A stretch of 60,743 bases of DNA from assembly GCF_013377535.1 (NCBI RefSeq), contig NZ_JABCJE010000015.1:1-60743 (forward strand). The letters are read 5' to 3'. The notes beneath the pieces were generated by a model that had not been told where the DNA came from, ran no database searches, and saw only the letters and a list, made by a program, of their open reading frames with translations. Below, one piece after another: positions 1 to 60,743 of the stretch. The translations under genes were made by a program, and so were the position numbers. Position 1 is the stretch's first letter; every line of letters begins with the position of its first letter. This DNA is from Donghicola mangrovi (lineage in GTDB: Bacteria; Pseudomonadota; Alphaproteobacteria; Rhodobacterales; Rhodobacteraceae).

Positions 1-72
1 AGCCAGGAAAGACTACCCGAAAACTCCAGCTTCAAATGGTCCAGTTTTCAGCAGGCAGAGCATCAGGAACAA

Positions 73-101
73 AAAACGGCTCCAAACGTTGGAGCCGTTT
101 T
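73..101. terminator. Bidirectional intrinsic terminator
   Basis: A perfect 13-bp stem (73-85 with 89-101, loop ACG) has an A-run at its left side and a T-run at its right side, so it can end transcripts from both directions. It lies 38 nt past the stop of the minus-strand dehydrogenase gene at 139-1053 and should end that operon. No gene is recognisable in bases 1-72. Confidence 0.8.
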
Positions 102-138
102 CCATTCTAACGTTTTGGAACTATGTTCTAGACGTCGT

Positions 139-1053
139 TCATTTCTTAGCAAAATCAGCCAGATCGATCCCATTCAACGCTGCAACGCGATCACTCAAAT
201 GAGGTACATAGTCCTGATCATGACCAGTCGACATGGCGTGAAGATAGTATTGACGGGCGGCACCAGCCATAACGTTCATAACGCCAGCACCAGTGGCCAT
301 ATCGTTCAAATACCCCATGTCTTTAGCGGCATTTTCGATGGTGAATTTGTGAGAATCCCGATCACGGTCTACAACGTACGCCATGAAAGTCTCGAAAAAA
401 CCGTTACCCATACGGCTTGGTGAAATGACTTCACGGAAAACAGCAGGTGATATCCCCACTTTTGCAGCCAACACCGATGCCTCGGAGAAGAGTGCACCGT
501 AGCTCAGCCCGATGAAATTCATAAGAAGCTTCATCTTATGGCCAGCGCCAACTTCACCGACATGGGTGATCGTCTTTGCCCAGGTTTGGATAACAGGTAG
601 CACCGCATCAAAGGCCGCTGCATCCGCACCAACCATTGCGCTCAAAGTACCTTCTTCTGCTTGAACAGGCGTGCCACCCAGAGGCGCATCAACGTAGGAA
701 CCGCCTTTTTCAGCCAAAGCCTTAGCCATACGCTCTGTAGAAGCCGGATCTGCTGTCGAGGCGTCAACAACGATTAGACCCGGTCGAGCACCCGCTAAGA
801 TGCCATCTTCACCCAACATAGTTGCCTCAACTTGAGCGGAGGTCGAAAGGCAAAGATGGATCACGTCACATTTTTCGGCCATCTCACGGGGAGACGTTGC
901 TTCATTGGCACCCATCGCCAATAGATTATCGATCGGGGTGCGATTTTTACGCCCCTTAATCCAGAGTTCATAACCAGCCTGACGAATGTTTTTCGCCATC
1001 CCATGCCCCATGAACCCAAGACCGATGAAGCCAATAACCTGTTTGTCTGCCAT
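139..1053 (-). CDS. NAD(P)-dependent beta-hydroxyacid dehydrogenase (3-hydroxyisobutyrate / tartronate semialdehyde reductase family)
   Basis: 304 residues, the usual length of the family. The N-terminal Rossmann motif GFIGLGFMGHGMAKN (residues 8-22) binds the dinucleotide, and the catalytic-lysine motif GHKMKLLMN lies in the second domain. These cytosolic enzymes interconvert 3-hydroxy acids and their semialdehydes. AGGAG lies 8 nt before the ATG. It is the last gene of a four-gene minus-strand unit (aldolase, SDR, ALDH, this gene), so reduction or oxidation of an aldehyde released by the aldolase is a natural role. The substrate cannot be told from sequence; GarR-like and MmsB-like activities are both possible. 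Confidence 0.88.
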   Translation of the reverse strand: MADKQVIGFIGLGFMGHGMAKNIRQAGYELWIKGRKNRTPIDNLLAMGANEATSPREMAEKCDVIHLCLSTSAQVEATMLGEDGILAGARPGLIVVDASTADPASTERMAKALAEKGGSYVDAPLGGTPVQAEEGTLSAMVGADAAAFDAVLPVIQTWAKTITHVGEVGAGHKMKLLMNFIGLSYGALFSEASVLAAKVGISPAVFREVISPSRMGNGFFETFMAYVVDRDRDSHKFTIENAAKDMGYLNDMATGAGVMNVMAGAARQYYLHAMSTGHDQDYVPHLSDRVAALNGIDLADFAKK

Positions 1054-1080
1054 TGTTGTCTCCTGCGCGCGTGATACGTT

Positions 1081-2535
1081 TTAGATAATGCTCGAGAGCG
1101 AAGAGGCGTGTTCGCCAAACCCATAGACAGACTTGATCTCAAGGTATTCTTCGAGTCCAAACACACCCATCGAACGGCCAATGCCTGACTGTTTGTAGCC
1201 ACCCATCGGTGTCAGAGAATTGGTTGCGAAGCCGTTGTAGGCAATCCGCCCCGCCCGAAGCGCCGAACAAACTTCGTAGTCTTCTTCAGGGTTACCGCCA
1301 AAGACATAGCCACCTAGCCCGAAAATTGAGTCATTCGCGATCTCAAGCGCCTCATCGACGGTCTCATAGGTTATAACCGACAGCACAGGTCCAAAGATCT
1401 CTTCGCGGGAGATCGCCATGTCAGGCGTCACATCTGCAAATACCGTCGGACGGACGAAGAGGCCCTGTGTCAGACCTTCCGGCAAACCTGTCCCACCACA
1501 AACGAGCCTCGCTCCCTCATCAATTCCACTTTGAATATAGCGCTGAATTGTCTCAAATTGCGCTAAGTTTGCGGCAGGGCCAAGCGTGGTCGAAGGATCA
1601 CTCGGATCGCCAATCACGTACTTGGCAGCCTCATCTGCGAGATAGCCTAAAGCCTCCTCAAGCTGATCTCTGTGAACGAGCATACGGCTCGGGGCGTGAC
1701 ATGATTGACCTGTATTGAAGAAACACCGCTGAATATTCCAGCGCGCCGCCTTTTCTATGTCTGCGCTCGGCAGCACGATATTGGCTGATTTCCCACCCAA
1801 CTCAAGAGAAGTGCGCTTAATCGTGCGCGCAGCCGTCTCCGCTACACGTGCACCCGCACCAGTGGAGCCAGTAAAGGAAATCAAATCAATGTCGGGATGG
1901 GATGCCATCGCTTCACCGACGACATAACCTTTTCCAACAACAAGGTTAAAGACGCCCGGAGGCACCTCGGCTTCATGCATGACCTCAGCGAGCAACAAAG
2001 CACATAGAGGAGAATTGTCGCTTGGTTTGACTACAGATGTGCAACCAGCTGCAAGAGCATAGATAAATTTAATGACAGGCGTTTGAATTGGCCAGTTCCA
2101 TGGCGAAATCTGAGCCGTTACACCAACTGCCTCTCGGCGAACAACAGTCTCCGCAATTCGACGCTCGAAGGGATAAGAAAGCAAAAGTTCTTTGGCTACT
2201 TGCATGTGATCCAAAGGACCATGAACCTGCGCCTTCGAACTAACTGGGATACCCGCCTCAATGGCAATGGTTTGCGAAAATTCCTCGGTCCGTTTCTCGT
2301 ACGCGACGATAATCCGATCAATAATCTCCGCCCGCTCAACTGGTGTCGACTTGGAAAAACTCTCGAAAGCAGCACGCGCAGCATGAGCCGCACGATCTAC
2401 ATCGATGGCGTTACCCTGACAGGTCGTGGCAATAACCTCCCCTGTCGTCGGGTTTACAATCTCTCGAATATTATTGGTCGAGGGAGTGACCCACTCGCCG
2501 CCGATGTAGATTTTATCGTAATGTTTCATGATCAT
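1081..2535 (-). CDS. NAD(P)+-dependent aldehyde dehydrogenase
   Basis: 484-residue ALDH-superfamily enzyme oxidising an aldehyde to its acid. Catalytic residues are all visible: Asn147 in PWNWP, Lys170 in VVKPSD, Glu245 in LELGGKS and nucleophile Cys279 in GQSCHAPSR, with the FTGSTGAG cofactor motif near 221. The start overlaps the stop of the upstream SDR by four bases (ATGA), indicating translational coupling. Nothing points to a specific aldehyde. The preceding HpcH-type aldolase would release a short aldehyde such as glycolaldehyde, lactaldehyde or a semialdehyde, so oxidation of that product is an inference from context. Confidence 0.93.
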   Translation of the reverse strand: MIMKHYDKIYIGGEWVTPSTNNIREIVNPTTGEVIATTCQGNAIDVDRAAHAARAAFESFSKSTPVERAEIIDRIIVAYEKRTEEFSQTIAIEAGIPVSSKAQVHGPLDHMQVAKELLLSYPFERRIAETVVRREAVGVTAQISPWNWPIQTPVIKFIYALAAGCTSVVKPSDNSPLCALLLAEVMHEAEVPPGVFNLVVGKGYVVGEAMASHPDIDLISFTGSTGAGARVAETAARTIKRTSLELGGKSANIVLPSADIEKAARWNIQRCFFNTGQSCHAPSRMLVHRDQLEEALGYLADEAAKYVIGDPSDPSTTLGPAANLAQFETIQRYIQSGIDEGARLVCGGTGLPEGLTQGLFVRPTVFADVTPDMAISREEIFGPVLSVITYETVDEALEIANDSIFGLGGYVFGGNPEEDYEVCSALRAGRIAYNGFATNSLTPMGGYKQSGIGRSMGVFGLEEYLEIKSVYGFGEHASSLSSII

Positions 2536-3356
2536 CCGTTGTGAGTATAGCCGGCATCCACCGCAATCGTCTGGCCCGTAATCATTCTTGATGCAGGCGA
2601 CGCGAGGAACATGAACGCACCAATAATATCAGGTGGCTGAAGCCCTGCTTTGATGCATTGCTGTGCCATCTGCGAACTCCGCAAATCAGTCGTAGGATTG
2701 TGGGTTCGATCAACCTCTGTCGCAGTCGGACCAAGTCGAACGCAGTTTACATTGATACCAAACTCGCCAAGTTCACGAGACATGGATGCCGTAAAACCAA
2801 TCATTGCTGATTTGGATGTTACATAGTGGAGATAATTGCCGACACCGCGTGTGACCGCGGTTGATCCTACGTTGATAATACGTCCCCAGCCTTGAGCTCG
2901 CATAGCGGGCACAACAGCACGAGAGGCAAAGAAGCATCCATTGACGTTGACACGCATAACGGTGTCCCATTCCGCCGTCGGAATATCGAAGAATTTGCGT
3001 TTATCGAGGGTCGCGAAGATGGCAGCGTTATTCACGAGTACGTCGACACGACCGAAAGCCTTCACGACTTCATCGACCATCAAATTGACAGAGGTCTCAT
3101 CCGATACGTCAACTTTCAAGCCAAGAGCACGCCCGCCTTCTTTTTGAACTTCAGCAGCAACGCCTTCGGCATTGGCTCCGTTCAAATCTGCCACAACGAC
3201 GACTGCGCCGGACGCACCAAATTGGCGCGCCATTTCTCGACCAATCCCTTGCCCGCCACCAGTGATGATGACGACGCGATCGGTGACGCCAAAATCACGT
3301 GCATATTCGGGAACGCCTGAATCTTGCGGTGCTTTGACCACATTTGAACCTGTCAC
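2532..3356 (-). CDS. SDR-family NAD(P)-dependent oxidoreductase
   Basis: 274-residue classical short-chain dehydrogenase. Cofactor motif TGGGQGIG is at residues 32-39, the structural NNAA at 109-112, and the catalytic triad is Ser165, Tyr178, Lys182 (YVTSK). The start is a GTG preceded by an excellent GAGGAGG. A roughly 25-residue extension precedes the Rossmann fold. It is second in the aldolase-SDR-ALDH-dehydrogenase unit and overlaps the ALDH start. Classical SDRs of this size oxidise sugars, sugar acids or 3-oxo compounds; the substrate is unknown. Confidence 0.92.
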   Translation of the reverse strand: MTGSNVVKAPQDSGVPEYARDFGVTDRVVIITGGGQGIGREMARQFGASGAVVVVADLNGANAEGVAAEVQKEGGRALGLKVDVSDETSVNLMVDEVVKAFGRVDVLVNNAAIFATLDKRKFFDIPTAEWDTVMRVNVNGCFFASRAVVPAMRAQGWGRIINVGSTAVTRGVGNYLHYVTSKSAMIGFTASMSRELGEFGINVNCVRLGPTATEVDRTHNPTTDLRSSQMAQQCIKAGLQPPDIIGAFMFLASPASRMITGQTIAVDAGYTHNG

Positions 3357-3399
3357 GATCTGTCCTCCTCGGCAGAATTCTTGCTATCGATCATGTCGA

Positions 3400-4194
3400 T
3401 CAAAGTGAGCGATAGTATTTTGCGGTTTCGGCGGCAGCGTTCATTAGGAACCCACCATCGCTGCCGGCTGAGATGTAACTTGCACCGAGCATGATCATCT
3501 CTTTTGCGATTTCAGGGCGGGAATTAAGCCCCCCAACACCGAGATAGACGCCATGTTTTTTGCATGCTGCGGCGACCTTAACGTATGCCGATTTTACGTC
3601 GGGATGGTCGTGTTGACCTGGCACTCCAAGCGAATTGCAGAGATCGTTCGTCCCAACAATCAGCATGTCCAACCCTTCAACCGACGCAATTTCCTCGGCC
3701 GCTTCAACCGCCTCAATGGACTCAATCATTCCCACAACCAAAGTTGCTTCGTTCATTTTTTCCATCAGCTCAGCAGCGGGGCCGCCGCGAAATAGAGTGT
3801 GTGGATTGATGCCCAGCAAAGAACGCTGCCCCATCGGGGGGAACTTGGCGGCTTGAACAACACGCTCTGCGTCTTCACGGGTTTCCATATGAGGAATGAT
3901 GACGCCTTGGGCCCCAGTCTCCAATGTTCGGGAGATGAAGGCAGGATCGACACCAGGCACTCGGACGATCGGCGTCACACCTAGAGCGGTTGCAGCAATC
4001 GAGATTTGGCCAACCGTCTCAAGAGAAAAGCTATTGTGCTCCATATCGATGTAAACACAATCGAACCCTGCACTTCGGGCAATAGCTGCGACTTCAACCC
4101 CTCGTAAAATACGAACGAGCATACCTACTGCCAAATGCCCCGAAGCCATCTTCTCCTTCATTCGATTTCGACAGGGGATTTCAATTTCGGGCAT
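3400..4194 (-). CDS. HpcH/HpaI-family aldolase (2-keto-3-deoxy acid aldolase type)
   Basis: 264 residues, the normal size of class II pyruvate aldolases. The active-site histidine stands in DMEHNS (His53), the substrate-phosphate/pyruvate arginine is Arg79, and the divalent-metal ligands are Glu158 (MIESIEA) and Asp184 (GTNDLC). The family cleaves 2-keto-3-deoxy or 4-hydroxy-2-oxo acids to pyruvate plus an aldehyde. AAAGG precedes the ATG. It is the promoter-proximal gene of the minus-strand unit ending at 139, and operator 4308-4324 lies 114 nt upstream. It is the most likely carbon-carbon cleavage step of this catabolic block. Confidence 0.9.
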   Translation of the reverse strand: MPEIEIPCRNRMKEKMASGHLAVGMLVRILRGVEVAAIARSAGFDCVYIDMEHNSFSLETVGQISIAATALGVTPIVRVPGVDPAFISRTLETGAQGVIIPHMETREDAERVVQAAKFPPMGQRSLLGINPHTLFRGGPAAELMEKMNEATLVVGMIESIEAVEAAEEIASVEGLDMLIVGTNDLCNSLGVPGQHDHPDVKSAYVKVAAACKKHGVYLGVGGLNSRPEIAKEMIMLGASYISAGSDGGFLMNAAAETAKYYRSL

Positions 4195-4307
4195 AGAATT
4201 GGCCTTTAAGTGCTATTTAGATTTTCGGAGCTTTTCCGTCGTGCCTCTCTTTTCTGAAATTTGATGGATCATTTGGCAAGCCAACCGAGAGCAGCAGAAA
4301 AAAAGGA

Positions 4308-4324
4308 TATATCTCAAAGTTATA
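4308..4324. promoter_or_regulatory. 17-bp palindromic operator (copy 1 of 5)
   Basis: TATATC-TCAAA-GTTATA, the least perfect of five copies of TATAAY-N5-RTTATA in block 1; flanking bases extend the symmetry to GGATATA/TATATCC (4305-4327). It lies between the divergent aldolase operon (start 4194) and bicupin operon (start 4430), so it can control both. The T-N11-A spacing suits a LysR regulator, probably the one at 6961-7905 (inference). Confidence 0.6.
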
Positions 4325-4429
4325 TCCCAAAAACACGCCCCATTCCGTCTGAGCAACTGATGAAGTTAACTCACGCCAGAGCAGATTTCGGAAAATCCGA
4401 ATATTGCCCCGATCGTAGAGGAGTCAGAA

Positions 4430-5269
4430 ATGCGTATTTCGGAAGCAACAAAATCAGAAGGTGGCAGCGTTGGCTCGATGCGCGTTGGCAAACTGGATCA
4501 AAAATTCTTGCTGACGGGTGAGGACGGCTCGCCGAACAACTACCTACTCAACGTTGGTCTAACTGGTTCAGGTGGTTGGGGGACTCCTCGTCACCGCCAC
4601 AACTTCGACCAAATTCGCTATGTGCTTAAAGGCGAGTACCCGGCTTCCCCGCATAAGATCATGAAGGAAGGCTCAGTCGCCTACTTCCCAGAAAGCGTTC
4701 ACTATGGTCCGCAAGACCGCCCCGAAGGTCTTGAAATGATGGTTATTCAGTTCGGTGGTGCCTCGGGTTCGGGCTTCCTCAGCACTCCTGAGCGCGAGGC
4801 TGCCAACAAGGCACTCGAAGCCAAAGGCACATTCAAAGACGGTATCTTCACTTGGATCGACGAGAAGGGCCAAAAACATAACATGGACGGTTCTGCAGCA
4901 TGTTTCGAAGAAGCTACCGGCAAAAAGCTGACCTTCCATCCACCGCGCTATGACGACGTCGTTATGCTTGATCCCGCCAACTACGAATGGCTCGAAAGCG
5001 GCCAAGAAGGCGTTCAAACCAAGCATGTCGCGTCTTTCACCGAACGCAACAACCGCCTCGGTTTCATCAAAATTTCCAAAGGCGCCACATTCAACACTGG
5101 GTCGCGTGACCAAATCGAAGTGCTCTTCATGAGCGAAGGCTCAATCACAGTCGACGGACAAACTTATGGCCCCAAAACTGGTATCGAGCTTCTTCCCTCG
5201 GACAAACCCGCAGACATCGTCGCGAACGAAGATGTTCTGATGATTTCGATCCTGCTGCCTAAATTCTAA
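4430..5269 (+). CDS. Bicupin protein (two cupin domains), function unknown
   Basis: 279 residues with two beta-barrel cupin halves. The N-terminal half has the metal-binding signature: GGWGTPRHRHNFDQ supplies HxH (with Gln where Glu is common) and EGSVAYFPESVHYGP supplies the third His. The C-terminal half (from about residue 190) lacks obvious metal ligands. No signal peptide is present, so it should be cytosolic. GAGGAG lies 6 nt upstream of the ATG. It opens a plus-strand unit with the MFS gene and is divergent from the aldolase operon across operator 4308-4324. Sugar-isomerase, dioxygenase or ligand-sensing roles are all possible; I cannot choose. Confidence 0.75.
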   Translation: MRISEATKSEGGSVGSMRVGKLDQKFLLTGEDGSPNNYLLNVGLTGSGGWGTPRHRHNFDQIRYVLKGEYPASPHKIMKEGSVAYFPESVHYGPQDRPEGLEMMVIQFGGASGSGFLSTPEREAANKALEAKGTFKDGIFTWIDEKGQKHNMDGSAACFEEATGKKLTFHPPRYDDVVMLDPANYEWLESGQEGVQTKHVASFTERNNRLGFIKISKGATFNTGSRDQIEVLFMSEGSITVDGQTYGPKTGIELLPSDKPADIVANEDVLMISILLPKF

Positions 5270-5295
5270 GGGCTGCGGCTTCGGTCGAATTTTTG

Positions 5296-5325
5296 GCCGC
5301 ACCGCAATTTTTGCGGTGCGGCTTT
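5296..5325 (+). terminator. Intrinsic hairpin after the bicupin gene
   Basis: Perfect 12-bp stem (5296-5307 with 5311-5322) with a three-T loop, followed by TTTCTCG. It lies between the bicupin stop (5269) and the MFS start (5345), so it probably reduces read-through into the transporter gene. Confidence 0.75.
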
Positions 5326-5344
5326 CTCGTTTTGGGTCATAGCA

Positions 5345-6964
5345 ATGGCAGACGCATCTCTTACCGACATTCTAAAAAATCGCACTTTTCGAGCACTCTG
5401 GGTCGGCGGCATTGCCTCAAACCTCGGCACCATGGTCCATACCGTCGGCGCGGGATGGCTGATGGCAATGCTCGTGACGAACGATGCTATGGTCTCTTAC
5501 GTTCAGGCCGCAACGACTTTACCCGTTATGATTTTTTCCGTCCTATCTGGGGTTCTCGCCGATCAATATGACCGCAGTAAAGTACTCTTAATTGCCCAAA
5601 TCTTAATGATGGGCGCAGCAACCGTCTTGGCCTTTTCGGTATTCTCAGGGTCAATCACGCCATATTTATTGCTAATAGTCACGTTCTTACTGGGCTGCGG
5701 AACGGCTCTACACACACCGTCATGGCAGGCCTCTGTCGGTGATGTGGTTGAGCGAACTCAAATTGCGGATGCCGTTACTCTCAATTCGATGGGTCTTAAC
5801 TTAACCCGTAGTGTTGGCCCCGCAGTCGGAGGTGTCATCGTTGCGCTCTTTGGAGCAGCCAGTGCATTCGCGTTTAACGCAATCAGTTTTATCCCGATGA
5901 TACTCGCTTTACGGCTATTTAAGAGAGACGCATCCATCCCAAAAGAGCCCGAAAATTTCACTCGGGCAATCCGCGCAGGTATTCGCTACGTTGTTATGTC
6001 GCCTGAAATCACGCGAGTGATCTTACGTGGTTTTGCGTTCGGCGTGTCCGCAATTAGCATCCTCGCCCTACTTCCGCTCGTCACACGAGATCAACTTTCC
6101 GGTGACGCAATGACTTATGGTATTTTGCTGGGCGCCTATGGCGTCGGCGCTCTCGGAGCAGGGATAGCGAATGCCAAACTTCGGGCAAACTATTCATCAG
6201 AAACCATTATACGCATAGCCTTTTCAGGACTGGGGTTCAGTATGGTCGGCGTCGCATTAAGTCCCTACGCATGGCTAACAGGACTTATCGTCATACCCGC
6301 GGGCGCATGTTGGGTCCTCGCTCTATCACTCTTCAATGTCGTTGTGCAGCTGAACACTCCCCGCTGGGTAGTCGGACGTGTTCTCTCGATCTATCAAACC
6401 GCTTCCTTCGGTGGCATGACTGCTGGCGGATGGATTTGGGGTGTCTGCGCTGAAAAGTGGAGCACCCCTAACGCACTCTTACTCGCCGCTGTCGCGTCGT
6501 TTATCGGTCTATCAATCGGTTTCATCATTCGAATGCCGACCTATCGTGTGGTAAACCTTGACCCATTAAACCGTTTTGTTGAGCCAGAGCCGCACCTAGA
6601 AATAACAAATCGCAGTGGTCCAGTCCGAGTTACGGTTGAATACCTGATCCCTGAGGCGAATTCAGAAGCTTTTTTAATGCAACTCAACCAGCGCCGACGC
6701 GTAAAACTACGTGACGGAGCTCGCGAGTGGGTTCTACTGCGCGATATTGAAGAACCCGCAATTTGGAAAGAAAGTTACACGTTCCCGACATGGGGCGAAT
6801 ATCTCCGATGCAATCAGCGCCCTACCCAAGCGGATGCCGAAATCTCGAAGGAAATTCGAGCGCTCTGCGAAGATGGAAAAATGCCAATCGTGCGCAGACT
6901 GATAGAGCGTCATCGGCTCCCATCAACCAGTGACATCGCAATCAAATCGAACCCAGAAGTCTAA
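5345..6964 (+). CDS. MFS transporter, EntS/MFS_3 type, with C-terminal cytosolic domain
   Basis: 539 residues. About twelve hydrophobic segments fill residues 15-400, with the MFS loop signature (GVLADQYDRSKVLL) between helices 2 and 3. Residues from about 415 on are hydrophilic and form an extra domain (VTVEYLIPEA...WVLLRDIEEP) like the ABM-like tail found in many MFS_3 proteins. Such carriers usually export small molecules through the inner membrane. The ribosome site is weak. The gene is separated from the bicupin by a hairpin. Its stop overlaps the convergent LysR stop by four bases. Efflux of a pathway intermediate or a toxic analogue is plausible but unproven. Confidence 0.85.
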   Translation: MADASLTDILKNRTFRALWVGGIASNLGTMVHTVGAGWLMAMLVTNDAMVSYVQAATTLPVMIFSVLSGVLADQYDRSKVLLIAQILMMGAATVLAFSVFSGSITPYLLLIVTFLLGCGTALHTPSWQASVGDVVERTQIADAVTLNSMGLNLTRSVGPAVGGVIVALFGAASAFAFNAISFIPMILALRLFKRDASIPKEPENFTRAIRAGIRYVVMSPEITRVILRGFAFGVSAISILALLPLVTRDQLSGDAMTYGILLGAYGVGALGAGIANAKLRANYSSETIIRIAFSGLGFSMVGVALSPYAWLTGLIVIPAGACWVLALSLFNVVVQLNTPRWVVGRVLSIYQTASFGGMTAGGWIWGVCAEKWSTPNALLLAAVASFIGLSIGFIIRMPTYRVVNLDPLNRFVEPEPHLEITNRSGPVRVTVEYLIPEANSEAFLMQLNQRRRVKLRDGAREWVLLRDIEEPAIWKESYTFPTWGEYLRCNQRPTQADAEISKEIRALCEDGKMPIVRRLIERHRLPSTSDIAIKSNPEV

Positions 6965-7905
6965 TCAGACTGCGCGTATCTATCGGATGTTAGCTCAAGA
7001 CCAGCTTCACGGATCTTGGAAACCAAATCTTGACGAGGCTCATCCATCGTGTAACCCTCGCGGAAGAACATCGCGATATTTCTGTGTAAGACGGGATCGG
7101 CAAACGGAAGCGCCACTAATCGTCCGATTTCAAGTTCCTGCCTGACCGCATGTTCTGGCAAAAGAGCCAAATGGTCAGACTCTGCTACGACCGAAATCAA
7201 AAGCGATACGGTACCACACACAGTGACTTGCGACGGAGGACCCACGTTCATCGTCGTCATAATATGTTCGATCACGGTATGCGTCCGCCGCGAAGTTGGC
7301 GCCACCCAAGGGTAAGACATCAAATCAGACCAAGCAATTTCATCTGCCTGCACCAATGGGTGATCTGGACGAGCGAGAACGCATTGCCGGTCCCTGAACA
7401 GCACCTTTTGTCGAAGGCCGTCCAAGATATCAAAAACTTCAGTGAAACCGACCACAAAATCAAAATCACGCCGAAGCAAACCGCGCAAAAGATCAATCTG
7501 TGCGTTTTCAACTACCTGAAGATCAAGTCCGGGATGTTCAGCTCTCCAAGCGTTTAGAGCGGTCGGAATGACACTTCCTGCAAGGCTCGGCAGGGCCCCA
7601 ACACGTATAGACTCTCTTAAGCCATCCAGTGCATCCGCCAAATTCTGACGGGCAAGTTCTATTTCTTCACGAACGAGGCGAGCGTGACAGTAAAGGATCT
7701 CACCGTAAGCCGTAGCGACTATGCCTAAAGGTCCACGTTCAAGGAGCTTCAGGCCGACTTCGGACTCGAGCCTGTCCATCGAAGTCGACATTGCTGGCTG
7801 AGATATCTTATGGATCAATGCCGCTTTGTTGATACTGCCTTGCTCTACTACCGATGCAAAATAGACCAACTTGCGAGGATCAATATCATGCACCATGCGT
7901 GTCAA
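6961..7905 (-). CDS. LysR-family transcriptional regulator (likely regulator of block 1)
   Basis: 314 residues: winged HTH at about 12-72 (INKAALIHKISQPAMSTSMDRLE) and an effector-binding domain from about 95. The reading frame opens with a TTG whose last two bases form the stop of the preceding dehydrogenase gene (TTGA), so it is translationally coupled; an ATG three codons on is the alternative start. It is the last gene of the SDR, lactonase, D-2-hydroxyacid dehydrogenase, LysR unit. It is the only regulator in the first 24 kb, so it is the best candidate to bind the five 17-bp palindromes and would then regulate itself through the copy at 10512. Confidence 0.88.
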   Translation of the reverse strand: MTRMVHDIDPRKLVYFASVVEQGSINKAALIHKISQPAMSTSMDRLESEVGLKLLERGPLGIVATAYGEILYCHARLVREEIELARQNLADALDGLRESIRVGALPSLAGSVIPTALNAWRAEHPGLDLQVVENAQIDLLRGLLRRDFDFVVGFTEVFDILDGLRQKVLFRDRQCVLARPDHPLVQADEIAWSDLMSYPWVAPTSRRTHTVIEHIMTTMNVGPPSQVTVCGTVSLLISVVAESDHLALLPEHAVRQELEIGRLVALPFADPVLHRNIAMFFREGYTMDEPRQDLVSKIREAGLELTSDRYAQSD

Positions 7906-8828
7906 CCTTCAGCTTTTTCCAGAAACGCTAGTATTTCATTTTCCGCGATCGCGGCCGCACGGGCTCTTTGCCCCCATGTTTGCGCTCCAATATGAGGCGA
8001 AAGGATCACATTATTCAAGGTGCGCAACCGCTCCGGCACTTTCGGTTCTTCGGCCAACACATCGAGTGCGGCCCCTGCAATCGCGCCAGTTTCCAACGCA
8101 TCAGTCAACGCTATGGTATCAACAAGGCTGCCACGGCCTACATTTACGATGTAGCCTTTCGGCCCTAGGGCTTCTAAGACTTCAGCATTGATGACCGACC
8201 GCAAAGACCCATGCCCTGGCACTGCGAGAACTAGGACATCCGAAGCCAACGCCATTGACGCCCAATCTGGATGGAGCGTCTCAGCCAGTCCATGATTTGA
8301 GGGACGATCAAGCCCCGTAACCTTCATTTTTGAGGCGCGCGCCCGCAGCGCAATCGCTTGACCAACTCGACCGCTGAGGCCGGCTATACCTACAGTCTTG
8401 CCAACCAGACTTTCACCTAACTCAAACCGTTTTTGTTCCCACACCCCACTTCGAGCAAAACGATCTGCATTCAGTAAATTTCGGAAAAGCATATTGATAA
8501 ATGCCATAGCGAGATCCGCCACGTCATCGGTCACGGCCTCACCAATAGAACGAAATTTAATCTTTGCGTCCTCGAGAGCATCAAAATCTATCTTGTCAGT
8601 CCCGGCACCTTGAGAGGTCACTAATTCCAAATTCGGTAGAGCTTCAGAGACTTCCTTCGTAAATCCTCGCGACGCGCTGGTCATCAAAACACGGACCTTG
8701 GCGCGCTCAGCCACTCCAAGCCCAAGCAGGGCCTGAAAGTCTTCCACCACACTCAGTAGACCTTGTTCAGTAAGACGAGGATATTCCATCCCCGAAAGTG
8801 CGGGAAATCCCAAGATAGAACGATCCAT
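7902..8828 (-). CDS. D-2-hydroxyacid dehydrogenase
   Basis: 308 residues from the ATG at 8828. A longer in-frame start at 8897 would run 62 nt into the upstream lactonase gene and lacks family homology, so I reject it. The NAD-binding loop reads GLSGRVGQA. The catalytic triad is present: Arg in NVGRGSL, Glu in AEEPKVP and His in SPHIGAQ. The family reduces 2-oxo acids to D-2-hydroxy acids or the reverse. In an operon with an SDR, a lactonase and a LysR gene it probably acts on a sugar-derived acid. Confidence 0.9.
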   Translation of the reverse strand: MDRSILGFPALSGMEYPRLTEQGLLSVVEDFQALLGLGVAERAKVRVLMTSASRGFTKEVSEALPNLELVTSQGAGTDKIDFDALEDAKIKFRSIGEAVTDDVADLAMAFINMLFRNLLNADRFARSGVWEQKRFELGESLVGKTVGIAGLSGRVGQAIALRARASKMKVTGLDRPSNHGLAETLHPDWASMALASDVLVLAVPGHGSLRSVINAEVLEALGPKGYIVNVGRGSLVDTIALTDALETGAIAGAALDVLAEEPKVPERLRTLNNVILSPHIGAQTWGQRARAAAIAENEILAFLEKAEG

Positions 8829-8835
8829 TTCCGAT

Positions 8836-9669
8836 CTACGCTCCCGCGACTTTAACCTGAGCCATATAGATCGCGCTCTTGCGCGCATCCGTAGCAATCT
8901 CTTCTACAGGGCCTTCAAACACCGTCATGAACAACATTTTCCCATCTTTGCCACCCAAAGTGCAGGAGATCGCACGCCCATCGAATTGAAAACGATCCGT
9001 AATTTCACCGCCGTCCAAAACTCTTAAAAACTCTCCAGTATTAAAACATCCGACCCAAACACCTCCCTCAGCATCGGCGCACATTCCATCTGGCTGGGAG
9101 GAAGCAAGATCTGCAAAAATGCGTCGATTGCTGAGGGTTCCATCAGCCGCAATGTCATACGCGACAATCTGTGCTTCCCAAGTTTCGTTAACAACAAGCA
9201 ACTGCCCATCGTTGAGGATCACCGAACCATTGGGGAAATTCACACCTTCAGCAGCTATCGAAACCGTTTTGTCTAAATCGACGCGGAAGAGTTTCGTAGG
9301 TGCAGGCTCTTCACCTGAATCGTAGTCATATCCAAAATCGCCAACATAAATACGACCTTGGGCGTCGATCGCGAAATCGTTCAGATTACCTTTTCGCAAA
9401 CCATTAAGGTCTGCATAGACTTCAGTCGTGCCGTTCTTAACTTCAAGAATGGTCCCATCCTTACCCGAGATAACCACATGACGACCATCTGGTAGAAAAT
9501 CCTGTCCCGCAGGACGCCCTGGTACGACAGCCACTACTTCGCGCGAGCCATCAAGCCCCACCGAAAAGACTTTTTCATCAAAGACGTCCGAGACCCAAAG
9601 TCGATCATCGCGCCATTTTGGTGCTTCGAGGAACTTGAAATCGCCCGCGAGAAGTTTTGCGTCAGTCAT
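8836..9669 (-). CDS. SMP-30/gluconolactonase-family lactonase
   Basis: 277 residues from the ATG at 9669; a TTG three codons upstream is the other option. The six-bladed propeller family features are visible: FLEAPKWRDDRLWVSDV near the N terminus (metal-ligand Glu), NDFAIDAQGRIYVGD and NFPNGSVI in mid-protein, and SQPDGMCADAEGGVWVG with the metal-ligand Asp. These cytosolic enzymes hydrolyse sugar lactones to aldonic acids with a divalent metal. It sits directly after an SDR gene (2 nt apart), a typical dehydrogenase-lactonase pair. The second lactonase of the block (22605-23507) is only distantly similar. Confidence 0.88.
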   Translation of the reverse strand: MTDAKLLAGDFKFLEAPKWRDDRLWVSDVFDEKVFSVGLDGSREVVAVVPGRPAGQDFLPDGRHVVISGKDGTILEVKNGTTEVYADLNGLRKGNLNDFAIDAQGRIYVGDFGYDYDSGEEPAPTKLFRVDLDKTVSIAAEGVNFPNGSVILNDGQLLVVNETWEAQIVAYDIAADGTLSNRRIFADLASSQPDGMCADAEGGVWVGCFNTGEFLRVLDGGEITDRFQFDGRAISCTLGGKDGKMLFMTVFEGPVEEIATDARKSAIYMAQVKVAGA

Positions 9670-9671
9670 TT

Positions 9672-10415
9672 TTACCAACCACCATCACACCGAATGTCCT
9701 GTCCGGAGATCATATCGGACTGAGGCAAAGCGAGGAAAACAGCGAGATCAGCGATATGCGAAGGCTCGATACGTTTTTTGATGCTCTGATGTTCCATAAT
9801 CCAGTTGTGATATTTCTCGCGGCGCTCACCAAAGTGACGCCACTCTGCCTCGGACACGACTGCGCCTGGCGAGATACCATTAACATTGATGTTATATTTG
9901 CCTAACTCTCGCGCCATCCCTTTGACGAGGCCATACATCGCGCCTTTAGACGCTACATAGGGCACAAAACCAGCCCATTCCCCCGTAAGTGTAAGTGAGG
10001 TTAGGTTGATGATCTTGCCATACATCTGCTGCTTCATGTGAACTGAGCAAGCACGTGTAAGAACGAACGCCGCAGAGGAGTTAATACGGATTTCGTTCTC
10101 ATACTCCTCAATCGAAAACTCTTCGTGACCTTTGTTAATCACAAAAGCGGCGTTGTTAACGAGGATATCGATACCACCGACCTCTTCAACCAATTCAGAC
10201 ACGGCTGTTTCGAGTGCCCCGAGTTGAGCGAGATCAATCCCCCAATAACGCGCGCCAGGTGCAAGCTTTTCAATCGTCTCGGCTGCGTCTGGTGCTTCGG
10301 GACGATCCGATGCAATCACGGTCGCACCTTCTGAATGGAAGTGGCTAACGAGAGCCTGCCCAATTGTCCCCAAGGCCCCAGTTATCAGAACAGTTTTACC
10401 ACCAAGTTTCGGCAC
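9672..10415 (-). CDS. SDR-family oxidoreductase (sugar dehydrogenase candidate)
   Basis: 247 residues. Cofactor motif TGALGTIG (12-19), NNAA (87-90), and triad Ser140, Tyr153, Lys157. It starts at GTG (10415) behind GGGGTAA. First gene of a unit with lactonase, D-2-hydroxyacid dehydrogenase and LysR; operator 10510-10530 is 95 nt upstream and shared with the divergent PrpD-like gene. Given the lactonase next door, oxidation of a cyclic sugar to its lactone is the simplest reading, but this is inference. Confidence 0.92.
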   Translation of the reverse strand: MPKLGGKTVLITGALGTIGQALVSHFHSEGATVIASDRPEAPDAAETIEKLAPGARYWGIDLAQLGALETAVSELVEEVGGIDILVNNAAFVINKGHEEFSIEEYENEIRINSSAAFVLTRACSVHMKQQMYGKIINLTSLTLTGEWAGFVPYVASKGAMYGLVKGMARELGKYNINVNGISPGAVVSEAEWRHFGERREKYHNWIMEHQSIKKRIEPSHIADLAVFLALPQSDMISGQDIRCDGGW

Positions 10416-10509
10416 AGCTTACCCCGTATTTGTAATAGTATAATTCTATGACACAGAGTGCCCACGGTCAGGATCCAATTGAACCCCCATTTAAAACGTG
10501 CTCAAACAT

Positions 10510-10530
10510 GGTATAATGAAATATTATACC
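10510..10530. promoter_or_regulatory. Palindromic operator (copy 2 of 5, perfect 8-5-8)
   Basis: GGTATAAT and ATTATACC flank GAAAT; the 17-bp core TATAATGAAATATTATA spans 10512-10528. It is the most symmetric copy and lies midway between the divergent SDR operon (start 10415) and the PrpD-like gene (start 10623). A second AT-rich element with partial similarity lies at about 10431-10447. Confidence 0.7.
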
Positions 10531-10622
10531 AATACCCAATCATCAGGCGCAGGATACTCATGCACACTTGAAATTCCGATCAACGCTGGAGAGTTAGAAG
10601 TAGACCTAAAATAGGGACCAAT

Positions 10623-12005
10623 ATGACCTTCGATACTGATCTAGTTCATCATTTTGCAAAATCCGTGGCGCACACCACGTTCGACCAACTTTCAGAGTCA
10701 GCACGAGAAGCCGCAAAAAAAAGCATGCTAGATACGCTTGGGGTCATTCTGGCGGCAAGCGGCATGGAACCTGCCGTTCGCGGTATTATTGAGATTGTCG
10801 AGGAAGCCGGCGGGACAAAGGAGGCTACAAAAATTGGGTTCGGCGGACAAGCGCCTGCAATTATGGCGGCCCTGGCGAATGGCGCTTTAGCACATTGCCT
10901 CGATTATGATGATCAGACTCCATGGGGCCAGCACTGCTCCAGCTCGATAGTCCCCGCAGTCATGGCCGTTGCCGAGCGCCGAGGCGGAATTACTGGCAAA
11001 GAAATGATTACAGCCGTTGCAGTCGGACAAGACATATTTGCCCGCCTAAGAACGAATGTCGGTTGGCTTAAAGACTGGAACCTCTCAACGGTCCTTGCAG
11101 TCTTTGGCGCTACTGCGGCTGCGGCTCGGGCCTATGGCCTAGATGAAAAGCAAATTGGTCATGCCCTCGGGATTGCCTCAATGCAATCCAGCGGCATCAT
11201 GGAAATGATCGCGGGACGCGGTAGTGATCTACGTGGTATGTACGCTGGCTTTTCCTCCAAAGGTGCCGTTCTGGCGACCCTAATGGCGTCAAAAGGAACA
11301 ACCGGCATCGATAAGATGTTCGAAGGCCAATACGGCTTCTTCAATTCCTACTTCGGCGGCCGTTACGATCGCGATAAAATCCTAGCCGACCTCGGTTCGA
11401 ACTTCTTAGGTGAAGGCACGCTTTATAAGCGCTGGCCTTGTGTCGGAACGGCGCACAGCCACATGAAGGCTGCCATCGATATCATCACTGAAAACAATGT
11501 CGCGCTTTCGGACATTGAAACTATCAAACTTCATGTCGGTGATTATCATGATTTGATGTGCCAACCGATGGCAGAACGATGCGCCCCGGCCACCCTAGCC
11601 GATGCCAAGTTCAGTTTACCCTTCCTTGTCGCAACCGCCATTGTCCGCAATGGAATGAGCGTCAGCGATTTCACAGCGGCGGGACTTAAAGACACTGCAG
11701 TACTTAATGTTGCCGCTAAAATGGAACTGGTGAACGATCCGAAGCTGAATTGGACTCTCGAACTCCCTCCCGGCCGCGTGGAAATCACACTAAAAGATGG
11801 CCGATCTTGGCTCGCGGTCGGAACCCATGTCCCAGGAAACGCTGATGCTCCAATGGACTGGGATCAGGTCATAGCAAAATTTACAGAATGTGCGTCGGTG
11901 AGTGCAGAACCAATTTCGACTGATCGCATATCGACAGCGGCTAAGCTGGCACAGCATCTCGAAGAAGCCACGGACGCCACCCAACTCATTAAACTCTTAG
12001 GATAA
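10623..12005 (+). CDS. MmgE/PrpD-fold protein (dehydratase, decarboxylase or epimerase family)
   Basis: 460 residues covering the full family length. The active-site region reads AHCLDYDDQTPWGQH, keeping the conserved Asp and His but with Gln-Thr-Pro where PrpD and cis-aconitate decarboxylase carry DDT/DDTW. The central helix region GWLKDWNLSTVLAVFGATAAAA is typical. Known members dehydrate 2-methylcitrate, decarboxylate cis-aconitate or epimerise iminodisuccinate. It stands alone on the plus strand behind operator 10510-10530. It is clearly paralogous to the protein at 21209-22582, which sits in an SDR-lactonase operon, so a role on sugar acids is suspected. Confidence 0.88.
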   Translation: MTFDTDLVHHFAKSVAHTTFDQLSESAREAAKKSMLDTLGVILAASGMEPAVRGIIEIVEEAGGTKEATKIGFGGQAPAIMAALANGALAHCLDYDDQTPWGQHCSSSIVPAVMAVAERRGGITGKEMITAVAVGQDIFARLRTNVGWLKDWNLSTVLAVFGATAAAARAYGLDEKQIGHALGIASMQSSGIMEMIAGRGSDLRGMYAGFSSKGAVLATLMASKGTTGIDKMFEGQYGFFNSYFGGRYDRDKILADLGSNFLGEGTLYKRWPCVGTAHSHMKAAIDIITENNVALSDIETIKLHVGDYHDLMCQPMAERCAPATLADAKFSLPFLVATAIVRNGMSVSDFTAAGLKDTAVLNVAAKMELVNDPKLNWTLELPPGRVEITLKDGRSWLAVGTHVPGNADAPMDWDQVIAKFTECASVSAEPISTDRISTAAKLAQHLEEATDATQLIKLLG

Positions 12006-12031
12006 AAAATGGGGCCAGATGGCCCCATTTT
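12006..12031. terminator. Bidirectional terminator between convergent genes
   Basis: Eleven-base-pair stem AAAATGGGGCC/GGCCCCATTTT (12006-12016 with 12021-12031) fills the 29-nt gap between the stops of the PrpD-like gene and the convergent SDR gene. Confidence 0.85.
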
Positions 12032-12034
12032 GAT

Positions 12035-12805
12035 TTAGATACCTGCGGTCTGTGCGCCATCGGCAACCAAAGCGTGCCCTGTTATGAACCCACCTTGCGG
12101 TGAACACAGGAATAATACCGTTGCCGCGATTTCTTCGGGACGCCCCATCCGTCCTACGGGTTCTTGCTTAATAATCGCTGCCCGGCCTTCTTCGGTATCC
12201 CCCGTGTAACGGGCGATCATAGGTGTATCGATGATACCCGGACAAAGCGCATTCACACGAATACCCTGATCAGCATATTCGAGAGCCGCGACCTTCGAAG
12301 CAACCGTCACACCAAATTTGGATGCACAGTAGCCTGATTGGTTACGGATCGCGATGACACCCGCCCCTGACGAGGTGTTCACAATAGCGCCACCACCGTT
12401 TTGCAGCATAAGCGGAATTTGATGCTTCATACACAGAAAGACCGACTTGAGGTTCACATCCAAAACGCGGTCGAGCATTTCTTCCGAAAGATCGACAATC
12501 GATGCACCCGGCTGCTCAATTCCAGCATTGTTGAAAGCAAAGTCGAGCTTGCCAAATGCTTCGATTGTTTTTTCAAGCGCGCCAAGGATATCTGCAGATT
12601 TTGTGACATCGCATCGATTGGCGATCGCTTTACCACCTGCTTTGACGATGAGGTCATGCGTTTCAGCGAGGCCTGGTTCATTGATGTCTGCAATTGATAC
12701 AGATGCACCCGCTGCAGAAAAAGCAAGTGCCGTCGCGCGACCGATCCCACTCCCTGCCCCAGTTACAAAGGCTACTTTTCCAGCATAGTCAAACTGTGCC
12801 GACAT
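12035..12805 (-). CDS. SDR-family oxidoreductase at the end of the ABC-importer operon
   Basis: 256 residues from the ATG at 12805, chosen because AAGGAAG lies 7 nt upstream; an earlier in-frame ATG at 12862 adds a 19-residue tail without homology. TGAGSGIG is at 15-22, NNAG at 92-95, and the triad is Ser145/146, Tyr159, Lys163 (YCASK). It follows the ABC permease gene by 71 nt and so is expected to act early on the imported compound, for example oxidising its ring or a hydroxyl group. It belongs to the same SDR class as the proteins at 9672 and 23517 but is not a close copy of either. Confidence 0.92.
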   Translation of the reverse strand: MSAQFDYAGKVAFVTGAGSGIGRATALAFSAAGASVSIADINEPGLAETHDLIVKAGGKAIANRCDVTKSADILGALEKTIEAFGKLDFAFNNAGIEQPGASIVDLSEEMLDRVLDVNLKSVFLCMKHQIPLMLQNGGGAIVNTSSGAGVIAIRNQSGYCASKFGVTVASKVAALEYADQGIRVNALCPGIIDTPMIARYTGDTEEGRAAIIKQEPVGRMGRPEEIAATVLFLCSPQGGFITGHALVADGAQTAGI

Positions 12806-12876
12806 ATGGATCTTCCTTTCTGACAAAAAGAAATACCCGAGGCGATGCCCCAGATATTTCAAAATTCCATTCAGAC

Positions 12877-14073
12877 TTAACTCTTTCTCGATACACCACC
12901 ACCGACGGTGTAAATCGCAGCCGCAGTCACCACGACAATACCTTCGATCAGACCTTGATAGTTTGCGCCAAGGTTCAAGATGTTGAAACCATTGGTGAGC
13001 GAGTAGAGCAACAATGCACCAGCGAGTGTCTTGATCACGCTACCAGCACCACCAAAGAGTGAAGTACCCCCGAGGATTGCAGCAGCGATAACCGTCAGTT
13101 CAGCACCCTGAAGACCAGCCGGGTTGATCGAACGGAGGCGGCTAGCGAAAAGCACACCTGCAAATGCAGCAGCACCCGAACACAGCACAAAAGACATGAG
13201 TTTGTATCGAGTTACGTTAATGCCAGAAAGACGCGCTGCCTCTGGATTACCGCCCACAGCATAGAGACGACGACCAACGTTGGTATAAGTCAGCACAGAC
13301 CACACCACTGCCGTGAACAATCCCATAAAGAGAACAGGATTTCGGAGGATCAGCTCACCGCCAGACGCATAAGCGATGAAGATCATAGCCAGACCGCTCA
13401 GCAGCTTCCCGATATAACCAGGCCGCAAAGGTTGTCCTTTTGATCTGGCGGAAATCAGTTGGTAAATCCCCCAGAGGGCCAGAACTGCACCCAAAGCAAT
13501 CGCAAGCCAATAGATGTCATGTTTTCCGCCCTCAAATGCTCGCATCGTCTCGATGACGTTTGGATCACGAACCGAAAGTGAACGACCGTCCGTGTAAATC
13601 AAGACGAGACCACGCACAGCAGTCATAGTGCCGAGGGTCACGATGAAGGCATTGATCCCGACGTATTGCACAATGACGCCGTTCAAGAGGCCCATCGACA
13701 TACCAACCGCAAGGGCCAAACCTACGGCGGGCCAATAACCGATCGTATCCGCATTACCAATGAGCATAACCGCTGAAAGAGCCGCGACAGATGCCACTGA
13801 AAGGTCAAAGTTACCGCTGATCAAAACCACCGTCATAGCAACAGCCATGATTGCAATAAGAGACGACTGATAAACAACGTTCGATAGGTTCATAACCGAA
13901 AGGTAATTGGACTTACCCAGATACGTTGTCGCGACCGCAAGTACTGCAATCAACATCACAAGCGCGTAATAGACGCCCATTTCTCGGAGACCAAAGGTCT
14001 TGCGCCAGTTGATAGCAGCGGTTTGAGCAAGCTTTGGGGTTTCATTATTTTGAGTCATATTCTTCGCCACCAT
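12877..14073 (-). CDS. ABC transporter permease, ribose/xylose type (carbohydrate uptake 2 family)
   Basis: 398 residues, larger than RbsC (about 320) and close to XylH. About ten to twelve hydrophobic helices are visible from residue 32; the family motif AAAILGGTSLFGGAGS lies near 330-350. The ATG overlaps the ATPase stop by one base (TAATG), so the two are translationally coupled. With the ATPase and binding protein it forms a high-affinity sugar importer of the inner membrane. An alternative ATG five codons on is possible. Confidence 0.92.
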   Translation of the reverse strand: MVAKNMTQNNETPKLAQTAAINWRKTFGLREMGVYYALVMLIAVLAVATTYLGKSNYLSVMNLSNVVYQSSLIAIMAVAMTVVLISGNFDLSVASVAALSAVMLIGNADTIGYWPAVGLALAVGMSMGLLNGVIVQYVGINAFIVTLGTMTAVRGLVLIYTDGRSLSVRDPNVIETMRAFEGGKHDIYWLAIALGAVLALWGIYQLISARSKGQPLRPGYIGKLLSGLAMIFIAYASGGELILRNPVLFMGLFTAVVWSVLTYTNVGRRLYAVGGNPEAARLSGINVTRYKLMSFVLCSGAAAFAGVLFASRLRSINPAGLQGAELTVIAAAILGGTSLFGGAGSVIKTLAGALLLYSLTNGFNILNLGANYQGLIEGIVVVTAAAIYTVGGGVSRKS

Positions 14074-15626
14074 TAAGCGTTCTCATAAGCTTCATTTGAC
14101 GTTGCCGCGGCTTCACCGCTGCAAAGCAAAAGGAGATCGTGTTCAGATGTTTCATGGACATTGCGCTCGGCAACGATTGTACCGTCCCGCATTGCGAGAA
14201 TGCGGTCGGAAACCGCCAAAAGCTCTTCAAACTCAGAAGACACAATGATTACGGTACGGCCTTCCGCAGCGAGCTCACGGACCAGTCGAAGAATGTCAGT
14301 CTTTGCTCCGATATCGATACCAGCTGTTGGCTCATCAAGAAGAAAAACCTTCACATCCGTAAAGAGCCACCGCGCGATTGTGACTTTCTGGGCGTTGCCA
14401 CCACTCAGTTCGCTCACAAGAATTTCTGGGCTGTCGGCCTTGATACCAAGCTTTTTGATCGCCTCGACCGCAAGCCCAAATTCACGCTTCGCGATTGGGA
14501 AAAAACCGCCTGCTGACACTCTATCTAATATTGGCAAAGTTAAATTTCGCCAAATCTCAAAGTCAGGAACGAGACCTTGTTCAAGGCGGTCCTCAGGAAC
14601 AAGCCCCATACCAGCTTCAACTGAACCACCTGGAGAGCGCGGTACAAGCTTGCCATCCAAAAGGACTTCGCCCTTTGCTTGAGGGTCGGCACCGTAGATA
14701 GCATGAAGAAATTCACTTCGACCTGAGCCCAAGAGGCCGGCGATTCCAATCACTTCACCTTTGGCTACTTCCAAGTCTACTGATGCAAATTTCCCTTCCG
14801 AACGAAGGTTTCTGATGGACAAACGAGGTTCATCATCACCTCGAACGAAGCTTTCTCGTTCTTCGGCTTCGTGTTCGAGTTTGGCAATAGCTTTACCAAC
14901 AATCGCCTCTGCAAGAGTGTCTTCATCGAGCTGAGAAGTCTCTGCACGAAGAACGGCCTGACCGTCACGAAGGATGGTAACCTGATCGGTCAATGACAGC
15001 ACTTCATCAAGGAAGTGCGACACAAATAGAATTGCTTTATTCTCGACCTTCGAGAGTCGTCGAACAACCGAATACACAAGCTCACGCTCTTCGGCGGCCA
15101 ACGACGCAGTCGGTTCATCTAGTACGATCAGGTCGGCGCCTGTTGCCAAAGCCTGAATAATCGCCAACATTTGACGTGCGCCGATCGAAAGTTCCGACAC
15201 CAAAACATTCGGCTCGATACGGTAATTTACCTGCTCACACAGAGCATCATATTTGGCGTAAATCGATTTGGATTTGCGCCACAGTTCATCTTTGCCCAAA
15301 AATACGTTTTCGAGCACCGAAAGCGTCGGTACCAGCGGGATATGCTGGTGAACCGTAGCGATACCAATGTCATTTGCTTCTTTCGGTGTATTCCAAGAAA
15401 CCTCTTGGCCACGCCAGATAATTGTGCCTCCAGTCGCTTTGATTGATCCTGACAGGATCTTAATTAGAGTGGACTTACCAGCACCATTTGCTCCAAGCAG
15501 TCCGTGCACCTTACCCTGCGCTACATCAAGATCGACGCCGCGCAGAGCAATTGTTCCATTAGGGAACGTTTTAGCAACGGACTTCAGAAGCATGATCGGA
15601 TTGCTTTGTTCCATCCGTTCAAACAC
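14073..15626 (-). CDS. Sugar ABC transporter ATP-binding protein (RbsA/MglA/XylG type)
   Basis: 517 residues with two fused nucleotide-binding domains, as in RbsA. Domain 1 has Walker A GANGAGKST, signature LSIGARQ and Walker B LIVLDEPTASL. Domain 2 has the degenerate Walker A GLLGSGRSEF normal for this family, signature LSGGNAQK and Walker B VFLLDEPTAGID. It energises import by the neighbouring permease. The frame opens with GTG at 15626; an ATG four codons later is the alternative start. It follows the binding-protein gene by 17 nt. Confidence 0.94.
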   Translation of the reverse strand: MFERMEQSNPIMLLKSVAKTFPNGTIALRGVDLDVAQGKVHGLLGANGAGKSTLIKILSGSIKATGGTIIWRGQEVSWNTPKEANDIGIATVHQHIPLVPTLSVLENVFLGKDELWRKSKSIYAKYDALCEQVNYRIEPNVLVSELSIGARQMLAIIQALATGADLIVLDEPTASLAAEERELVYSVVRRLSKVENKAILFVSHFLDEVLSLTDQVTILRDGQAVLRAETSQLDEDTLAEAIVGKAIAKLEHEAEERESFVRGDDEPRLSIRNLRSEGKFASVDLEVAKGEVIGIAGLLGSGRSEFLHAIYGADPQAKGEVLLDGKLVPRSPGGSVEAGMGLVPEDRLEQGLVPDFEIWRNLTLPILDRVSAGGFFPIAKREFGLAVEAIKKLGIKADSPEILVSELSGGNAQKVTIARWLFTDVKVFLLDEPTAGIDIGAKTDILRLVRELAAEGRTVIIVSSEFEELLAVSDRILAMRDGTIVAERNVHETSEHDLLLLCSGEAAATSNEAYENA

Positions 15627-15643
15627 CCCTATTATTTAAGAAA

Positions 15644-16609
15644 TCACCACTGCTCAGGGCAGTCGTCTAGTGTCTCTTTGGTGATCTGCGGCATGTCATA
15701 GCTGATATAACGTGCCTTCGGGGTGTTTGGGTCCTGAACTGCATCGTAGAGCGCTTGGAACATCAGTTCACCAAGCAGCTGCGGACGAGTGCAAACCGAA
15801 CCGTACATTTCACCGGCTTGGATAGCGGCGTAGCCAAGAGCCGAACCACCGCCTGTCGCAATCAGAGTAACTTCAGAACCAGCCGCTTCGATTGCGCGTG
15901 CGCAGCCGATTGCCATGTCGTCAGCTTGGCTGAAAATCAGGTCAAGATCAGGGTGAGCAGTCAAGAAGTTCTGGCAAACCGCTTCACCAGCATCCGGGGT
16001 CCAGTCGGTCGGCTGGTTAGCAACGATTTCATAGTCAGCGCCAGCGTCTTTCAGTGCAGCGTTGAAACCGTCGTTGTCGAGTTTCACAACTGCATAAGCT
16101 GGGTCACCTTCTACGACAGCGATTTTAGCTGTGCGACCTTTAGGAAGTAGGCCCGCAGCCATCTCACCCGAGACATAGCCTGCCTGATAGTTGTCGGTAG
16201 CAACGAATGCGCTCAATGTCGGGTATGGATCGTCGACAGCACGAGTGTTCGGGTCGCCAACCTGCGAAGCGATCGCAACGACAGGAAGACCAGCTTCATC
16301 GATCTTATCAACGAGCGATTCAGCAACAACCGAGTCAAGCGGCAAGAAGCCAATGCCCGAAACGCCTTGCGCCAAGAGATCGTCGATCGCGTTGCTTTGC
16401 TTTTCGACGCTACCGCGCGGATCGAGAACAACAGTCTTAACACCAGCAGCTGCTGCTGCGCGCTCAAAACCGATCTGAGTATTAACGTTGTACGGGTATT
16501 CAAGGCTTGCCGGAACGTAGCCGAGTACAACTTCTTCCGCAAAAGTTGCAGTGCCCGCCATGAGCGAAAGCGCCATCACAGAAGAGAATTGAAGTGTTTT
16601 ATTGAGCAT
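15644..16609 (-). CDS. Periplasmic sugar-binding protein (ribose/LacI-like fold)
   Basis: 321 residues with a clear Sec signal peptide (MLNKTLQFSSVMALSLMAGTATFAEE; cleavage after TFA). The mature part begins VVLGYVPASLEYPYNVNTQIGFERAA, the usual start of the periplasmic binding protein 4 fold, and keeps DDLLAQGVSGIGFLPLDS and the domain-2 motif FSQADDMAIG. GGGAGG lies 8 nt upstream of the ATG. First gene of the importer operon. The ligand should be a sugar or a sugar-like polyol; three paired cysteines late in the protein may form a disulphide. Confidence 0.93.
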   Translation of the reverse strand: MLNKTLQFSSVMALSLMAGTATFAEEVVLGYVPASLEYPYNVNTQIGFERAAAAAGVKTVVLDPRGSVEKQSNAIDDLLAQGVSGIGFLPLDSVVAESLVDKIDEAGLPVVAIASQVGDPNTRAVDDPYPTLSAFVATDNYQAGYVSGEMAAGLLPKGRTAKIAVVEGDPAYAVVKLDNDGFNAALKDAGADYEIVANQPTDWTPDAGEAVCQNFLTAHPDLDLIFSQADDMAIGCARAIEAAGSEVTLIATGGGSALGYAAIQAGEMYGSVCTRPQLLGELMFQALYDAVQDPNTPKARYISYDMPQITKETLDDCPEQW

Positions 16610-16917
16610 AGGTACCTCCCTGATTTATGCTCTCGACAACAAAAAAATATTCTTCGGCCAAAATGGCCGTTCAAAAACTACAACGCGGAAATTGCCTCAC
16701 CTCGCTGCAATCGATTATTTTTCAGTGTTATCTTGTTCCCAGTTTTGTTCAGTTAGCTGCCCTTTTGTGGACAACTTTAATGAAGATCACGTTCACCTCC
16801 ATGAACGAGTGCAGACCTGCATTGAATTATCGGTAACATGACTATTCGGGTGCGTCATCTTGCCGTGAGGGGTATCCAACCACACCCTATAATTTCTGAT
16901 TATAACGTATTATTCGG
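16610..16917 (-). other. Long leader region of the ABC-importer operon
   Basis: About 280 AT-rich bases separate the operator copy at 16888-16904 from the binding-protein start. No coding region is convincing. On the minus strand there is a small hairpin CGGCC-ATTTT-GGCCG (16655-16669) followed by a run of seven Ts, 45 nt before the start codon, and further upstream an inverted repeat CGTTCA-N6-TGAACG (16790-16807). The arrangement could hold a promoter plus an attenuator-like structure; no known riboswitch is recognised. Confidence 0.4.
16888..16904. promoter_or_regulatory. 17-bp palindromic operator (copy 3 of 5)
   Basis: TATAATTTCTGATTATA, a perfect 6-5-6 inverted repeat, lies 14 nt beyond the stop of the zinc alcohol dehydrogenase gene and 279 nt before the binding-protein gene on the minus strand. 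It matches the other four copies in arm sequence and spacing. Confidence 0.65.
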
Positions 16918-17991
16918 CTAGAATACAAAAACGCCCTTTCCGCCTACCTGACTATCAAAAGCAGCATAAGCCGTAGACGCTTGCTCTAGGTTCCAATGAT
17001 CGGAAAAGACCCGATCCACCTCAACACCATGATGAGCAATGAATTCCGCACATTGCTTCATGCCAGTTATCGAAAACGTATAGGAGCCGATCACGGTCCT
17101 CTGTGATTTGATAAGATCATTCCAACCCACGACGTTCAGATTGCCGCCCACAGCTACGAGAGCAATCCGTCCCCATGGAGCGGTTGATCGAACCGCTTGC
17201 GTTTTTGGTATTTCACCACCGGCGCAATCAATGGCGCAGCTTGCGCCCTTGCCACCAGTGATCTTGAACACCTCCTCAACAGGATCTTTCGATCTACCAT
17301 CGATCACATGAGCTGCGCCAAACAACTTAGCTGCTTCGACACGCTTTTGGTCAATATCGACGCCAATCACTTCAGCACCTAAAGCAGCACCAAGTTGAAC
17401 AGCAGCCAATCCCACAGGGCCGAGGCCATAGATGACAAGGGTGTCTCGTGCACTTACGTTCAATCGATTCAATGCACCAAAGGCTGTGCCAGTCCCACAG
17501 GCAATCGCAGCTCCACCCACGAACGAAATATCACTGGGCAAATGTACCAATGTCGACACTGGAACACACATATAGTCAGCATGACCACCATTTCGGATCG
17601 CTCCATGTGGCTCCGCGCCCTCCACACACATCTGAGTCCAGCCCGTGCGGCAGTGATCACAGCATCCACAGCCTTCGTAGTGGAAAACGATGACACGATC
17701 CCCAGATTTGAATTGCTTGGGATCAACGCCTACCCCCACCTCTTCAATTATGCCGCTCGGCTCGTGACCGGCAATAATCTTTGTATCCGATGCCAATCCA
17801 CGATCGGCAAAGCTGCCAAAGCCCTGAGAGATAAGTTGTTTTTCGGGGCTTTCCGCACGATAAAAATGCAAATCACTTCCGCACATACCGGAAGCTTGCA
17901 TTCGAATAAGCGCTTCACCTGTGCCGGGGCGCGGAACTTCAAAATCCAAGACTTCAAGCTCACGATTACCTTTAAAGACAACTCCGCGCAT
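16918..17991 (-). CDS. Zinc-dependent alcohol dehydrogenase (MDR superfamily)
   Basis: 357 residues from the ATG at 17991; an upstream in-frame ATG (18087) would place operator 18080-18096 inside the gene and has no homology. Catalytic zinc ligands Cys37 (GMCGSDLH) and His75-Glu76 (GHEPSG), structural zinc Cys107, 110, 113 and 121, and the NAD loop GLGPVGLAA are present. Members resemble threonine, sorbitol and similar polyol dehydrogenases. It is transcribed alone, divergent from the ALDH pair. Oxidation of a secondary alcohol of the imported sugar or of an intermediate is likely. Confidence 0.92.
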   Translation of the reverse strand: MRGVVFKGNRELEVLDFEVPRPGTGEALIRMQASGMCGSDLHFYRAESPEKQLISQGFGSFADRGLASDTKIIAGHEPSGIIEEVGVGVDPKQFKSGDRVIVFHYEGCGCCDHCRTGWTQMCVEGAEPHGAIRNGGHADYMCVPVSTLVHLPSDISFVGGAAIACGTGTAFGALNRLNVSARDTLVIYGLGPVGLAAVQLGAALGAEVIGVDIDQKRVEAAKLFGAAHVIDGRSKDPVEEVFKITGGKGASCAIDCAGGEIPKTQAVRSTAPWGRIALVAVGGNLNVVGWNDLIKSQRTVIGSYTFSITGMKQCAEFIAHHGVEVDRVFSDHWNLEQASTAYAAFDSQVGGKGVFVF

Positions 17992-18079
17992 ACCAGATTC
18001 CCCGATGTTAATTGCTGGGTAATCAGTAATGATATTGGGCCCGCTTGGACAGGTTGCTGGATAGTCGATCACGCCCAGA

Positions 18080-18096
18080 TATAACAATAAGTTATA
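18080..18096. promoter_or_regulatory. 17-bp palindromic operator (copy 4 of 5)
   Basis: TATAACAATAAGTTATA, perfect 6-5-6 inverted repeat, placed between the divergent zinc alcohol dehydrogenase (start 17991) and ALDH (start 18201) genes. Confidence 0.65.
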
Positions 18097-18200
18097 CTCC
18101 TGCCTCCCGAATTGACCTAGCCCAAGTGTCAGCAGCGATCGATTAAGGTATTCGTGACCATGAGCCGCAGTAAATGAGTGGCATTCGAGATGAGGCGATC

Positions 18201-19673
18201 ATGGAAACCAACTTCACCAGAGATACTATTTATGTGGATGGCCAGTGGGTCCCTGCTCAAGGAACAGGCAAAATTGAGGTAATCTCAGCATACTCTGAAC
18301 AGGTAATTGCTACGGTCCCACAGTGCTCCCGTGATGATATCGACCTAGCAGTCAAGGCTGCGCGAAGCGCATTTGACAAAGGACCGTGGCCTCGCATGTC
18401 TGCCAAAGAGCGCGTTGCTGTAATCGCTCGGCTTCGCGACATCATCGAACAAAGACAGGAAGAAATCGCGCAAGCAATTTCCGCTGAGATGGGCAGTCCG
18501 ATCACACAGGCTCGTTCCATTCAAGCGAGCCTACCTGTCAAAATGCTCGATGAACAAATGCAGATTGCCGCCAACGAGTATCCTTGGTCAGAAATTCGCG
18601 AATCCGTGACGGGCAAAGCACTCGTGCGCCGTCTACCAAAAGGCGTTGCGGTACTTATAACTCCTTGGAATGCGCCCTTGATGACCACCATCCAAAAGCT
18701 TGGGCCTGCGCTCTTGGCAGGCTGCAGTGTGGTTCTGAAGCCAGCGTCTCTTGCCCCTTTGAGTGCCTATCTTCTAGCTGAAATGGCGCATGAAGCAGGG
18801 ATTCCGGCTGGGGTCTTGAACGTCGTGACATGTGATCGTGCTGAAGCCGAATATCTTGTCTTACACTCTGGCGTCGACAAGGTGACGTTCACGGGTTCTA
18901 CGGGGGCAGGTAGTCACCTTGCAGCAGCCTGTGGCAAAATCCTTCGACCGATCACGCTCGAACTCGGCGGCAAATCGGCGGCGATTATCACCGAGGACGC
19001 TGACATTCCCGCAGCAGTAGAAGCATTGAAAATGCTATCCTTCCGTAACTCCGGCCAGATTTGCACCCTCAAAACTCGGGTTCTCGTCGCAGAATCCCGC
19101 GCCACTGAATTCACGCAAGCATTTAAGGCGATGGTTGAGTCACTTCCTGTCGGAGACCCGAGCGATCCATCGACCATTATCGGCCCGATGGTTAGCGAAA
19201 AACAACGTGATAACGTTGTGCGCTATATCGAAATCGGCATTAAAGAAGGTTTAAGTCTCGTTACGGGTGGCCTTGGTCGGCCCGAAGGATTGAACCACGG
19301 TTGGTTCGTAAAACCTACAGTTTTCGCCGACGTCGATCAAAATGCTTCCCTGGCACAAGAAGAGATCTTCGGACCGGTCGTAACCATCACTTCGTTCGAA
19401 ACCGAAGACGAGGCCGTTGCGATTGCAAACAACTCGATTTTTGGCCTGAGTGGCACAGTGTTCTCCAAAGATGTTGACCGCGCGGTTTCAATCGCAGATT
19501 GCATAAAAACAGGCGTGGTCGAGATCAACGGAAACCCATTCGGTTTCCATGCCCCGTTCGGTGGGGTCAAACAATCTGGCATGGGACGTGAAAACGGCTG
19601 GGAGGGATTTGAATCCTATGTCGAACTCAAGTCGATCGGGCTTCCTCGCGACTATTCACCAAATGCAATTTAA
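18201..19673 (+). CDS. NAD(P)+-dependent aldehyde dehydrogenase
   Basis: 490 residues from the ATG at 18201; an in-frame ATG at 18174 adds nine residues without similarity. Catalytic Asn157 (PWNAP), Lys180, Glu254 (LELGGKS) and Cys288 (GQICTL) are intact, as is FTGSTGAG. First of two consecutive, non-identical ALDH genes; the next starts 13 nt after this stop. Two ALDHs in one operon suggest two aldehydes or successive oxidations of a di-functional intermediate. Subfamily resembles the broad betaine-aldehyde/NAD-ALDH class; the substrate is undetermined. Confidence 0.93.
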   Translation: METNFTRDTIYVDGQWVPAQGTGKIEVISAYSEQVIATVPQCSRDDIDLAVKAARSAFDKGPWPRMSAKERVAVIARLRDIIEQRQEEIAQAISAEMGSPITQARSIQASLPVKMLDEQMQIAANEYPWSEIRESVTGKALVRRLPKGVAVLITPWNAPLMTTIQKLGPALLAGCSVVLKPASLAPLSAYLLAEMAHEAGIPAGVLNVVTCDRAEAEYLVLHSGVDKVTFTGSTGAGSHLAAACGKILRPITLELGGKSAAIITEDADIPAAVEALKMLSFRNSGQICTLKTRVLVAESRATEFTQAFKAMVESLPVGDPSDPSTIIGPMVSEKQRDNVVRYIEIGIKEGLSLVTGGLGRPEGLNHGWFVKPTVFADVDQNASLAQEEIFGPVVTITSFETEDEAVAIANNSIFGLSGTVFSKDVDRAVSIADCIKTGVVEINGNPFGFHAPFGGVKQSGMGRENGWEGFESYVELKSIGLPRDYSPNAI

Positions 19674-19686
19674 GGAGGGTCCTCAA

Positions 19687-21168
19687 ATGCAGCGTTATTC
19701 ACACTGGATTTATGGGCGAGAGTTTAGCTCGATTGCAGACAAATGGATCGATTGCGAAAACCCTTTTGATCGCTCGATTTGGGCGCAAGTTCCCGCTGGC
19801 ACTGCTCAAGATGCAGACTATGCAGTCGATATAGCGCATGCCGCTATGCATAGCGGCCCTTGGTCCAAAATGAGTGCGACTGAACGCGGCAAAATCTTGG
19901 TTCGAATTTCGGAATTGCTTCTTCAAGAAACAGATGCGCTCGCACAAATTGAAGTAAGGGACAACGGTAAGCTCCTTGCCGAAATGCGCGGACAGCTTGG
20001 TTTTTCCGCTGAACTTTGGCGCTACTATGGCGGCCTGGCCGATAAAATTGAAGGTAGTGTGCTTCCACTTGAAAAACAGGACATGTTTGGGATGACCATG
20101 CGCGTTCCTGTCGGCGTTGTAGCGGCAATCACCGCTTGGAATTCGCCCCTAACATTTCTTGCCCTCAAATGCGCTCCTGCCCTCGCCGCTGGTTGCGCAG
20201 TCGTCGTAAAACCTTCCGAATATTCAACAGCGAGTTCACTCGAATTTGCAAAGCTGACGAAGAAAGCAGGCCTTCCCGATGGCGTGCTAAATGTAATCTC
20301 GGGCTACGGCCATGAAGTCGGCCCATCTCTTGTCGAAAATCCCAAAGTCGCGATGATCACCTTCACAGGATCAGATGGCACGGGTGCTCGTATTTACGAA
20401 GCAGCAGCACGACATATGAAACGTGTTACGATGGAACTTGGTGGCAAGTCCCCGAACATCGTTTTCGAAGATGCCGATCTGGACGCGGCGGCGAATGGCG
20501 CGATCTCTGGTATCTTCGGTGCTGCGGGACAGATGTGTACTGCGGGATCACGCCTTTTGGTTCAAAATTCGATCAAAGACGAGTTTATAGACAAGATCGT
20601 TCGTGCGTCGCGCTCCGTCAAAGTCGGCAATCCTATGAATGCAGACACACAGATGGGTCCTATTTCAAACAAGGCCCAGTTCGACAAAGTACTCGAATAT
20701 ATCGCTATCGCTCATGCAGATGGTGCAACATGTGTTGCCGGTGGAAATGCGCTAAACAACAACGTTTTGAACAAAGGCTACTTCGTTGAACCAACCGTCT
20801 TCACTGACGTCACCAATGATATGCGCATTGCACAAGAAGAGGTTTTTGGCCCGATCTTATCGATTATTGGCTTCGATGATGAAGAAGAGGCGATCAACAT
20901 CGGAAACGACATCGCCTATGGTCTCGCCGCAGGTGTCTGGACCCGTGATATTGGTCGGCTTTTGCGCGTCTCAAAAGCTCTCGAAGCAGGTATGGTTTGG
21001 GGCAATACGTATCGTAGCTACAGCTACACAATGCCGACAGGTGGTATGAAACGCTCGGGAATTGGCCGTGAACATGGTGCCGAAGCTATCAACGAATTTC
21101 TTGAGACAAAAAGCTTGATGATCAACATCTCAAGCACCTCAGGCGGAAGTAGTTTCGTACCCAAGTAA
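19687..21168 (+). CDS. NAD(P)+-dependent aldehyde dehydrogenase (second of pair)
   Basis: 493 residues. The start at 19687 is fixed by AAGGAGGG 6-13 nt upstream; the open frame extends further back inside the preceding gene but that part is not coding. Asn152 (AWNSP), Lys175, Glu250 (MELGGKS) and Cys284 (GQMCTAGSR) are all present. It shares only family-level similarity with its neighbour, so it is not a recent duplicate. It ends before a strong hairpin. Confidence 0.93.
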   Translation: MQRYSHWIYGREFSSIADKWIDCENPFDRSIWAQVPAGTAQDADYAVDIAHAAMHSGPWSKMSATERGKILVRISELLLQETDALAQIEVRDNGKLLAEMRGQLGFSAELWRYYGGLADKIEGSVLPLEKQDMFGMTMRVPVGVVAAITAWNSPLTFLALKCAPALAAGCAVVVKPSEYSTASSLEFAKLTKKAGLPDGVLNVISGYGHEVGPSLVENPKVAMITFTGSDGTGARIYEAAARHMKRVTMELGGKSPNIVFEDADLDAAANGAISGIFGAAGQMCTAGSRLLVQNSIKDEFIDKIVRASRSVKVGNPMNADTQMGPISNKAQFDKVLEYIAIAHADGATCVAGGNALNNNVLNKGYFVEPTVFTDVTNDMRIAQEEVFGPILSIIGFDDEEEAINIGNDIAYGLAAGVWTRDIGRLLRVSKALEAGMVWGNTYRSYSYTMPTGGMKRSGIGREHGAEAINEFLETKSLMINISSTSGGSSFVPK

Positions 21169-21170
21169 CC

Positions 21171-21208
21171 AAAAGGGCCGCAGAAAAGATTTCCTGCGTC
21201 CCTTTTTC
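21171..21208. terminator. Terminator between convergent ALDH and PrpD-like genes
   Basis: Stem AAGGG-C-CGCAG/CTGCG-T-CCCTT with one internal mismatch, then a T-run (CCCTTTTTCTT). It fills the gap between the plus-strand ALDH stop (21168) and the minus-strand stop (21209). Confidence 0.75.
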
Positions 21209-22582
21209 TTAAGCAACCATTTTGATCAGCTCAGACACATTTCCAGATGCCTCGAGCGTTTTAATAGTCGCTACCGTTTGGCTAATAGCATCAGCCCCAA
21301 TCTCACTGCGCGCATGGGCAGCACAATCGCGGAACTTGTCTTCAAGTTGTTCCCACGTCATTGGGTTTTCTGGCGTTCCCGGAACATTCTCGCCAAGCGC
21401 AGAATAGGTGGCACCATCTACGGTGAAAACTTCTACCTTGCCCGCTGGGAGCTTCAGGTTCCAGTTGAACGCTGGATCTGGCACCGCCTCAACCTTTGAT
21501 GCCAACGCCAAAATATCACCGTCTTGAAGAGCATCCGGTCCAAAGTCGCCAACGCCGATTTTGCCCTTAGAGAGGGCAATCGCCACCGTCATAGGCAACG
21601 AAAACTTTGCGTCCATCATGGTAGCTGGTTTCTTCCGTGCTTCCTCTGGGAAACACATGCGTTCGGCAAAGGTGCCTACATAGACCTTAACCTTGTCAAT
21701 CTTGGCCAAATCGATTTCGTGCTGCCGCATAAGCTCAATTGCCGCGTGAATGTAGGTGTGGGCATTGCCCACCGCAGGCCAATACTTGTAAGTCATCTGA
21801 CCGCTCAGGAATTCCGTCCCAAGGCCATCTAGCATTTTGCCGGCATCATATTCACCGCCAAAGTAAACCTTAAAAATGCCCGCCTCGCCTTCGAAAAGCT
21901 CACCCATTCCGAGCATTCCTTTTTGAGCCAAGAGCGCAGCATTGACACAGGTTTGCGCGATAAAGCCCGCATATAGCCCTCGCAAATCGCTTCCTGTTCC
22001 AAAAATCTGCTGCATAGTACCGCCGGCCTGAAGGCTTGCGATACCCATTGCATTGGCGACTTGCTTCGCATTTAGGCCAAGTAGCGCAGCACAAGCCGCA
22101 ACGCCGGAATAGACACCGACTGCACTAGACAAGTTCCAGTCCATATTCCAACGCACATTGCAGCGTAGGCGGATAAACAACTCCTGTCCGATGGCAATTG
22201 ACGTCAGTAGCTGCTTACCACTCACTCCGCCGACACGCTCCGCGAGAGCCAGCAACGCAGGTACGAGTGAACTATCTGGATGTGCGCCCCAAGGTGTCTG
22301 ACTGTCATAATCAAGACCATGAGCCAGTGTGCCATTGGAGAAGGCAGCCGATGACGCAGGCAGTCGCGTTCCTGCCCCAAAAACCGTAGCTTCCTCTCGG
22401 CCTCCAGTTTCAACCATCAAATCAAGGATTGGCTGGACCGCAGGCTCAACTCCGCTCGCCCCCAACATGACACCAATGGTATCCATAAGACTTTTCTTCG
22501 CCGCTTCCACTGCAGCCTGCGGCAAATCTTCGAACCGCGTCTCTGCCGCAAATGCCGCAAGACGATGAGAAATATCAGTCAT
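21209..22582 (-). CDS. MmgE/PrpD-fold protein (paralogue of 10623-12005)
   Basis: 457 residues, full length. The active-site stretch AHGLDYDSQTPWGAH matches its paralogue in the unusual QTPWG replacement while keeping Asp and His. Shared blocks such as EAAKKSLMDTIGVML, GSDLRGLYAGF and KYWPAVGNAHTYIHAAIEL make common descent clear. AAAGGA precedes the ATG. Third gene of an SDR-lactonase-PrpD unit. Its position after a lactonase suggests it acts on the sugar acid, as dehydratase or epimerase; this is inference and no member with that activity is assigned here. Confidence 0.88.
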   Translation of the reverse strand: MTDISHRLAAFAAETRFEDLPQAAVEAAKKSLMDTIGVMLGASGVEPAVQPILDLMVETGGREEATVFGAGTRLPASSAAFSNGTLAHGLDYDSQTPWGAHPDSSLVPALLALAERVGGVSGKQLLTSIAIGQELFIRLRCNVRWNMDWNLSSAVGVYSGVAACAALLGLNAKQVANAMGIASLQAGGTMQQIFGTGSDLRGLYAGFIAQTCVNAALLAQKGMLGMGELFEGEAGIFKVYFGGEYDAGKMLDGLGTEFLSGQMTYKYWPAVGNAHTYIHAAIELMRQHEIDLAKIDKVKVYVGTFAERMCFPEEARKKPATMMDAKFSLPMTVAIALSKGKIGVGDFGPDALQDGDILALASKVEAVPDPAFNWNLKLPAGKVEVFTVDGATYSALGENVPGTPENPMTWEQLEDKFRDCAAHARSEIGADAISQTVATIKTLEASGNVSELIKMVA

Positions 22583-22604
22583 GATTGTCCTTTAGAATGT
22601 AAAC

Positions 22605-23507
22605 TCAACCCGCAAATCGTGTCTCTGGAATCCCTCGAACTCCAAGCCCACTGACTGCAAACACACCACCAGCTCCATGCTGGGTATTGACGACACCGCG
22701 CACAGGTTTGGCCATTGAGGTAACAAACAGTATGTCCAAGTCAGGTCCGCCAAATGCGACCGAAGTAACATTCCGAACAGGCATCTGAATGACCCGATCA
22801 ACACTGCCGTCAGGTGCATACCTCACCAAACGCCCACCAAGCACTTTGGCGTTCCAAACGTATCCTTCAGCATCAACCGTCGCCCCATCGACGAGACCCG
22901 CAAACCCTGCATCTCTCGCAAAGACGCGCCGGTTACTCGATGTGCCATTTGACAGGTCGTAGTCGCTGGCCCAAAGAACACCCTGCTCAGTGTCACCATA
23001 ATAAAAGGTGCGATTGTCCGGGCTCCAACAGGGTGCATTAAAACAGCTCATACCCTGATCGATCTGATGAACGCTCAGATCAGGATCAAGTCTGAAAACA
23101 GGGCCATTCTGGGCGGGCGAAATGACTTTATTCACATCGGGTCGCTCAAAGTCATAACCCATACACCCGACAAACAGCCGTCCCGCCCGATCAACCTTGC
23201 CATCATTGAATCGATAATCCGGGATGTCTTCCAAGGGGTTTTTGATCAATTCGACCTTTTGCTTGCGCAGGTCATAGAAATGAAACCCATTTGCCAATGC
23301 TAGAATGGCGCCACCTCTTGCGCGGAGCGCAATTGTCCCTATGAAGTCAGGCACATAAAGTGTCTCAAGCTCACTACCGTCAAACCGGCAGCGCCATATT
23401 TCGCAACCTGTACTGTCAACCCAGTAAAGCCACTGCTCCTCTGCGTCCCAAATTGGACTTTCGCCAAGATGGTTGCGACAATCAACGAGGAGCGTGACTT
23501 CAATCAT
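22605..23507 (-). CDS. SMP-30/gluconolactonase/LRE-family lactonase
   Basis: 300 residues, typical of regucalcin/arabinolactonase-like members. Metal-ligand Glu is in LGESPIWDAEEQWLYWVD (N terminus), followed by YRFNDGKVDRAGRLFVGCM, NAPCWSPDNRTFYYGDT (Asn/Asp ligand region) and VDGATVDAEGYVWNA (Asp ligand). It should open sugar lactones in the cytosol. It lies between an SDR and a PrpD-like gene; the SDR stop is 9 nt upstream. It is a different subfamily from the lactonase at 8836, so the block has two lactone-opening steps or two substrates. Confidence 0.9.
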   Translation of the reverse strand: MIEVTLLVDCRNHLGESPIWDAEEQWLYWVDSTGCEIWRCRFDGSELETLYVPDFIGTIALRARGGAILALANGFHFYDLRKQKVELIKNPLEDIPDYRFNDGKVDRAGRLFVGCMGYDFERPDVNKVISPAQNGPVFRLDPDLSVHQIDQGMSCFNAPCWSPDNRTFYYGDTEQGVLWASDYDLSNGTSSNRRVFARDAGFAGLVDGATVDAEGYVWNAKVLGGRLVRYAPDGSVDRVIQMPVRNVTSVAFGGPDLDILFVTSMAKPVRGVVNTQHGAGGVFAVSGLGVRGIPETRFAG

Positions 23508-23516
23508 AGTAGATCA

Positions 23517-24275
23517 TCAAATGCAGGCAGTTTGGCCGCCATCGACCGAAACAACCGATCCAGTCATAAAGCTCGCATCATCGGAGAGAAGGAACGCAAT
23601 GGCAGCAGCAATTTCTTCGGGCTCACCAATGCGACCGATTGGATGCGCTCCAAAAATGGCTTTGGCTTTCACCGGATCTTTCAATGCATAATCCATCAGT
23701 GGAGTGCGTGTCACACCAGGTGCAATTGCGTTCACCCGAATTCCCAGAGGCCCAAGTTCTGGGCACATGGATTTTGTGATGCCTGAAATGCCAAATTTTG
23801 ATGCCACGTAAGACAGACGATTAGGAACACCAAGCAGTCCGGCACCGGACGAAATATTGACAATCGCTCGAGGGCCAAGATCGTCTTTTACGGCATTCAC
23901 GAATGCTTGGCACATGTTTATCGTGCCATTGAGGTTAACATCCATGATTTTTTTGTGCTGCTCTGGATCGGAATCGATAATTGAGCCGATACCAGTGATA
24001 CCTGCGCAATTGACTAATCCGTTTAGGCTATCCCACTGCCCGCGGAGATATTTCATGGTCCGCATTGCCTGTGAGTAATCACAAACATCCAGCTCGAGCG
24101 ACATTAGATCTGGATTTTCAGTGATCTCCTTGTCCGCGGACTTCGTCCAATCAAGGCTCACATCAAAAGCAGCGACTTTTGCGCCCTCACTCAACAACCG
24201 TTTCGTTGTAGCTGCACCGATACCGCTGCCAGCTCCAGTTACAACAAAGCCCCGTCCAGAAAATCTTTGCTCCAC
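23517..24275 (-). CDS. SDR-family oxidoreductase (sugar dehydrogenase candidate)
   Basis: 252 residues starting at GTG (24275) with AGGAGAAG 7 nt upstream. TGAGSGIG is at 13-20, the NNAG element reads NCAG (89-92), and the triad is Ser142/143, Tyr156, Lys160 (YVASK). First gene of the SDR-lactonase-PrpD unit, with operator 24360-24376 85 nt upstream. With the lactonase it forms the classic pair that turns a cyclic sugar into an aldonate. Confidence 0.92.
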   Translation of the reverse strand: MEQRFSGRGFVVTGAGSGIGAATTKRLLSEGAKVAAFDVSLDWTKSADKEITENPDLMSLELDVCDYSQAMRTMKYLRGQWDSLNGLVNCAGITGIGSIIDSDPEQHKKIMDVNLNGTINMCQAFVNAVKDDLGPRAIVNISSGAGLLGVPNRLSYVASKFGISGITKSMCPELGPLGIRVNAIAPGVTRTPLMDYALKDPVKAKAIFGAHPIGRIGEPEEIAAAIAFLLSDDASFMTGSVVSVDGGQTACI

Positions 24276-24359
24276 GATCTTCTCCTGATCAATTTGATCA
24301 AGAGTCTTTCTCAGTCATGGAGCAACTTCAATCTTTTGAAGGGTTACAGATTGGATGGG

Positions 24360-24376
24360 TATAATTTAGAATTATA
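24360..24376. promoter_or_regulatory. 17-bp palindromic operator (copy 5 of 5)
   Basis: TATAATTTAGAATTATA, a perfect 6-5-6 inverted repeat upstream of the minus-strand SDR-lactonase-PrpD operon. It is the last feature of block 1 before the insertion-sequence scar at 24464. Confidence 0.65.
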
Positions 24377-24463
24377 TCGCAGCTCGGGCTTGCCAACTTA
24401 TTTTCTCCTGAGTGAAATAAGTGAGATCCTTGCCGGTCAAGTGGCCATGTCGGCAGTATGGTT

Positions 24464-24589
24464 TTACCAGAGACCGAAAGCGTCGGCTCTGGTGTGGCGG
24501 TATGAGATTGCGGAAAGGCGATAGCGGTGGGGTCTGAATATCGTATTGATCTGGTCATAGGCGGACAGGAATCGCTGCGCCTGCTTTTT
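24464..24589 (-). mobile_element. C-terminal remnant of an IS6-like DDE transposase
   Basis: The minus strand encodes KKQAQRFLSAYDQINTIF followed by RPHRYRLSAISYRHTRADAF and then GLW-stop. This resembles the conserved end of IS6-type transposases common in alphaproteobacteria (AQRFLSxHDQIN...RPRRYRLSA). Only about 42 residues remain; the catalytic DDE core is gone and the upstream side runs directly into cytochrome c pseudogene sequence at about 24590. I find no clear terminal inverted repeat. Family assignment is from memory of the motif. Confidence 0.65.
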
Positions 24590-24593
24590 AGCG

Positions 24594-25182
24594 ATGAACG
24601 AAAAGGGCCTGGACAGCGGCGATGATGCCTTCCTGTCGGGTGCTCTGCTTGACGGCTGGTATGCGCCTTCGCTACGCGGCGACGGCGCGGCTGGCATCGG
24701 CCGCTGGAGCGAGGATGCGCTGTTCGACTTCCTGTCGCAGGGGCGCAACGAACACGCCGTGGTCTTCGGATCGATGACGGAGGCCTTCAACAATTCGCTT
24801 CAGTTCATGACGGATGACGACCTGCGCGCGATGGCCGTCTACCTCAAGTCCCTGCCGGGCGAAGACCCGGCCTGGACCCCCGCCCCTGCGGAAGTGACCA
24901 CGTTGGCACAGGCCGCGCGATCCGACCTGCCGAGGGCCTAGACCTACATAGCTACCTGTGTCGCCTGCCACGGGCGCGAGGGACAGGGTCAGCACCAGTG
25001 GATCCCGCCGCTTGCCGCCCTACCGCGCTCATCTGACTGACGCAGAGATTGCAGATGTGCTGGGCGACATCCGGCAGGCCTGGGGCAATGACGGCGGACC
25101 GGTGACCCCGGAGGCAGTGGCCGATCTGCGCGACAGGACAGATCCGGCAAGTATTGCGCCGATCGTGTTGCAGATGCGGTGA
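24594..25182 (+). pseudogene. Decayed multi-haem cytochrome c (dehydrogenase cytochrome subunit)
   Basis: Conceptual translation shows LDGWYAPSLRGDGAAGIGRW, then LTDDDLRAMAVYLKSLPG-like sequence (read MTDDDLRAMAVYLKSLPG), a TAG stop at 24939, and in the same frame TYIATCVACHGREGQG with a CxxCH haem site. The frame then dies, and another frame gives LTDAEIADVLGDIRQAWGND, the usual C-terminal end of the same family. So there is an N-terminal truncation (first haem domain missing), a nonsense codon and an internal deletion with frame change. Intact relatives pass electrons from membrane alcohol or gluconate dehydrogenases to the respiratory chain. It abuts the transposase remnant. Confidence 0.75.
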
Positions 25183-25379
25183 TCGGCGGTCGTCAGAAGC
25201 TTTGAGTGCGTGCCGGGGGTCGCGGAGTCACCCTGCGTCCCCGCTTAGACCATCCGGTCTCACGTGGGCACCACCTCGCTACCAGGCATCGTCGCGTAGC
25301 AAGTCGCCGAAACAGTGCGCCCTGAGTGATGCCACCGAGATGGCCTGTGCAAGTCGATCCGGCGCGCGGATACTGAAGC

Positions 25380-26276
25380 TCAGGCCCCGTGATACCGAAG
25401 CCGGTCGATCAACAGCCGCAACGCCGAAGACATCTGCCTGCGGCTGGAGTAACACAACTTGTAGCCATCGAACGGCGGGCACCAGTCCGCAAGCACTCGC
25501 CGCAAACGGCCGGCGTCGATATCGTCCTGCACTTCGGAAAGAAGCACATAAGCCAAGCCGTAGCCTTCGCGGGCAGCGCGGATCAGCATGTCACCATCGT
25601 TGAAGATCAACGGTCCACTGACCTTGCGGACGATTTCCTGTCCGTCCTTCTCGAACTCCCAGTCATAGGGCGCGGTATCGGCACCGAAACGCATGGTGAT
25701 GCAATCGTGCTCCGACAGATCCGACGGATGCTGCGGCTCGCCGCGCGTGCGGAAATACTTCGGAGCGCCGACTGCCGCCATGGTCATCTCCGGGCCGATC
25801 GGGACGGCAATCAGATCGGGCCCAACGGATTCCGACAGTCGGATGGCCGCATCGAACCGCCCTTCGGCCAGATCGACGACCCGGCTGTTGGTGTTGATTT
25901 CGATCTGCATCTCCGGATAGTCGCGCACCAGCCCCGTCACTACCGGCCAAAGATACCGGTGCGCCACATCCCGAGAGGTCGTGATACGGACCAGCCCCGA
26001 CGGCGTGTCGCGGATCGAACGCAGTTCCTCAATGCGCGCCTCTATCTGCGACAGACCAGGCCGCAGGGTCGACAGGAGTTTTTCGCCGCTGTCTGTCGCG
26101 GAAATGCTGCGCGTGCTGCGATTGAGCAGCCGGAACCCCAGCGAGTCCTCCAGCCTGCGGATCGTGTGGCTCACTGCCGATTGCGAGACGCCAAGGCGCA
26201 CTGCGGCCCGCGTGAAGCTGCCTTCTTCCACAACCACCACAAAGACCGAGAGGTCGGATAGGTCTTCGCGCCTCAT
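25380..26276 (-). CDS. LysR-family regulator (copy A of duplicated module)
   Basis: 298 residues from the ATG at 26276; an in-frame ATG at 26315 is possible. HTH FTRAAVRLGVSQSAVSHTIRRLE is at about residues 20-42, and the effector domain keeps the TAPYDWEFEKDGQEI block typical of the DsdC/CrgA-like group. Divergent from the hydrolase gene at 26459 with a three-half-site element (26321-26346) between them. A close paralogue lies at 57732-58625 in the same arrangement, and a more distant one at 35890. Confidence 0.92.
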   Translation of the reverse strand: MRREDLSDLSVFVVVVEEGSFTRAAVRLGVSQSAVSHTIRRLEDSLGFRLLNRSTRSISATDSGEKLLSTLRPGLSQIEARIEELRSIRDTPSGLVRITTSRDVAHRYLWPVVTGLVRDYPEMQIEINTNSRVVDLAEGRFDAAIRLSESVGPDLIAVPIGPEMTMAAVGAPKYFRTRGEPQHPSDLSEHDCITMRFGADTAPYDWEFEKDGQEIVRKVSGPLIFNDGDMLIRAAREGYGLAYVLLSEVQDDIDAGRLRRVLADWCPPFDGYKLCYSSRRQMSSALRLLIDRLRYHGA

Positions 26277-26320
26277 GCGTCGTCGCCCTTTCTCGTCACA
26301 TGACCTGCTTCGCAAAGATC

Positions 26321-26346
26321 ATGAATAAGGATCATCAAATCCATGA
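26321..26346. promoter_or_regulatory. Triple half-site operator ATGA-N7-TCAT-N7-ATGA
   Basis: Half-sites ATGA (26321), TCAT (26332) and ATGA (26343) are spaced 11 bp apart. Each adjacent pair is an inverted repeat with T-N11-A geometry, as expected for LysR binding. The same array with the same spacing occurs at 58669-58694 between the duplicated LysR and hydrolase genes, which supports function. Confidence 0.6.
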
Positions 26347-26458
26347 CGGAAGTCCTACTAGTCGCACATATTGGCACATGTTAAATCGCATTTATGAAGC
26401 AGGCAAGAGAATAGGCAACTTCTGCCTACTAGCCGCTGCACAGCGAAGAAGCAGGACC

Positions 26459-27547
26459 ATGACCGACGAACCGACCATCACAGGCCCCCACCTTGCACGA
26501 CGGAGCCTGCTGACGCTGACCAGCGCCTCCTTCGCCGCTTACGCAGCGGCTTCGATATTTGACGTGATACCCGCAAAGGCACAGACCATGACCAACGACT
26601 GGGACAAGACATTCCTCAAAAGCGATCGCATCGACCACCAGAAGGTCACCTTCACCAACCGCTACGGGATCGAGCTGTCCGGCGATCTCTACCTGCCGAA
26701 AGAGCGCAGCGGCGCTCTGCCCGCCATCGCGATCAGCGGCCCGTTCGGCGCGGTCAAGGAACAGTCCTCGGGGCTTTATGCGCAGACTCTAGCCGAGCGT
26801 GGCTTTGCGACCCTGGCCTTCGATCCCTCCTGGACGGGTGAAAGCGGCGGACAGCCCCGCAACACCGCCTCGCCCGATGTCAACACCGAGGACTTCAGCG
26901 CTGCGGTGGATTTCCTCGGCACGCAGGAGACCGTTGATCGCGAACGGATCGGTATCCTCGGCATCTGCGGCTGGGGCGGCATGGCCCTGAATGCGGCCGC
27001 CATCGACAAGCGTATCAAGGCGGTCGCGACCAGCACCATGTATGACATGAGTCGCCTCATGGCGCACGGCTACAACGACAGCGTAACGCTCGAACAGCGT
27101 ACCGAAATGCTCGCGGGTCTTGCGGCGCAGCGCTGGCAGGACGTCGACAAAGGTGCGCCCACCTATGGTCCGGTCAGCCTTGCAAACGTGCCCGACGAGG
27201 CACCGCAGTTCGTGAAGGAATATGCGGCCTATTATCGTGATGAGGCCCGCGGCTATCATCCGCGTTCGATTAACTCGAACGGCTCGTTCAGCGCGACGAC
27301 GCCGCTGTCCTTCATGAACATGCCGCTGATGACCTACATCGCCGAGATCACGCCGCGCCCGACGCTGCTGATCCACGGCGAGGTCGCCCATTCGCGCTAT
27401 TTCAGCGAGACCGCCTATGAGGCCGCCGCCGAGCCGAAAGAGCTTTTGATCGTTCCGGGCGCGACCCACACGGACCTCTACGATCAGGTGGAAAAGATCC
27501 CGTTCGACAAGCTTGGAAGCTTCTTCGGCGAACATCTCGCCGCCTGA
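26459..27547 (+). CDS. Exported alpha/beta hydrolase (putative Cys nucleophile)
   Basis: 362 residues from the ATG at 26459 (AGGA upstream). The N terminus has a Tat-like signal, ARRSLLTLTSASFAAYAAAS with likely cleavage after AKA near residue 40. The nucleophile elbow reads LGICGWGG with Cys170 where dienelactone hydrolases carry Cys and esterases Ser; acid and histidine regions follow (PTLLIHGE, PGATHTDLYDQ). It probably hydrolyses an ester or lactone in the periplasm. It is upstream of a tannase-family gene and divergent from LysR copy A. A second copy at 58742 is broken. Confidence 0.82.
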   Translation: MTDEPTITGPHLARRSLLTLTSASFAAYAAASIFDVIPAKAQTMTNDWDKTFLKSDRIDHQKVTFTNRYGIELSGDLYLPKERSGALPAIAISGPFGAVKEQSSGLYAQTLAERGFATLAFDPSWTGESGGQPRNTASPDVNTEDFSAAVDFLGTQETVDRERIGILGICGWGGMALNAAAIDKRIKAVATSTMYDMSRLMAHGYNDSVTLEQRTEMLAGLAAQRWQDVDKGAPTYGPVSLANVPDEAPQFVKEYAAYYRDEARGYHPRSINSNGSFSATTPLSFMNMPLMTYIAEITPRPTLLIHGEVAHSRYFSETAYEAAAEPKELLIVPGATHTDLYDQVEKIPFDKLGSFFGEHLAA

Positions 27548-27559
27548 TGAACGACCCCG

Positions 27560-27586
27560 AGGCCCGGCCGCAACGCCGGGCCTTTT
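27560..27586 (+). terminator. Intrinsic terminator after the hydrolase gene
   Basis: Nine-base-pair stem AGGCCCGGC/GCCGGGCCT (27560-27568 with 27575-27583) closes on CGCAAC and ends in TTTT. It lies between the hydrolase stop and the next gene's ribosome site, so it may only partly stop transcription. Confidence 0.75.
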
Positions 27587-27610
27587 CAATGAAGGACGTG
27601 AAGTTTCCCC

Positions 27611-29218
27611 ATGAATACCCTTGTTTCTAGCAGCGCACTAAGCGCCGTCTTGCTCGCTTTCGCGGGGGCCGCACAATCAGCATGCCCCCAAGGACTGGAA
27701 GGTCTCGCTATTGGGGCCGATGAAATCGGCCTTCCGACAAACGGAGCTCGCGTGACCGGAGCCGCCCATGTCGCCGACAGCCGCGAGTTTCCGCCCTACT
27801 GCCAGATCACTGGTGAAATCCTCCCGATCACGTCTGACGCGCCCCCGATCCTGTTCCAGATCAACCTTCCGGACAACTGGAACGGCAAGGCCGTCCAGAT
27901 GGGCGGCGGCGGCCTCAACGGCACCGTCGTCACCGGGCTCGACAACATCGTTGGCACGGGGCCGGCGGCGGACGAAGTGACCGAGGCCACGACCGGTGCA
28001 CAAACCGCGATCACCGGCGCAGATGCTACGGTCAAACCGCTGGCGCGCGGATACGTGACGTTCGGTTCGGACAGCGGGCATCAGGGAAACACCTTCGATG
28101 GCAGTTTTGCCAGCAGTGACGAAGCGCGGCGCAACTACGCCGGCGAGGCGGTCAAGAAGCTGCGCGACGTGGCCGGAACGATCCTCTCCGAAGCCTATGG
28201 CCGAGCCGCGGAGCGGGTCTACTACATCGGCGGTTCGAAAGGCGGACAGGAAGCGCTGGTTGCGGCGCAACGCTATGGCGCGGATTTCGACGGTGTGGTG
28301 TCATACTACCCCGCGAAGGACAACGGCGCGCTGATCCTCGGCTGGTGGGAGCTGACGCAAGCCGCCTATTTCTCTGACGGAGGGTATCTGCCGCCAGAGG
28401 CGCAGCAGCTCGTCCACGACCGGACCCTTGCTGCCTGCGATGCGCTCGACGGTATCAAGGACGGCGTCGTCGCCAATGTCTCCGCCTGCGAAGCAAGCTT
28501 CGCTCCGCACGATCTGCTCTGCAACGAAGGAAAGACCGCCGGTTGCCTGTCTCCTGCGCAAGTAGCGACCCTGCAACGTGGCACCGAGCGCCTGACGCTG
28601 CCCTACGAGATGGCCAACGGCATCTCGCGCATCGGTCCGTTTCCTGCAACGACGGGCGGCGATCTGACCGGGTTGTGGTTCACCGAGGACGGCAGCCCGC
28701 TCACCCCGCAGTCGCTGTTCGTACGCGAGATCGCGCGGCATTTCCTGACGGGCAATCCGGATCTCGAGCTTGCCAATATAGACCTTGAGTCGCTCCGCAA
28801 GCCAATGCAGGCTTATGCCAACGGAACCGATGCGACAAGCACGGATCTTTCGGACTTCCTCGCGCATGATGGCAAGATGATCCTCGTGCAGGGCACAACC
28901 GACATGCTCGTTCCCGAACCGGCGACGACGGATTACGCACTGCGTCTTCAGGCCAGCCACGATGGCGCGCGCGCCTTCCTGCGGTACTACGTGCAGCCGG
29001 GCTACGGGCACGGCATGGGCGTCTACAACATGAACTGGGACAGCCTTGCCGCGCTCGATGCCTGGGTCGAAACGGGCACCGCCCCGGTCGATCCCGTCTC
29101 GAATGCCGTGGTCGCGGGCGCCCTGCGCGAAATGCCCCTGTGCGAATATCCCGCCTTCCCGCGCTTCGCCGGCGGCGACCCCGCGCAGGCGGGAAGCTTT
29201 GCCTGCGCTCTGCGCTGA
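27611..29218 (+). CDS. Tannase/feruloyl-esterase family protein, exported, variant active site
   Basis: 535 residues with a Sec signal peptide (cleavage near AQSA at 21-24). Family blocks are present: NLPDNWNGKAVQMGGGG, GYVTFGSDSGHQG and ERVYYIGGSKGGQEALVAAQ with nucleophile Ser209. True tannases have CS and HC pairs joined by a disulphide; here Gly precedes the Ser and no Cys follows the catalytic His (PGYGHGMG). Such variants occur in the family. It should cleave phenolic or similar esters in the periplasm. It follows the hydrolase gene on the same strand. Confidence 0.82.
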   Translation: MNTLVSSSALSAVLLAFAGAAQSACPQGLEGLAIGADEIGLPTNGARVTGAAHVADSREFPPYCQITGEILPITSDAPPILFQINLPDNWNGKAVQMGGGGLNGTVVTGLDNIVGTGPAADEVTEATTGAQTAITGADATVKPLARGYVTFGSDSGHQGNTFDGSFASSDEARRNYAGEAVKKLRDVAGTILSEAYGRAAERVYYIGGSKGGQEALVAAQRYGADFDGVVSYYPAKDNGALILGWWELTQAAYFSDGGYLPPEAQQLVHDRTLAACDALDGIKDGVVANVSACEASFAPHDLLCNEGKTAGCLSPAQVATLQRGTERLTLPYEMANGISRIGPFPATTGGDLTGLWFTEDGSPLTPQSLFVREIARHFLTGNPDLELANIDLESLRKPMQAYANGTDATSTDLSDFLAHDGKMILVQGTTDMLVPEPATTDYALRLQASHDGARAFLRYYVQPGYGHGMGVYNMNWDSLAALDAWVETGTAPVDPVSNAVVAGALREMPLCEYPAFPRFAGGDPAQAGSFACALR

Positions 29219-29225
29219 ACCCATC

Positions 29226-29254
29226 GGAAGCGGCCGCCCGGCGCGGCCGCTTCC
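29226..29254. terminator. Strong hairpin between convergent tannase-family genes
   Basis: Perfect 12-bp stem GGAAGCGGCCGC/GCGGCCGCTTCC with a 5-nt loop, then TGTTTC. It lies between stops at 29218 and 29278. Confidence 0.8.
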
Positions 29255-29277
29255 TGTTTCAAGGGAATGCCCCAGGC

Positions 29278-30831
29278 TCAGCCGGCCGTACAGGTGAAGC
29301 TGTCCGCCCCGGTTCCCTCGCCGGTGTATTGCGCCTCGAGCGGCCAGGCGCAGACCGGCATCTCCTCGCCGGGCCTTGACGGTGCGCTTGCCGGCATCTG
29401 CTGAGGCGCATCACCCCCTGCGGTCCATTCTTCCAGCACGGTCAGCGGATCGAAGTCCTCGAAGGCGTCACGGCCCCCACCGCAATGGGTCATCCCCGGC
29501 ACCATGAAAAGCTGTGCGAAGTCTGCTCCGGTGTCGGCTTCCGCCCGGTCGTGCCATTGCGCGATGTCCCAGGCCGAGAAAATCGGGTCCGCCAACCCCT
29601 GGAAGATCACCATCTTGCCGCCACGGTTGGCGAAGGTGGTCAGAAAGGTGTCATCCGCATCGAGGTAGCCGCCAACGTCGGCAGTGCCGCGTGCGAGCGC
29701 CGCGAAATCTGGCGCATCCGGGATCGACTGCGGCGGCGTCAGCATCAGCGCCTCGGTCGAAGGAACCGTCAGCGTCTGGTGCAGCGACGGCTGCTCTGCG
29801 GTCCCCAGCTTCCAGGTCCGCCAGCCCGGCGCAGCCATCCCCGGATCCCACGGCCAGTCGCTGTAGACCCGTGCTCCGCCCGCATCGCGCGCGCCGTCCA
29901 TGACGGTGATCAGCGCATCCAGCCTGCCATCGTCGATCTGCCCGCGCAGCGCTTCGGGATCGAAGCTGCACTGACGATAGGCGGCGACGATCCCGTCCTC
30001 GCGACCATCGAGGGCGTCGCACTGACGCAGAACCTCGTTCGCGACGGTCTCCAGATCTGCCTGCGACAGCGCCGTATGCATCGCATCGCGCGGCGCGACC
30101 TTCGCCCATTGCGTGACATCCCAGACCCCGCCAAGCGCCGCGCGCGACAGGTGGAACGCCGGATTGCCCGCAACGACCCCGTCGAATTCAAGTGGGAAAC
30201 GCTCGGCGGCGATCATCGCTTCGCGGCCGCCGTTCGAGCAGCCCATGAAGAATGACTGCTCCGGTGCCTCGCCGTAGTAGGCACGTACCAACGCCTTCGC
30301 GGCGGCTGTGATCTTGCCGATGGAGGCGTAGCCGAGGTCGAGCCGTGCCTGCTGGTCGGCGGCAAAGGCGAAGTCGAGCCCATCGTGCCCGCCATCCATG
30401 CTTACCACCGCATAGCCCCGTGTCAGCCCCGGCGTTGCGCGCGACCCGGTCGATGGGATCGGGCCGATCGCGGGCGCAAGGAACCCGTCGGTACCGCCGC
30501 CACCCTGAAACAGGAAGCGGCCGTTCCAGTCCTGCGGCATCCGCAATTCGAAACGCGTGCCGTAGCGGCCATTCATCCCCTCCCGGTCGCCGATCTTGCC
30601 CTGAACGAGGCAGTGGCTGCCGACCTCTGTCGGCACGGGCGCGCCCCCCGTCATGGCACTCATCTCGTCCGGGGGAAGCGATCCGGCCTGCTGGAGCGAC
30701 GCGCGGTCGATCCGGACATCATGGAGCCCGGTCTTGGCCAGGTCCGAGCAAGTGTCAGCGCGCGCCGACGACGCGAAGGCCGCCACGACAAGCGCGGCGG
30801 AAAGGGGAGTAATTTTCAAGGTGAGATCCAT
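29278..30831 (-). CDS. Tannase/feruloyl-esterase family protein, exported, canonical active site
   Basis: 517 residues with signal peptide (MDLTLKITPLSAALVVAAFA; cleavage after ARA near 25). The canonical CS-D-HC elements are visible: Cys198-Ser199 in FFMGCSNGGREAM and His-Cys in PGMTHCGGGRDAF. The family hydrolyses galloyl, feruloyl or related esters outside the cytosol. It converges on the variant family member at 27611, with which it shares only family-level similarity. The start lacks a strong Shine-Dalgarno site. Confidence 0.9.
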   Translation of the reverse strand: MDLTLKITPLSAALVVAAFASSARADTCSDLAKTGLHDVRIDRASLQQAGSLPPDEMSAMTGGAPVPTEVGSHCLVQGKIGDREGMNGRYGTRFELRMPQDWNGRFLFQGGGGTDGFLAPAIGPIPSTGSRATPGLTRGYAVVSMDGGHDGLDFAFAADQQARLDLGYASIGKITAAAKALVRAYYGEAPEQSFFMGCSNGGREAMIAAERFPLEFDGVVAGNPAFHLSRAALGGVWDVTQWAKVAPRDAMHTALSQADLETVANEVLRQCDALDGREDGIVAAYRQCSFDPEALRGQIDDGRLDALITVMDGARDAGGARVYSDWPWDPGMAAPGWRTWKLGTAEQPSLHQTLTVPSTEALMLTPPQSIPDAPDFAALARGTADVGGYLDADDTFLTTFANRGGKMVIFQGLADPIFSAWDIAQWHDRAEADTGADFAQLFMVPGMTHCGGGRDAFEDFDPLTVLEEWTAGGDAPQQMPASAPSRPGEEMPVCAWPLEAQYTGEGTGADSFTCTAG

Positions 30832-31233
30832 TCATTTTGACGGGACGGGACGGACGCCAGCCCCCAACTTTGAGCACAACTGCCATCACTGCAACGTGAG
30901 GCAGGTTGAAAATTAAGGGGGGATGTCCCCGATTTCAAATGAGCGTTAGGCATCGCACTCATGACACAAACAGATAGCGCCCCGCCTGCGGGTTTCTGAC
31001 AAGGAGCCGCGCCCGTGTGCCTTGTCTTCGCGAAAAAACCTACTGGTTCTAAGCTTCTGCAGATCTGTCCGCTAGCAGGGACGCCAGTCTAGTTTGGGCA
31101 ACCTCAGGCCGGGGAGGCCGGCAAGCCGGAGTGTTCCATCACTCTGAGTCATCACTGCTATGAATCCTGTCGAACTCCCAATTTTGCTCCAAGGCCACAT
31201 ATCACCGTCAAGCCCATCCATGAGGAGCAATCC
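30832..31233. other. 402-bp intergenic region upstream of paoA
   Basis: Divergent promoter region between the minus-strand tannase gene and paoA. I find no convincing gene in it. An ATGA-N7-TCAT-type inverted repeat in the opposite order (TCAT-CACTGCT-ATGA) lies at 31149-31163, 71 nt before paoA. The paoA ribosome site GAGGAG is at 31222-31227. Much of the rest is unexplained and could be remnant sequence. Confidence 0.4.
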
Positions 31234-31869
31234 GTGTCCCCAGCCATAAACTTCGAACTCCGCCGCCGCACCTTCATTGCTGGCACCGCCGTAGCTGCCG
31301 TCACGGTGGGGATGTCCCGCAAGGCCGCCGCACAGACCGCTGCTCCCGTAGGCGCCGAGAGCACCACCGTTTTTCTGACCGTCAACGGCGAGGGACGCGA
31401 GCTGACCGTCGACAACCGCACCACGCTGCTCGACGCACTGCGCGAACACCTGCAACTGACCGGCACCAAGAAAGGCTGTGATCATGGGCAATGCGGCGCC
31501 TGCACCTGCACCGTGAACGGCACGCGTGTGAACAGCTGCCTGAGCCTCGCCGTGATGCATGACGGGGACGAGGTGGAAACGATCGAAGGGATCGGCGCAC
31601 CGGACGCTATGGACCCGATGCAAACCGCGTTTGTCGAGAATGACGGCTTTCAATGCGGCTACTGCACGCCGGGACAGATCCAGTCCGCCCGCGCGGTGCT
31701 GGACGAAATCCGGGCAGGTATCCCCAGCCATGTGACCGACGACCTTACCGCCGAGATCACCATCACCGATGCCGAGATCCGCGAACGGATGTCAGGCAAT
31801 ATCTGCCGTTGCGGGGCCTATGCAAACATCCTCGCCGCCATCACCCAGGTTGCGGAGGATCAGGCATGA
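31234..31869 (+). CDS. paoA: Periplasmic aldehyde oxidoreductase, 2Fe-2S subunit
   Basis: 211 residues starting at GTG behind GAGGAG. A Tat signal ([18 protein letters not shown], cleavage near AAA-QT at 34) fits the exported PaoABC type. The plant-type cluster uses Cys82, 87, 90 and 102 ([14 protein letters not shown]); the second cluster uses CGYC and NICRCGAY. It passes electrons from the molybdenum site. It overlaps paoB by ATGA, so the three subunits are coupled. No paoD-like maturation gene is adjacent; it may lie elsewhere. Confidence 0.92.
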
Positions 31870-32816
31870 GACAGTTCAGCTACGAGAAAGCCTCGGATCC
31901 CGGTGCCGCTGCCGCCCGCGCTGCGGAAGTCCAAGGAGCCAAGTTCATCGCTGGTGGCACCAACCTGCTGGACCTGATGAAGTTGGAAATCGAGACACCG
32001 GTCCATCTGATCGACGTGAACGGTCTGGGCCTCGATACCATTTCCGAGACGGAAGACGGCGGATTGCGCATCGGCACACTGGTGACCAATACCGTGCTCT
32101 CGGCCGATGCCCGTATCCGCCGCGACTACCCGGTGCTGACCCGCGCCATCGCCGCCGGTGCCAGCGGCCAGCTACGCAATAAGGCCACCACAGGCGGAAA
32201 CCTTCTACAGCGCACGCGCTGTCCGTATTTCTATGACACCGCAATGCCTTGCAACAAGCGCGCACCAGGCACAGGCTGCGGCGCGCTGACCGAGGGGGCG
32301 TTCTCGCGGCAGCTCGGCGTGATCGGGACCTCGGAGGCCTGCATCGCCACCCACCCGTCCGACATGGCTGTGGCCATGCGAGTGCTGGATGCCGTCATTG
32401 AGACGGTGACCCCCACCGGCATGACCCGCCAGATCCCGCTGGAAGAGTTCCACCAGCTGCCCGGCGACACGCCTGATCAGGAAACTGCGCTGCTGCCGGG
32501 CGAGCTGATCACCCATGTGACCCTGCCCGCGCCTGTCGGGGGCAGGCAGAGCTATCACAAGGTCCGCGATCGTGCGTCTTACGCCTTCGCCCTAGTCTCC
32601 GTGGCCCTGATCCGTCAGGCCGACGGCACGGGCCGGATCGCGCTTGGCGGCGTGGCACCCAAGCCCTGGCGCCGCACCGAGGCCGATGCCGAACTTCCCA
32701 ACGGCGCACGCGCGGTCATTGCCCGCCTTCTCGACGGGGCAACGCCCACCGAAGAGAACGCCTTCAAGATCACCCTCGCCGAACGCACGCTCGCGGCCAT
32801 GCTGAAGGAGGCCTGA
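31866..32816 (+). CDS. paoB: Periplasmic aldehyde oxidoreductase, FAD subunit
   Basis: 316 residues starting in the ATGA overlap with paoA. The FAD motif [12 protein letters not shown] is near residue 35, and the [19 protein letters not shown] region carries Cys residues (TRCPYF, MPCNKR, GTGC) like the loop that holds an additional 4Fe-4S cluster in E. coli PaoB. It has no signal of its own and would be co-exported with PaoA. C-terminal CO-dehydrogenase flavoprotein domain (from about 210) is present. Confidence 0.92.
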
Positions 32817-32817
32817 G

Positions 32818-34992
32818 ATGCAATTCAACGAACCCGCAGGCGAGACCCTTTTCGACAACGCCAAGATTGTGGGCAAGGCGCATACCCGCATCGACGGTCC
32901 TCTGAAAGTCACAGGCCAAGCGCCCTATGCCTATGAACGTTATGATGTCGTCGAGGGGCAGCTTTATGGCTATCCCCTAGGCGCCACGATCAGCCATGGG
33001 ACGGTCACCGCGATGGATACCGCGGCGGCCCTCGCCGCTCCCGGCGTCCGGACGATCGTCACGACGCTGGATGTGGAGCCGCTGGCGCTTGGCATGCTGA
33101 ACGTCGCCCGCCTGTTCGGCGGCGCGGATGTGATGCACTACCACCAGGCCATCGCCGTCGTCATCGCCGAAACCTTTGAACAGGCACGCGCCGCCGCCTC
33201 GCTGATTGAGGTCAGCTACGAACAAGGCGATCCGGCGGATTATGACCTTGATGCCGCCTTTGAGCGCCTTCAGGGCTCGGGTGAACCCGATACCCTTTAT
33301 GGCGATGTGGACGCCGCCTTCCGCGATGCCGCAGCGGTCACAGACCAGATGTACCACACGCCCGGCGAAAGCCATCAGATGATGGAACCCTTCGCCTCCA
33401 TCGTGGACTGGTCCGATGGCGGGCAGCTGACTGGCTGGATCTCGAACCAAATGATCAACTGGACCCGGGGATCTCTGGCGACCACGCTCGGCATCGACAA
33501 GGAGCGCATCCGCATTGAGAGCCCCTATGTCGGCGGAGGCTTCGGCGGCAAGCTCTGGCTGCGGGCGGATACCGTACTGGCGGCCCTCGGATCGCGCGCT
33601 GTCGGTGCGCCGGTGAAAGTTGCCCTGCCTCGCCCGATGATGATGAACAACACCACTCATCGCTCCGCCACGGTGCAGCGCATCCGCTTGGCGGCCAATG
33701 CAGACGGAACGCTGAAAGGCATCTGGCACGAGAACGTCTCCTACGGCCTGCCCGGCGGGCGGGGCGAGAATGCTACCGCGCAGACGCCTTATTTCTATGC
33801 TTCAGAGACCATGCGGGTAAAGAACCACATGGCTGAAATGCCGCTGCCCGAGACCGCCGACATGCGCGCACCCGGCGAGGCGGCGGGCCTCATGGCGCTG
33901 GAAATCGCCATGGATGAAATGGCGGAAGCACTGGAGATGGACCCGGTGCGTTTCCGCATCGTAAACGACAGCCAGGTCAACCCGTCCAATCCTGACCAAC
34001 CCTACTCTGATCGCAACTTCGTCCAGTGCCTGGAACGCGGTGCGGAAGCCTTCGGCTGGGATGCCTCGCGCCCGGCACCGGGCAGCCGCCGCGACGGGGA
34101 CTGGCTGATCGGCCAAGGCGTCGCGGGGGCCTTCCGTGGCGCACTGGTCCAACCCTCTGGCGCACGCGCCGCGATCGAGAACGGCAAGCTCGTGATCGAA
34201 ACGGACATGACCGACATCGGCACGGGGTCGTACACCATTCTCGCGCAGACGGCTGCCGAGACGATGGGCCTCGGCATGGAGGATGTCGACGTCCGGCTGG
34301 GCAATAGCGCCTACCCCGTTTCGTCCGGGTCGGGTGGCCAGTTCGGCGCGGTGTCTTCCACCTCTGGTGTCTATGCCGCGTGCATGGCCCTGCGCGAACG
34401 CATCGCTTCCGATCTGGGTCTGGACGCCCCCGCCTTTGCCAGGGGGCGCATCCTCGCTGGCGATGTTGACCGACCGCTCTTGGACATGACGGTGGAAGCT
34501 GTCGAGTCCATCGAGTGGGGCGACTTCATGAAGCAGTACCAGAAGGCGACCTTCGGGGCGCATTTCGTCGAAGTGGGCGTCAACGCCTACACAGGGGAAA
34601 CCCGGGTCCGACGCATGCTGGCCTGCTGTGATGCGGGCCGCATCCTCAATCCGGTCACTGCGCGCAGCCAGGTCATCGGCGGCATGGTCATGGGGGTCGG
34701 CGCCGCGCTGTCGGAGGAAATGGCCCTCGACACCGGACGCGGCATGTTCGTCAATCACGATCTGGCGGGCTACGAGGTCGCGGTGCACGCGGACATCCCC
34801 GAGCAGGAGGTCATCTTCCTCGACACGCTCGACCCCATTGCCTCGCCGCTGAAGGCGAAGGGCGTGGGTGAGCTGGGCCTGTGCGGTGTGGCGGCAGCGA
34901 TTGCCAATGCGATGTACAACGCAACCGGCATCCGGCTCAGGTCCTATCCCCTGACCCTCGATAAGATGTTGGATCAATTGTCGGACGTCTGA
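32818..34992 (+). CDS. paoC: Periplasmic aldehyde oxidoreductase, molybdenum cofactor subunit
   Basis: 724 residues, close to E. coli PaoC (732). Cofactor-binding blocks match: PYVGGGFGGKLWLRAD, MRAPGEAAGLMALEIAMDE, TDMTDIGTGSYTILAQTAAE, GSGGQFGAVSSTSGVYAACM, and the catalytic base Glu in AKGVGELGLCG near the end. It oxidises aromatic or other aldehydes to acids with water as oxygen source. It starts one base after the paoB stop. Beside two tannase-family esterases, detoxification or use of phenolic aldehydes is likely. Confidence 0.94.
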   Translation: MQFNEPAGETLFDNAKIVGKAHTRIDGPLKVTGQAPYAYERYDVVEGQLYGYPLGATISHGTVTAMDTAAALAAPGVRTIVTTLDVEPLALGMLNVARLFGGADVMHYHQAIAVVIAETFEQARAAASLIEVSYEQGDPADYDLDAAFERLQGSGEPDTLYGDVDAAFRDAAAVTDQMYHTPGESHQMMEPFASIVDWSDGGQLTGWISNQMINWTRGSLATTLGIDKERIRIESPYVGGGFGGKLWLRADTVLAALGSRAVGAPVKVALPRPMMMNNTTHRSATVQRIRLAANADGTLKGIWHENVSYGLPGGRGENATAQTPYFYASETMRVKNHMAEMPLPETADMRAPGEAAGLMALEIAMDEMAEALEMDPVRFRIVNDSQVNPSNPDQPYSDRNFVQCLERGAEAFGWDASRPAPGSRRDGDWLIGQGVAGAFRGALVQPSGARAAIENGKLVIETDMTDIGTGSYTILAQTAAETMGLGMEDVDVRLGNSAYPVSSGSGGQFGAVSSTSGVYAACMALRERIASDLGLDAPAFARGRILAGDVDRPLLDMTVEAVESIEWGDFMKQYQKATFGAHFVEVGVNAYTGETRVRRMLACCDAGRILNPVTARSQVIGGMVMGVGAALSEEMALDTGRGMFVNHDLAGYEVAVHADIPEQEVIFLDTLDPIASPLKAKGVGELGLCGVAAAIANAMYNATGIRLRSYPLTLDKMLDQLSDV

Positions 34993-34999
34993 TGACGCG

Positions 35000-35028
35000 G
35001 GTGCGGCACGCGCCTGGCGTGCCGCACC
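35000..35028. terminator. Hairpin after paoC
   Basis: Perfect 12-bp stem GGTGCGGCACGC/GCGTGCCGCACC with loop GCCTG, just after the paoC stop and before the convergent gene ending at 35045. It has no T-run, so its strength as a terminator is uncertain. Confidence 0.6.
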
Positions 35029-35044
35029 TGTAGCGGATGATCTG

Positions 35045-35752
35045 CTACCGGCGTTCAATCACATGCCTTAGCCAGACCACTCCGCCGTCCAGCGTTTCCA
35101 CGGCCAGCAAGCGCATGGGTTGACCTGCGGCAGGTCTGTCGCCCGAAGCGCCCGGTTGGTCATAAATCGCGGGAACGCCGGCCAGACCATCGACGGCAGG
35201 CATGATCAGGGTGCTTGTCTCGTCGATCAGACCCGCTTGCAAGAACGCACCGTTCAGGCGTCCGCCGCCCTCCAGCAAAAGCGAGGCCGCGCCGAAATAG
35301 TCGCGCAGCCGCGGAAGCACGGAGGCGATGTCATACCCATCCGGCCCGGCAAAGAGGCAGCTGGCACCGGTTGCGCAAACCTTCTCCGCATGCGCCTGTG
35401 GAACGCGCGTCGAGAAAACATAGACGAGGTGATCGGGCAGACAGTCCTGTGCCATATCCAACCTACCCGATGGATCGAAGAGGACGCCGATCTTGCGCTT
35501 GCCTGGATCGCCCACCACATCCTCACGCTCCATGGGAGACACGAGATCATGGGTAGTCTGCCCCGACGCATAGCGTTGTAGGGTGCGGCGTCCCGCCATC
35601 CAGCCGTCATGTGGCAGGCGCGCCTCGGCCGCCTCGTAGTTGGACCAGATCAGTGCATCTCTGTCTGTCACCCCGATCGGCGCTTCCAACCGCCCGGTCA
35701 GAAGTCTGCCGTCGATAGAGGTAATCATGTGGCAGATAATCTTGGGTCGCAT
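35045..35752 (-). CDS. RibD C-terminal / dihydrofolate-reductase-like reductase
   Basis: 235 residues from the ATG near 35752, chosen because AAAGGA lies just upstream and the family fold begins at MRPKIICHMITSIDGRL; a longer frame from 35833 would cover the operator at 35832. Motifs: SIDGRL near the N terminus, SLLLEGGGRLNGAFLQAGLIDE late in the protein. Relatives reduce the riboflavin pathway pyrimidine or unknown substrates with NADPH. It is divergent from the LysR gene at 35890 and not linked to riboflavin genes, so a redox role in this catabolic block is as likely. Confidence 0.8.
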   Translation of the reverse strand: MRPKIICHMITSIDGRLLTGRLEAPIGVTDRDALIWSNYEAAEARLPHDGWMAGRRTLQRYASGQTTHDLVSPMEREDVVGDPGKRKIGVLFDPSGRLDMAQDCLPDHLVYVFSTRVPQAHAEKVCATGASCLFAGPDGYDIASVLPRLRDYFGAASLLLEGGGRLNGAFLQAGLIDETSTLIMPAVDGLAGVPAIYDQPGASGDRPAAGQPMRLLAVETLDGGVVWLRHVIERR

Positions 35753-35831
35753 GACATGTCCTTTACGAAATTTGCACCGACCATAATGAAGCCAGCGCTG
35801 AAGCGTTAGCTGTGCCGCTTCGGATAGACCC

Positions 35832-35846
35832 ATGACATGAGATCAT
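35832..35846. promoter_or_regulatory. ATGA-N7-TCAT operator between RibD-like and LysR genes
   Basis: ATGA-CATGAGA-TCAT, a T-N11-A inverted repeat in the divergent promoter region. The same element recurs at 36780-36794 at the other end of the LysR gene. Confidence 0.55.
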
Positions 35847-35889
35847 ATAAAACCAGAGAAAGTCCGACTAAGGTCAAGAGTTCATCGTC

Positions 35890-36783
35890 ATGCTCAAGGA
35901 AAACATCAACGACATCATGGCTTTTGTCGCCGTCGCGCGCGAGGGGAGCTTTACAAAAGCTGCTGCGCAAATGGGACTGTCGCAGTCAGCCCTGAGCCAC
36001 AATGTCCGCCGCCTTGAAGAGCGCCTTGGGCTTCGCTTGTTGTCGCGCACGACCCGCCGCGTTTCGCCCACCTCTGCCGGTCGCCGTCTGATCGCAGAGA
36101 TCGCGCCAAACCTCGACGAAATGGAGCAATCGCTGCAACGGATGATGGAGCAGCGCGACACCCCGGCGGGGACCTTCCGCATCACCGCGACGGACTTCGC
36201 TATTGCGACCGCCCTCTGGCCACGGCTGAAAGAGCTGCTTCGGGACTATCCCGATATCAAGATAGAACTGAACAACGACTACGCCTTCGCCGATCTGGTA
36301 ACGGGCGATTTCGATGCTGGGGTTCGCATGGGCGAGAGCGTTTCGGAAGGCATGATCGCCGTCCGGATCGGCCCGGATTTCTCGATGCGGGCCGTGGCAA
36401 CACCGGCCTATTTCGACCAGCATGGGCGACCGCAGGCCCCGGATGACCTGACCAGGCACCGCTGTATCAACCTTCGCCTTCCGACTCATGGCGGTCTCTA
36501 CCCTTGGGAGTTCGAGAAAGACGGGCGCGAAGTGAACGTCCGGGTGTCCGGACAATGGACCTTTAACCAGATCACCGGAGTACTGGAAGCGGCACGCGAG
36601 GGCTATGGGATTGCCTATGTGCCCAGTCCGATGATCGAGGCCGATCTGGCGGAAGGAACGTTAGAGACTGTCCTGACGGACTGGTCCCCGCCTTTCCCCG
36701 GCTATCACCTCTATTATCCAAGCAGGCGACAAGCGTCTCCGACATTTTCCCTGATCATTGAGGCCCTGCGCCATCGCTCATGA
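35890..36783 (+). CDS. LysR-family transcriptional regulator
   Basis: 297 residues. HTH FTKAAAQMGLSQSALSHNVRRLE (about 20-42) and effector domain from about 90, with the GLYPWEFEKDGREVNVRVSG block of the group also seen in the two LysR copies at 25380 and 57732. It is flanked by ATGA-N7-TCAT sites at 35832 and 36780, so it probably controls both the divergent RibD-like gene and the exported-protein operon starting at 36873, and itself. Confidence 0.92.
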   Translation: MLKENINDIMAFVAVAREGSFTKAAAQMGLSQSALSHNVRRLEERLGLRLLSRTTRRVSPTSAGRRLIAEIAPNLDEMEQSLQRMMEQRDTPAGTFRITATDFAIATALWPRLKELLRDYPDIKIELNNDYAFADLVTGDFDAGVRMGESVSEGMIAVRIGPDFSMRAVATPAYFDQHGRPQAPDDLTRHRCINLRLPTHGGLYPWEFEKDGREVNVRVSGQWTFNQITGVLEAAREGYGIAYVPSPMIEADLAEGTLETVLTDWSPPFPGYHLYYPSRRQASPTFSLIIEALRHRS

Positions 36784-36797
36784 CATTATGTCATGAG
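36777..36797. promoter_or_regulatory. Perfect 21-bp palindrome overlapping the LysR stop codon
   Basis: Ten-base arms CTCATGACAT and ATGTCATGAG flank a single T. The core is ATGA-CATTATG-TCAT. It overlaps the LysR stop (36781-36783) and lies 76 nt before the P460-like gene, so it is well placed as the operator of that operon; it could also form an RNA hairpin. Confidence 0.7.
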
Positions 36798-36872
36798 AGT
36801 TCTCAAAAAACCCGATCTAATCTCTAAATTCAACCACCTTACCTATCTCCTACACAACGTGGGAGACAGACG

Positions 36873-37304
36873 ATGCGGCATGTTCTTGCCCTTACAATCG
36901 GCCTCGGCTTGGCAGCGCATGTAGCTCAGGCCCAAGACAATACCGAAATCCAGCTCGACCCCGATTATGCGCAGGGCGAGCACTACGCCACGGTAACCAG
37001 AGGTGGCATCACAGAGGAGATCTACGCCGCGGCAGAAGCACTGGCAGCGGCGCGGGCGGGTCAGCCATTTCCCTACGGCACTGTCATCACGATGGAAGAT
37101 CACCGCGGAGGAACTCTCCACCGCACCATCGTGATGGAAAAGCGTGCCACTTGGGAAGGAGGCACTGCAGGGGCATGGCGTTTCCGCGAATTCGGCCCGG
37201 ACGGACAGCCCAACATGACGGAAAACGGCAGTCGCTGCGCGTCCTGCCACGCATCCCAGGAGGCGAACGACTTCGTCTTCACCCGCGATCGGATGACCAA
37301 CTGA
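36873..37304 (+). CDS. Cytochrome P460-like c-type cytochrome
   Basis: 143 residues with a signal peptide (cleavage after AQA at about 20) and one C-terminal haem site CASCH (Cys122, Cys125, His126). The ATW-WRFREF-CASCHASQEANDFVFTRDRM layout, with haem site near the end, is that of the cytochrome P460/c'-beta family, whose members act on hydroxylamine or bind NO; most relatives in carbon catabolism have no known role. GGGAGA precedes the ATG. First gene of an operon of exported proteins. Confidence 0.75.
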   Translation: MRHVLALTIGLGLAAHVAQAQDNTEIQLDPDYAQGEHYATVTRGGITEEIYAAAEALAAARAGQPFPYGTVITMEDHRGGTLHRTIVMEKRATWEGGTAGAWRFREFGPDGQPNMTENGSRCASCHASQEANDFVFTRDRMTN

Positions 37305-37350
37305 CCCCCGACACGAACTCCCCGGAATGACCCCAGAGAGAGGACTCCAG

Positions 37351-38100
37351 ATGAGAAAGACCATCGCCGCCACCGCCCTGACCCTGTCGATGACCGCAGC
37401 CGAAGCACAGCCCGTTCCCGAAGCTGTCGGGCAGGTGAGCCCGGCCCTGCAGAATTACATGACCGAGGATCTGAACGGCAGGATCTGGACCGACGCATCG
37501 CTGTCGCAGCGCGATCGTTCGCTGGTGACGCTTGCCGCGCTCATCACCCGCCACGAGCCCGAGGGCCTGCCTGCCATGGCGGAGCAGGCTTTGGACGCTG
37601 GTCTGACAGCAGCCGAGATTTCCGAGACAGTGACACATCTCGCCTTCTACACCGGCATGGGCAATGCTACGGCCGCCGCCGAAGCGCTGGCGCCGGTCTT
37701 CGCGGAACATGGCATCTCGCCCGAAGACCTTCCGGTGGCGAACCCGGATCTTCTTCCGCTTGATGAAGAAGCCGACGACGCCCGCGCGACGCGGCTGGAC
37801 GGTATCTATGGAAACGTCAGCCCGGGCACGTTGGAGAACACGACGAACATCCTGTTCCGCGACCTCTGGCTTCGTCCCGATCTTGCTCCCCGTGATCGCA
37901 GCCTGGTCACCGTGGCCGCGCTGATCGCTGCCGGACAGCCCGAGCAAATGACCTTCCACCTCAACCGCGCAATGGACAACGGCCTGACCCAAGACGAGGC
38001 CGGCGCTGTCCTGGCACATCTGGCCTTTTATGCCGGATGGCCGCGTGTGTTCTCGGCCTTGCCGGTGGCGAAAGAGGTCTTCGAGAACCGACAGAACTAA
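37351..38100 (+). CDS. Exported double carboxymuconolactone-decarboxylase-domain protein
   Basis: 249 residues from the ATG at 37351 (GAGAGGAC upstream), with a signal peptide ending near AEA (residue 18). Two CMD repeats are evident: RDRSLVTLAALITRHEPE...THLAFYTGMGNA (about 50-115) and RDRSLVTVAALIAAGQPE...AHLAFYAGWPRV (about 185-240). The CxxC pair of AhpD-type members is absent, so a peroxidase role is unlikely. Fused, exported CMD proteins of this kind usually have no assigned reaction; decarboxylase or lactone-related chemistry is only a family-based guess. Confidence 0.85.
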   Translation: MRKTIAATALTLSMTAAEAQPVPEAVGQVSPALQNYMTEDLNGRIWTDASLSQRDRSLVTLAALITRHEPEGLPAMAEQALDAGLTAAEISETVTHLAFYTGMGNATAAAEALAPVFAEHGISPEDLPVANPDLLPLDEEADDARATRLDGIYGNVSPGTLENTTNILFRDLWLRPDLAPRDRSLVTVAALIAAGQPEQMTFHLNRAMDNGLTQDEAGAVLAHLAFYAGWPRVFSALPVAKEVFENRQN

Positions 38101-38124
38101 GCATACCCCAGCAAGGAGAAACGC

Positions 38125-38637
38125 ATGAGAACAGTCTTCAAGTCACTGGCAATCGCTGCCGCACTCGCCGCGCCCATGGTGGCCACGGCACCGATATCCG
38201 CGCTCGCTCATCATGGCTGGAGCAGCTTCGACACCACGCGCGCCTATTACATCAAAGGCACGGTCACCGATGTCCGCTGGGGAAATCCGCACTCGGAAGT
38301 TACGATGACAGTGGATCAAACAGCGCTGCCCGAGGGCTTCCGCACCCGCCCCTTGCCGCCCGGCTCGGATGAGCGCGATGGCGAGGCGACCATGGCTTCG
38401 GCCCGTGCCTATGATGGCGACGAGCAGGAAATCCATCTGGTTCTGGCAGGACCGAGCTGGATGGCTCGCTGGGGCCTTGACCGGCCCTTGGAAGTTGGCG
38501 AGACCATCGAAGTCCTGGGCTATCTCGGTGCTGCAGATGCGCACGATCTGCGGCCGGTCATGTTCTGGCTGGAAGACGGCCAGGGTGTCTGGCAGCAGTT
38601 GACGGCTTTCCCCAGCCGCCCCGAACCGGCAAACTGA
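38125..38637 (+). CDS. Exported DUF6152-like protein
   Basis: 170 residues with a signal peptide (cleavage near ALA, residue 27), mature start HHGWSSFDTTRAYYIKGTVT and the block VRWGNPHSEVTM typical of DUF6152-type proteins. The fold is probably an OB-like beta barrel. A good AAGGAG lies upstream. Function unknown. It is often near small membrane and cytochrome genes, as here. The HH at the mature N terminus could bind metal. Confidence 0.7.
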   Translation: MRTVFKSLAIAAALAAPMVATAPISALAHHGWSSFDTTRAYYIKGTVTDVRWGNPHSEVTMTVDQTALPEGFRTRPLPPGSDERDGEATMASARAYDGDEQEIHLVLAGPSWMARWGLDRPLEVGETIEVLGYLGAADAHDLRPVMFWLEDGQGVWQQLTAFPSRPEPAN

Positions 38638-38640
38638 CCC

Positions 38641-39135
38641 ATGCCGGAGTGGTTCGTCACCGCCCTCGCGGATCTGGAGCGCACGCCTCTTGGCGAATGG
38701 GTCCGCACCGCGACCCATGCCTACCCCGTTCTGGAGTGCATCCACATCCTCGGGATTGCCTGTCTGGTGGGCGGGGCACTCGCCGTTGATCTGCGTCTTA
38801 TGGGGCTGCGCGGGCGCGATGTGCCGATCACCACTGTCACGCGCAAACTGTTGCCGCTCTGTCATGTGGGGTTCATCGCTGTCGCAATCAGCGGTGTGCT
38901 GATGTTCACCGGCATCGCGCGGGCTGTCGGCCTGAGTGCTGCTGCGCCGTGGAAGCTGGGGCTGATCGCCCTCGCCGGGGTGAACATCGCGGTGTTCCAC
39001 TTCGGTATCTACCGCTCGGTCGCCATATGGGACCGGGCGGCCTCCCCTCCCCTGCCCGCCCGCATCTCGGGCGCCGTCTCCGCCGCAAGCTGGATCGGCG
39101 TTCTGATCGCGGGTCGGTATCTCGCCTACGTCTGA
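38641..39135 (+). CDS. Four-helix inner-membrane protein (DUF6644-like)
   Basis: 164 residues with four hydrophobic segments at about 33-52, 76-96, 103-122 and 142-160. Histidines sit in or near the helices (His27, His34, His79), which could bind haem as in small cytochrome b-like proteins. Its start is 3 nt after the preceding stop, so the two are tightly coupled. Function unknown; a membrane partner of the DUF6152-like protein is likely. Confidence 0.65.
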   Translation: MPEWFVTALADLERTPLGEWVRTATHAYPVLECIHILGIACLVGGALAVDLRLMGLRGRDVPITTVTRKLLPLCHVGFIAVAISGVLMFTGIARAVGLSAAAPWKLGLIALAGVNIAVFHFGIYRSVAIWDRAASPPLPARISGAVSAASWIGVLIAGRYLAYV

Positions 39136-39157
39136 CCTCTCCCGAAAGGACATCACG

Positions 39158-39619
39158 ATGAAGACGCTCCTCCCCCTTGCCTGCGCGGCAACCCTCTCGA
39201 CCGGCGCGGCGCAGGCCGCCGATGTCGTCTCCCATGGCAGCACCGAGGCGGTCATGGCCTCGCAGGAGACCTTCACCGGCGCGGTCATCTATGAGCCGCT
39301 GCTGCCTGCAAACGAACTGAACGGACACAACACTGGCATGGTCACGTTTCCGCCGGGCGCGCGCACCGCGTGGCATTCCCACCCGCGCGGCCAGACGCTG
39401 ATCGTGACCTCCGGGCATGGCTGGATCCAGGAACGGGACGGCGATCGTATCGAAATCCGCACGGGCGACACCGTCTGGTGCCCGCCGAATGTAGAACACT
39501 GGCACGGGGCGACCGACAGCTCGCTCATGAGCCACATCGCCCTGACCTATTTCGAAGGAGACACCAATGTCACCTGGGGCGAGCTGGTCAGCGACGATGA
39601 GTACGCGCTGACCAAATGA
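39158..39619 (+). CDS. Exported cupin-domain protein
   Basis: 153 residues with signal peptide (cleavage after AQA, about residue 20). Cupin motif 1: WHSHPRGQTLIVTSGHGW (HxH, Gln in the usual Glu place); motif 2: GDTVWCPPNVEHWHGA. One metal site is therefore likely. Single-cupin proteins with this sequence pattern commonly accompany CMD-domain genes. AAAGGA precedes the ATG. Last gene of the operon before a terminator. Confidence 0.85.
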   Translation: MKTLLPLACAATLSTGAAQAADVVSHGSTEAVMASQETFTGAVIYEPLLPANELNGHNTGMVTFPPGARTAWHSHPRGQTLIVTSGHGWIQERDGDRIEIRTGDTVWCPPNVEHWHGATDSSLMSHIALTYFEGDTNVTWGELVSDDEYALTK

Positions 39620-39627
39620 GGTTTTGG

Positions 39628-39655
39628 CAGGCCGCCAACAGGAGCGGCCTGTTTC
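39628..39655 (+). terminator. Intrinsic terminator after the cupin gene
   Basis: Stem CAGGCCGC/GCGGCCTG (39628-39635 with 39644-39651) followed by TTTCTCTCT. Confidence 0.75.
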
Positions 39656-39696
39656 TCTCTCCTTCACGATGAAAGACCATTTGGAAAGGCTTCTTC

Positions 39697-41073
39697 ATGT
39701 CATCCATTACTTCCCGCTCAAAAGCAGGGCATGGCGAAGCGGTCCTGATCTGTGTCGCCGCCGCGACCTGTCTCGCACTGATCGTCTTTTGCGCCCCGCT
39801 GACCACTGCCTCCGCAACGGTTGCATCTCTCGGCGGCGGAGTCGCTCTTCAGGCCTGGGTGCTGAGCGCCATGCCCCTTGGGGCGGCGGCCGGCCTTCTC
39901 TGCGCAGGGGCCATGGGCGATGCCCTCGGGCGGCGTGAAGTCTTCATTGGCGGCCTCTGGCTGACGACCGCAGCCTCGGCGCTTGCCGCCTTGGCGCCGA
40001 CCGGCAGCATCATGGTTGCAGGCCGTATCCTGCAGGGCCTGGGCTGCGCGGGGCTCTTGGCCTGCGGGCTGGGGTTGCTCGCCGAAGCCTATGAGGGCCC
40101 CGCCCGCGCCCGCGCCGCCCGCATCTGGGCTGCATCTCTCGGCGCAGGGGTGGCGCTTGGTCCGCTCCTTTGCGCGATCCTGCTCGAACTCTCGGGATGG
40201 AGGGCAGCCTATTGGTCCATTCTTGCCCTGTCTCTGGCGCTGTCCATCCTCGCAATGCGTGTGCTTCCCGTCACCCGCGGACAACGTCAAAGGGTCGATT
40301 ATCTCGGCTCTCTCCTGCTGATCATGGGGTTGGTGCCCATCCTTGCTGCCCTGATCCAGGTGCGCAGCGGGGTCACGGTTCAGGTTGCAGTTCTGACAGC
40401 ACTCGGTGTGATCTTCCTGATCGGCTTCATCCTGCGCGAACGGCAGGCGGCGAACCCGATCCTGATGCTGCAGCTGTTCCGCAATCGAGATTTCGTTTCT
40501 GCCACGACAGGCGCCTTTGCATCAGGCGCGGGCGTACTGGCCATTATGGCCTCTGTTCCGGTCATCTTGCAGCAGGGCTATCATTTGAACGCCATCGGGG
40601 CGAGCCTCGTCATATTGGCATGGTCAGCGCTGACCGCCGTTACAGCACTATTCTCCGGCAAACTGACCCATGGATTGGCACCGCGCACCGTGCTCATCGC
40701 AGCCCTTCTCGGCTGTACACTTGGTCAGGCCCTACTGCTCTTCATCCGTGAGGGATCGGGATGGGAAAGCGCAATCGCGGGGCTCGTCATCGCCGGCGTG
40801 TCGAACGGCATCCTGAACGCATCTTTGGGCCATCAGGCCGTCGAAAGCGTTCCCGCCGACAAGGCCGCTATGGGATCAGGGGCCAACAATACTGCGCGCT
40901 ATCTGGGATCGGCGATCGGCTTTGCACTGATCGCCATGCTCGTCGCGCACGGGCTTGCACAAGGGGATCTCTTCCTCGGCTGGGACGAAGCCGTCCTAAC
41001 AAGCGTTGGCTTCTCCCTAGCCGGGCTCTGTGTTGTCTTCAGCCTGAAACCACCGAAAGCAAACCAGGGGTAA
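39697..41073 (+). CDS. MFS transporter (DHA2-like drug/metabolite exporter)
   Basis: 458 residues, about fourteen hydrophobic segments, with MFS signature AGAMGDALGRREVFIGG near residue 70 and motif C-like LGAGVALGPLL near 150. GGAAAGG precedes the ATG. It is followed after 3 nt by a tautomerase gene, so both are in one transcript. Export of an aromatic or toxic intermediate is the usual role for this class; the substrate is unknown. Confidence 0.88.
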   Translation: MSSITSRSKAGHGEAVLICVAAATCLALIVFCAPLTTASATVASLGGGVALQAWVLSAMPLGAAAGLLCAGAMGDALGRREVFIGGLWLTTAASALAALAPTGSIMVAGRILQGLGCAGLLACGLGLLAEAYEGPARARAARIWAASLGAGVALGPLLCAILLELSGWRAAYWSILALSLALSILAMRVLPVTRGQRQRVDYLGSLLLIMGLVPILAALIQVRSGVTVQVAVLTALGVIFLIGFILRERQAANPILMLQLFRNRDFVSATTGAFASGAGVLAIMASVPVILQQGYHLNAIGASLVILAWSALTAVTALFSGKLTHGLAPRTVLIAALLGCTLGQALLLFIREGSGWESAIAGLVIAGVSNGILNASLGHQAVESVPADKAAMGSGANNTARYLGSAIGFALIAMLVAHGLAQGDLFLGWDEAVLTSVGFSLAGLCVVFSLKPPKANQG

Positions 41074-41076
41074 CCT

Positions 41077-41295
41077 ATGCCACATATCACAGTGCACATG
41101 ATGCCAGGACGTTCCGAAGCTCAGAAGCAGGACCTGACGGAAGCGCTGGTCAAAGTGCTTCAGACCACGGTCGGAGCGGGTGAGGACTCGATCTCGGTCG
41201 AGATTGTCGATCAACCGAATTGGCCCGAATACTACCGTGCGGAGATCGCGCCGAACCTTGAGCGGTTGCAGAAAATACCAGGATATACATATTGA
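41077..41295 (+). CDS. 4-oxalocrotonate tautomerase family protein
   Basis: 72 residues, the normal size for small tautomerases. After removal of Met the N-terminal Pro (PHITVHMMPGRS) is the catalytic base; an Arg at position 12 and QKQDLTEALVKVL helix agree with the family. Longer C-terminal end (YYRAEIAPNLERLQKIPGYTY) resembles the PptA-like branch. It follows the MFS gene and fits a ring-cleavage or keto-enol step in the catabolism of aromatic compounds. Confidence 0.85.
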   Translation: MPHITVHMMPGRSEAQKQDLTEALVKVLQTTVGAGEDSISVEIVDQPNWPEYYRAEIAPNLERLQKIPGYTY

Positions 41296-41414
41296 ATGAT
41301 AAATCGCCATCTGGAGCGATATTTCGTAAATTAATGTTTAAGAACAGATAATTATAGTACGCTCTCCGATTTTTTGTTGATATGTATGGTACCAGACGAT
41401 GTAAGGCGGGTCTC

Positions 41415-42368
41415 ATGCAAAGTTGTAGCCAAGGTGTGTTTTTGTCATCGAGCCACAATCTGGCTGAGGACTACGGTGCAAGCATTGACGCGGCAGCGGA
41501 ACACAGAATGGCAATTTCGAATCCGTCCGAGATTTACGATAAGGCAGACGTCGAGTTCGCACTTTGTTGGCGGCCGGATTTGGCAGCATTTGACCCATAT
41601 CCAAACCTGAAGTTCATAATGGCTGTAGGCGCGGGCGTCGATGCTTTGCTAGAGCATCCCGGACTCCCGAAACATGTCCAAATTTGCCGCGTGCGCGATC
41701 CCGAACAAGGGCAGCAAATGGCCGCTTTCGCTGTTCATGAAATCCTGCACGTTCAGCGCGATTTTGACACGCTCTCAGATCAAACCCGTAATCAGATTTG
41801 GTCCGAAATCCCGCTGCATAGCCCTTCGGATGTAAACGTTGCCGTCTTGGGCAGTGGCAGCATGGGGCGCTTTGTGGCTGAAGCCTGCGTGGCTTTTGGG
41901 TTCAATGTTTGCGTCGCGGTTCGCAGGCCGCCGACCGATCCGCTGACCGGCGTGCGGTATGAGCATGGACCGCAGAGCATTAATGCCGCGATGACGGACG
42001 CCAACTTTGTGGTCAACGTGCTACCTCTGACCAAGGAAACCACCGACATCTTGAATAAGAGCACTCTTTCGCAAATGCGGCGCGGTGGGTGGCTGGTTCA
42101 GATCGGGCGTGGCGAGCATCTGGTCGAAGATGATCTGATGGCGTTGATCGAAGCTGGCCACTTGCGCGGTGCCAGTTTGGACGTGTTCAGGCACGAACCC
42201 TTGCCGGTTGGGCATCCGTACTGGGATCACCCCGCACTCAGGATCACGCCGCACATCGCGAGTTCCGCGTCCGCCAAGGCAGTAGCCAGCCAACTCAGTC
42301 AGACCGTGCTGGAAATGCAGGCCGGGCTGCCATTAAGCTTGGCCGTGGATCGCGCCGCGGGCTACTAG
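41415..42368 (+). CDS. D-2-hydroxyacid dehydrogenase (glyoxylate/hydroxypyruvate reductase A-like)
   Basis: 317 residues from the ATG at 41415, preferred because AAGGCGGG is just upstream; an in-frame ATG at 41382 is possible. NAD loop GSGSMGRFVAEA, catalytic Arg (IGRGEHLV), Glu (FRHEPLP) and His (TPHIASS) are present. The N-terminal catalytic domain is typical of the GhrA group. First gene of block 3, transcribed alone and convergent with the carnitine-type operon; it could reduce a 2-oxo acid from the class II aldolase step. Confidence 0.88.
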   Translation: MQSCSQGVFLSSSHNLAEDYGASIDAAAEHRMAISNPSEIYDKADVEFALCWRPDLAAFDPYPNLKFIMAVGAGVDALLEHPGLPKHVQICRVRDPEQGQQMAAFAVHEILHVQRDFDTLSDQTRNQIWSEIPLHSPSDVNVAVLGSGSMGRFVAEACVAFGFNVCVAVRRPPTDPLTGVRYEHGPQSINAAMTDANFVVNVLPLTKETTDILNKSTLSQMRRGGWLVQIGRGEHLVEDDLMALIEAGHLRGASLDVFRHEPLPVGHPYWDHPALRITPHIASSASAKAVASQLSQTVLEMQAGLPLSLAVDRAAGY

Positions 42369-42380
42369 CAACGGCGCGAT
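42349..42380. terminator. Putative hairpin at convergent gene ends
   Basis: Nine-base-pair stem ATCGCGCCG/CGGCGCGAT with a 14-nt loop spans the dehydrogenase stop (42366-42368), 7 nt from the stop of the convergent aldolase gene. No T-run is present. Confidence 0.45.
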
Positions 42381-42386
42381 AGAAAT

Positions 42387-43121
42387 TCAGGAGCGGTAGT
42401 CGACACCAACGCCTTCGATTGAGCGCAGATGCGCGGCCCATTCCAGCGCGAGATCGCCATCCTCTTCGTTCATCTGGACATACTGGCCGTGAACGCGATC
42501 AGAGATTGCTTCGTCGATCATCTTCAGAGGGCGTCCAGTCGAGAGGGCAGCGATCTGGATTTCGCAGGACCTCTCCAGATAGAACATGTTCGAGAACATC
42601 TCGGCAGCGGAACGCCCCGTGGCGATCAAACCGTGATTTCGCAGGATCATCACCGGATGTGTTCCGAAATCTGCGACGATGCGCTCACGCTCTTCCAGAT
42701 CGAGCGCGATCCCTTCGAAATCATGGTAGGCGATGCGGTTGTGAAACTGCAGCGAAATTTGGTTCAGGGGGAGCAAGCCTTCTTCCATGCAGGAAACAGC
42801 GACGCCCGCACGGGTGTGGGTGTGCATGATCCACGCGGCATCGTGCCGGTTCATGTGGACCGCCGAGTGAATGGTGAAACCAGCGGGATTCACCCGATGG
42901 GGACCGCCGTCGATCTTGTTCCCTTTGGTATCGATCTTGACCAAGGAAGAGGCCGTGATCTCTTCCCAGCGCCAGCCGTATGGGTTGATTAGGAAATGGT
43001 TGTCAGAGCCCGGAACGCGGGCGGTGATGTGCGTGTAAATCAGGTCGGTAAATCGATGCTTGGCTGCCAGACGATAGCACGCGGCAAGTTCTTCGCGGGT
43101 CTTCTGCTCTTCGGGGGTCAT
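42387..43121 (-). CDS. Class II aldolase/adducin family protein
   Basis: 244 residues. Zinc ligands are the HTH pair in IMHTHTRAG and the later His in LRNHGLIATG; the N-terminal DLIYTHITARVPG replaces the usual phosphate-binding region. The family includes fuculose-phosphate aldolase, ribulose-5-P epimerase and decarboxylases acting on hydroxy-oxo acids. It is the last gene of the long minus-strand carnitine-type operon; GGAG precedes the ATG. Its step in that pathway is not known. A second, different family member is encoded at 54573. Confidence 0.88.
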   Translation of the reverse strand: MTPEEQKTREELAACYRLAAKHRFTDLIYTHITARVPGSDNHFLINPYGWRWEEITASSLVKIDTKGNKIDGGPHRVNPAGFTIHSAVHMNRHDAAWIMHTHTRAGVAVSCMEEGLLPLNQISLQFHNRIAYHDFEGIALDLEERERIVADFGTHPVMILRNHGLIATGRSAAEMFSNMFYLERSCEIQIAALSTGRPLKMIDEAISDRVHGQYVQMNEEDGDLALEWAAHLRSIEGVGVDYRS

Positions 43122-43136
43122 CTTATTCTCCAGCTT

Positions 43137-44567
43137 TTACGTCCGTTGACCAACGGCGCCGCCCGCGCCAACTGCGTCATAGCATTTGTGCGCACGCGCC
43201 AAAGCCATCAGCTTGGCCGCCACCTCTGGCAGCGGCTCGGAAGCACGCCGCGTACTAAGGTCCGTGTGCAGCAACAAGGTCTCTATCGTGGCGCACAATG
43301 TTCCATCCGCTTTGTGTATCCGGTGGAACAATTTCATCTTTTTGCCGACCCCTTCAAGGACCTGAGTTGTCACCGTCAGAAGCTCCGCGCGATGCACTTC
43401 GTCCAGGTACCGCACTCGGGTGTCCACAGTGAAAAAGCTGGCACCTGCAGTGATATACTCCGCATTCGCACCGATCAGCTGCATCAGCCCATCTGTCGCC
43501 CACGTGCCTAGCTCCAGATAGGCAGCCTCGTTCATGTGGCCGTTATAGTCGGTCCACGTGACGGGAACGGCTTGGCGCAGAGTGACAGGCAGCCCGTCGA
43601 TCTCGCCTCCGACTGGCAGCGTTTGTTCGTGCTGTAGGATGACGCCCCCTGCCCCGCTGCCCGTTCGGCGTAAACCACGCAGAATAGCAACCAGGTTATC
43701 ATCCCTCAGCGTTTCGAGTTCAGAAATGGTCAGATGTCCGGATTGCGCGTCGGATTGATCCGCTATGGTGCGCGTCAACGCAGCATCAAGCTCTGGAACA
43801 TCGGTCAGCCGCGACCAAGGCCACTGCAAAGATGGCCCGAACTGCGCCATGTAGCTTTCCATCCCGGCCTCGCCTCCGGCCAGCCGGTAGGTCTCGAACA
43901 TTCCCATTTGAGCCAGCCGCAGGCCGAACCCCATGCGGATTGCGTTATCGATTTGATCAGTCGTAGCGATGCCATCTTTTAGCATCCACAGGGCTTCGCG
44001 CCAGATCGCCTCTTGAAAACGGTTGCCGATAAAGGCGTCGATCTCGATCTCTAGTTCGAGCGGGAACATCCCGATGGATTGGATGATCGGAATGGCTTTG
44101 GCCCGTAAATCAGCCGCGCCGGAAATCTCGGCCAGCGGCAAGAGATACACGGGATTAAAGGGATGAACGACCACAACCGGCGCCCCCTTGGACGCAAGGT
44201 CCGAGGCTTTGAAGCCAGACGTGGAGGATGCGATGAAACCGTCCTCAGGCAGAGCTGCAGTGATTTCTGCGTAGACTTTGTGCTTCAACTCCAGCCGCTC
44301 AGAAACACTTTCCTGCACCCAATCGGCGCTCTGTACCGCTTCGGCGAGGGACTGACAGTAGGTAAGCCGTCCTTCGGGTGGCAGCGCTCGGTCATAAAGA
44401 GCGGGCAGCGACCCCCGCGCGTTTTCGAGAACCGCCCTGATCTTGCCGGCTGCGTCGGGATCGGGGTCGTAGACCGAGACGTTCCAGCCGTTCAGCAGGA
44501 AGCGGGCGGCCCAACCGCCCCCGATGACGCCGCCGCCGATAATCGCCGCTGTCTTAGCCTCGCTCAT
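43137..44567 (-). CDS. lcdH: L-carnitine dehydrogenase fused to thioesterase
   Basis: 476 residues. The N-terminal part (1 to about 310) is a 3-hydroxyacyl-CoA-dehydrogenase-like NAD enzyme (IIGGGVIGGGWAARF, HPFNPVYLLPL, EIDAFIGNRFQEA); the C-terminal part (about 330-440) is a hotdog thioesterase (VTWTDYNGHMNEAAYL). This fusion is that of carnitine dehydrogenase with betainyl-CoA thioesterase, oxidising L-carnitine to 3-dehydrocarnitine and later hydrolysing betainyl-CoA to glycine betaine. The adjacent BKACE gene, overlapping by ATGA, supports this strongly. Confidence 0.9.
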   Translation of the reverse strand: MSEAKTAAIIGGGVIGGGWAARFLLNGWNVSVYDPDPDAAGKIRAVLENARGSLPALYDRALPPEGRLTYCQSLAEAVQSADWVQESVSERLELKHKVYAEITAALPEDGFIASSTSGFKASDLASKGAPVVVVHPFNPVYLLPLAEISGAADLRAKAIPIIQSIGMFPLELEIEIDAFIGNRFQEAIWREALWMLKDGIATTDQIDNAIRMGFGLRLAQMGMFETYRLAGGEAGMESYMAQFGPSLQWPWSRLTDVPELDAALTRTIADQSDAQSGHLTISELETLRDDNLVAILRGLRRTGSGAGGVILQHEQTLPVGGEIDGLPVTLRQAVPVTWTDYNGHMNEAAYLELGTWATDGLMQLIGANAEYITAGASFFTVDTRVRYLDEVHRAELLTVTTQVLEGVGKKMKLFHRIHKADGTLCATIETLLLHTDLSTRRASEPLPEVAAKLMALARAHKCYDAVGAGGAVGQRT

Positions 44568-45484
44568 CCGGGCACCGGCATATCGCGTTTGACCAGCCCC
44601 AACTGATCGCGCACCTCTTGAGGTGACATCAGGCTCGCGCCCATGTTGCTCAGGAGCGTGGCAGCCTTTTCCACCAGTTGCGCATTCGTGGCAAAGACTC
44701 CGCGATCCAGATAGAGGTTATCCTCTAGTCCTACCCGCACATTACCGCCCGCCAAGGCCGCCGCGGCGACATAAGGCATCTCGTCCCGACCAAGGCTAAA
44801 TGCAGACCACGTCCAATCTGCTGGCACGTTGTTTACCATCGCCATGAATGTGTTCAGATCACTCGGCGCACCCCATGGAATGCCCATGCAAAGTTGGACC
44901 AGAGCGGGACCGTTCAGCACGCCTTCCTCGACCAGTTGTTTCGCAAACCAAAGGTGACCGGTGTCAAAGGCTTCGATCTCGGGTTTCACCCCGAGGTCAG
45001 TCATTTGCTGTCCCATCGCCCGCAGCATCGCGGTGGTATTGGTCATGACGTAAGTGCCATCGCCAAAGTTCATGGACCCGCAATCCAGAGTGCAGATCTC
45101 GGGCAGGCAGTCTCGAATATGGGCCATGCGCTCTGTCGCACCGATCATGTCGGTTTCGCCAGCGATCAGCTCCATTGGGGTTTCGGCAGCGCCAAACGTC
45201 AGATCTCCGCCCGTGCCCGCTGTCAGGTTCAGCACCACGTCCACTTCAGAGGACCTGATACGGTCTGTCACCTCGCGGAACAGGGCGCGGTCGCGGCACG
45301 GAGCACCGGTTTCCGGATCGCGCACGTGGCAGTGGACAATCGCAGCGCCCGCCTTGGCTGCATCAATCGCAGCTTCGGCGATTTCTACAGGCGATCGGGG
45401 AACGAGCCGGCTTTTGTCCTGCGTCATGCCCGCGCCAGTGATCGCAGCGGTGATAAAGGGTTTTCTGTTCATAGTCAGAGGCAT
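44564..45484 (-). CDS. BKACE-family beta-keto acid cleavage enzyme (3-dehydrocarnitine cleavage)
   Basis: 306 residues of the DUF849/BKACE family. Zinc ligands His51 and His53 (VHCHVRDPETG), and Glu254 in GLEDNLYLD, are visible. The enzymes condense a beta-keto acid with acetyl-CoA and release acetoacetate and a new acyl-CoA. Beside carnitine dehydrogenase-thioesterase the substrate is most likely 3-dehydrocarnitine, giving betainyl-CoA. AAGGA precedes the ATG at 45484. Confidence 0.9.
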   Translation of the reverse strand: MPLTMNRKPFITAAITGAGMTQDKSRLVPRSPVEIAEAAIDAAKAGAAIVHCHVRDPETGAPCRDRALFREVTDRIRSSEVDVVLNLTAGTGGDLTFGAAETPMELIAGETDMIGATERMAHIRDCLPEICTLDCGSMNFGDGTYVMTNTTAMLRAMGQQMTDLGVKPEIEAFDTGHLWFAKQLVEEGVLNGPALVQLCMGIPWGAPSDLNTFMAMVNNVPADWTWSAFSLGRDEMPYVAAAALAGGNVRVGLEDNLYLDRGVFATNAQLVEKAATLLSNMGASLMSPQEVRDQLGLVKRDMPVPG

Positions 45485-45496
45485 AAATTGTTTCCT

Positions 45497-46282
45497 TTAT
45501 CGGCCCTTCCAGACCGGATCGCGTTTTTCAGCAAAGGCACGGGCGCCTTCTTTTTGGTCGTCCGAGCGGTACAGGCGCTCGACCGTTTCGAACTGGCTGG
45601 TGTTGATGCGATTGAGCGCGTCCTGAAATTTCATATCCTCGGCTTCACGCGCGATTTCCTTGATCGCGGCAAAGACCAATGGCGGGCCAGAGGCCAACTC
45701 ATCCGCCATCCTTCGCGCCTCTGTCATCAGATTGGCAGCGGGCAAGATGCGGTTCACCAGCCCCCAACGATGGGCCTCTTCGGCGTCGAACCAGCGACCG
45801 GTATAAAGGAGTTCCATCGCGATGTGGTAAGGGATGCGCTTTGGCAGTTTGATCGTCGCAGCGTCCGCAACGGTACCAGAGCGAATTTCCGGCAGGGCGA
45901 AAGTGGCGTGATCCGCTGCAAAGATAATGTCAGCAGAAATGGCCAGTTCCAGGCCGCCGCCGCAAGCGATGCCGTTGACAGCGGCGATCACAGGCTTGTT
46001 CAATCCGCGCAGCTCTTGCAGGCCACCGAAGCCGCCTTTTCCGTAGTCCGCATCCGCCGCCTCACCATTGGCAGCGGCTTTCAGGTCCCAGCCTGGACAA
46101 AAGAATTTCTCGCCAGCGCCGGTGATAATGGCGACCCGCAATTCGGTGTCATCCCGGAATTCGGTGAATATCTCTCCCAACTCGCGCGACGTGGCCATGT
46201 CGATGGCGTTCGCTTTGGGGCGGTTCAGGGTGACTTCCAACACGGCACCACGCCGTTCGGTCAGCACATTGGAGTGTGTCAT
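45497..46282 (-). CDS. caiD: Carnitinyl-CoA dehydratase / crotonobetainyl-CoA hydratase
   Basis: 261 residues, the same length as E. coli CaiD, and with near-identical blocks: RPKANAIDMATSRELGEIF, LRVAIITGAGEKFFCPGWDL, PVIAAVNGIACGGGLELA and AFAEKRDPVWKGR at the C terminus. Glu112 and Glu132 match the two catalytic glutamates. It interconverts crotonobetainyl-CoA and L-carnitinyl-CoA. Its start overlaps the CoA-ligase stop by ATGA. The 134-146 stretch differs from E. coli (TVADAATIKLPK), so a related substrate cannot be excluded. Confidence 0.87.
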   Translation of the reverse strand: MTHSNVLTERRGAVLEVTLNRPKANAIDMATSRELGEIFTEFRDDTELRVAIITGAGEKFFCPGWDLKAAANGEAADADYGKGGFGGLQELRGLNKPVIAAVNGIACGGGLELAISADIIFAADHATFALPEIRSGTVADAATIKLPKRIPYHIAMELLYTGRWFDAEEAHRWGLVNRILPAANLMTEARRMADELASGPPLVFAAIKEIAREAEDMKFQDALNRINTSQFETVERLYRSDDQKEGARAFAEKRDPVWKGR

Positions 46283-48327
46283 GTGTGGTTCTCCATTCGG
46301 ATGAGGGCGTCTGCTGCCACGGCGTCATTCGCGCGACAGATCAGCGGATTGATTTCGACTTCGTGCAGCGTCCCTGCGTTAGCTTGGACAAAGTCCTGCA
46401 AGGCCATGACGCTATCGACGATGGCTTCGATCTTCGCTGCGGGACGGCCGCGATAGCCCGTCAGCAGTGGTGCAGTGCGCAGACCAAGGACTGCGTCGTG
46501 AACTTCTGCTCGGGTTGCGGGGATCAGGACCGAGGCGGTGTCGCGGATCAATTCGGTCAGAATACCGCCAAGGCCGATGGTCAGAACGTATCCATGAGCC
46601 GGATCATTGGTCACGCCCACGATCAGTTCGGCGACTGTGCCCGTGATCATTTCTTCGACGAGGAAGCTTTTCGCAGGCATCTGACCCGCTGCCGTGACAA
46701 CCTGCGCCGCCGTAGCCAGGTTCAGCACGACCGCGCCAGCTTCGGTTTTGTGAGCGATGCCCTCGCCCTTGAGCACCACAGGAAATCCGATGTTTTCCGC
46801 GCTGGCCCCTGCTGCTTCGGCAGACACAGCCTGCACCGATGCCGGGACACGGATTCCCGTGGCTGAGAGCAAGGATTTTGCTTCAGCTTCAGACAAGATG
46901 AGTGCGCCATTCGGCGCTTGGAGCGGAGGCAAAACGGGCGCGAACGAAGCGTTCCGATCGCCATGAGGCGCACGCACCGATGCAGAAATTGCCCTCAGCG
47001 CATCGCCCATCCCACAAAGAGGCACGACTCCCAGTGACATGGCCTCGGATGCAACGCGCTCTGGCAATCCCTCGGACATCAACGAGACCAGAGCGACAGG
47101 CGTTCCTGTTTCCACCCGTGCCTGCGCCGCCGCGCGCAGAACCTGATCATAGTCAGGTGCCTCAAAACGGTCATCGCGGGGATAATCCACTACGATGCAG
47201 GCCAGCCCAAGGTCTGCCTGACAAAGCGCGGTGAAGGTCTGCGTCAAAGCCGCTTCATCGCCCCAGATATAGGTATTGTAATCCAATGGGTTTGCCAACG
47301 CGACCTTGGGGCCAAGAGCCTTCCGCAGGTTCTCGGCCTGCGATGTCGTCAATTCGGGGAACGTCACCCCACGGACTTCGCCCATATCGGCCATTAAGGA
47401 TGCCTCGCCTCCGGAACAGGACGCTGACGCGATACGGGAAGACGCGAGCCCGCCGGTCACATGCAGGATCTTCAGCGTCTCAACCAATTCAGTGGCGCTA
47501 TAGACTTGGGCGATGCCCAAACGCTTGAGCAATGCCTGTGCACCTGCATTGCTGCCGGTGAGCGAAGCTGTGTGTGAAATCGCTGCCGCCTGCGCCTGAA
47601 CAGAGGTGCCGACCCGCAGCGCAACAATCGGCTTGTCCAGTTCCGCCGCGCGGGCTGCCAGCCGTTCGAAGGCTGGGATGCTATTAATCCCCTCGATATG
47701 CAGGCCAAGCGCGGTGATACGCGGGTCCTCTAGCAGAGCGATCCCCAGATCGGCCATATCTGTCTGTGCCTGATTGCCCGCCGCTACGACCATCGCCAAG
47801 GGCAATCCCCGCCGCTGCATGGTCAGGTTGATCAGCACGTTCGAGGACTGGCCAATCACAGCAACGCCGCTGTCCACAGGGGTGATCCCATGACGGTCCG
47901 GCCAGAGAGCAACCTTGTCCAGTCCGTTCACGATGCCATAGCAGTTCGGCCCCAGAACACGCATATCGCCTGCTGCCTCAACAAGCTTTGCCTGTAGGGC
48001 TTCGCCGTCCGAAAGCTCTGACGCGGCCTCGCTGAAGCCAGCGGCAAAGCAAACTGCCCCACCGCATCCCATCGCCGATAGCTGGCCAACCACGTCGACG
48101 GTCAACTCGCGGTTCACGCCGATAAACGCTGCATCCGGAATACCGGGCAAAGATATGAGATCGGGATAGGCTAGCAGTCCGCCGACCTCGGTTTTTTTGG
48201 GATGGACCGGCCAAATCGGTCCATCAAAGCCAGTCGCGCGGCATTGGCGCACGACAGCCTCGCACCACGTGCCACCGCCGATGACGACGACAGCTTTCGG
48301 CGACAGAAAGCGGCTGAGCGGTTCCAT
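46279..48327 (-). CDS. ADP-forming acyl-CoA synthetase (betaine-CoA ligase candidate)
   Basis: 682 residues in the fused alpha-beta order of ADP-forming acyl-CoA synthetases: CoA-binding domain at 1-130 (VVVIGGG, GPNCYGIVNG), the succinyl-CoA-ligase-like domain with phospho-His in AAISHTASLTG, and a C-terminal ATP-grasp (VVLKGEGIAHKTEAGAV, EEMITGTVAELIVG, VEINPLICR). It would activate gamma-butyrobetaine, crotonobetaine or carnitine at the cost of ATP to ADP. E. coli uses the unrelated AMP-forming CaiC, so this is a different solution. It sits between acyl-CoA dehydrogenase and CaiD genes. Confidence 0.85.
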   Translation of the reverse strand: MEPLSRFLSPKAVVVIGGGTWCEAVVRQCRATGFDGPIWPVHPKKTEVGGLLAYPDLISLPGIPDAAFIGVNRELTVDVVGQLSAMGCGGAVCFAAGFSEAASELSDGEALQAKLVEAAGDMRVLGPNCYGIVNGLDKVALWPDRHGITPVDSGVAVIGQSSNVLINLTMQRRGLPLAMVVAAGNQAQTDMADLGIALLEDPRITALGLHIEGINSIPAFERLAARAAELDKPIVALRVGTSVQAQAAAISHTASLTGSNAGAQALLKRLGIAQVYSATELVETLKILHVTGGLASSRIASASCSGGEASLMADMGEVRGVTFPELTTSQAENLRKALGPKVALANPLDYNTYIWGDEAALTQTFTALCQADLGLACIVVDYPRDDRFEAPDYDQVLRAAAQARVETGTPVALVSLMSEGLPERVASEAMSLGVVPLCGMGDALRAISASVRAPHGDRNASFAPVLPPLQAPNGALILSEAEAKSLLSATGIRVPASVQAVSAEAAGASAENIGFPVVLKGEGIAHKTEAGAVVLNLATAAQVVTAAGQMPAKSFLVEEMITGTVAELIVGVTNDPAHGYVLTIGLGGILTELIRDTASVLIPATRAEVHDAVLGLRTAPLLTGYRGRPAAKIEAIVDSVMALQDFVQANAGTLHEVEINPLICRANDAVAADALIRMENHT

Positions 48328-48330
48328 GGA

Positions 48331-49491
48331 TCAGGCTCCGAGAGGCCGGAAAAGTTCCCGGCTGATGATGTGTCGTTGGATTTCAGAGGTTCCGTCCCAG
48401 ATGCGCTCGACCCGCGCATCGCGCCAGAAGCGTTCGATGGGCAGTTCATCCATCAGACCCATGCCGCCATGAATTTGCAGCGCCGCATCGGTCACGCGGG
48501 CCAGCATCTCCGAAGCATAGACCTTGGCCGAGGCGATCTCGCGGTTGGCTGGAAGCCCCTGATCCAGACGCCACGCGGCGGACAGTGTCAGCAAGTCGGC
48601 GGCATCGATCTCTGTAATCATGTCCGCAATTTGGAAGCTGACACCTTGGAACTTGCCGATGGGCTGGCCGAACTGGCTGCGCTCTGCCGCATAGGTCAGG
48701 GCATGGTCGAACACGCGGCGCGCCCGTCCAACCGAGTTGGTCGCGACCGTGATCCGGGTGGCATAGAGCCACTCGTTCATCACATCAAAGCCGCCATCAA
48801 CTTCGCCAAGGACCTGCGCATCGGACAGGCGGCAGTTGTCGAAGTAGAGGATGCTGTTCTGATAACCGCGATGGGACACCGATTTATAGCCGCGTGCGAT
48901 CTCAAAACCCGGTGTGCCGCGATCCACAAGGAAACAGGTGATCCGCTTTTTCGGGCCACGCGGGGTTTGATCTACGCCGGTTGCTACGAAAACGATCACG
49001 AAATCGGCGTGTTCTGCCCCAGAGATGAAGTGCTTTGACCCGTTGACGACCCAGTCGCCGCCATCGCGCACGGCAGAGCATTTCATGCCCCGCACGTCCG
49101 AACCCGCATCGGGTTCGGTCATCGCCAATGCGTCCATCTTTTCACCGCGGACAGCTGGCAGCAGGTATTTATCGACCTGCTCGCCCTTGCAGGCCATCAG
49201 GATGTTCTGAGGCCGCCCGAAGAAGTGGGTCAGCGCCATGGATCCGCGTCCCAACTCCCGCTCGACCAGCGCGAAATCCACATGGCTCAGACCGGGGCCA
49301 CCCACGCTTTCTGGAAAGTTCGAGGCATAAAAGCCCAGATCGATGCACTTCTGTTTGATCTCCTGAGCGATCTCGGCGGGCACCTCGCCAAGGCGTTCGA
49401 CCTCGGCCTCGTGGGGGTAGATCTCGTTCTCGACAAAGCTGCGAACGGTCGAGACGATCATTTCTTGTTCGTCGGTTAGACCAAAATACAT
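48331..49491 (-). CDS. Acyl-CoA dehydrogenase (gamma-butyrobetainyl-CoA type candidate)
   Basis: 386 residues with N-terminal, middle and C-terminal ACAD domains: LAMTEPDAGSDVRGM and GSKHFISGAEHADF bind FAD and substrate, and QIHGGMGLMDELPIERFWRDARVERIWDGTSEIQ closes the fold. Asp366 stands where most family members have the catalytic Glu (IYEGTSEIQ), and the alternative helix-G Glu seems to be replaced by Thr. In context it would desaturate gamma-butyrobetainyl-CoA to crotonobetainyl-CoA for CaiD. It starts 4 nt from the CoA-ligase gene. Confidence 0.85.
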   Translation of the reverse strand: MYFGLTDEQEMIVSTVRSFVENEIYPHEAEVERLGEVPAEIAQEIKQKCIDLGFYASNFPESVGGPGLSHVDFALVERELGRGSMALTHFFGRPQNILMACKGEQVDKYLLPAVRGEKMDALAMTEPDAGSDVRGMKCSAVRDGGDWVVNGSKHFISGAEHADFVIVFVATGVDQTPRGPKKRITCFLVDRGTPGFEIARGYKSVSHRGYQNSILYFDNCRLSDAQVLGEVDGGFDVMNEWLYATRITVATNSVGRARRVFDHALTYAAERSQFGQPIGKFQGVSFQIADMITEIDAADLLTLSAAWRLDQGLPANREIASAKVYASEMLARVTDAALQIHGGMGLMDELPIERFWRDARVERIWDGTSEIQRHIISRELFRPLGA

Positions 49492-49542
49492 GGGGCACCC
49501 TATTGTTCTGGGGAAGTCAAAGTTTTGGGGGAGTAAGGCGGA

Positions 49543-50355
49543 TCAGCCGCCTTTTCTGGCTTGGCGAAAGTGCACAGCGGCGCGGAGCACGATGATCAAT
49601 GTGACCACGCAGATTAAAAGAACCGAGAGAGCTGCGATTGCCGGATCGACGTTGTCACGCAGGCCCATCCACATGCGGCGCGGCAAGGTGACTGTTTCGA
49701 CCGAGGTGACGAACAGGGTCACGCCGATTTCGTCCCACGAAAGCAAGAAGCACAGGAAAAACGCACCAATCAGGCCGAAGCGGATATTGGGAAGAATGAC
49801 GCCGAATACCCGTGTGGGAACGCTGGCCCCCATGGATTGGGCGGCAAGGTCGATGCGGCGGTCCAGCTGGCTCAGCGCAACCATGATCACAACCACTGCA
49901 TAGGGGACGATCATCACCGTGTGGGCCAGCACGACCCCGCCCAATTTGTCGTAGGCGATGATGCTGTTCCACTGCGACAGCTTGTTCAGAAAGAAGTACA
50001 GCGTGAGTGATGACACCACGGGCGGTGCGACCATGGGCAACAGAACAAAGCCGGTCATCAATCCAGCCATGCGCGGCTTCAGCATCCAGATGCCGATACA
50101 GAATGCGCTGGCCAGAATGACCGCACAGAGGCTAGCCAACAGACCCACCTGAATGGAACTGAGCAGGCTCGCACCCCATTCCGGGTCCTCGAACAATGAT
50201 GCGTAGTGGCGCAGCGACCACTTGCCATCGGGAAGGCTCAGATAACGGCGCGAGGTGAAGCTGACCGGCACCACGGCGATCAACGGCATCAGCAAGAACA
50301 GCGCAACAATGGCAGACAAAAGGGTGGCAATCGCACCGGGGTGAAGGCGGCTCAT
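49543..50355 (-). CDS. ABC permease, PotC type
   Basis: 270 residues from the ATG at 50355, which overlaps the stop of the first permease (ATGA); the frame upstream of it is the other gene's shadow. About six membrane helices; the ATPase-contact loop reads DLAAQSMGASVPTRVFGVILP (EAA motif). It pairs with the PotB-type permease to import a cationic amine or betaine. Confidence 0.9.
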   Translation of the reverse strand: MSRLHPGAIATLLSAIVALFLLMPLIAVVPVSFTSRRYLSLPDGKWSLRHYASLFEDPEWGASLLSSIQVGLLASLCAVILASAFCIGIWMLKPRMAGLMTGFVLLPMVAPPVVSSLTLYFFLNKLSQWNSIIAYDKLGGVVLAHTVMIVPYAVVVIMVALSQLDRRIDLAAQSMGASVPTRVFGVILPNIRFGLIGAFFLCFLLSWDEIGVTLFVTSVETVTLPRRMWMGLRDNVDPAIAALSVLLICVVTLIIVLRAAVHFRQARKGG

Positions 50356-51161
50356 TGGGCAATCTCCCCGTAGCGGCGCATCAGCAGGTAAAGGATGCCA
50401 CCTACGGCGATCATCAACACCACGCTCATGGCGGCGGCGACGCCCCACTGGGGGATTTGGAAAATCCACAGGTAGATCAACTCTGCGATCAGGACCGACT
50501 GCCCCCCCCCGAGCAGCGCTGGAGTGACGTAAAACCCGATCGAGAACACAAAGACCAAGAGAAAGGCGCCCATCACACCACTTGCGGTCATAGGAACAAA
50601 GACCTGCCAAAAGACCCGAAGGCGCGAGGCTCCCATTCCGTCGGCAGCGGTCAGCACACGCTCGTCCACGTTGCGCATCGCGGTTGCCAGTGGGAAAACC
50701 GCAAACGGGATCAGATAGTGGGACATCCCAACAACAACGGCGAATTCATTGCGGGTCATCTGGATGGCGCTGTCGATCAGCCCCATGTCCTTGAGCCAGG
50801 TATTCAGCAGCCCGCGGTTTGACAACATCGCCAGCCAGCCGAAGGCGCGGCTGAGGACGGAAATCCAGAAGGGGATCATGATGCAAAGCTCGGTCAGCAG
50901 CCGTACCATTGGCCGTCCACGCACCCAAAGAAGCGTAATCACATAAGCGCAGCTCACCGAAACGACGGTTACGATCAGACACAGACGAACGGTCCGCCAA
51001 ATCACGCTGAGCGTCAAAGGATCGCTCAGGACTTGCTGGTATTGCGCCAAACCGGGAGAGGGATCGGTAAAGCTAAGCTGCATGATCCCGAGAAACGGCA
51101 ACAGATAGCTGCAGCCGAGGAAAAGCAGCAGAGGAGATATCAGGAAAAGTGTGGGGCGCAT
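50352..51161 (-). CDS. ABC permease, PotB type
   Basis: 269 residues, about six helices, EAA-loop AADGMGASRLRVFWQVFVPM near residues 175-195. AAGGAG lies before the ATG. Second gene of the importer (after binding protein), followed with overlap by the PotC-type permease. Confidence 0.9.
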   Translation of the reverse strand: MRPTLFLISPLLLFLGCSYLLPFLGIMQLSFTDPSPGLAQYQQVLSDPLTLSVIWRTVRLCLIVTVVSVSCAYVITLLWVRGRPMVRLLTELCIMIPFWISVLSRAFGWLAMLSNRGLLNTWLKDMGLIDSAIQMTRNEFAVVVGMSHYLIPFAVFPLATAMRNVDERVLTAADGMGASRLRVFWQVFVPMTASGVMGAFLLVFVFSIGFYVTPALLGGGQSVLIAELIYLWIFQIPQWGVAAAMSVVLMIAVGGILYLLMRRYGEIAQ

Positions 51162-51238
51162 GAAGGCTCCTTTGGTGCCTTCGGATCGCAGGGAGGGAGC
51201 TGTGCGATCCGAAGGACTTGGGCCGGTTTGAAGAGGGA

Positions 51239-52351
51239 TCAGGCAGAGATGATTTTCAGATAGTTATCCAAGGCCGACCCGTAGTTTTCTTCGTACCAGT
51301 CTGTGTCGAGGGGCACCTGCTTGGGCAGGTTTGCAGGATCCATCGGATTGAAGCGGCGGTTTTCTTCGGCGATCAAAGCGTCAGCAGCCGGGTTCGACGG
51401 ACCGTTCCCCATCAGTTCGAACAGCATCGCCTGCCGCGCAGGGTCTTGGGTGCCCGCGATATACTTCATCGCAGCTTCCTTGCCGCCGGGGTTGCCCTTC
51501 AGCACACCGATGCCGCCCGGGCCGACGATCCCGTCCTGCCAGATAAAACTAATGTCGCCATCTGTGTCCTTTTCCAGAAGGCTCGCACGGGTGTTCCAGA
51601 TCAGCGCCATCGACACGTCCCCGTTCAAAAGCAGCGATTGGCTTTCTGCGCCGCCGCCCCAGAAGGCACCAATATGCTCTTTGAACCCTTCGATTTTGGC
51701 GTGAGCACGCTCAAGGTCCAGCGGATAGAGATCGGCAGGAGCAACGCCATCGGCCAGCAAAGCGGCCTCCCACATGCCTGCACCCCATTTGTACATGGAG
51801 CGCTTGCCGGGGAATTTTTCGGTGTCAAAGAAGTCCACGATTGAGGTCGGGGGCGTATCAAATTGGGTCGCGTCGTAGGCGATCACATAAGAGTAGAAGT
51901 AGCAGGAGGAAGAATACTCCCAACCGAACCCTTCGCGCTGTTTCGTGGGATCGACGATGTCGTAATCGATCGGCTCCATCAGGTCCTTGCGGCCCAAGGC
52001 CTGCGACGAGAATGGATCGGCGTCAACCAAGTCCCAAGTCGGGCTGCCGCCTTGGACTTGCGCGGTAATCGCGCCTTCGGTCGGGCCAGAGCCGTCATAG
52101 AGCACGCTGATGCCGGTATCGGCGGTGAAGGGCTTGCCAAATGCCTCGTCCATAGCGTCCATAGCATCCCCGCCCCAGTTCACGAAAACGAGGCGGTCCT
52201 CGGCCGCTTGAGCTTTGCCCGCACTCAGGCCCAATGCGCTGGTTCCCAACAGAGCGGCAGCACCTTGCAGCATCTGACGGCGGGAAATCTGGCCTTTGGC
52301 AGCACGCTCCTGAAGGATATCGAAAAGGTCTTTCTGGAAATGTCTGTTCAT
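51239..52351 (-). CDS. Periplasmic spermidine/putrescine-type binding protein (betaine/carnitine import candidate)
   Basis: 370 residues with a Tat signal: SRRQMLQGAAALLGTSALGL, cleavage near AQA (about 49). Mature start EDRLVFVNWGGDAMDAMDE, then DLVDADPFSSQAL and the Trp/Tyr-rich GWEYSSSCYFYSYVIAYD typical of PotD-like proteins. Aromatic residues suit binding of quaternary ammonium groups. As it is co-transcribed with carnitine-type genes, gamma-butyrobetaine or carnitine is a reasonable ligand. Confidence 0.9.
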   Translation of the reverse strand: MNRHFQKDLFDILQERAAKGQISRRQMLQGAAALLGTSALGLSAGKAQAAEDRLVFVNWGGDAMDAMDEAFGKPFTADTGISVLYDGSGPTEGAITAQVQGGSPTWDLVDADPFSSQALGRKDLMEPIDYDIVDPTKQREGFGWEYSSSCYFYSYVIAYDATQFDTPPTSIVDFFDTEKFPGKRSMYKWGAGMWEAALLADGVAPADLYPLDLERAHAKIEGFKEHIGAFWGGGAESQSLLLNGDVSMALIWNTRASLLEKDTDGDISFIWQDGIVGPGGIGVLKGNPGGKEAAMKYIAGTQDPARQAMLFELMGNGPSNPAADALIAEENRRFNPMDPANLPKQVPLDTDWYEENYGSALDNYLKIISA

Positions 52352-52448
52352 ACTCTCACCTGTTGTTTGGTTGGTTTTGGGCAGCGTTTTCCCTGTCCCG
52401 AACCGCAGTGCGGCTCGGGTCGAGGTCTTTTCGGATTTTTGGGCTCTG

Positions 52449-53483
52449 TCAGAGGGCGAAACTGTCCTGCTTGGCCCACGTCACGTGAAGCTGGGTTCCG
52501 GGATCGGGAACTGGCAGCGACGTTCTGTTGTCGTGGTAGAGCATCAACTCTTCGCCGGCTTGCGTTTCGAGCAAAAGCCGCGAGGTGGCCCCTAGGTAGA
52601 CACGATCCCTGACCGTTGCAGGCAGTTGGATCGCATCACCTGCCCCAGCCAGACGCATATGCTCTGGCCGGATCGCGACATGGCGGAAGCTGGCCGCGTT
52701 TATAGGTAAATCCAGTGGCGTACCTGCGATCCCATTGTCGCTCTCATCCACCGACAGGATGTTGATGTCTCCAAGGAATTCAGCCGTGAAACGGTTAGAG
52801 GGACGCTCGTAGACCGCATCAGGCGTGTCGATCTGCTGAAGCTCGCCGTGGTTGAAGATTGCGATGCGCGTGGACAGAGCCAACGCCTCTTCTTGATCGT
52901 GGGTGACGAAGACAAAGGTCGTGCCTAGATCGCGGTGCAGACGGCGCAGTTCTTCTTGCATTTGGCCGCGCAGGTTCTTGTCCAAAGCGGAAAAGGGTTC
53001 GTCCAGCAGTAGCACCTTCGGCTCATAGGCGAGCGCCCGAGCCAACGCGACACGCTGTTGCTGGCCGCCAGACAGCGCCCGAGGTTTTTTGTCCTCGTGT
53101 CCCGAGAGGCCGACCATCGTAACCATCTGTGCAACGCGATCCGCGATAGCCGCTTTGGAGCGCTTCTGCACTTTAAGCGGAAAAGCGATATTCTCGGCCA
53201 CGGTCAAATGTGGGAAGAGCGCAAAGCCTTGGAAAACCATGCCAAAGCCCCGTTGCTTGGCAGGCCACTTGGTCATGTCTTGACCTTCGAATAGGAACTG
53301 CCCCGAGGTCGATGCATCATAACCGCCGAGCAAGGTCAGAAAGGTGGTCTTGCCAGAGCCAGATGGCCCCAAGAGCGACAGGAACTCTCCCTGTGAAATG
53401 GTAAGCGAAACATCGCGCAGAGCGCTGAAATTTCCATACTTTTTACCGATCGAACGGGCTTCGATCTGCGCTGCGTCCACCAC
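52449..53483 (-). CDS. ABC transporter ATP-binding protein, PotA type
   Basis: 344 residues. Walker A GPSGSGKTTF (about 39-48), signature LSGGQQQRVALARAL, Walker B VLLLDEPFSALD, H-loop VTHDQEEAL, and a C-terminal TOBE domain (from about 240). It starts at GTG behind GAGG. First gene of the minus-strand run that continues through the importer and the CoA and carnitine enzymes to 42387; gaps between genes in this run are all under 100 nt. Confidence 0.93.
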   Translation of the reverse strand: MVDAAQIEARSIGKKYGNFSALRDVSLTISQGEFLSLLGPSGSGKTTFLTLLGGYDASTSGQFLFEGQDMTKWPAKQRGFGMVFQGFALFPHLTVAENIAFPLKVQKRSKAAIADRVAQMVTMVGLSGHEDKKPRALSGGQQQRVALARALAYEPKVLLLDEPFSALDKNLRGQMQEELRRLHRDLGTTFVFVTHDQEEALALSTRIAIFNHGELQQIDTPDAVYERPSNRFTAEFLGDINILSVDESDNGIAGTPLDLPINAASFRHVAIRPEHMRLAGAGDAIQLPATVRDRVYLGATSRLLLETQAGEELMLYHDNRTSLPVPDPGTQLHVTWAKQDSFAL

Positions 53484-53585
53484 AATCGCCTCACTCTTTA
53501 TCGCTGTTCAGATGAGCTCAGCGTAGTGATCGCTAAGAAAGGTGAGCAATTGAAACTTCTTTACGAACGCGACAAACGAAATTTG

Positions 53586-54494
53586 TCACGCACCCAATTC
53601 GTGACGCAATCCGCTCACTTCAAGTCGTGTTTTCAACCACTTATGAAATTCTATCACGATCGGATTATCCAGATTTTCTTCGGGTGTGCACAGAAAATAC
53701 CCCGAGTCTGAGTGTAAAGATTGAGCAAACGGACGCATCAGTTTGCCTGACTGCACATCCTTGGCCCAAAGAACGGTGTCGCCGATCGCGATTCCCTCGC
53801 CCGCCATTACAGCGTTGTAGACGATGTTCATGTCAGAATAACAAATACCTCGGCGTGCGTGCTCGGCGGGTAGCCCTGCCTGACGCATCCAATCCTCCCA
53901 ATCCGCGAAGTCCGCCATGTGCAGCAAAGTGGCACTTTTTAGAATGCTAGGATCATTAAAATTCTTGAAGCGGCTTAAATACGCTGGACTGCAAAGCGGT
54001 GAGAACTCGACATTCAACAGCGTTTCAGCAACCACATGAGCCCGCGCTTCCATTCCAAAGGTGATGAAGGTGTCAGCCTCGGGATTGCTTGTGTCCGTCA
54101 GATTATGACTGCTGATGACATTGAGGACCACTTCGGGGTTCTGCGCCAGAAAATCCCCCAAGTTTATAGATAGCCACGCAGACACAAAGCCCGGCGGGGC
54201 GCTGATCGTTAGTCGCCCACTTAGTCCGTTCAGCGACAGGCGCTGGGTCGATGTTGAAATCATGTTCAGCGCACGGCGAACATCCTCGGCATAGGCTCTG
54301 GCGCGAGGCGTGATTTCGGTCTCGTTGCCATTGCGTTCAAGGATTTTGAAGCCAAGGTCGCGCTCCAGCAACCGAAGCTGATGACTGACCGCGCTTCGAG
54401 TGACGTTCAGTTCACTGGCCGCACGCCAAAGCGCGCCGTTTCGGGCAACGCTTTCGATTGCGCGCAGCGCCTGAATAGAGGGATAGCGTTTGAT
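53586..54494 (-). CDS. LysR-family regulator with no canonical start codon
   Basis: From the first ATG (54371) the protein has 261 residues and lacks the first half of its HTH. The same frame continues upstream to give IKRYPSIQALRAIESVARNG and then ALWRAASELNVTRSAVSHQL, an intact LysR HTH. Between the upstream in-frame TAG and the HTH there is no ATG, GTG or TTG; the best start is ATC at 54494, with AGGGG upstream. It may be a mutated ATG, a rare start, or a base error. The C-terminal effector domain looks intact. It lies downstream of the dioxygenase-aldolase operon, separated by a terminator, and just upstream of the importer operon. Confidence 0.75.
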   Translation of the reverse strand: MKRYPSIQALRAIESVARNGALWRAASELNVTRSAVSHQLRLLERDLGFKILERNGNETEITPRARAYAEDVRRALNMISTSTQRLSLNGLSGRLTISAPPGFVSAWLSINLGDFLAQNPEVVLNVISSHNLTDTSNPEADTFITFGMEARAHVVAETLLNVEFSPLCSPAYLSRFKNFNDPSILKSATLLHMADFADWEDWMRQAGLPAEHARRGICYSDMNIVYNAVMAGEGIAIGDTVLWAKDVQSGKLMRPFAQSLHSDSGYFLCTPEENLDNPIVIEFHKWLKTRLEVSGLRHELGA

Positions 54495-54520
54495 GGTGGG
54501 CCCCTGTCGAAATGCGAAAG

Positions 54521-54547
54521 GCCCCTACTGCCTGATGCAGTAAGGGC
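54521..54547 (-). terminator. Terminator after the dioxygenase-aldolase operon
   Basis: Stem GCCCTTACTGC with GCAGTAGGGGC as read on the minus strand (one mismatch, loop ATCAG), followed by CCTTTCGCATTT. It lies 25 nt after the aldolase stop and before the LysR gene, so it ends the upstream operon. Confidence 0.65.
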
Positions 54548-54572
54548 AACATTTTCAGTTTGTTATGCCGAT

Positions 54573-55307
54573 CTAAAGCGGGGGCAACCCGTTCTTGAGG
54601 AAGGCGAAGTGTTTGTCCGCCATTCCGGCATAAGGACGCCAGCCATCTGCTGTATTTTGCGCCACAGCGTCTGACAGCACCGCCAGAGGTTGTCCTGTCG
54701 AATACGCAAGGATCAGAGTCTGGGCCGCCTTTTCAAAGAAATACAGATCCTCGAAGGCTGCAGCGACGGTCTCGCCCACAATCGTGACGCCGTGGTTGCC
54801 CATCACAAGGACAGTCTTGTCCCCCAGCGATTGTGCCAGTCGCTCTCCTTCTTCGGTGGCATCCGCGATGCCTCCGAATTCCAGATCATAGGCCGTCCGC
54901 CCATAGAACCGCGCGGTATTGTTGTCGATGGGAACGACAGTCGGGTCCTTGAGGCAGGCCAGCGCCGTGGCATAGGGCGAATGACAGTGCAAGATTACTT
55001 TGGCATCGGGTTTCTTCCGGTGCAGAGTCCCGTGCACGCACCAAGCCGAGGCATCAGGCGCATTGGGACCTTCTAGCGCTGCTTCGTCGTTGCTGTCCAA
55101 ATGCAGCAGGTCGTCCGGCCCGATGGTTGCAAAGTGCTGCCACTTCGGGTTCAGCAGAAACTTTGCCCCGTCAACAGAGGTCGCGGCGCTAAAGTGGTTT
55201 CCTACGGACTCGCTCCAGCCCAATTGATGGCAAATCCGGAAGGCCGCTGCGAGGTCCTCTCGAAGCGCGTCCTGGATCATGCTGTCTACGGCAACACACT
55301 GGTTCAT
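54573..55307 (-). CDS. Class II aldolase/adducin family protein
   Basis: 244 residues. Zinc ligands in VILHCHSPYATAL and in VMGNHGVTIVG; SVGNHFSAA corresponds to the N-terminal GN-x-S motif. Its ATG overlaps the stop of the gamma-butyrobetaine dioxygenase-like gene (ATGA), so the two are made together. No aldolase step is known in standard carnitine breakdown, so its role is open. It is only distantly related to the family member at 42387. Confidence 0.88.
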   Translation of the reverse strand: MNQCVAVDSMIQDALREDLAAAFRICHQLGWSESVGNHFSAATSVDGAKFLLNPKWQHFATIGPDDLLHLDSNDEAALEGPNAPDASAWCVHGTLHRKKPDAKVILHCHSPYATALACLKDPTVVPIDNNTARFYGRTAYDLEFGGIADATEEGERLAQSLGDKTVLVMGNHGVTIVGETVAAAFEDLYFFEKAAQTLILAYSTGQPLAVLSDAVAQNTADGWRPYAGMADKHFAFLKNGLPPL

Positions 55308-56443
55308 GCTTTGAACCGCCCTTCACTGACCAGCGCTCGATAGGTCGAGCGCATCTCGGCACGGTCCACATAGGTTCCGCGCAGGTAACGGTCGCCGCTT
55401 TCTGCGGTATATGCTGCACGGCCATGCACGATGCGGTGATTGTCAAAGACCATGCATTCGCCTGCATTCATCAGGAACGTCATCATGTATTTCTCATCCT
55501 GCAGCATTTTTCCGAACCGGCAGAACGCGGGATAATAGTCATCCAGCAGTGCCTGATCCAAATCGAGGAAGTCTAGCATATGTTGGCTGATGGTAAGGCC
55601 AGACACTTCCCCATGCTGATCCAGTTCGATCACGGTCTGGCGCGAACGCATGTCGTAGTCATCATGTTCGCAGTAGAACGGGATCGCGATTTCGGAGAGC
55701 AGTTTGAAACCTTCAGGGTCGATCTTTTTGAAGTCATTGGCGACAGCAACGCCATCGGCATAAAGGCTATATCCCCCATCGACCGTATTTGCGCGGCAAT
55801 GTAGAAACTGGACGCCCGGGGCGTGTTCCTCTGCGGGGGTGTCCGTGTGCAGTTCTAGCGCCGAAGCGGTGTACGCGGTGTTGGTCGGGTTGATGTGGGT
55901 TTTCACGTCAAAATATTCGCCAAAGAAAGTCGGCCGGATGTGCCCCAGAAGCGTTGCCGTTTCAGTCAACCCTTCATTGGTGTCGGGCATATCGGTGATG
56001 ATGGTGAAACCTTCGACCAGCAGCGCTTCGATCCATTTCGCGCGTACTTCGGGGTCGCCTAGTAAATCGGGCTGACTGAACCGCGGAACATCGGGGTAAT
56101 GATCGCCGAACCAAGGCTGGCGGACCACATCAGCGGGATCATGACGGGGTGCCGCAACCTTGTAGCATTCGAGCCAAGCCAGCGGGAACTGAGACACGTG
56201 CTCCTCGCCTGCCCATGTGATCTCTAGCGCGTCCTCTTTGACCTCTGCCGCCATCGCAATCGGGGCAGCATCCAGGTGGAAAATATCGAAGCTCCGCTCT
56301 CGGGTGGCACTGCTAAAAGAGCTAGGGCAGTTGTCGCGCAGCCAGTAGTAGTTAAAGTAATGCGCTGCCCCATCAGAGAGTTCTATTTCCAGACCTTTAT
56401 CCTTCAGAACAACTGAGGTTGTAGGCGTGGCCATAATATTCAT
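55304..56443 (-). CDS. Gamma-butyrobetaine dioxygenase-like Fe(II)/2-oxoglutarate hydroxylase
   Basis: 379 residues: an N-terminal GBBH-like domain (about 10-95, with NYYWLRDNCPSSF) and a TauD/TfdA-type barrel. Iron ligands are His199, Asp201 (LELHTDTPAE) and His340 (NHRIVHGR); an Arg in the 346-356 region should bind 2-oxoglutarate. It would hydroxylate gamma-butyrobetaine to L-carnitine. The zinc-binding cysteine cluster of animal enzymes (C-x-C-x2-C) is reduced to Cys39 here. The frame allows starts at 56443 or 56434. Trimethyllysine dioxygenase is the main alternative, but the carnitine-type neighbours favour this call. Confidence 0.83.
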   Translation of the reverse strand: MNIMATPTTSVVLKDKGLEIELSDGAAHYFNYYWLRDNCPSSFSSATRERSFDIFHLDAAPIAMAAEVKEDALEITWAGEEHVSQFPLAWLECYKVAAPRHDPADVVRQPWFGDHYPDVPRFSQPDLLGDPEVRAKWIEALLVEGFTIITDMPDTNEGLTETATLLGHIRPTFFGEYFDVKTHINPTNTAYTASALELHTDTPAEEHAPGVQFLHCRANTVDGGYSLYADGVAVANDFKKIDPEGFKLLSEIAIPFYCEHDDYDMRSRQTVIELDQHGEVSGLTISQHMLDFLDLDQALLDDYYPAFCRFGKMLQDEKYMMTFLMNAGECMVFDNHRIVHGRAAYTAESGDRYLRGTYVDRAEMRSTYRALVSEGRFKA

Positions 56444-56498
56444 GATGTTTATCCGTTGTTTGAGAGGGGTTCGGATGTGAACTAAAGAAAATCTCTCA

Positions 56499-56522
56499 CG
56501 ACTTTCTTTTTGAAAATAGTCG
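56499..56522. promoter_or_regulatory. Inverted repeat in dioxygenase/LysR divergent promoter
   Basis: CGACTTTC (56499-56506) and GAAAATAGTCG (56512-56522) form an imperfect inverted repeat between the divergent genes, 38 nt before the LysR start. It is the best operator candidate for the regulator at 56560. Confidence 0.4.
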
Positions 56523-56559
56523 ATTTAGAGTGATCACAACTTAATCATTTGGTTAACTT

Positions 56560-57453
56560 ATGGATCGCTTGCCTCCTCTTCGACTGCTCACCACTTTCGA
56601 AGCGTTTTCCCGCTACGGGTCCATGCGGCTGGCGGCGACGCGGATGAACGTCACACAACCGGCGATCAGCCAGTCTCTTAAGGCACTAGAGGCCCATGTG
56701 GGTGTCTCCCTAATCGACCGCAGTCGGAAACCGGCAGAACTCACCGAAGCAGGCCAAATTTTGGCGCGCGCTGTCCGCGACGGTCTTGGCCAGATCTCTT
56801 CGGCGCTCGAAGATGTGCGCTTTCTTAGCGGCCATGACACATCCCAGGTTACGGTGTCCTGCACTGTGGGTATGGCAACCTATTGGTTGATGCCACGTCT
56901 ACCGGACTTCTACGGGCAGCACCCTGATATCACGGTGAACGTCCAAGCACCTGCCTCTGATCTGCCGAACCTCGCCCCGGGGATCGATATCGCGTTGCGT
57001 TATGGCACAGGCGACTGGCGAGAGGGTGTAACGCACAAACTGTTTGACGAAAGGGTGTGCCCCGTCGGAGCGCCCGCCATGCTGGATCGCTTGCGGGCCG
57101 AGGGGGTGGGGCTGGACGCTGCCCCGTTGATTCACGTGCGCAGCCCTCACAACCAGCACTGGGCCGGATGGGAAGACTACCTGCGCCAAAAGGGTATTCG
57201 CCGCGACAGGCTGACGGGGCAGACCTTTGACAACTATGTGCAGGCGGCGCAGGCAGTTCTGGACGGGCGCGGGCTGATGCTGGGGTGGCGTTCGATCTCT
57301 CATCGGGCTTTGCGCGATGGGGCGCTGCGCGAATGGCCAGAGGGCGAGATTAATTTAGGGACGGCTTACTACATCACCACCTCTGCTGCACCCTCGGCGA
57401 CAGCAAAGGCCTTTGTGAGTTGGCTCAACGGGGCCGATGTGGCATCCCAATAG
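56560..57453 (+). CDS. LysR-family regulator, GcvA-like
   Basis: 297 residues. N terminus MDRLPPLRLLTTFEAFSRYG and HTH MRLAATRMNVTQPAISQSLK belong to the GcvA/AmpR-like branch. Effector domain from about 95 (VSCTVGMATYWLMPRLPDF). Divergent from the dioxygenase-aldolase operon, so it is its likely regulator, responding to gamma-butyrobetaine or carnitine. The 278 bp after its stop hold no gene I can identify. Confidence 0.92.
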   Translation: MDRLPPLRLLTTFEAFSRYGSMRLAATRMNVTQPAISQSLKALEAHVGVSLIDRSRKPAELTEAGQILARAVRDGLGQISSALEDVRFLSGHDTSQVTVSCTVGMATYWLMPRLPDFYGQHPDITVNVQAPASDLPNLAPGIDIALRYGTGDWREGVTHKLFDERVCPVGAPAMLDRLRAEGVGLDAAPLIHVRSPHNQHWAGWEDYLRQKGIRRDRLTGQTFDNYVQAAQAVLDGRGLMLGWRSISHRALRDGALREWPEGEINLGTAYYITTSAAPSATAKAFVSWLNGADVASQ

Positions 57454-57731
57454 ATCGGTACTCCCCAAGCCATTCGCTCAGTGATATTGCTAACCAAACC
57501 CAATCGACAAAATGCCTTTATTGCGGCCATTCAACAAAGTCATAGGGCTGTGTCAGCCTTTTCCTGATTTATTGATCTCGCGACCATAAATCTGTTCCAC
57601 AATGCAGAAGTTTCCAGCGCGAACCTTGTGAGAATATCACAATTACACTTGGCAGCCCGGGCTGCGACTGACCAAGTTGATATACGCAATCGGATAACAC
57701 GTTCGTCCTGTCCATCCAGCACCTAGCGGCT

Positions 57732-58625
57732 TCAGGGTCTATAGCGCAGTCGGTCAATCAGCAATCGCATGGCAGAAGTCATTTGCCGGCGGCTGGAATA
57801 GCACAGGGTGTAGCCCTCGAACGGGGGGCACCAATCGGACAACACCCGCCGCAAAAGGCCGGCGTTTATGTCGGCCTCGACTTCGGAGTACAGGACATAG
57901 GCGATGCCATACCCTTCGCGCGCGGCAGCCACACACAGATCCCCATCGTTGAAAATGAAGGGACCGCTGACTTTCTTGACGATCTCCTGACCATCCTTTT
58001 CGAACTCCCAGTCATAGGGTGCCGTGTCCGGTCCAAAGCGCATGGTGATGCAATCATGTTCAGCCAGATCGGTGGGATGCATTGGCTCTCCTCGTGCGGC
58101 GAAATACGCAGGAGTGCCGACAGCGGCCATCATCTGGGGCGGGCCCACCGGCACTGCAATCAGGTCGGGTCCAACAGCCTCGGCCAGCCGGATCGCGCCG
58201 TCAAAACGCCCCTCGGCCAGATCGACAACGCGGCTGTTCGTGCTGATCTCGACCTGAATTTCGGGGTAATCGCCAATCAACGCTTTGATCGCGGGCCAAA
58301 GCGTGCGCTTGGCCACGTCCTTAGAAGTGGTGATCCGGATCAGACCGCTGGGAGTGTCCGTCAGGGATTTCAATTCCTCGATCCGCGAGACGATCTGTTT
58401 CAAGCCCGGTCTCAGGCTCGTCAGCAATTTCTCTCCCATATCCGTGCAGGAGACGCTTCGGGTGCTGCGGTTGAGCAATCGAAACCCCAAGGACTCCTCC
58501 AGACGCCGGATCGTGTGGCTGACTGCGGACTGGGACCCACCCAGCCGGACGGCAGCCTTGGTGAACGCGCCCTCTTCGGCGATAGCCAGGAACACAGACA
58601 GGTCGGATAGATCTTCGCATTTCAT
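57732..58625 (-). CDS. LysR-family regulator (copy B of duplicated module)
   Basis: 297 residues from the ATG at 58625 (GGAG upstream). Shares long stretches with copy A at 25380: EDLSDLSVF, SQSAVSHTIRRLE, FRLLNRSTRS, TAPYDWEFEKDGQEI and EGYGIAYVL. It appears intact although the hydrolase gene it faces is broken, so it may now act on other targets, including copy A's operator. Confidence 0.92.
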   Translation of the reverse strand: MKCEDLSDLSVFLAIAEEGAFTKAAVRLGGSQSAVSHTIRRLEESLGFRLLNRSTRSVSCTDMGEKLLTSLRPGLKQIVSRIEELKSLTDTPSGLIRITTSKDVAKRTLWPAIKALIGDYPEIQVEISTNSRVVDLAEGRFDGAIRLAEAVGPDLIAVPVGPPQMMAAVGTPAYFAARGEPMHPTDLAEHDCITMRFGPDTAPYDWEFEKDGQEIVKKVSGPFIFNDGDLCVAAAREGYGIAYVLYSEVEADINAGLLRRVLSDWCPPFEGYTLCYSSRRQMTSAMRLLIDRLRYRP

Positions 58626-58668
58626 ATTGCATCTCCGTTGCAGGGCCGCGCCGCAGTGCATCATTTCC

Positions 58669-58694
58669 ATGAATATTTGTCATCAAAGCAATGA
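58669..58694. promoter_or_regulatory. Triple half-site operator ATGA-N7-TCAT-N7-ATGA (copy B)
   Basis: Half-sites ATGA (58669), TCAT (58680) and ATGA (58691) with the same 11-bp phasing as at 26321; the spacers differ at most positions on one side, so the half-sites are kept while surrounding bases drift. Confidence 0.6.
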
Positions 58695-58741
58695 TGAAAC
58701 AGCGGATAGCGCCGCGAAGGACGACAACCTAGATCACATTC

Positions 58742-59863
58742 ATGAACAAAGAGGCGAAAGCCCCCCAGATGACCGATGCTCCATCCAAACAAAATTCATC
58801 AAGCCCTAGGCAGCGTTTCAACCTTCGCCGCCGGGATCTACTGAAACTCTCTGCGGCGTCTGTCGCGGCCTGTGGCGCGATCTCGCTTCCCCCCTCTTCG
58901 ACCACAAAGGCACAAACCATAACCTGGGATAAAACCTTCCCCCAAAGCGAACTTGTCGACCACGAAAAGATCACCTTCACCACCCGCTTCGGCATCCTCC
59001 TTTCGGCTGATCTGTACCTGCCCAAACCCGCAGCGACAAAGTGACGCCCGCGATTGCGATCAGCGGTCCTTTCGGCGCAGTCAAAGAACAATCCTCGGGC
59101 CTTTATGCGCAGACACTGGCCGAACAGGGCTTTGTCACGTTGGCCTTTGATCCCTCTTTCACGGGTGAAAGCGGCGGGCAACACCGCCTCGCCCGATATC
59201 AACACCGAAGATTTCAGCGCTGCCGTTGATTATCTGGGGCAGCACCCGTCGGTTGATCGCGAGCGGATCGGCATTCTGGGGATCCGCGGTTGGGGTGGTC
59301 TGGCACTGAACACAGCCGCCATCGACAAGCGCATCAAGGCCGTGGCCACCAGTACCATGTACGACATGAGCCGACTGATGTCGCAGGGCTATTACGACAG
59401 CGTCACCCCCGAGCAACGCAGCCAAACTCTGGATCAGCTGGCAGCGCAGCGTTGGCAAGACGTGGATAACCGCGCCCCCGGTTACGGCCCCGTTTCATTG
59501 GAACTGACCGGCAGAGAGCCCCAGTTCGTCGTGGAATACGCCGCCTACTACAAGGACAAGAACCGCGGTTTCCACCCGCGGGCGATCAACTCGAATGCGT
59601 CCTTTTCGCTGACAACAGCCCTGTCATTTATAAATGCGCCGCTGATGTCCCACATTGCAGAAATCGCTCCGCGCCCGACCCTGTTGATCCACGGCGAAGC
59701 CGCACACTCATTGTACTTCAGCCAGACAGCTTTCGAGGCGGCTGCAGAACCCAAAGAGTTGCTGATCGTTCCGGGCGCCACTCATACGGACCTCTACGAC
59801 CAGGTGGACAAAGTCCCGTTCGACAAACTAGCCGGATTCTTCGGTCAGCATTTGGCTGGCTAA
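58742..59863 (+). pseudogene. Frameshifted alpha/beta hydrolase (broken copy of 26459-27547)
   Basis: The first frame gives a Tat signal (RRRDLLKLSAASVAAC) and mature start WDKTFPQSELVDHEKITF, then hits TGA at 59042. Reading resumes one frame off with TPAIAISGPFGAVKEQSS, and a second shift at about 59180 follows loss of eight bases relative to copy A (GESGGQ then NTASPD). The rest to 59863 aligns throughout. The nucleophile Cys of copy A is replaced by Arg (LGIRGWGG). Two shifts plus the lost nucleophile make a functional product unlikely. Confidence 0.88.
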
Positions 59864-59877
59864 TCCGCACCATCATC

Positions 59878-59906
59878 CCCGCCCGTTCTGGTTCGGAGCG
59901 GGCGGG
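59878..59906. terminator. Terminator between pseudogene and iolB
   Basis: Stem CCCGCCCG/CGGGCGGG (59878-59885 with 59899-59906) followed by ATTCTCTTT, between convergent stops at 59863 and 59920. Confidence 0.7.
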
Positions 59907-59919
59907 ATTCTCTTTGGCC

Positions 59920-60714
59920 CTAGAACAAATGCTCCACCTCGGGCGCGGGGACGAACCGCCACTTGCGCAGGGGCCCCGCCATGACGTTCAGGTAATACAT
60001 CTCGAATCCATAGGGCGCACCGCAAGGGTGATGCCCACGGGGCACACACACCACATCGCCATCTTTGACCGTCATGGTTTCGTCCAGCAGGCCATCGTCG
60101 GTGTAAACGCGCTGAATGCCGAAGCCATCCGCGGGGTTCAGACGATGATAATAGGTCTCCTCCAGATAGGTGATCCGGGGGAAATCGTCTTCGTCATGGC
60201 GATGGCTGGGGTAAGATGACCAGTGGCCCGCAGGCGTAAACACTTCGGTCACCAACAGGCTGTCGCAGTAGTCCTCGTTCTCCATCGCGATGTTATTGAT
60301 GTAGCGGGTGTTCACGCCCTCACCGCGCTTGGTCAACTCAATGCCGTCGGGTCCGATGCGGCGCGCTTCGTGGCCACCCATGCCGGGCGCGGAACACACA
60401 GCGATGGTGCACTCAGTGGTCGCGGTTGCTTCCCATTTGTCGTCATTGGGAACGTACAGGCAGTGCGGCGTCTTCTTCTCAAAGACGTTCATGCGCTCGC
60501 CCAACACACCCCAGTCCTGTCCGGCTGCGTTAAACGAGGCTTTCCCCTCGACCATCACCAGAATGACCTCGCGATCACCGGTGACCTCGGACACAGCCTC
60601 ACCGGCCCGCAGTCGATAGAGCGAGAACCCCACATACCGCCAGCCCGCGGATTCCGGAGTGATCTGATGCACCTTGCCATGGGTCCCAAAGGGTTTCTTC
60701 AATAGATCGGCCAT
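59920..60714 (-). CDS. iolB: 5-deoxy-glucuronate isomerase
   Basis: 264 residues, full length for IolB. Characteristic blocks: HQITPESAGWRYVGFSLYRL, GHWSSYPSHRHDEDDFPRITYLEE with the metal ligands His, His and Glu, and VCVPRGHHPCGAPYGFEMYYLNVMAG. It turns 5-deoxy-D-glucuronate into 2-deoxy-5-keto-D-gluconate in myo-inositol breakdown. AGGAAGGATT precedes the ATG. The rest of an iol operon should lie beyond the right edge. No inositol gene is recognised elsewhere in the window. Confidence 0.95.
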   Translation of the reverse strand: MADLLKKPFGTHGKVHQITPESAGWRYVGFSLYRLRAGEAVSEVTGDREVILVMVEGKASFNAAGQDWGVLGERMNVFEKKTPHCLYVPNDDKWEATATTECTIAVCSAPGMGGHEARRIGPDGIELTKRGEGVNTRYINNIAMENEDYCDSLLVTEVFTPAGHWSSYPSHRHDEDDFPRITYLEETYYHRLNPADGFGIQRVYTDDGLLDETMTVKDGDVVCVPRGHHPCGAPYGFEMYYLNVMAGPLRKWRFVPAPEVEHLF

Positions 60715-60743
60715 TCTTCAATCCTTCCTGCCCGGGCGTCTTC

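Follow-up and report, generated by a model that had tools for sequence, protein, structure and literature searches.

Several described LysR-type systems can be set beside the locus analysed here. The CatR-type box, AkACC-N5-GGTAT, is an inverted repeat with a 5-base spacer according to the accessible text of PMC6449761. For PcaQ, the protocatechuate regulator of rhizobia, the excerpt of PMC3557286 gives the site ATAACC-N4-GGTTAT, and the site also appears as ATAaccgggggatTAT in the available part of PMC5002191. The same excerpt describes strong and weak sites and a two-site activation model for OccR, OxyR, CynR, IlvY and further LysR systems, as well as an extended LysR consensus, CTATA-n9-TATAG (PMC5002191).

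We analysed a window of 60,743 nucleotides from Donghicola mangrovi, in which an initial annotation had described a hidden regulon of a single LysR-type regulator (6961–7905, minus strand) with five palindromic boxes. A literature search, with most subscription journals outside its scope, found no paper on this LysR or its box. Based on the sequence comparisons presented here, the palindromes are highly likely to be operators of this LysR, and the locus very probably constitutes one regulon with one box and one LysR.

Organisation of block 1 and its palindromes

Block 1 of the window has a G + C content of 0.50–0.52, compared to 0.56–0.66 in the rest of the window. It comprises 21 genes, all of which were scanned with Pfam, and 20 junctions with the adopted start codons. 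Eight target units were predicted from the Pfam scan and gap analysis (for PrpD-a from the Pfam scan). The box at 4308–4324 (22.3 bits) lies between the predicted operon HpcH-SDR1-ALDH1-HIBADH (139–4194, minus strand), headed by the HpcH aldolase gene, and a unit consisting of the bicupin gene and, after a 75-bp gap, an MFS gene (4430–6964, plus strand). The cupin matches of the bicupin fall under the Pfam cut-offs. Between SDR2 and PrpD-a, the box at 10512–10528 (23.7 bits) is flanked by the predicted operon SDR2-SMP30a-D-hydroxyacid dehydrogenase-LysR (6961–10415, minus strand) and the MmgE/PrpD-a gene (10623–12005, plus strand). The box at 16888–16904 (21.3 bits) is located upstream of the sugar importer operon SBP-ATPase-permease-SDR3 (12035–16609, minus strand), the one at 18080–18096 (22.0 bits) between the zinc alcohol dehydrogenase gene ADH (16918–17991, minus strand) and the unit ALDH2-ALDH3 (18174–21168, plus strand), and the one at 24360–24376 (25.5 bits) upstream of the operon SDR4-SMP30b-PrpD-b (21209–24275, minus strand). 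The start codon of ADH is most likely the ATG at 17991 and not the TTG at 18087, because residue 33 is where the alignments with homologues in loci L020, L032, L034 and L039 begin. With this start, the site at 18080 falls within the true divergent gap between ADH and ALDH2.

Four internal gaps of block 1 are larger than 100 bp (235, 207, 308 and 182 bp) and contain one site each, while the fifth box is found in the gap to the right of SDR4, which forms the right border of the block. No box was found in the other 16 junctions of block 1, all of which measure 75 bp or less. The boxes thus account for every gap that is big enough for a regulated promoter. The initial annotation had placed each box in a promoter region, and its term 'hidden' is a fair wording for a regulon in which the box recurs across every transcription unit.

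The five palindromes were confirmed, and those at 10512, 16888, 18080 and 24360 match TATAAY-N5-RTTATA exactly. Both the arms and the 5-bp spacer had been described as constant, but the arms are not strictly so, as the box at 4308–4324 has the arm TATATC and thereby one mismatch to the pattern. With up to two mismatches, seven matches were found in the window compared to 1.16 expected, a number reached by none of 100 shuffles; the two additional matches (12205 and 41340) have two mismatches each. In the own genome (4,295,174 bases), all four exact matches are located in block 1. When one mismatch was allowed, five of eight matches belonged to block 1, with the other three at C3:87413, C4:37374 and C34:261102. 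The backward-read pattern, used as a control, yielded 10 matches under the same setting, indicating that exactness and clustering are unusual and not the genome-wide one-mismatch count.

A matrix built from 30 sites of other genomes ranked the five sites on top in the whole window (25.5 to 21.3 bits), followed by a score of 11.8 bits at 56988. The three matches outside block 1 in the genome scored 12.0–13.6 bits. The ranking of the five sites is partly circular, since the 30 training sites were picked by their likeness to the window pattern; support independent of this comes from the location of boxes in corresponding gaps and from the G and C conserved outside the arms.

Conservation in related clusters

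Similar clusters that include an orthologue of the LysR (50–70% identity) occur in Rhodobacteraceae, Mesorhizobium, Rhizobium, Ensifer, Sinorhizobium and Cupriavidus. The gene is rare: it was detected in two of 394 genomes of the family (own genome included), at five loci in a collection of bacteria and archaea and in 25 plasmid records. The bicupin occurs in 29 plasmid records, among them all 25 with the LysR. Seven of these 25 records and all four bicupin records lacking the LysR were fetched. As the relatives were mostly retrieved through the LysR itself, its presence in them is no surprise. Searches starting from the bicupin identified it in two of 394 genomes of the family, two of 385 of the class and one of 390 of the order, in each case including the own genome. 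The extra genome of the class encodes a 40% bicupin homologue, and the corresponding locus of 3.8 kb (L048) contains no box. Due to this rarity of the bicupin in the genome searches, the LysR-minus control rests on the four plasmid loci. In most loci, the recurrent gene order places HpcH-SDR1-ALDH1 beside the bicupin gene and PrpD beside SDR2-SMP30-dehydrogenase-LysR.

In 13 other genomes, comparison of the orthologous loci revealed the palindrome together with a LysR orthologue, mostly in the corresponding gaps. The gap between bicupin and HpcH contains a box with up to two mismatches in nine of 13 relatives. In two others, KR11 and Limimaricola, the gap boxes are weak, with three mismatches (17.5 and 16.0, and 13.2 and 11.0 bits). 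No box was found in this gap in Ensifer L035 and Sinorhizobium meliloti L036 (best scores 2.5 and -4.2 bits) despite the presence of the LysR (57% and 55% identity), and both carry boxes elsewhere in the locus. In the PrpD gap, seven of eight relatives with a readable gap have a box with at most two mismatches and the eighth, KR11, has one with three. A box was present in all six gaps between SMP30 and dehydrogenase genes (L011, L014, L032, L033, L034 and L039).

Boxes were also observed upstream of SBP (L012, L015, L018, L020, L032, L033, L034 and L039), on the ADH side (L020, L032, L033, L034 and L039) and upstream of SDR4 or its operon (L018, L019, L035 and L036). The divergent gaps between importer and ADH often contain two boxes 98–120 bp apart (L018, L020, L032, L033, L034 and L039); in L018 an MFS gene replaces ADH in this gap. 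The importer and ADH genes of the window are rearranged, and each retains its own box. In L033 the boxes occupy matching gaps although the LysR and bicupin genes are about 12 kb apart. Cupriavidus, with a LysR of 50% identity, has boxes at positions 8192 and 22563 of L037.

In the 13 LysR-bearing genomes (364,095 bases, window excluded), 39 boxes with up to one mismatch were counted, compared to 0.10 expected from shuffles; with up to two mismatches the values were 52 and 2.85. Loci fetched by protein contributed 33 of the 39 boxes and stretches flagged by the genome-wide pattern search the other six (three in L018, two in L020 and one in L024). Among 60 permutations of the arms in these genomes, the counts closest to the 39 of the real pattern were 11 and 8, followed by 2. 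In six relatives, the genome-wide counts with up to one mismatch (5, 6, 1, 2, 9 and 4) come close to what the backward control gave (3, 2, 4, 1, 8 and 1).

All six matches in the Gemmobacter genome lie within 14.5 kb of the cluster. The cluster's contig holds six of nine matches in Mesorhizobium (five at the cluster and one near a paralogous LysR), three of four in PARR1 and one of two in Limimaricola. One of the five matches in G380 is near a related importer and the single match in KR11 is away from the cluster; four and one, respectively, have no good block 1 homologue next to them. Strong matches at non-cluster genes were found at L013:2806 by a ParA-like gene (18.4 bits) and at L023:8694 by an AraC gene.

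The symmetrised motif obtained from 43 sites is G-N-TATAAC-N5-GTTATA-N-C, with nearly invariant ATA and TAT and with the conserved G and C two bases beyond the arms. The T of T-N11-A, the spacing to which the initial annotation had pointed, is present in 85 of 86 half-sites. An inverted-repeat count in seven genomes placed ATAAC-N5-GTTAT third of 2,450 patterns with five-base arms (five of the seven genomes), below GC-rich patterns such as also arise in shuffles, and did not return the palindrome among the top patterns with six-base arms. Since this count ignores composition, it was not taken as support.

The LysR-type regulator

The lysR gene overlaps the preceding gene of its operon by 4 bp. 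Its product shows matches to HTH_1 (52.5 bits) and LysR_substrate (130.5 bits), both over the Pfam cut-off, and the helix-turn-helix is kept among orthologues and paralogues. According to Pfam, it is the sole regulator encoded by the 21 genes of block 1. Together with the co-occurrence of its orthologues with the same enzymes and the box, this supports the proposed role of the protein as binder of all boxes. A regulator gene divergent from its target is the classic, not obligatory, LysR arrangement; here, the gene is not divergent from a target and takes the final position in the SDR2 operon.

Assignment of the protein as PcaQ was rejected based on a score of 139.5 bits, compared to a cut-off of 303.8 for TIGR02424, and on the absence of pca genes among the 21 genes of block 1. 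The own genome encodes other LysR proteins matching the PcaQ model (five matches) and has a true PcaQ at C61 (306.8 bits). The score below the cut-off and the true PcaQ elsewhere indicate that the LysR of block 1 is PcaQ-like, but not PcaQ. A second LysR of the window, encoded outside the block in a GC-rich part (25380–26315), was rejected as the main candidate binder (28% identity).

Promoter geometry and proposed mechanism

The box centre is located 86–122 bp from the start codon in seven of eight first genes and 287 bp from that of the importer gene SBP. In HpcH promoters, a TTG is found at +37 (11 of 12) or +38 bp (one of 12) from the box centre and is the main conserved block of that stretch. 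In the window, this putative -35 element is at 4277–4279 (minus strand, 37 bp from the centre). A TTG at 24329–24331 (minus strand), observed for the window only, is a putative -35 element of the SDR4 promoter, also at +37. A search for consensus -35/-10 pairs gave no agreed -10 element, nor a fixed TTG for the bicupin, PrpD-a, SBP and ADH promoters. For the SDR2 direction, GTT was shared by eight of eight rows, but TTG was not conserved. Only the HpcH direction is firm.

If the TTG of the HpcH promoters is the -35 element, the box centre would lie near -73 and thus precede the core promoter, a position that an activator site would be expected to have. In LysR-type regulons the box is situated near -65 and a second site near -35; no second site was found here. 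The spacing of 37–38 bp in all 12 HpcH promoters suggests activation. In the proposed mechanism, a LysR dimer would sit on each palindrome, contacting the ATA arms with T-N11-A spacing upstream of the promoter. An inducer made in the pathway would bind the LysR, which may then, in the manner of LysR tetramers, reach RNA polymerase and a second, weaker site downstream. Importer, alcohol and aldehyde dehydrogenases, SDRs, lactonases, PrpD proteins and the aldolase would be switched on jointly. Since the lysR gene ends one of the target operons, the regulator would also control its own level.

Alternative explanations

The palindromes could also be AT-rich by chance and accumulate in the AT-rich promoter gaps of block 1 owing to its low GC content, where they may overlap -10 elements. 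The arms resemble -10 hexamers (TATAAT), the GC content of block 1 is below that of the remaining window and the backward control is equally common genome-wide at one mismatch. However, relatives with a G + C content of 0.58–0.61 keep the box at the excess given above, in matching gaps and with the conserved outer G and C. This conservation rules out chance AT-richness, and the probability left to such an explanation is close to nil. It is improbable, though by a smaller measure, that the boxes form one regulon bound by another regulator encoded elsewhere, either a second LysR or a member of another family, with the LysR of block 1 controlling other or fewer targets. In favour of this, the own genome holds other LysR proteins that match the PcaQ model. 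Paralogous LysRs of 41–58% identity occur near the same box in L019, L034, L035, L036 and L039, and two LysR-bearing loci (L035 and L036) are without one box. On the other hand, the box tracks the orthologues of the LysR across orders, as far as Cupriavidus. The 10 unassigned neighbours that were tested included no other regulator, and a Fur-type gene near the cluster in Rhizobium L032 is absent from the window. The four bicupin loci without the LysR (99,123 bases), two of which carry a different LysR, contained no box with up to two mismatches, which argues only weakly against another binder as 1.2 boxes are expected by chance.

A different question is whether the LysR, if it binds the boxes, acts mainly as a repressor lifted by an inducer. 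We consider this unlikely. One box may serve two promoters in the five divergent or back-to-back gaps, and the position of the lysR gene inside a target operon would permit negative autoregulation. These points are set against the distances of 86–122 bp, and of 287 bp for the eighth gene, by which the box centre precedes the start codons, and against the location of the box 37–38 bp upstream of the conserved TTG in HpcH promoters, outside the core promoter. Taken together, we favour the LysR at 6961–7905 as an activator of all eight units.

Implications for the pathway

The binding protein of the importer resembles ribose-type proteins, no solved relative of the bicupin was found at E 0.01, and in Rhizobium johnstonii the HpcH unit is followed by threonate, tetronate and tartrate genes; these observations do not point to one substrate. 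In the accessible text of three rhizosphere papers on Rhizobium leguminosarum 3841 (PMC3333776, PMC4495286, PMC11103875), no gene names beginning with pRL1101 were found. Tentatively, and with slightly less than even confidence, the LysR and its box may be regarded as a portable module that moved with an undescribed oxidative sugar-acid pathway among Rhodobacterales, Rhizobiales and Burkholderiales. If so, genes joining the cluster would come under the same box, as with second importers, the TRAP transporter of Limimaricola and the tetronate and tartrate genes of Rhizobium, and the box alone would mark pathway membership. The LysR in its target operon would then close a feedback loop and could act as a sensor of a new metabolite. 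The regulon would be well bounded and marked by an exact box, and the uncharacterised catabolic pathway it serves is also present on Rhizobium plasmids such as pRL11. The box would show which genes work jointly, and the substrate could be sought through the induction of any one unit.

Comparison with described LysR systems

PcaQ provides the nearest NCBIfam model to the LysR of the window (139.5 bits), and its site, in the excerpts of PMC3557286 and PMC5002191, shares the ATAAC/TTAT arms. The window box nevertheless does not match ATAACC-N4-GGTTAT as given there: the arms are alike, but are one base further apart in PcaQ, whose N4 spacer is one base shorter than N5. With OccR, OxyR, CynR and IlvY, the likeness consists of the general model of activation through two sites and of the extended consensus, as far as described in the available part of PMC5002191. 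The window differs from these systems in having no identified second site and a LysR that is not divergent from its target.

Among solved chains, CatM and BenM come nearest to the LysR of the window. In common with CatR, ClcR and BenM, the box is an inverted repeat with a 5-base spacer that fits T-N11-A, based on the accessible text of PMC6449761. In contrast to these regulators, the arms in the window are ATAAC/GTTAT, the enzymes are of the sugar or sugar-acid type and not of aromatic catabolism, one box is present at five places in the block, and the LysR gene is last in a target operon instead of divergent. The regulon thus compares to described systems as an ordinary kind of LysR switch, for an unstudied sugar-breakdown pathway.

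Genes and borders around the boxes

To the right of the last box (24360..24376), the sequence turns GC-rich at positions 24400-25200 of the window. When read by eye, this region resembles a fragmented cytochrome c-type gene that includes a CxxCH stretch, and on this by-eye reading the fragments are possibly a scar of the insertion of block 1.

On plasmid pRL11 of R. johnstonii 3841 (locus L032:25397-31052), the aldolase unit HpcH-SDR1-ALDH1 is followed by genes for a tartrate dehydrogenase, an L-threonate dehydrogenase, a 3-oxo-tetronate kinase, an aldolase and a TIM barrel protein. Except for HIBADH-type genes, no counterparts of these were found among the 21 genes of block 1. Three loci have a box upstream of a Fur-type regulator gene that lies at the distal end of the Rhizobium clusters (L032:33085-33101, L034:31037-31053 and L039:27886-27902); the Pfam check of this gene covered L032.

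Two strong boxes of Limimaricola variabilis (L023:3690-8710), at 6811 and 8694, have TRAP transporter genes (DctM, DctQ, DctP) and a gene of AraC type in their vicinity, as though the regulon had gained another importer. At L013:2806-2822, a good box adjoins a ParA/VirC1-like gene distant from catabolic genes; it scores 18.4 bits in a matrix built from 30 sites of other genomes, which were chosen by likeness to the window pattern.

The HpcH/bicupin gap of Ensifer contains, at L035:19231-19265, the sequence ATAAC-ATAA-GTTAT, a box with a spacer of four bases instead of the usual five. LysR paralogues with identities of 41-58% were found near boxes of the kind seen in block 1 in L035, S. meliloti (L036) and three further loci (L019, L034 and L039), hinting that one box may be common to a LysR subfamily.
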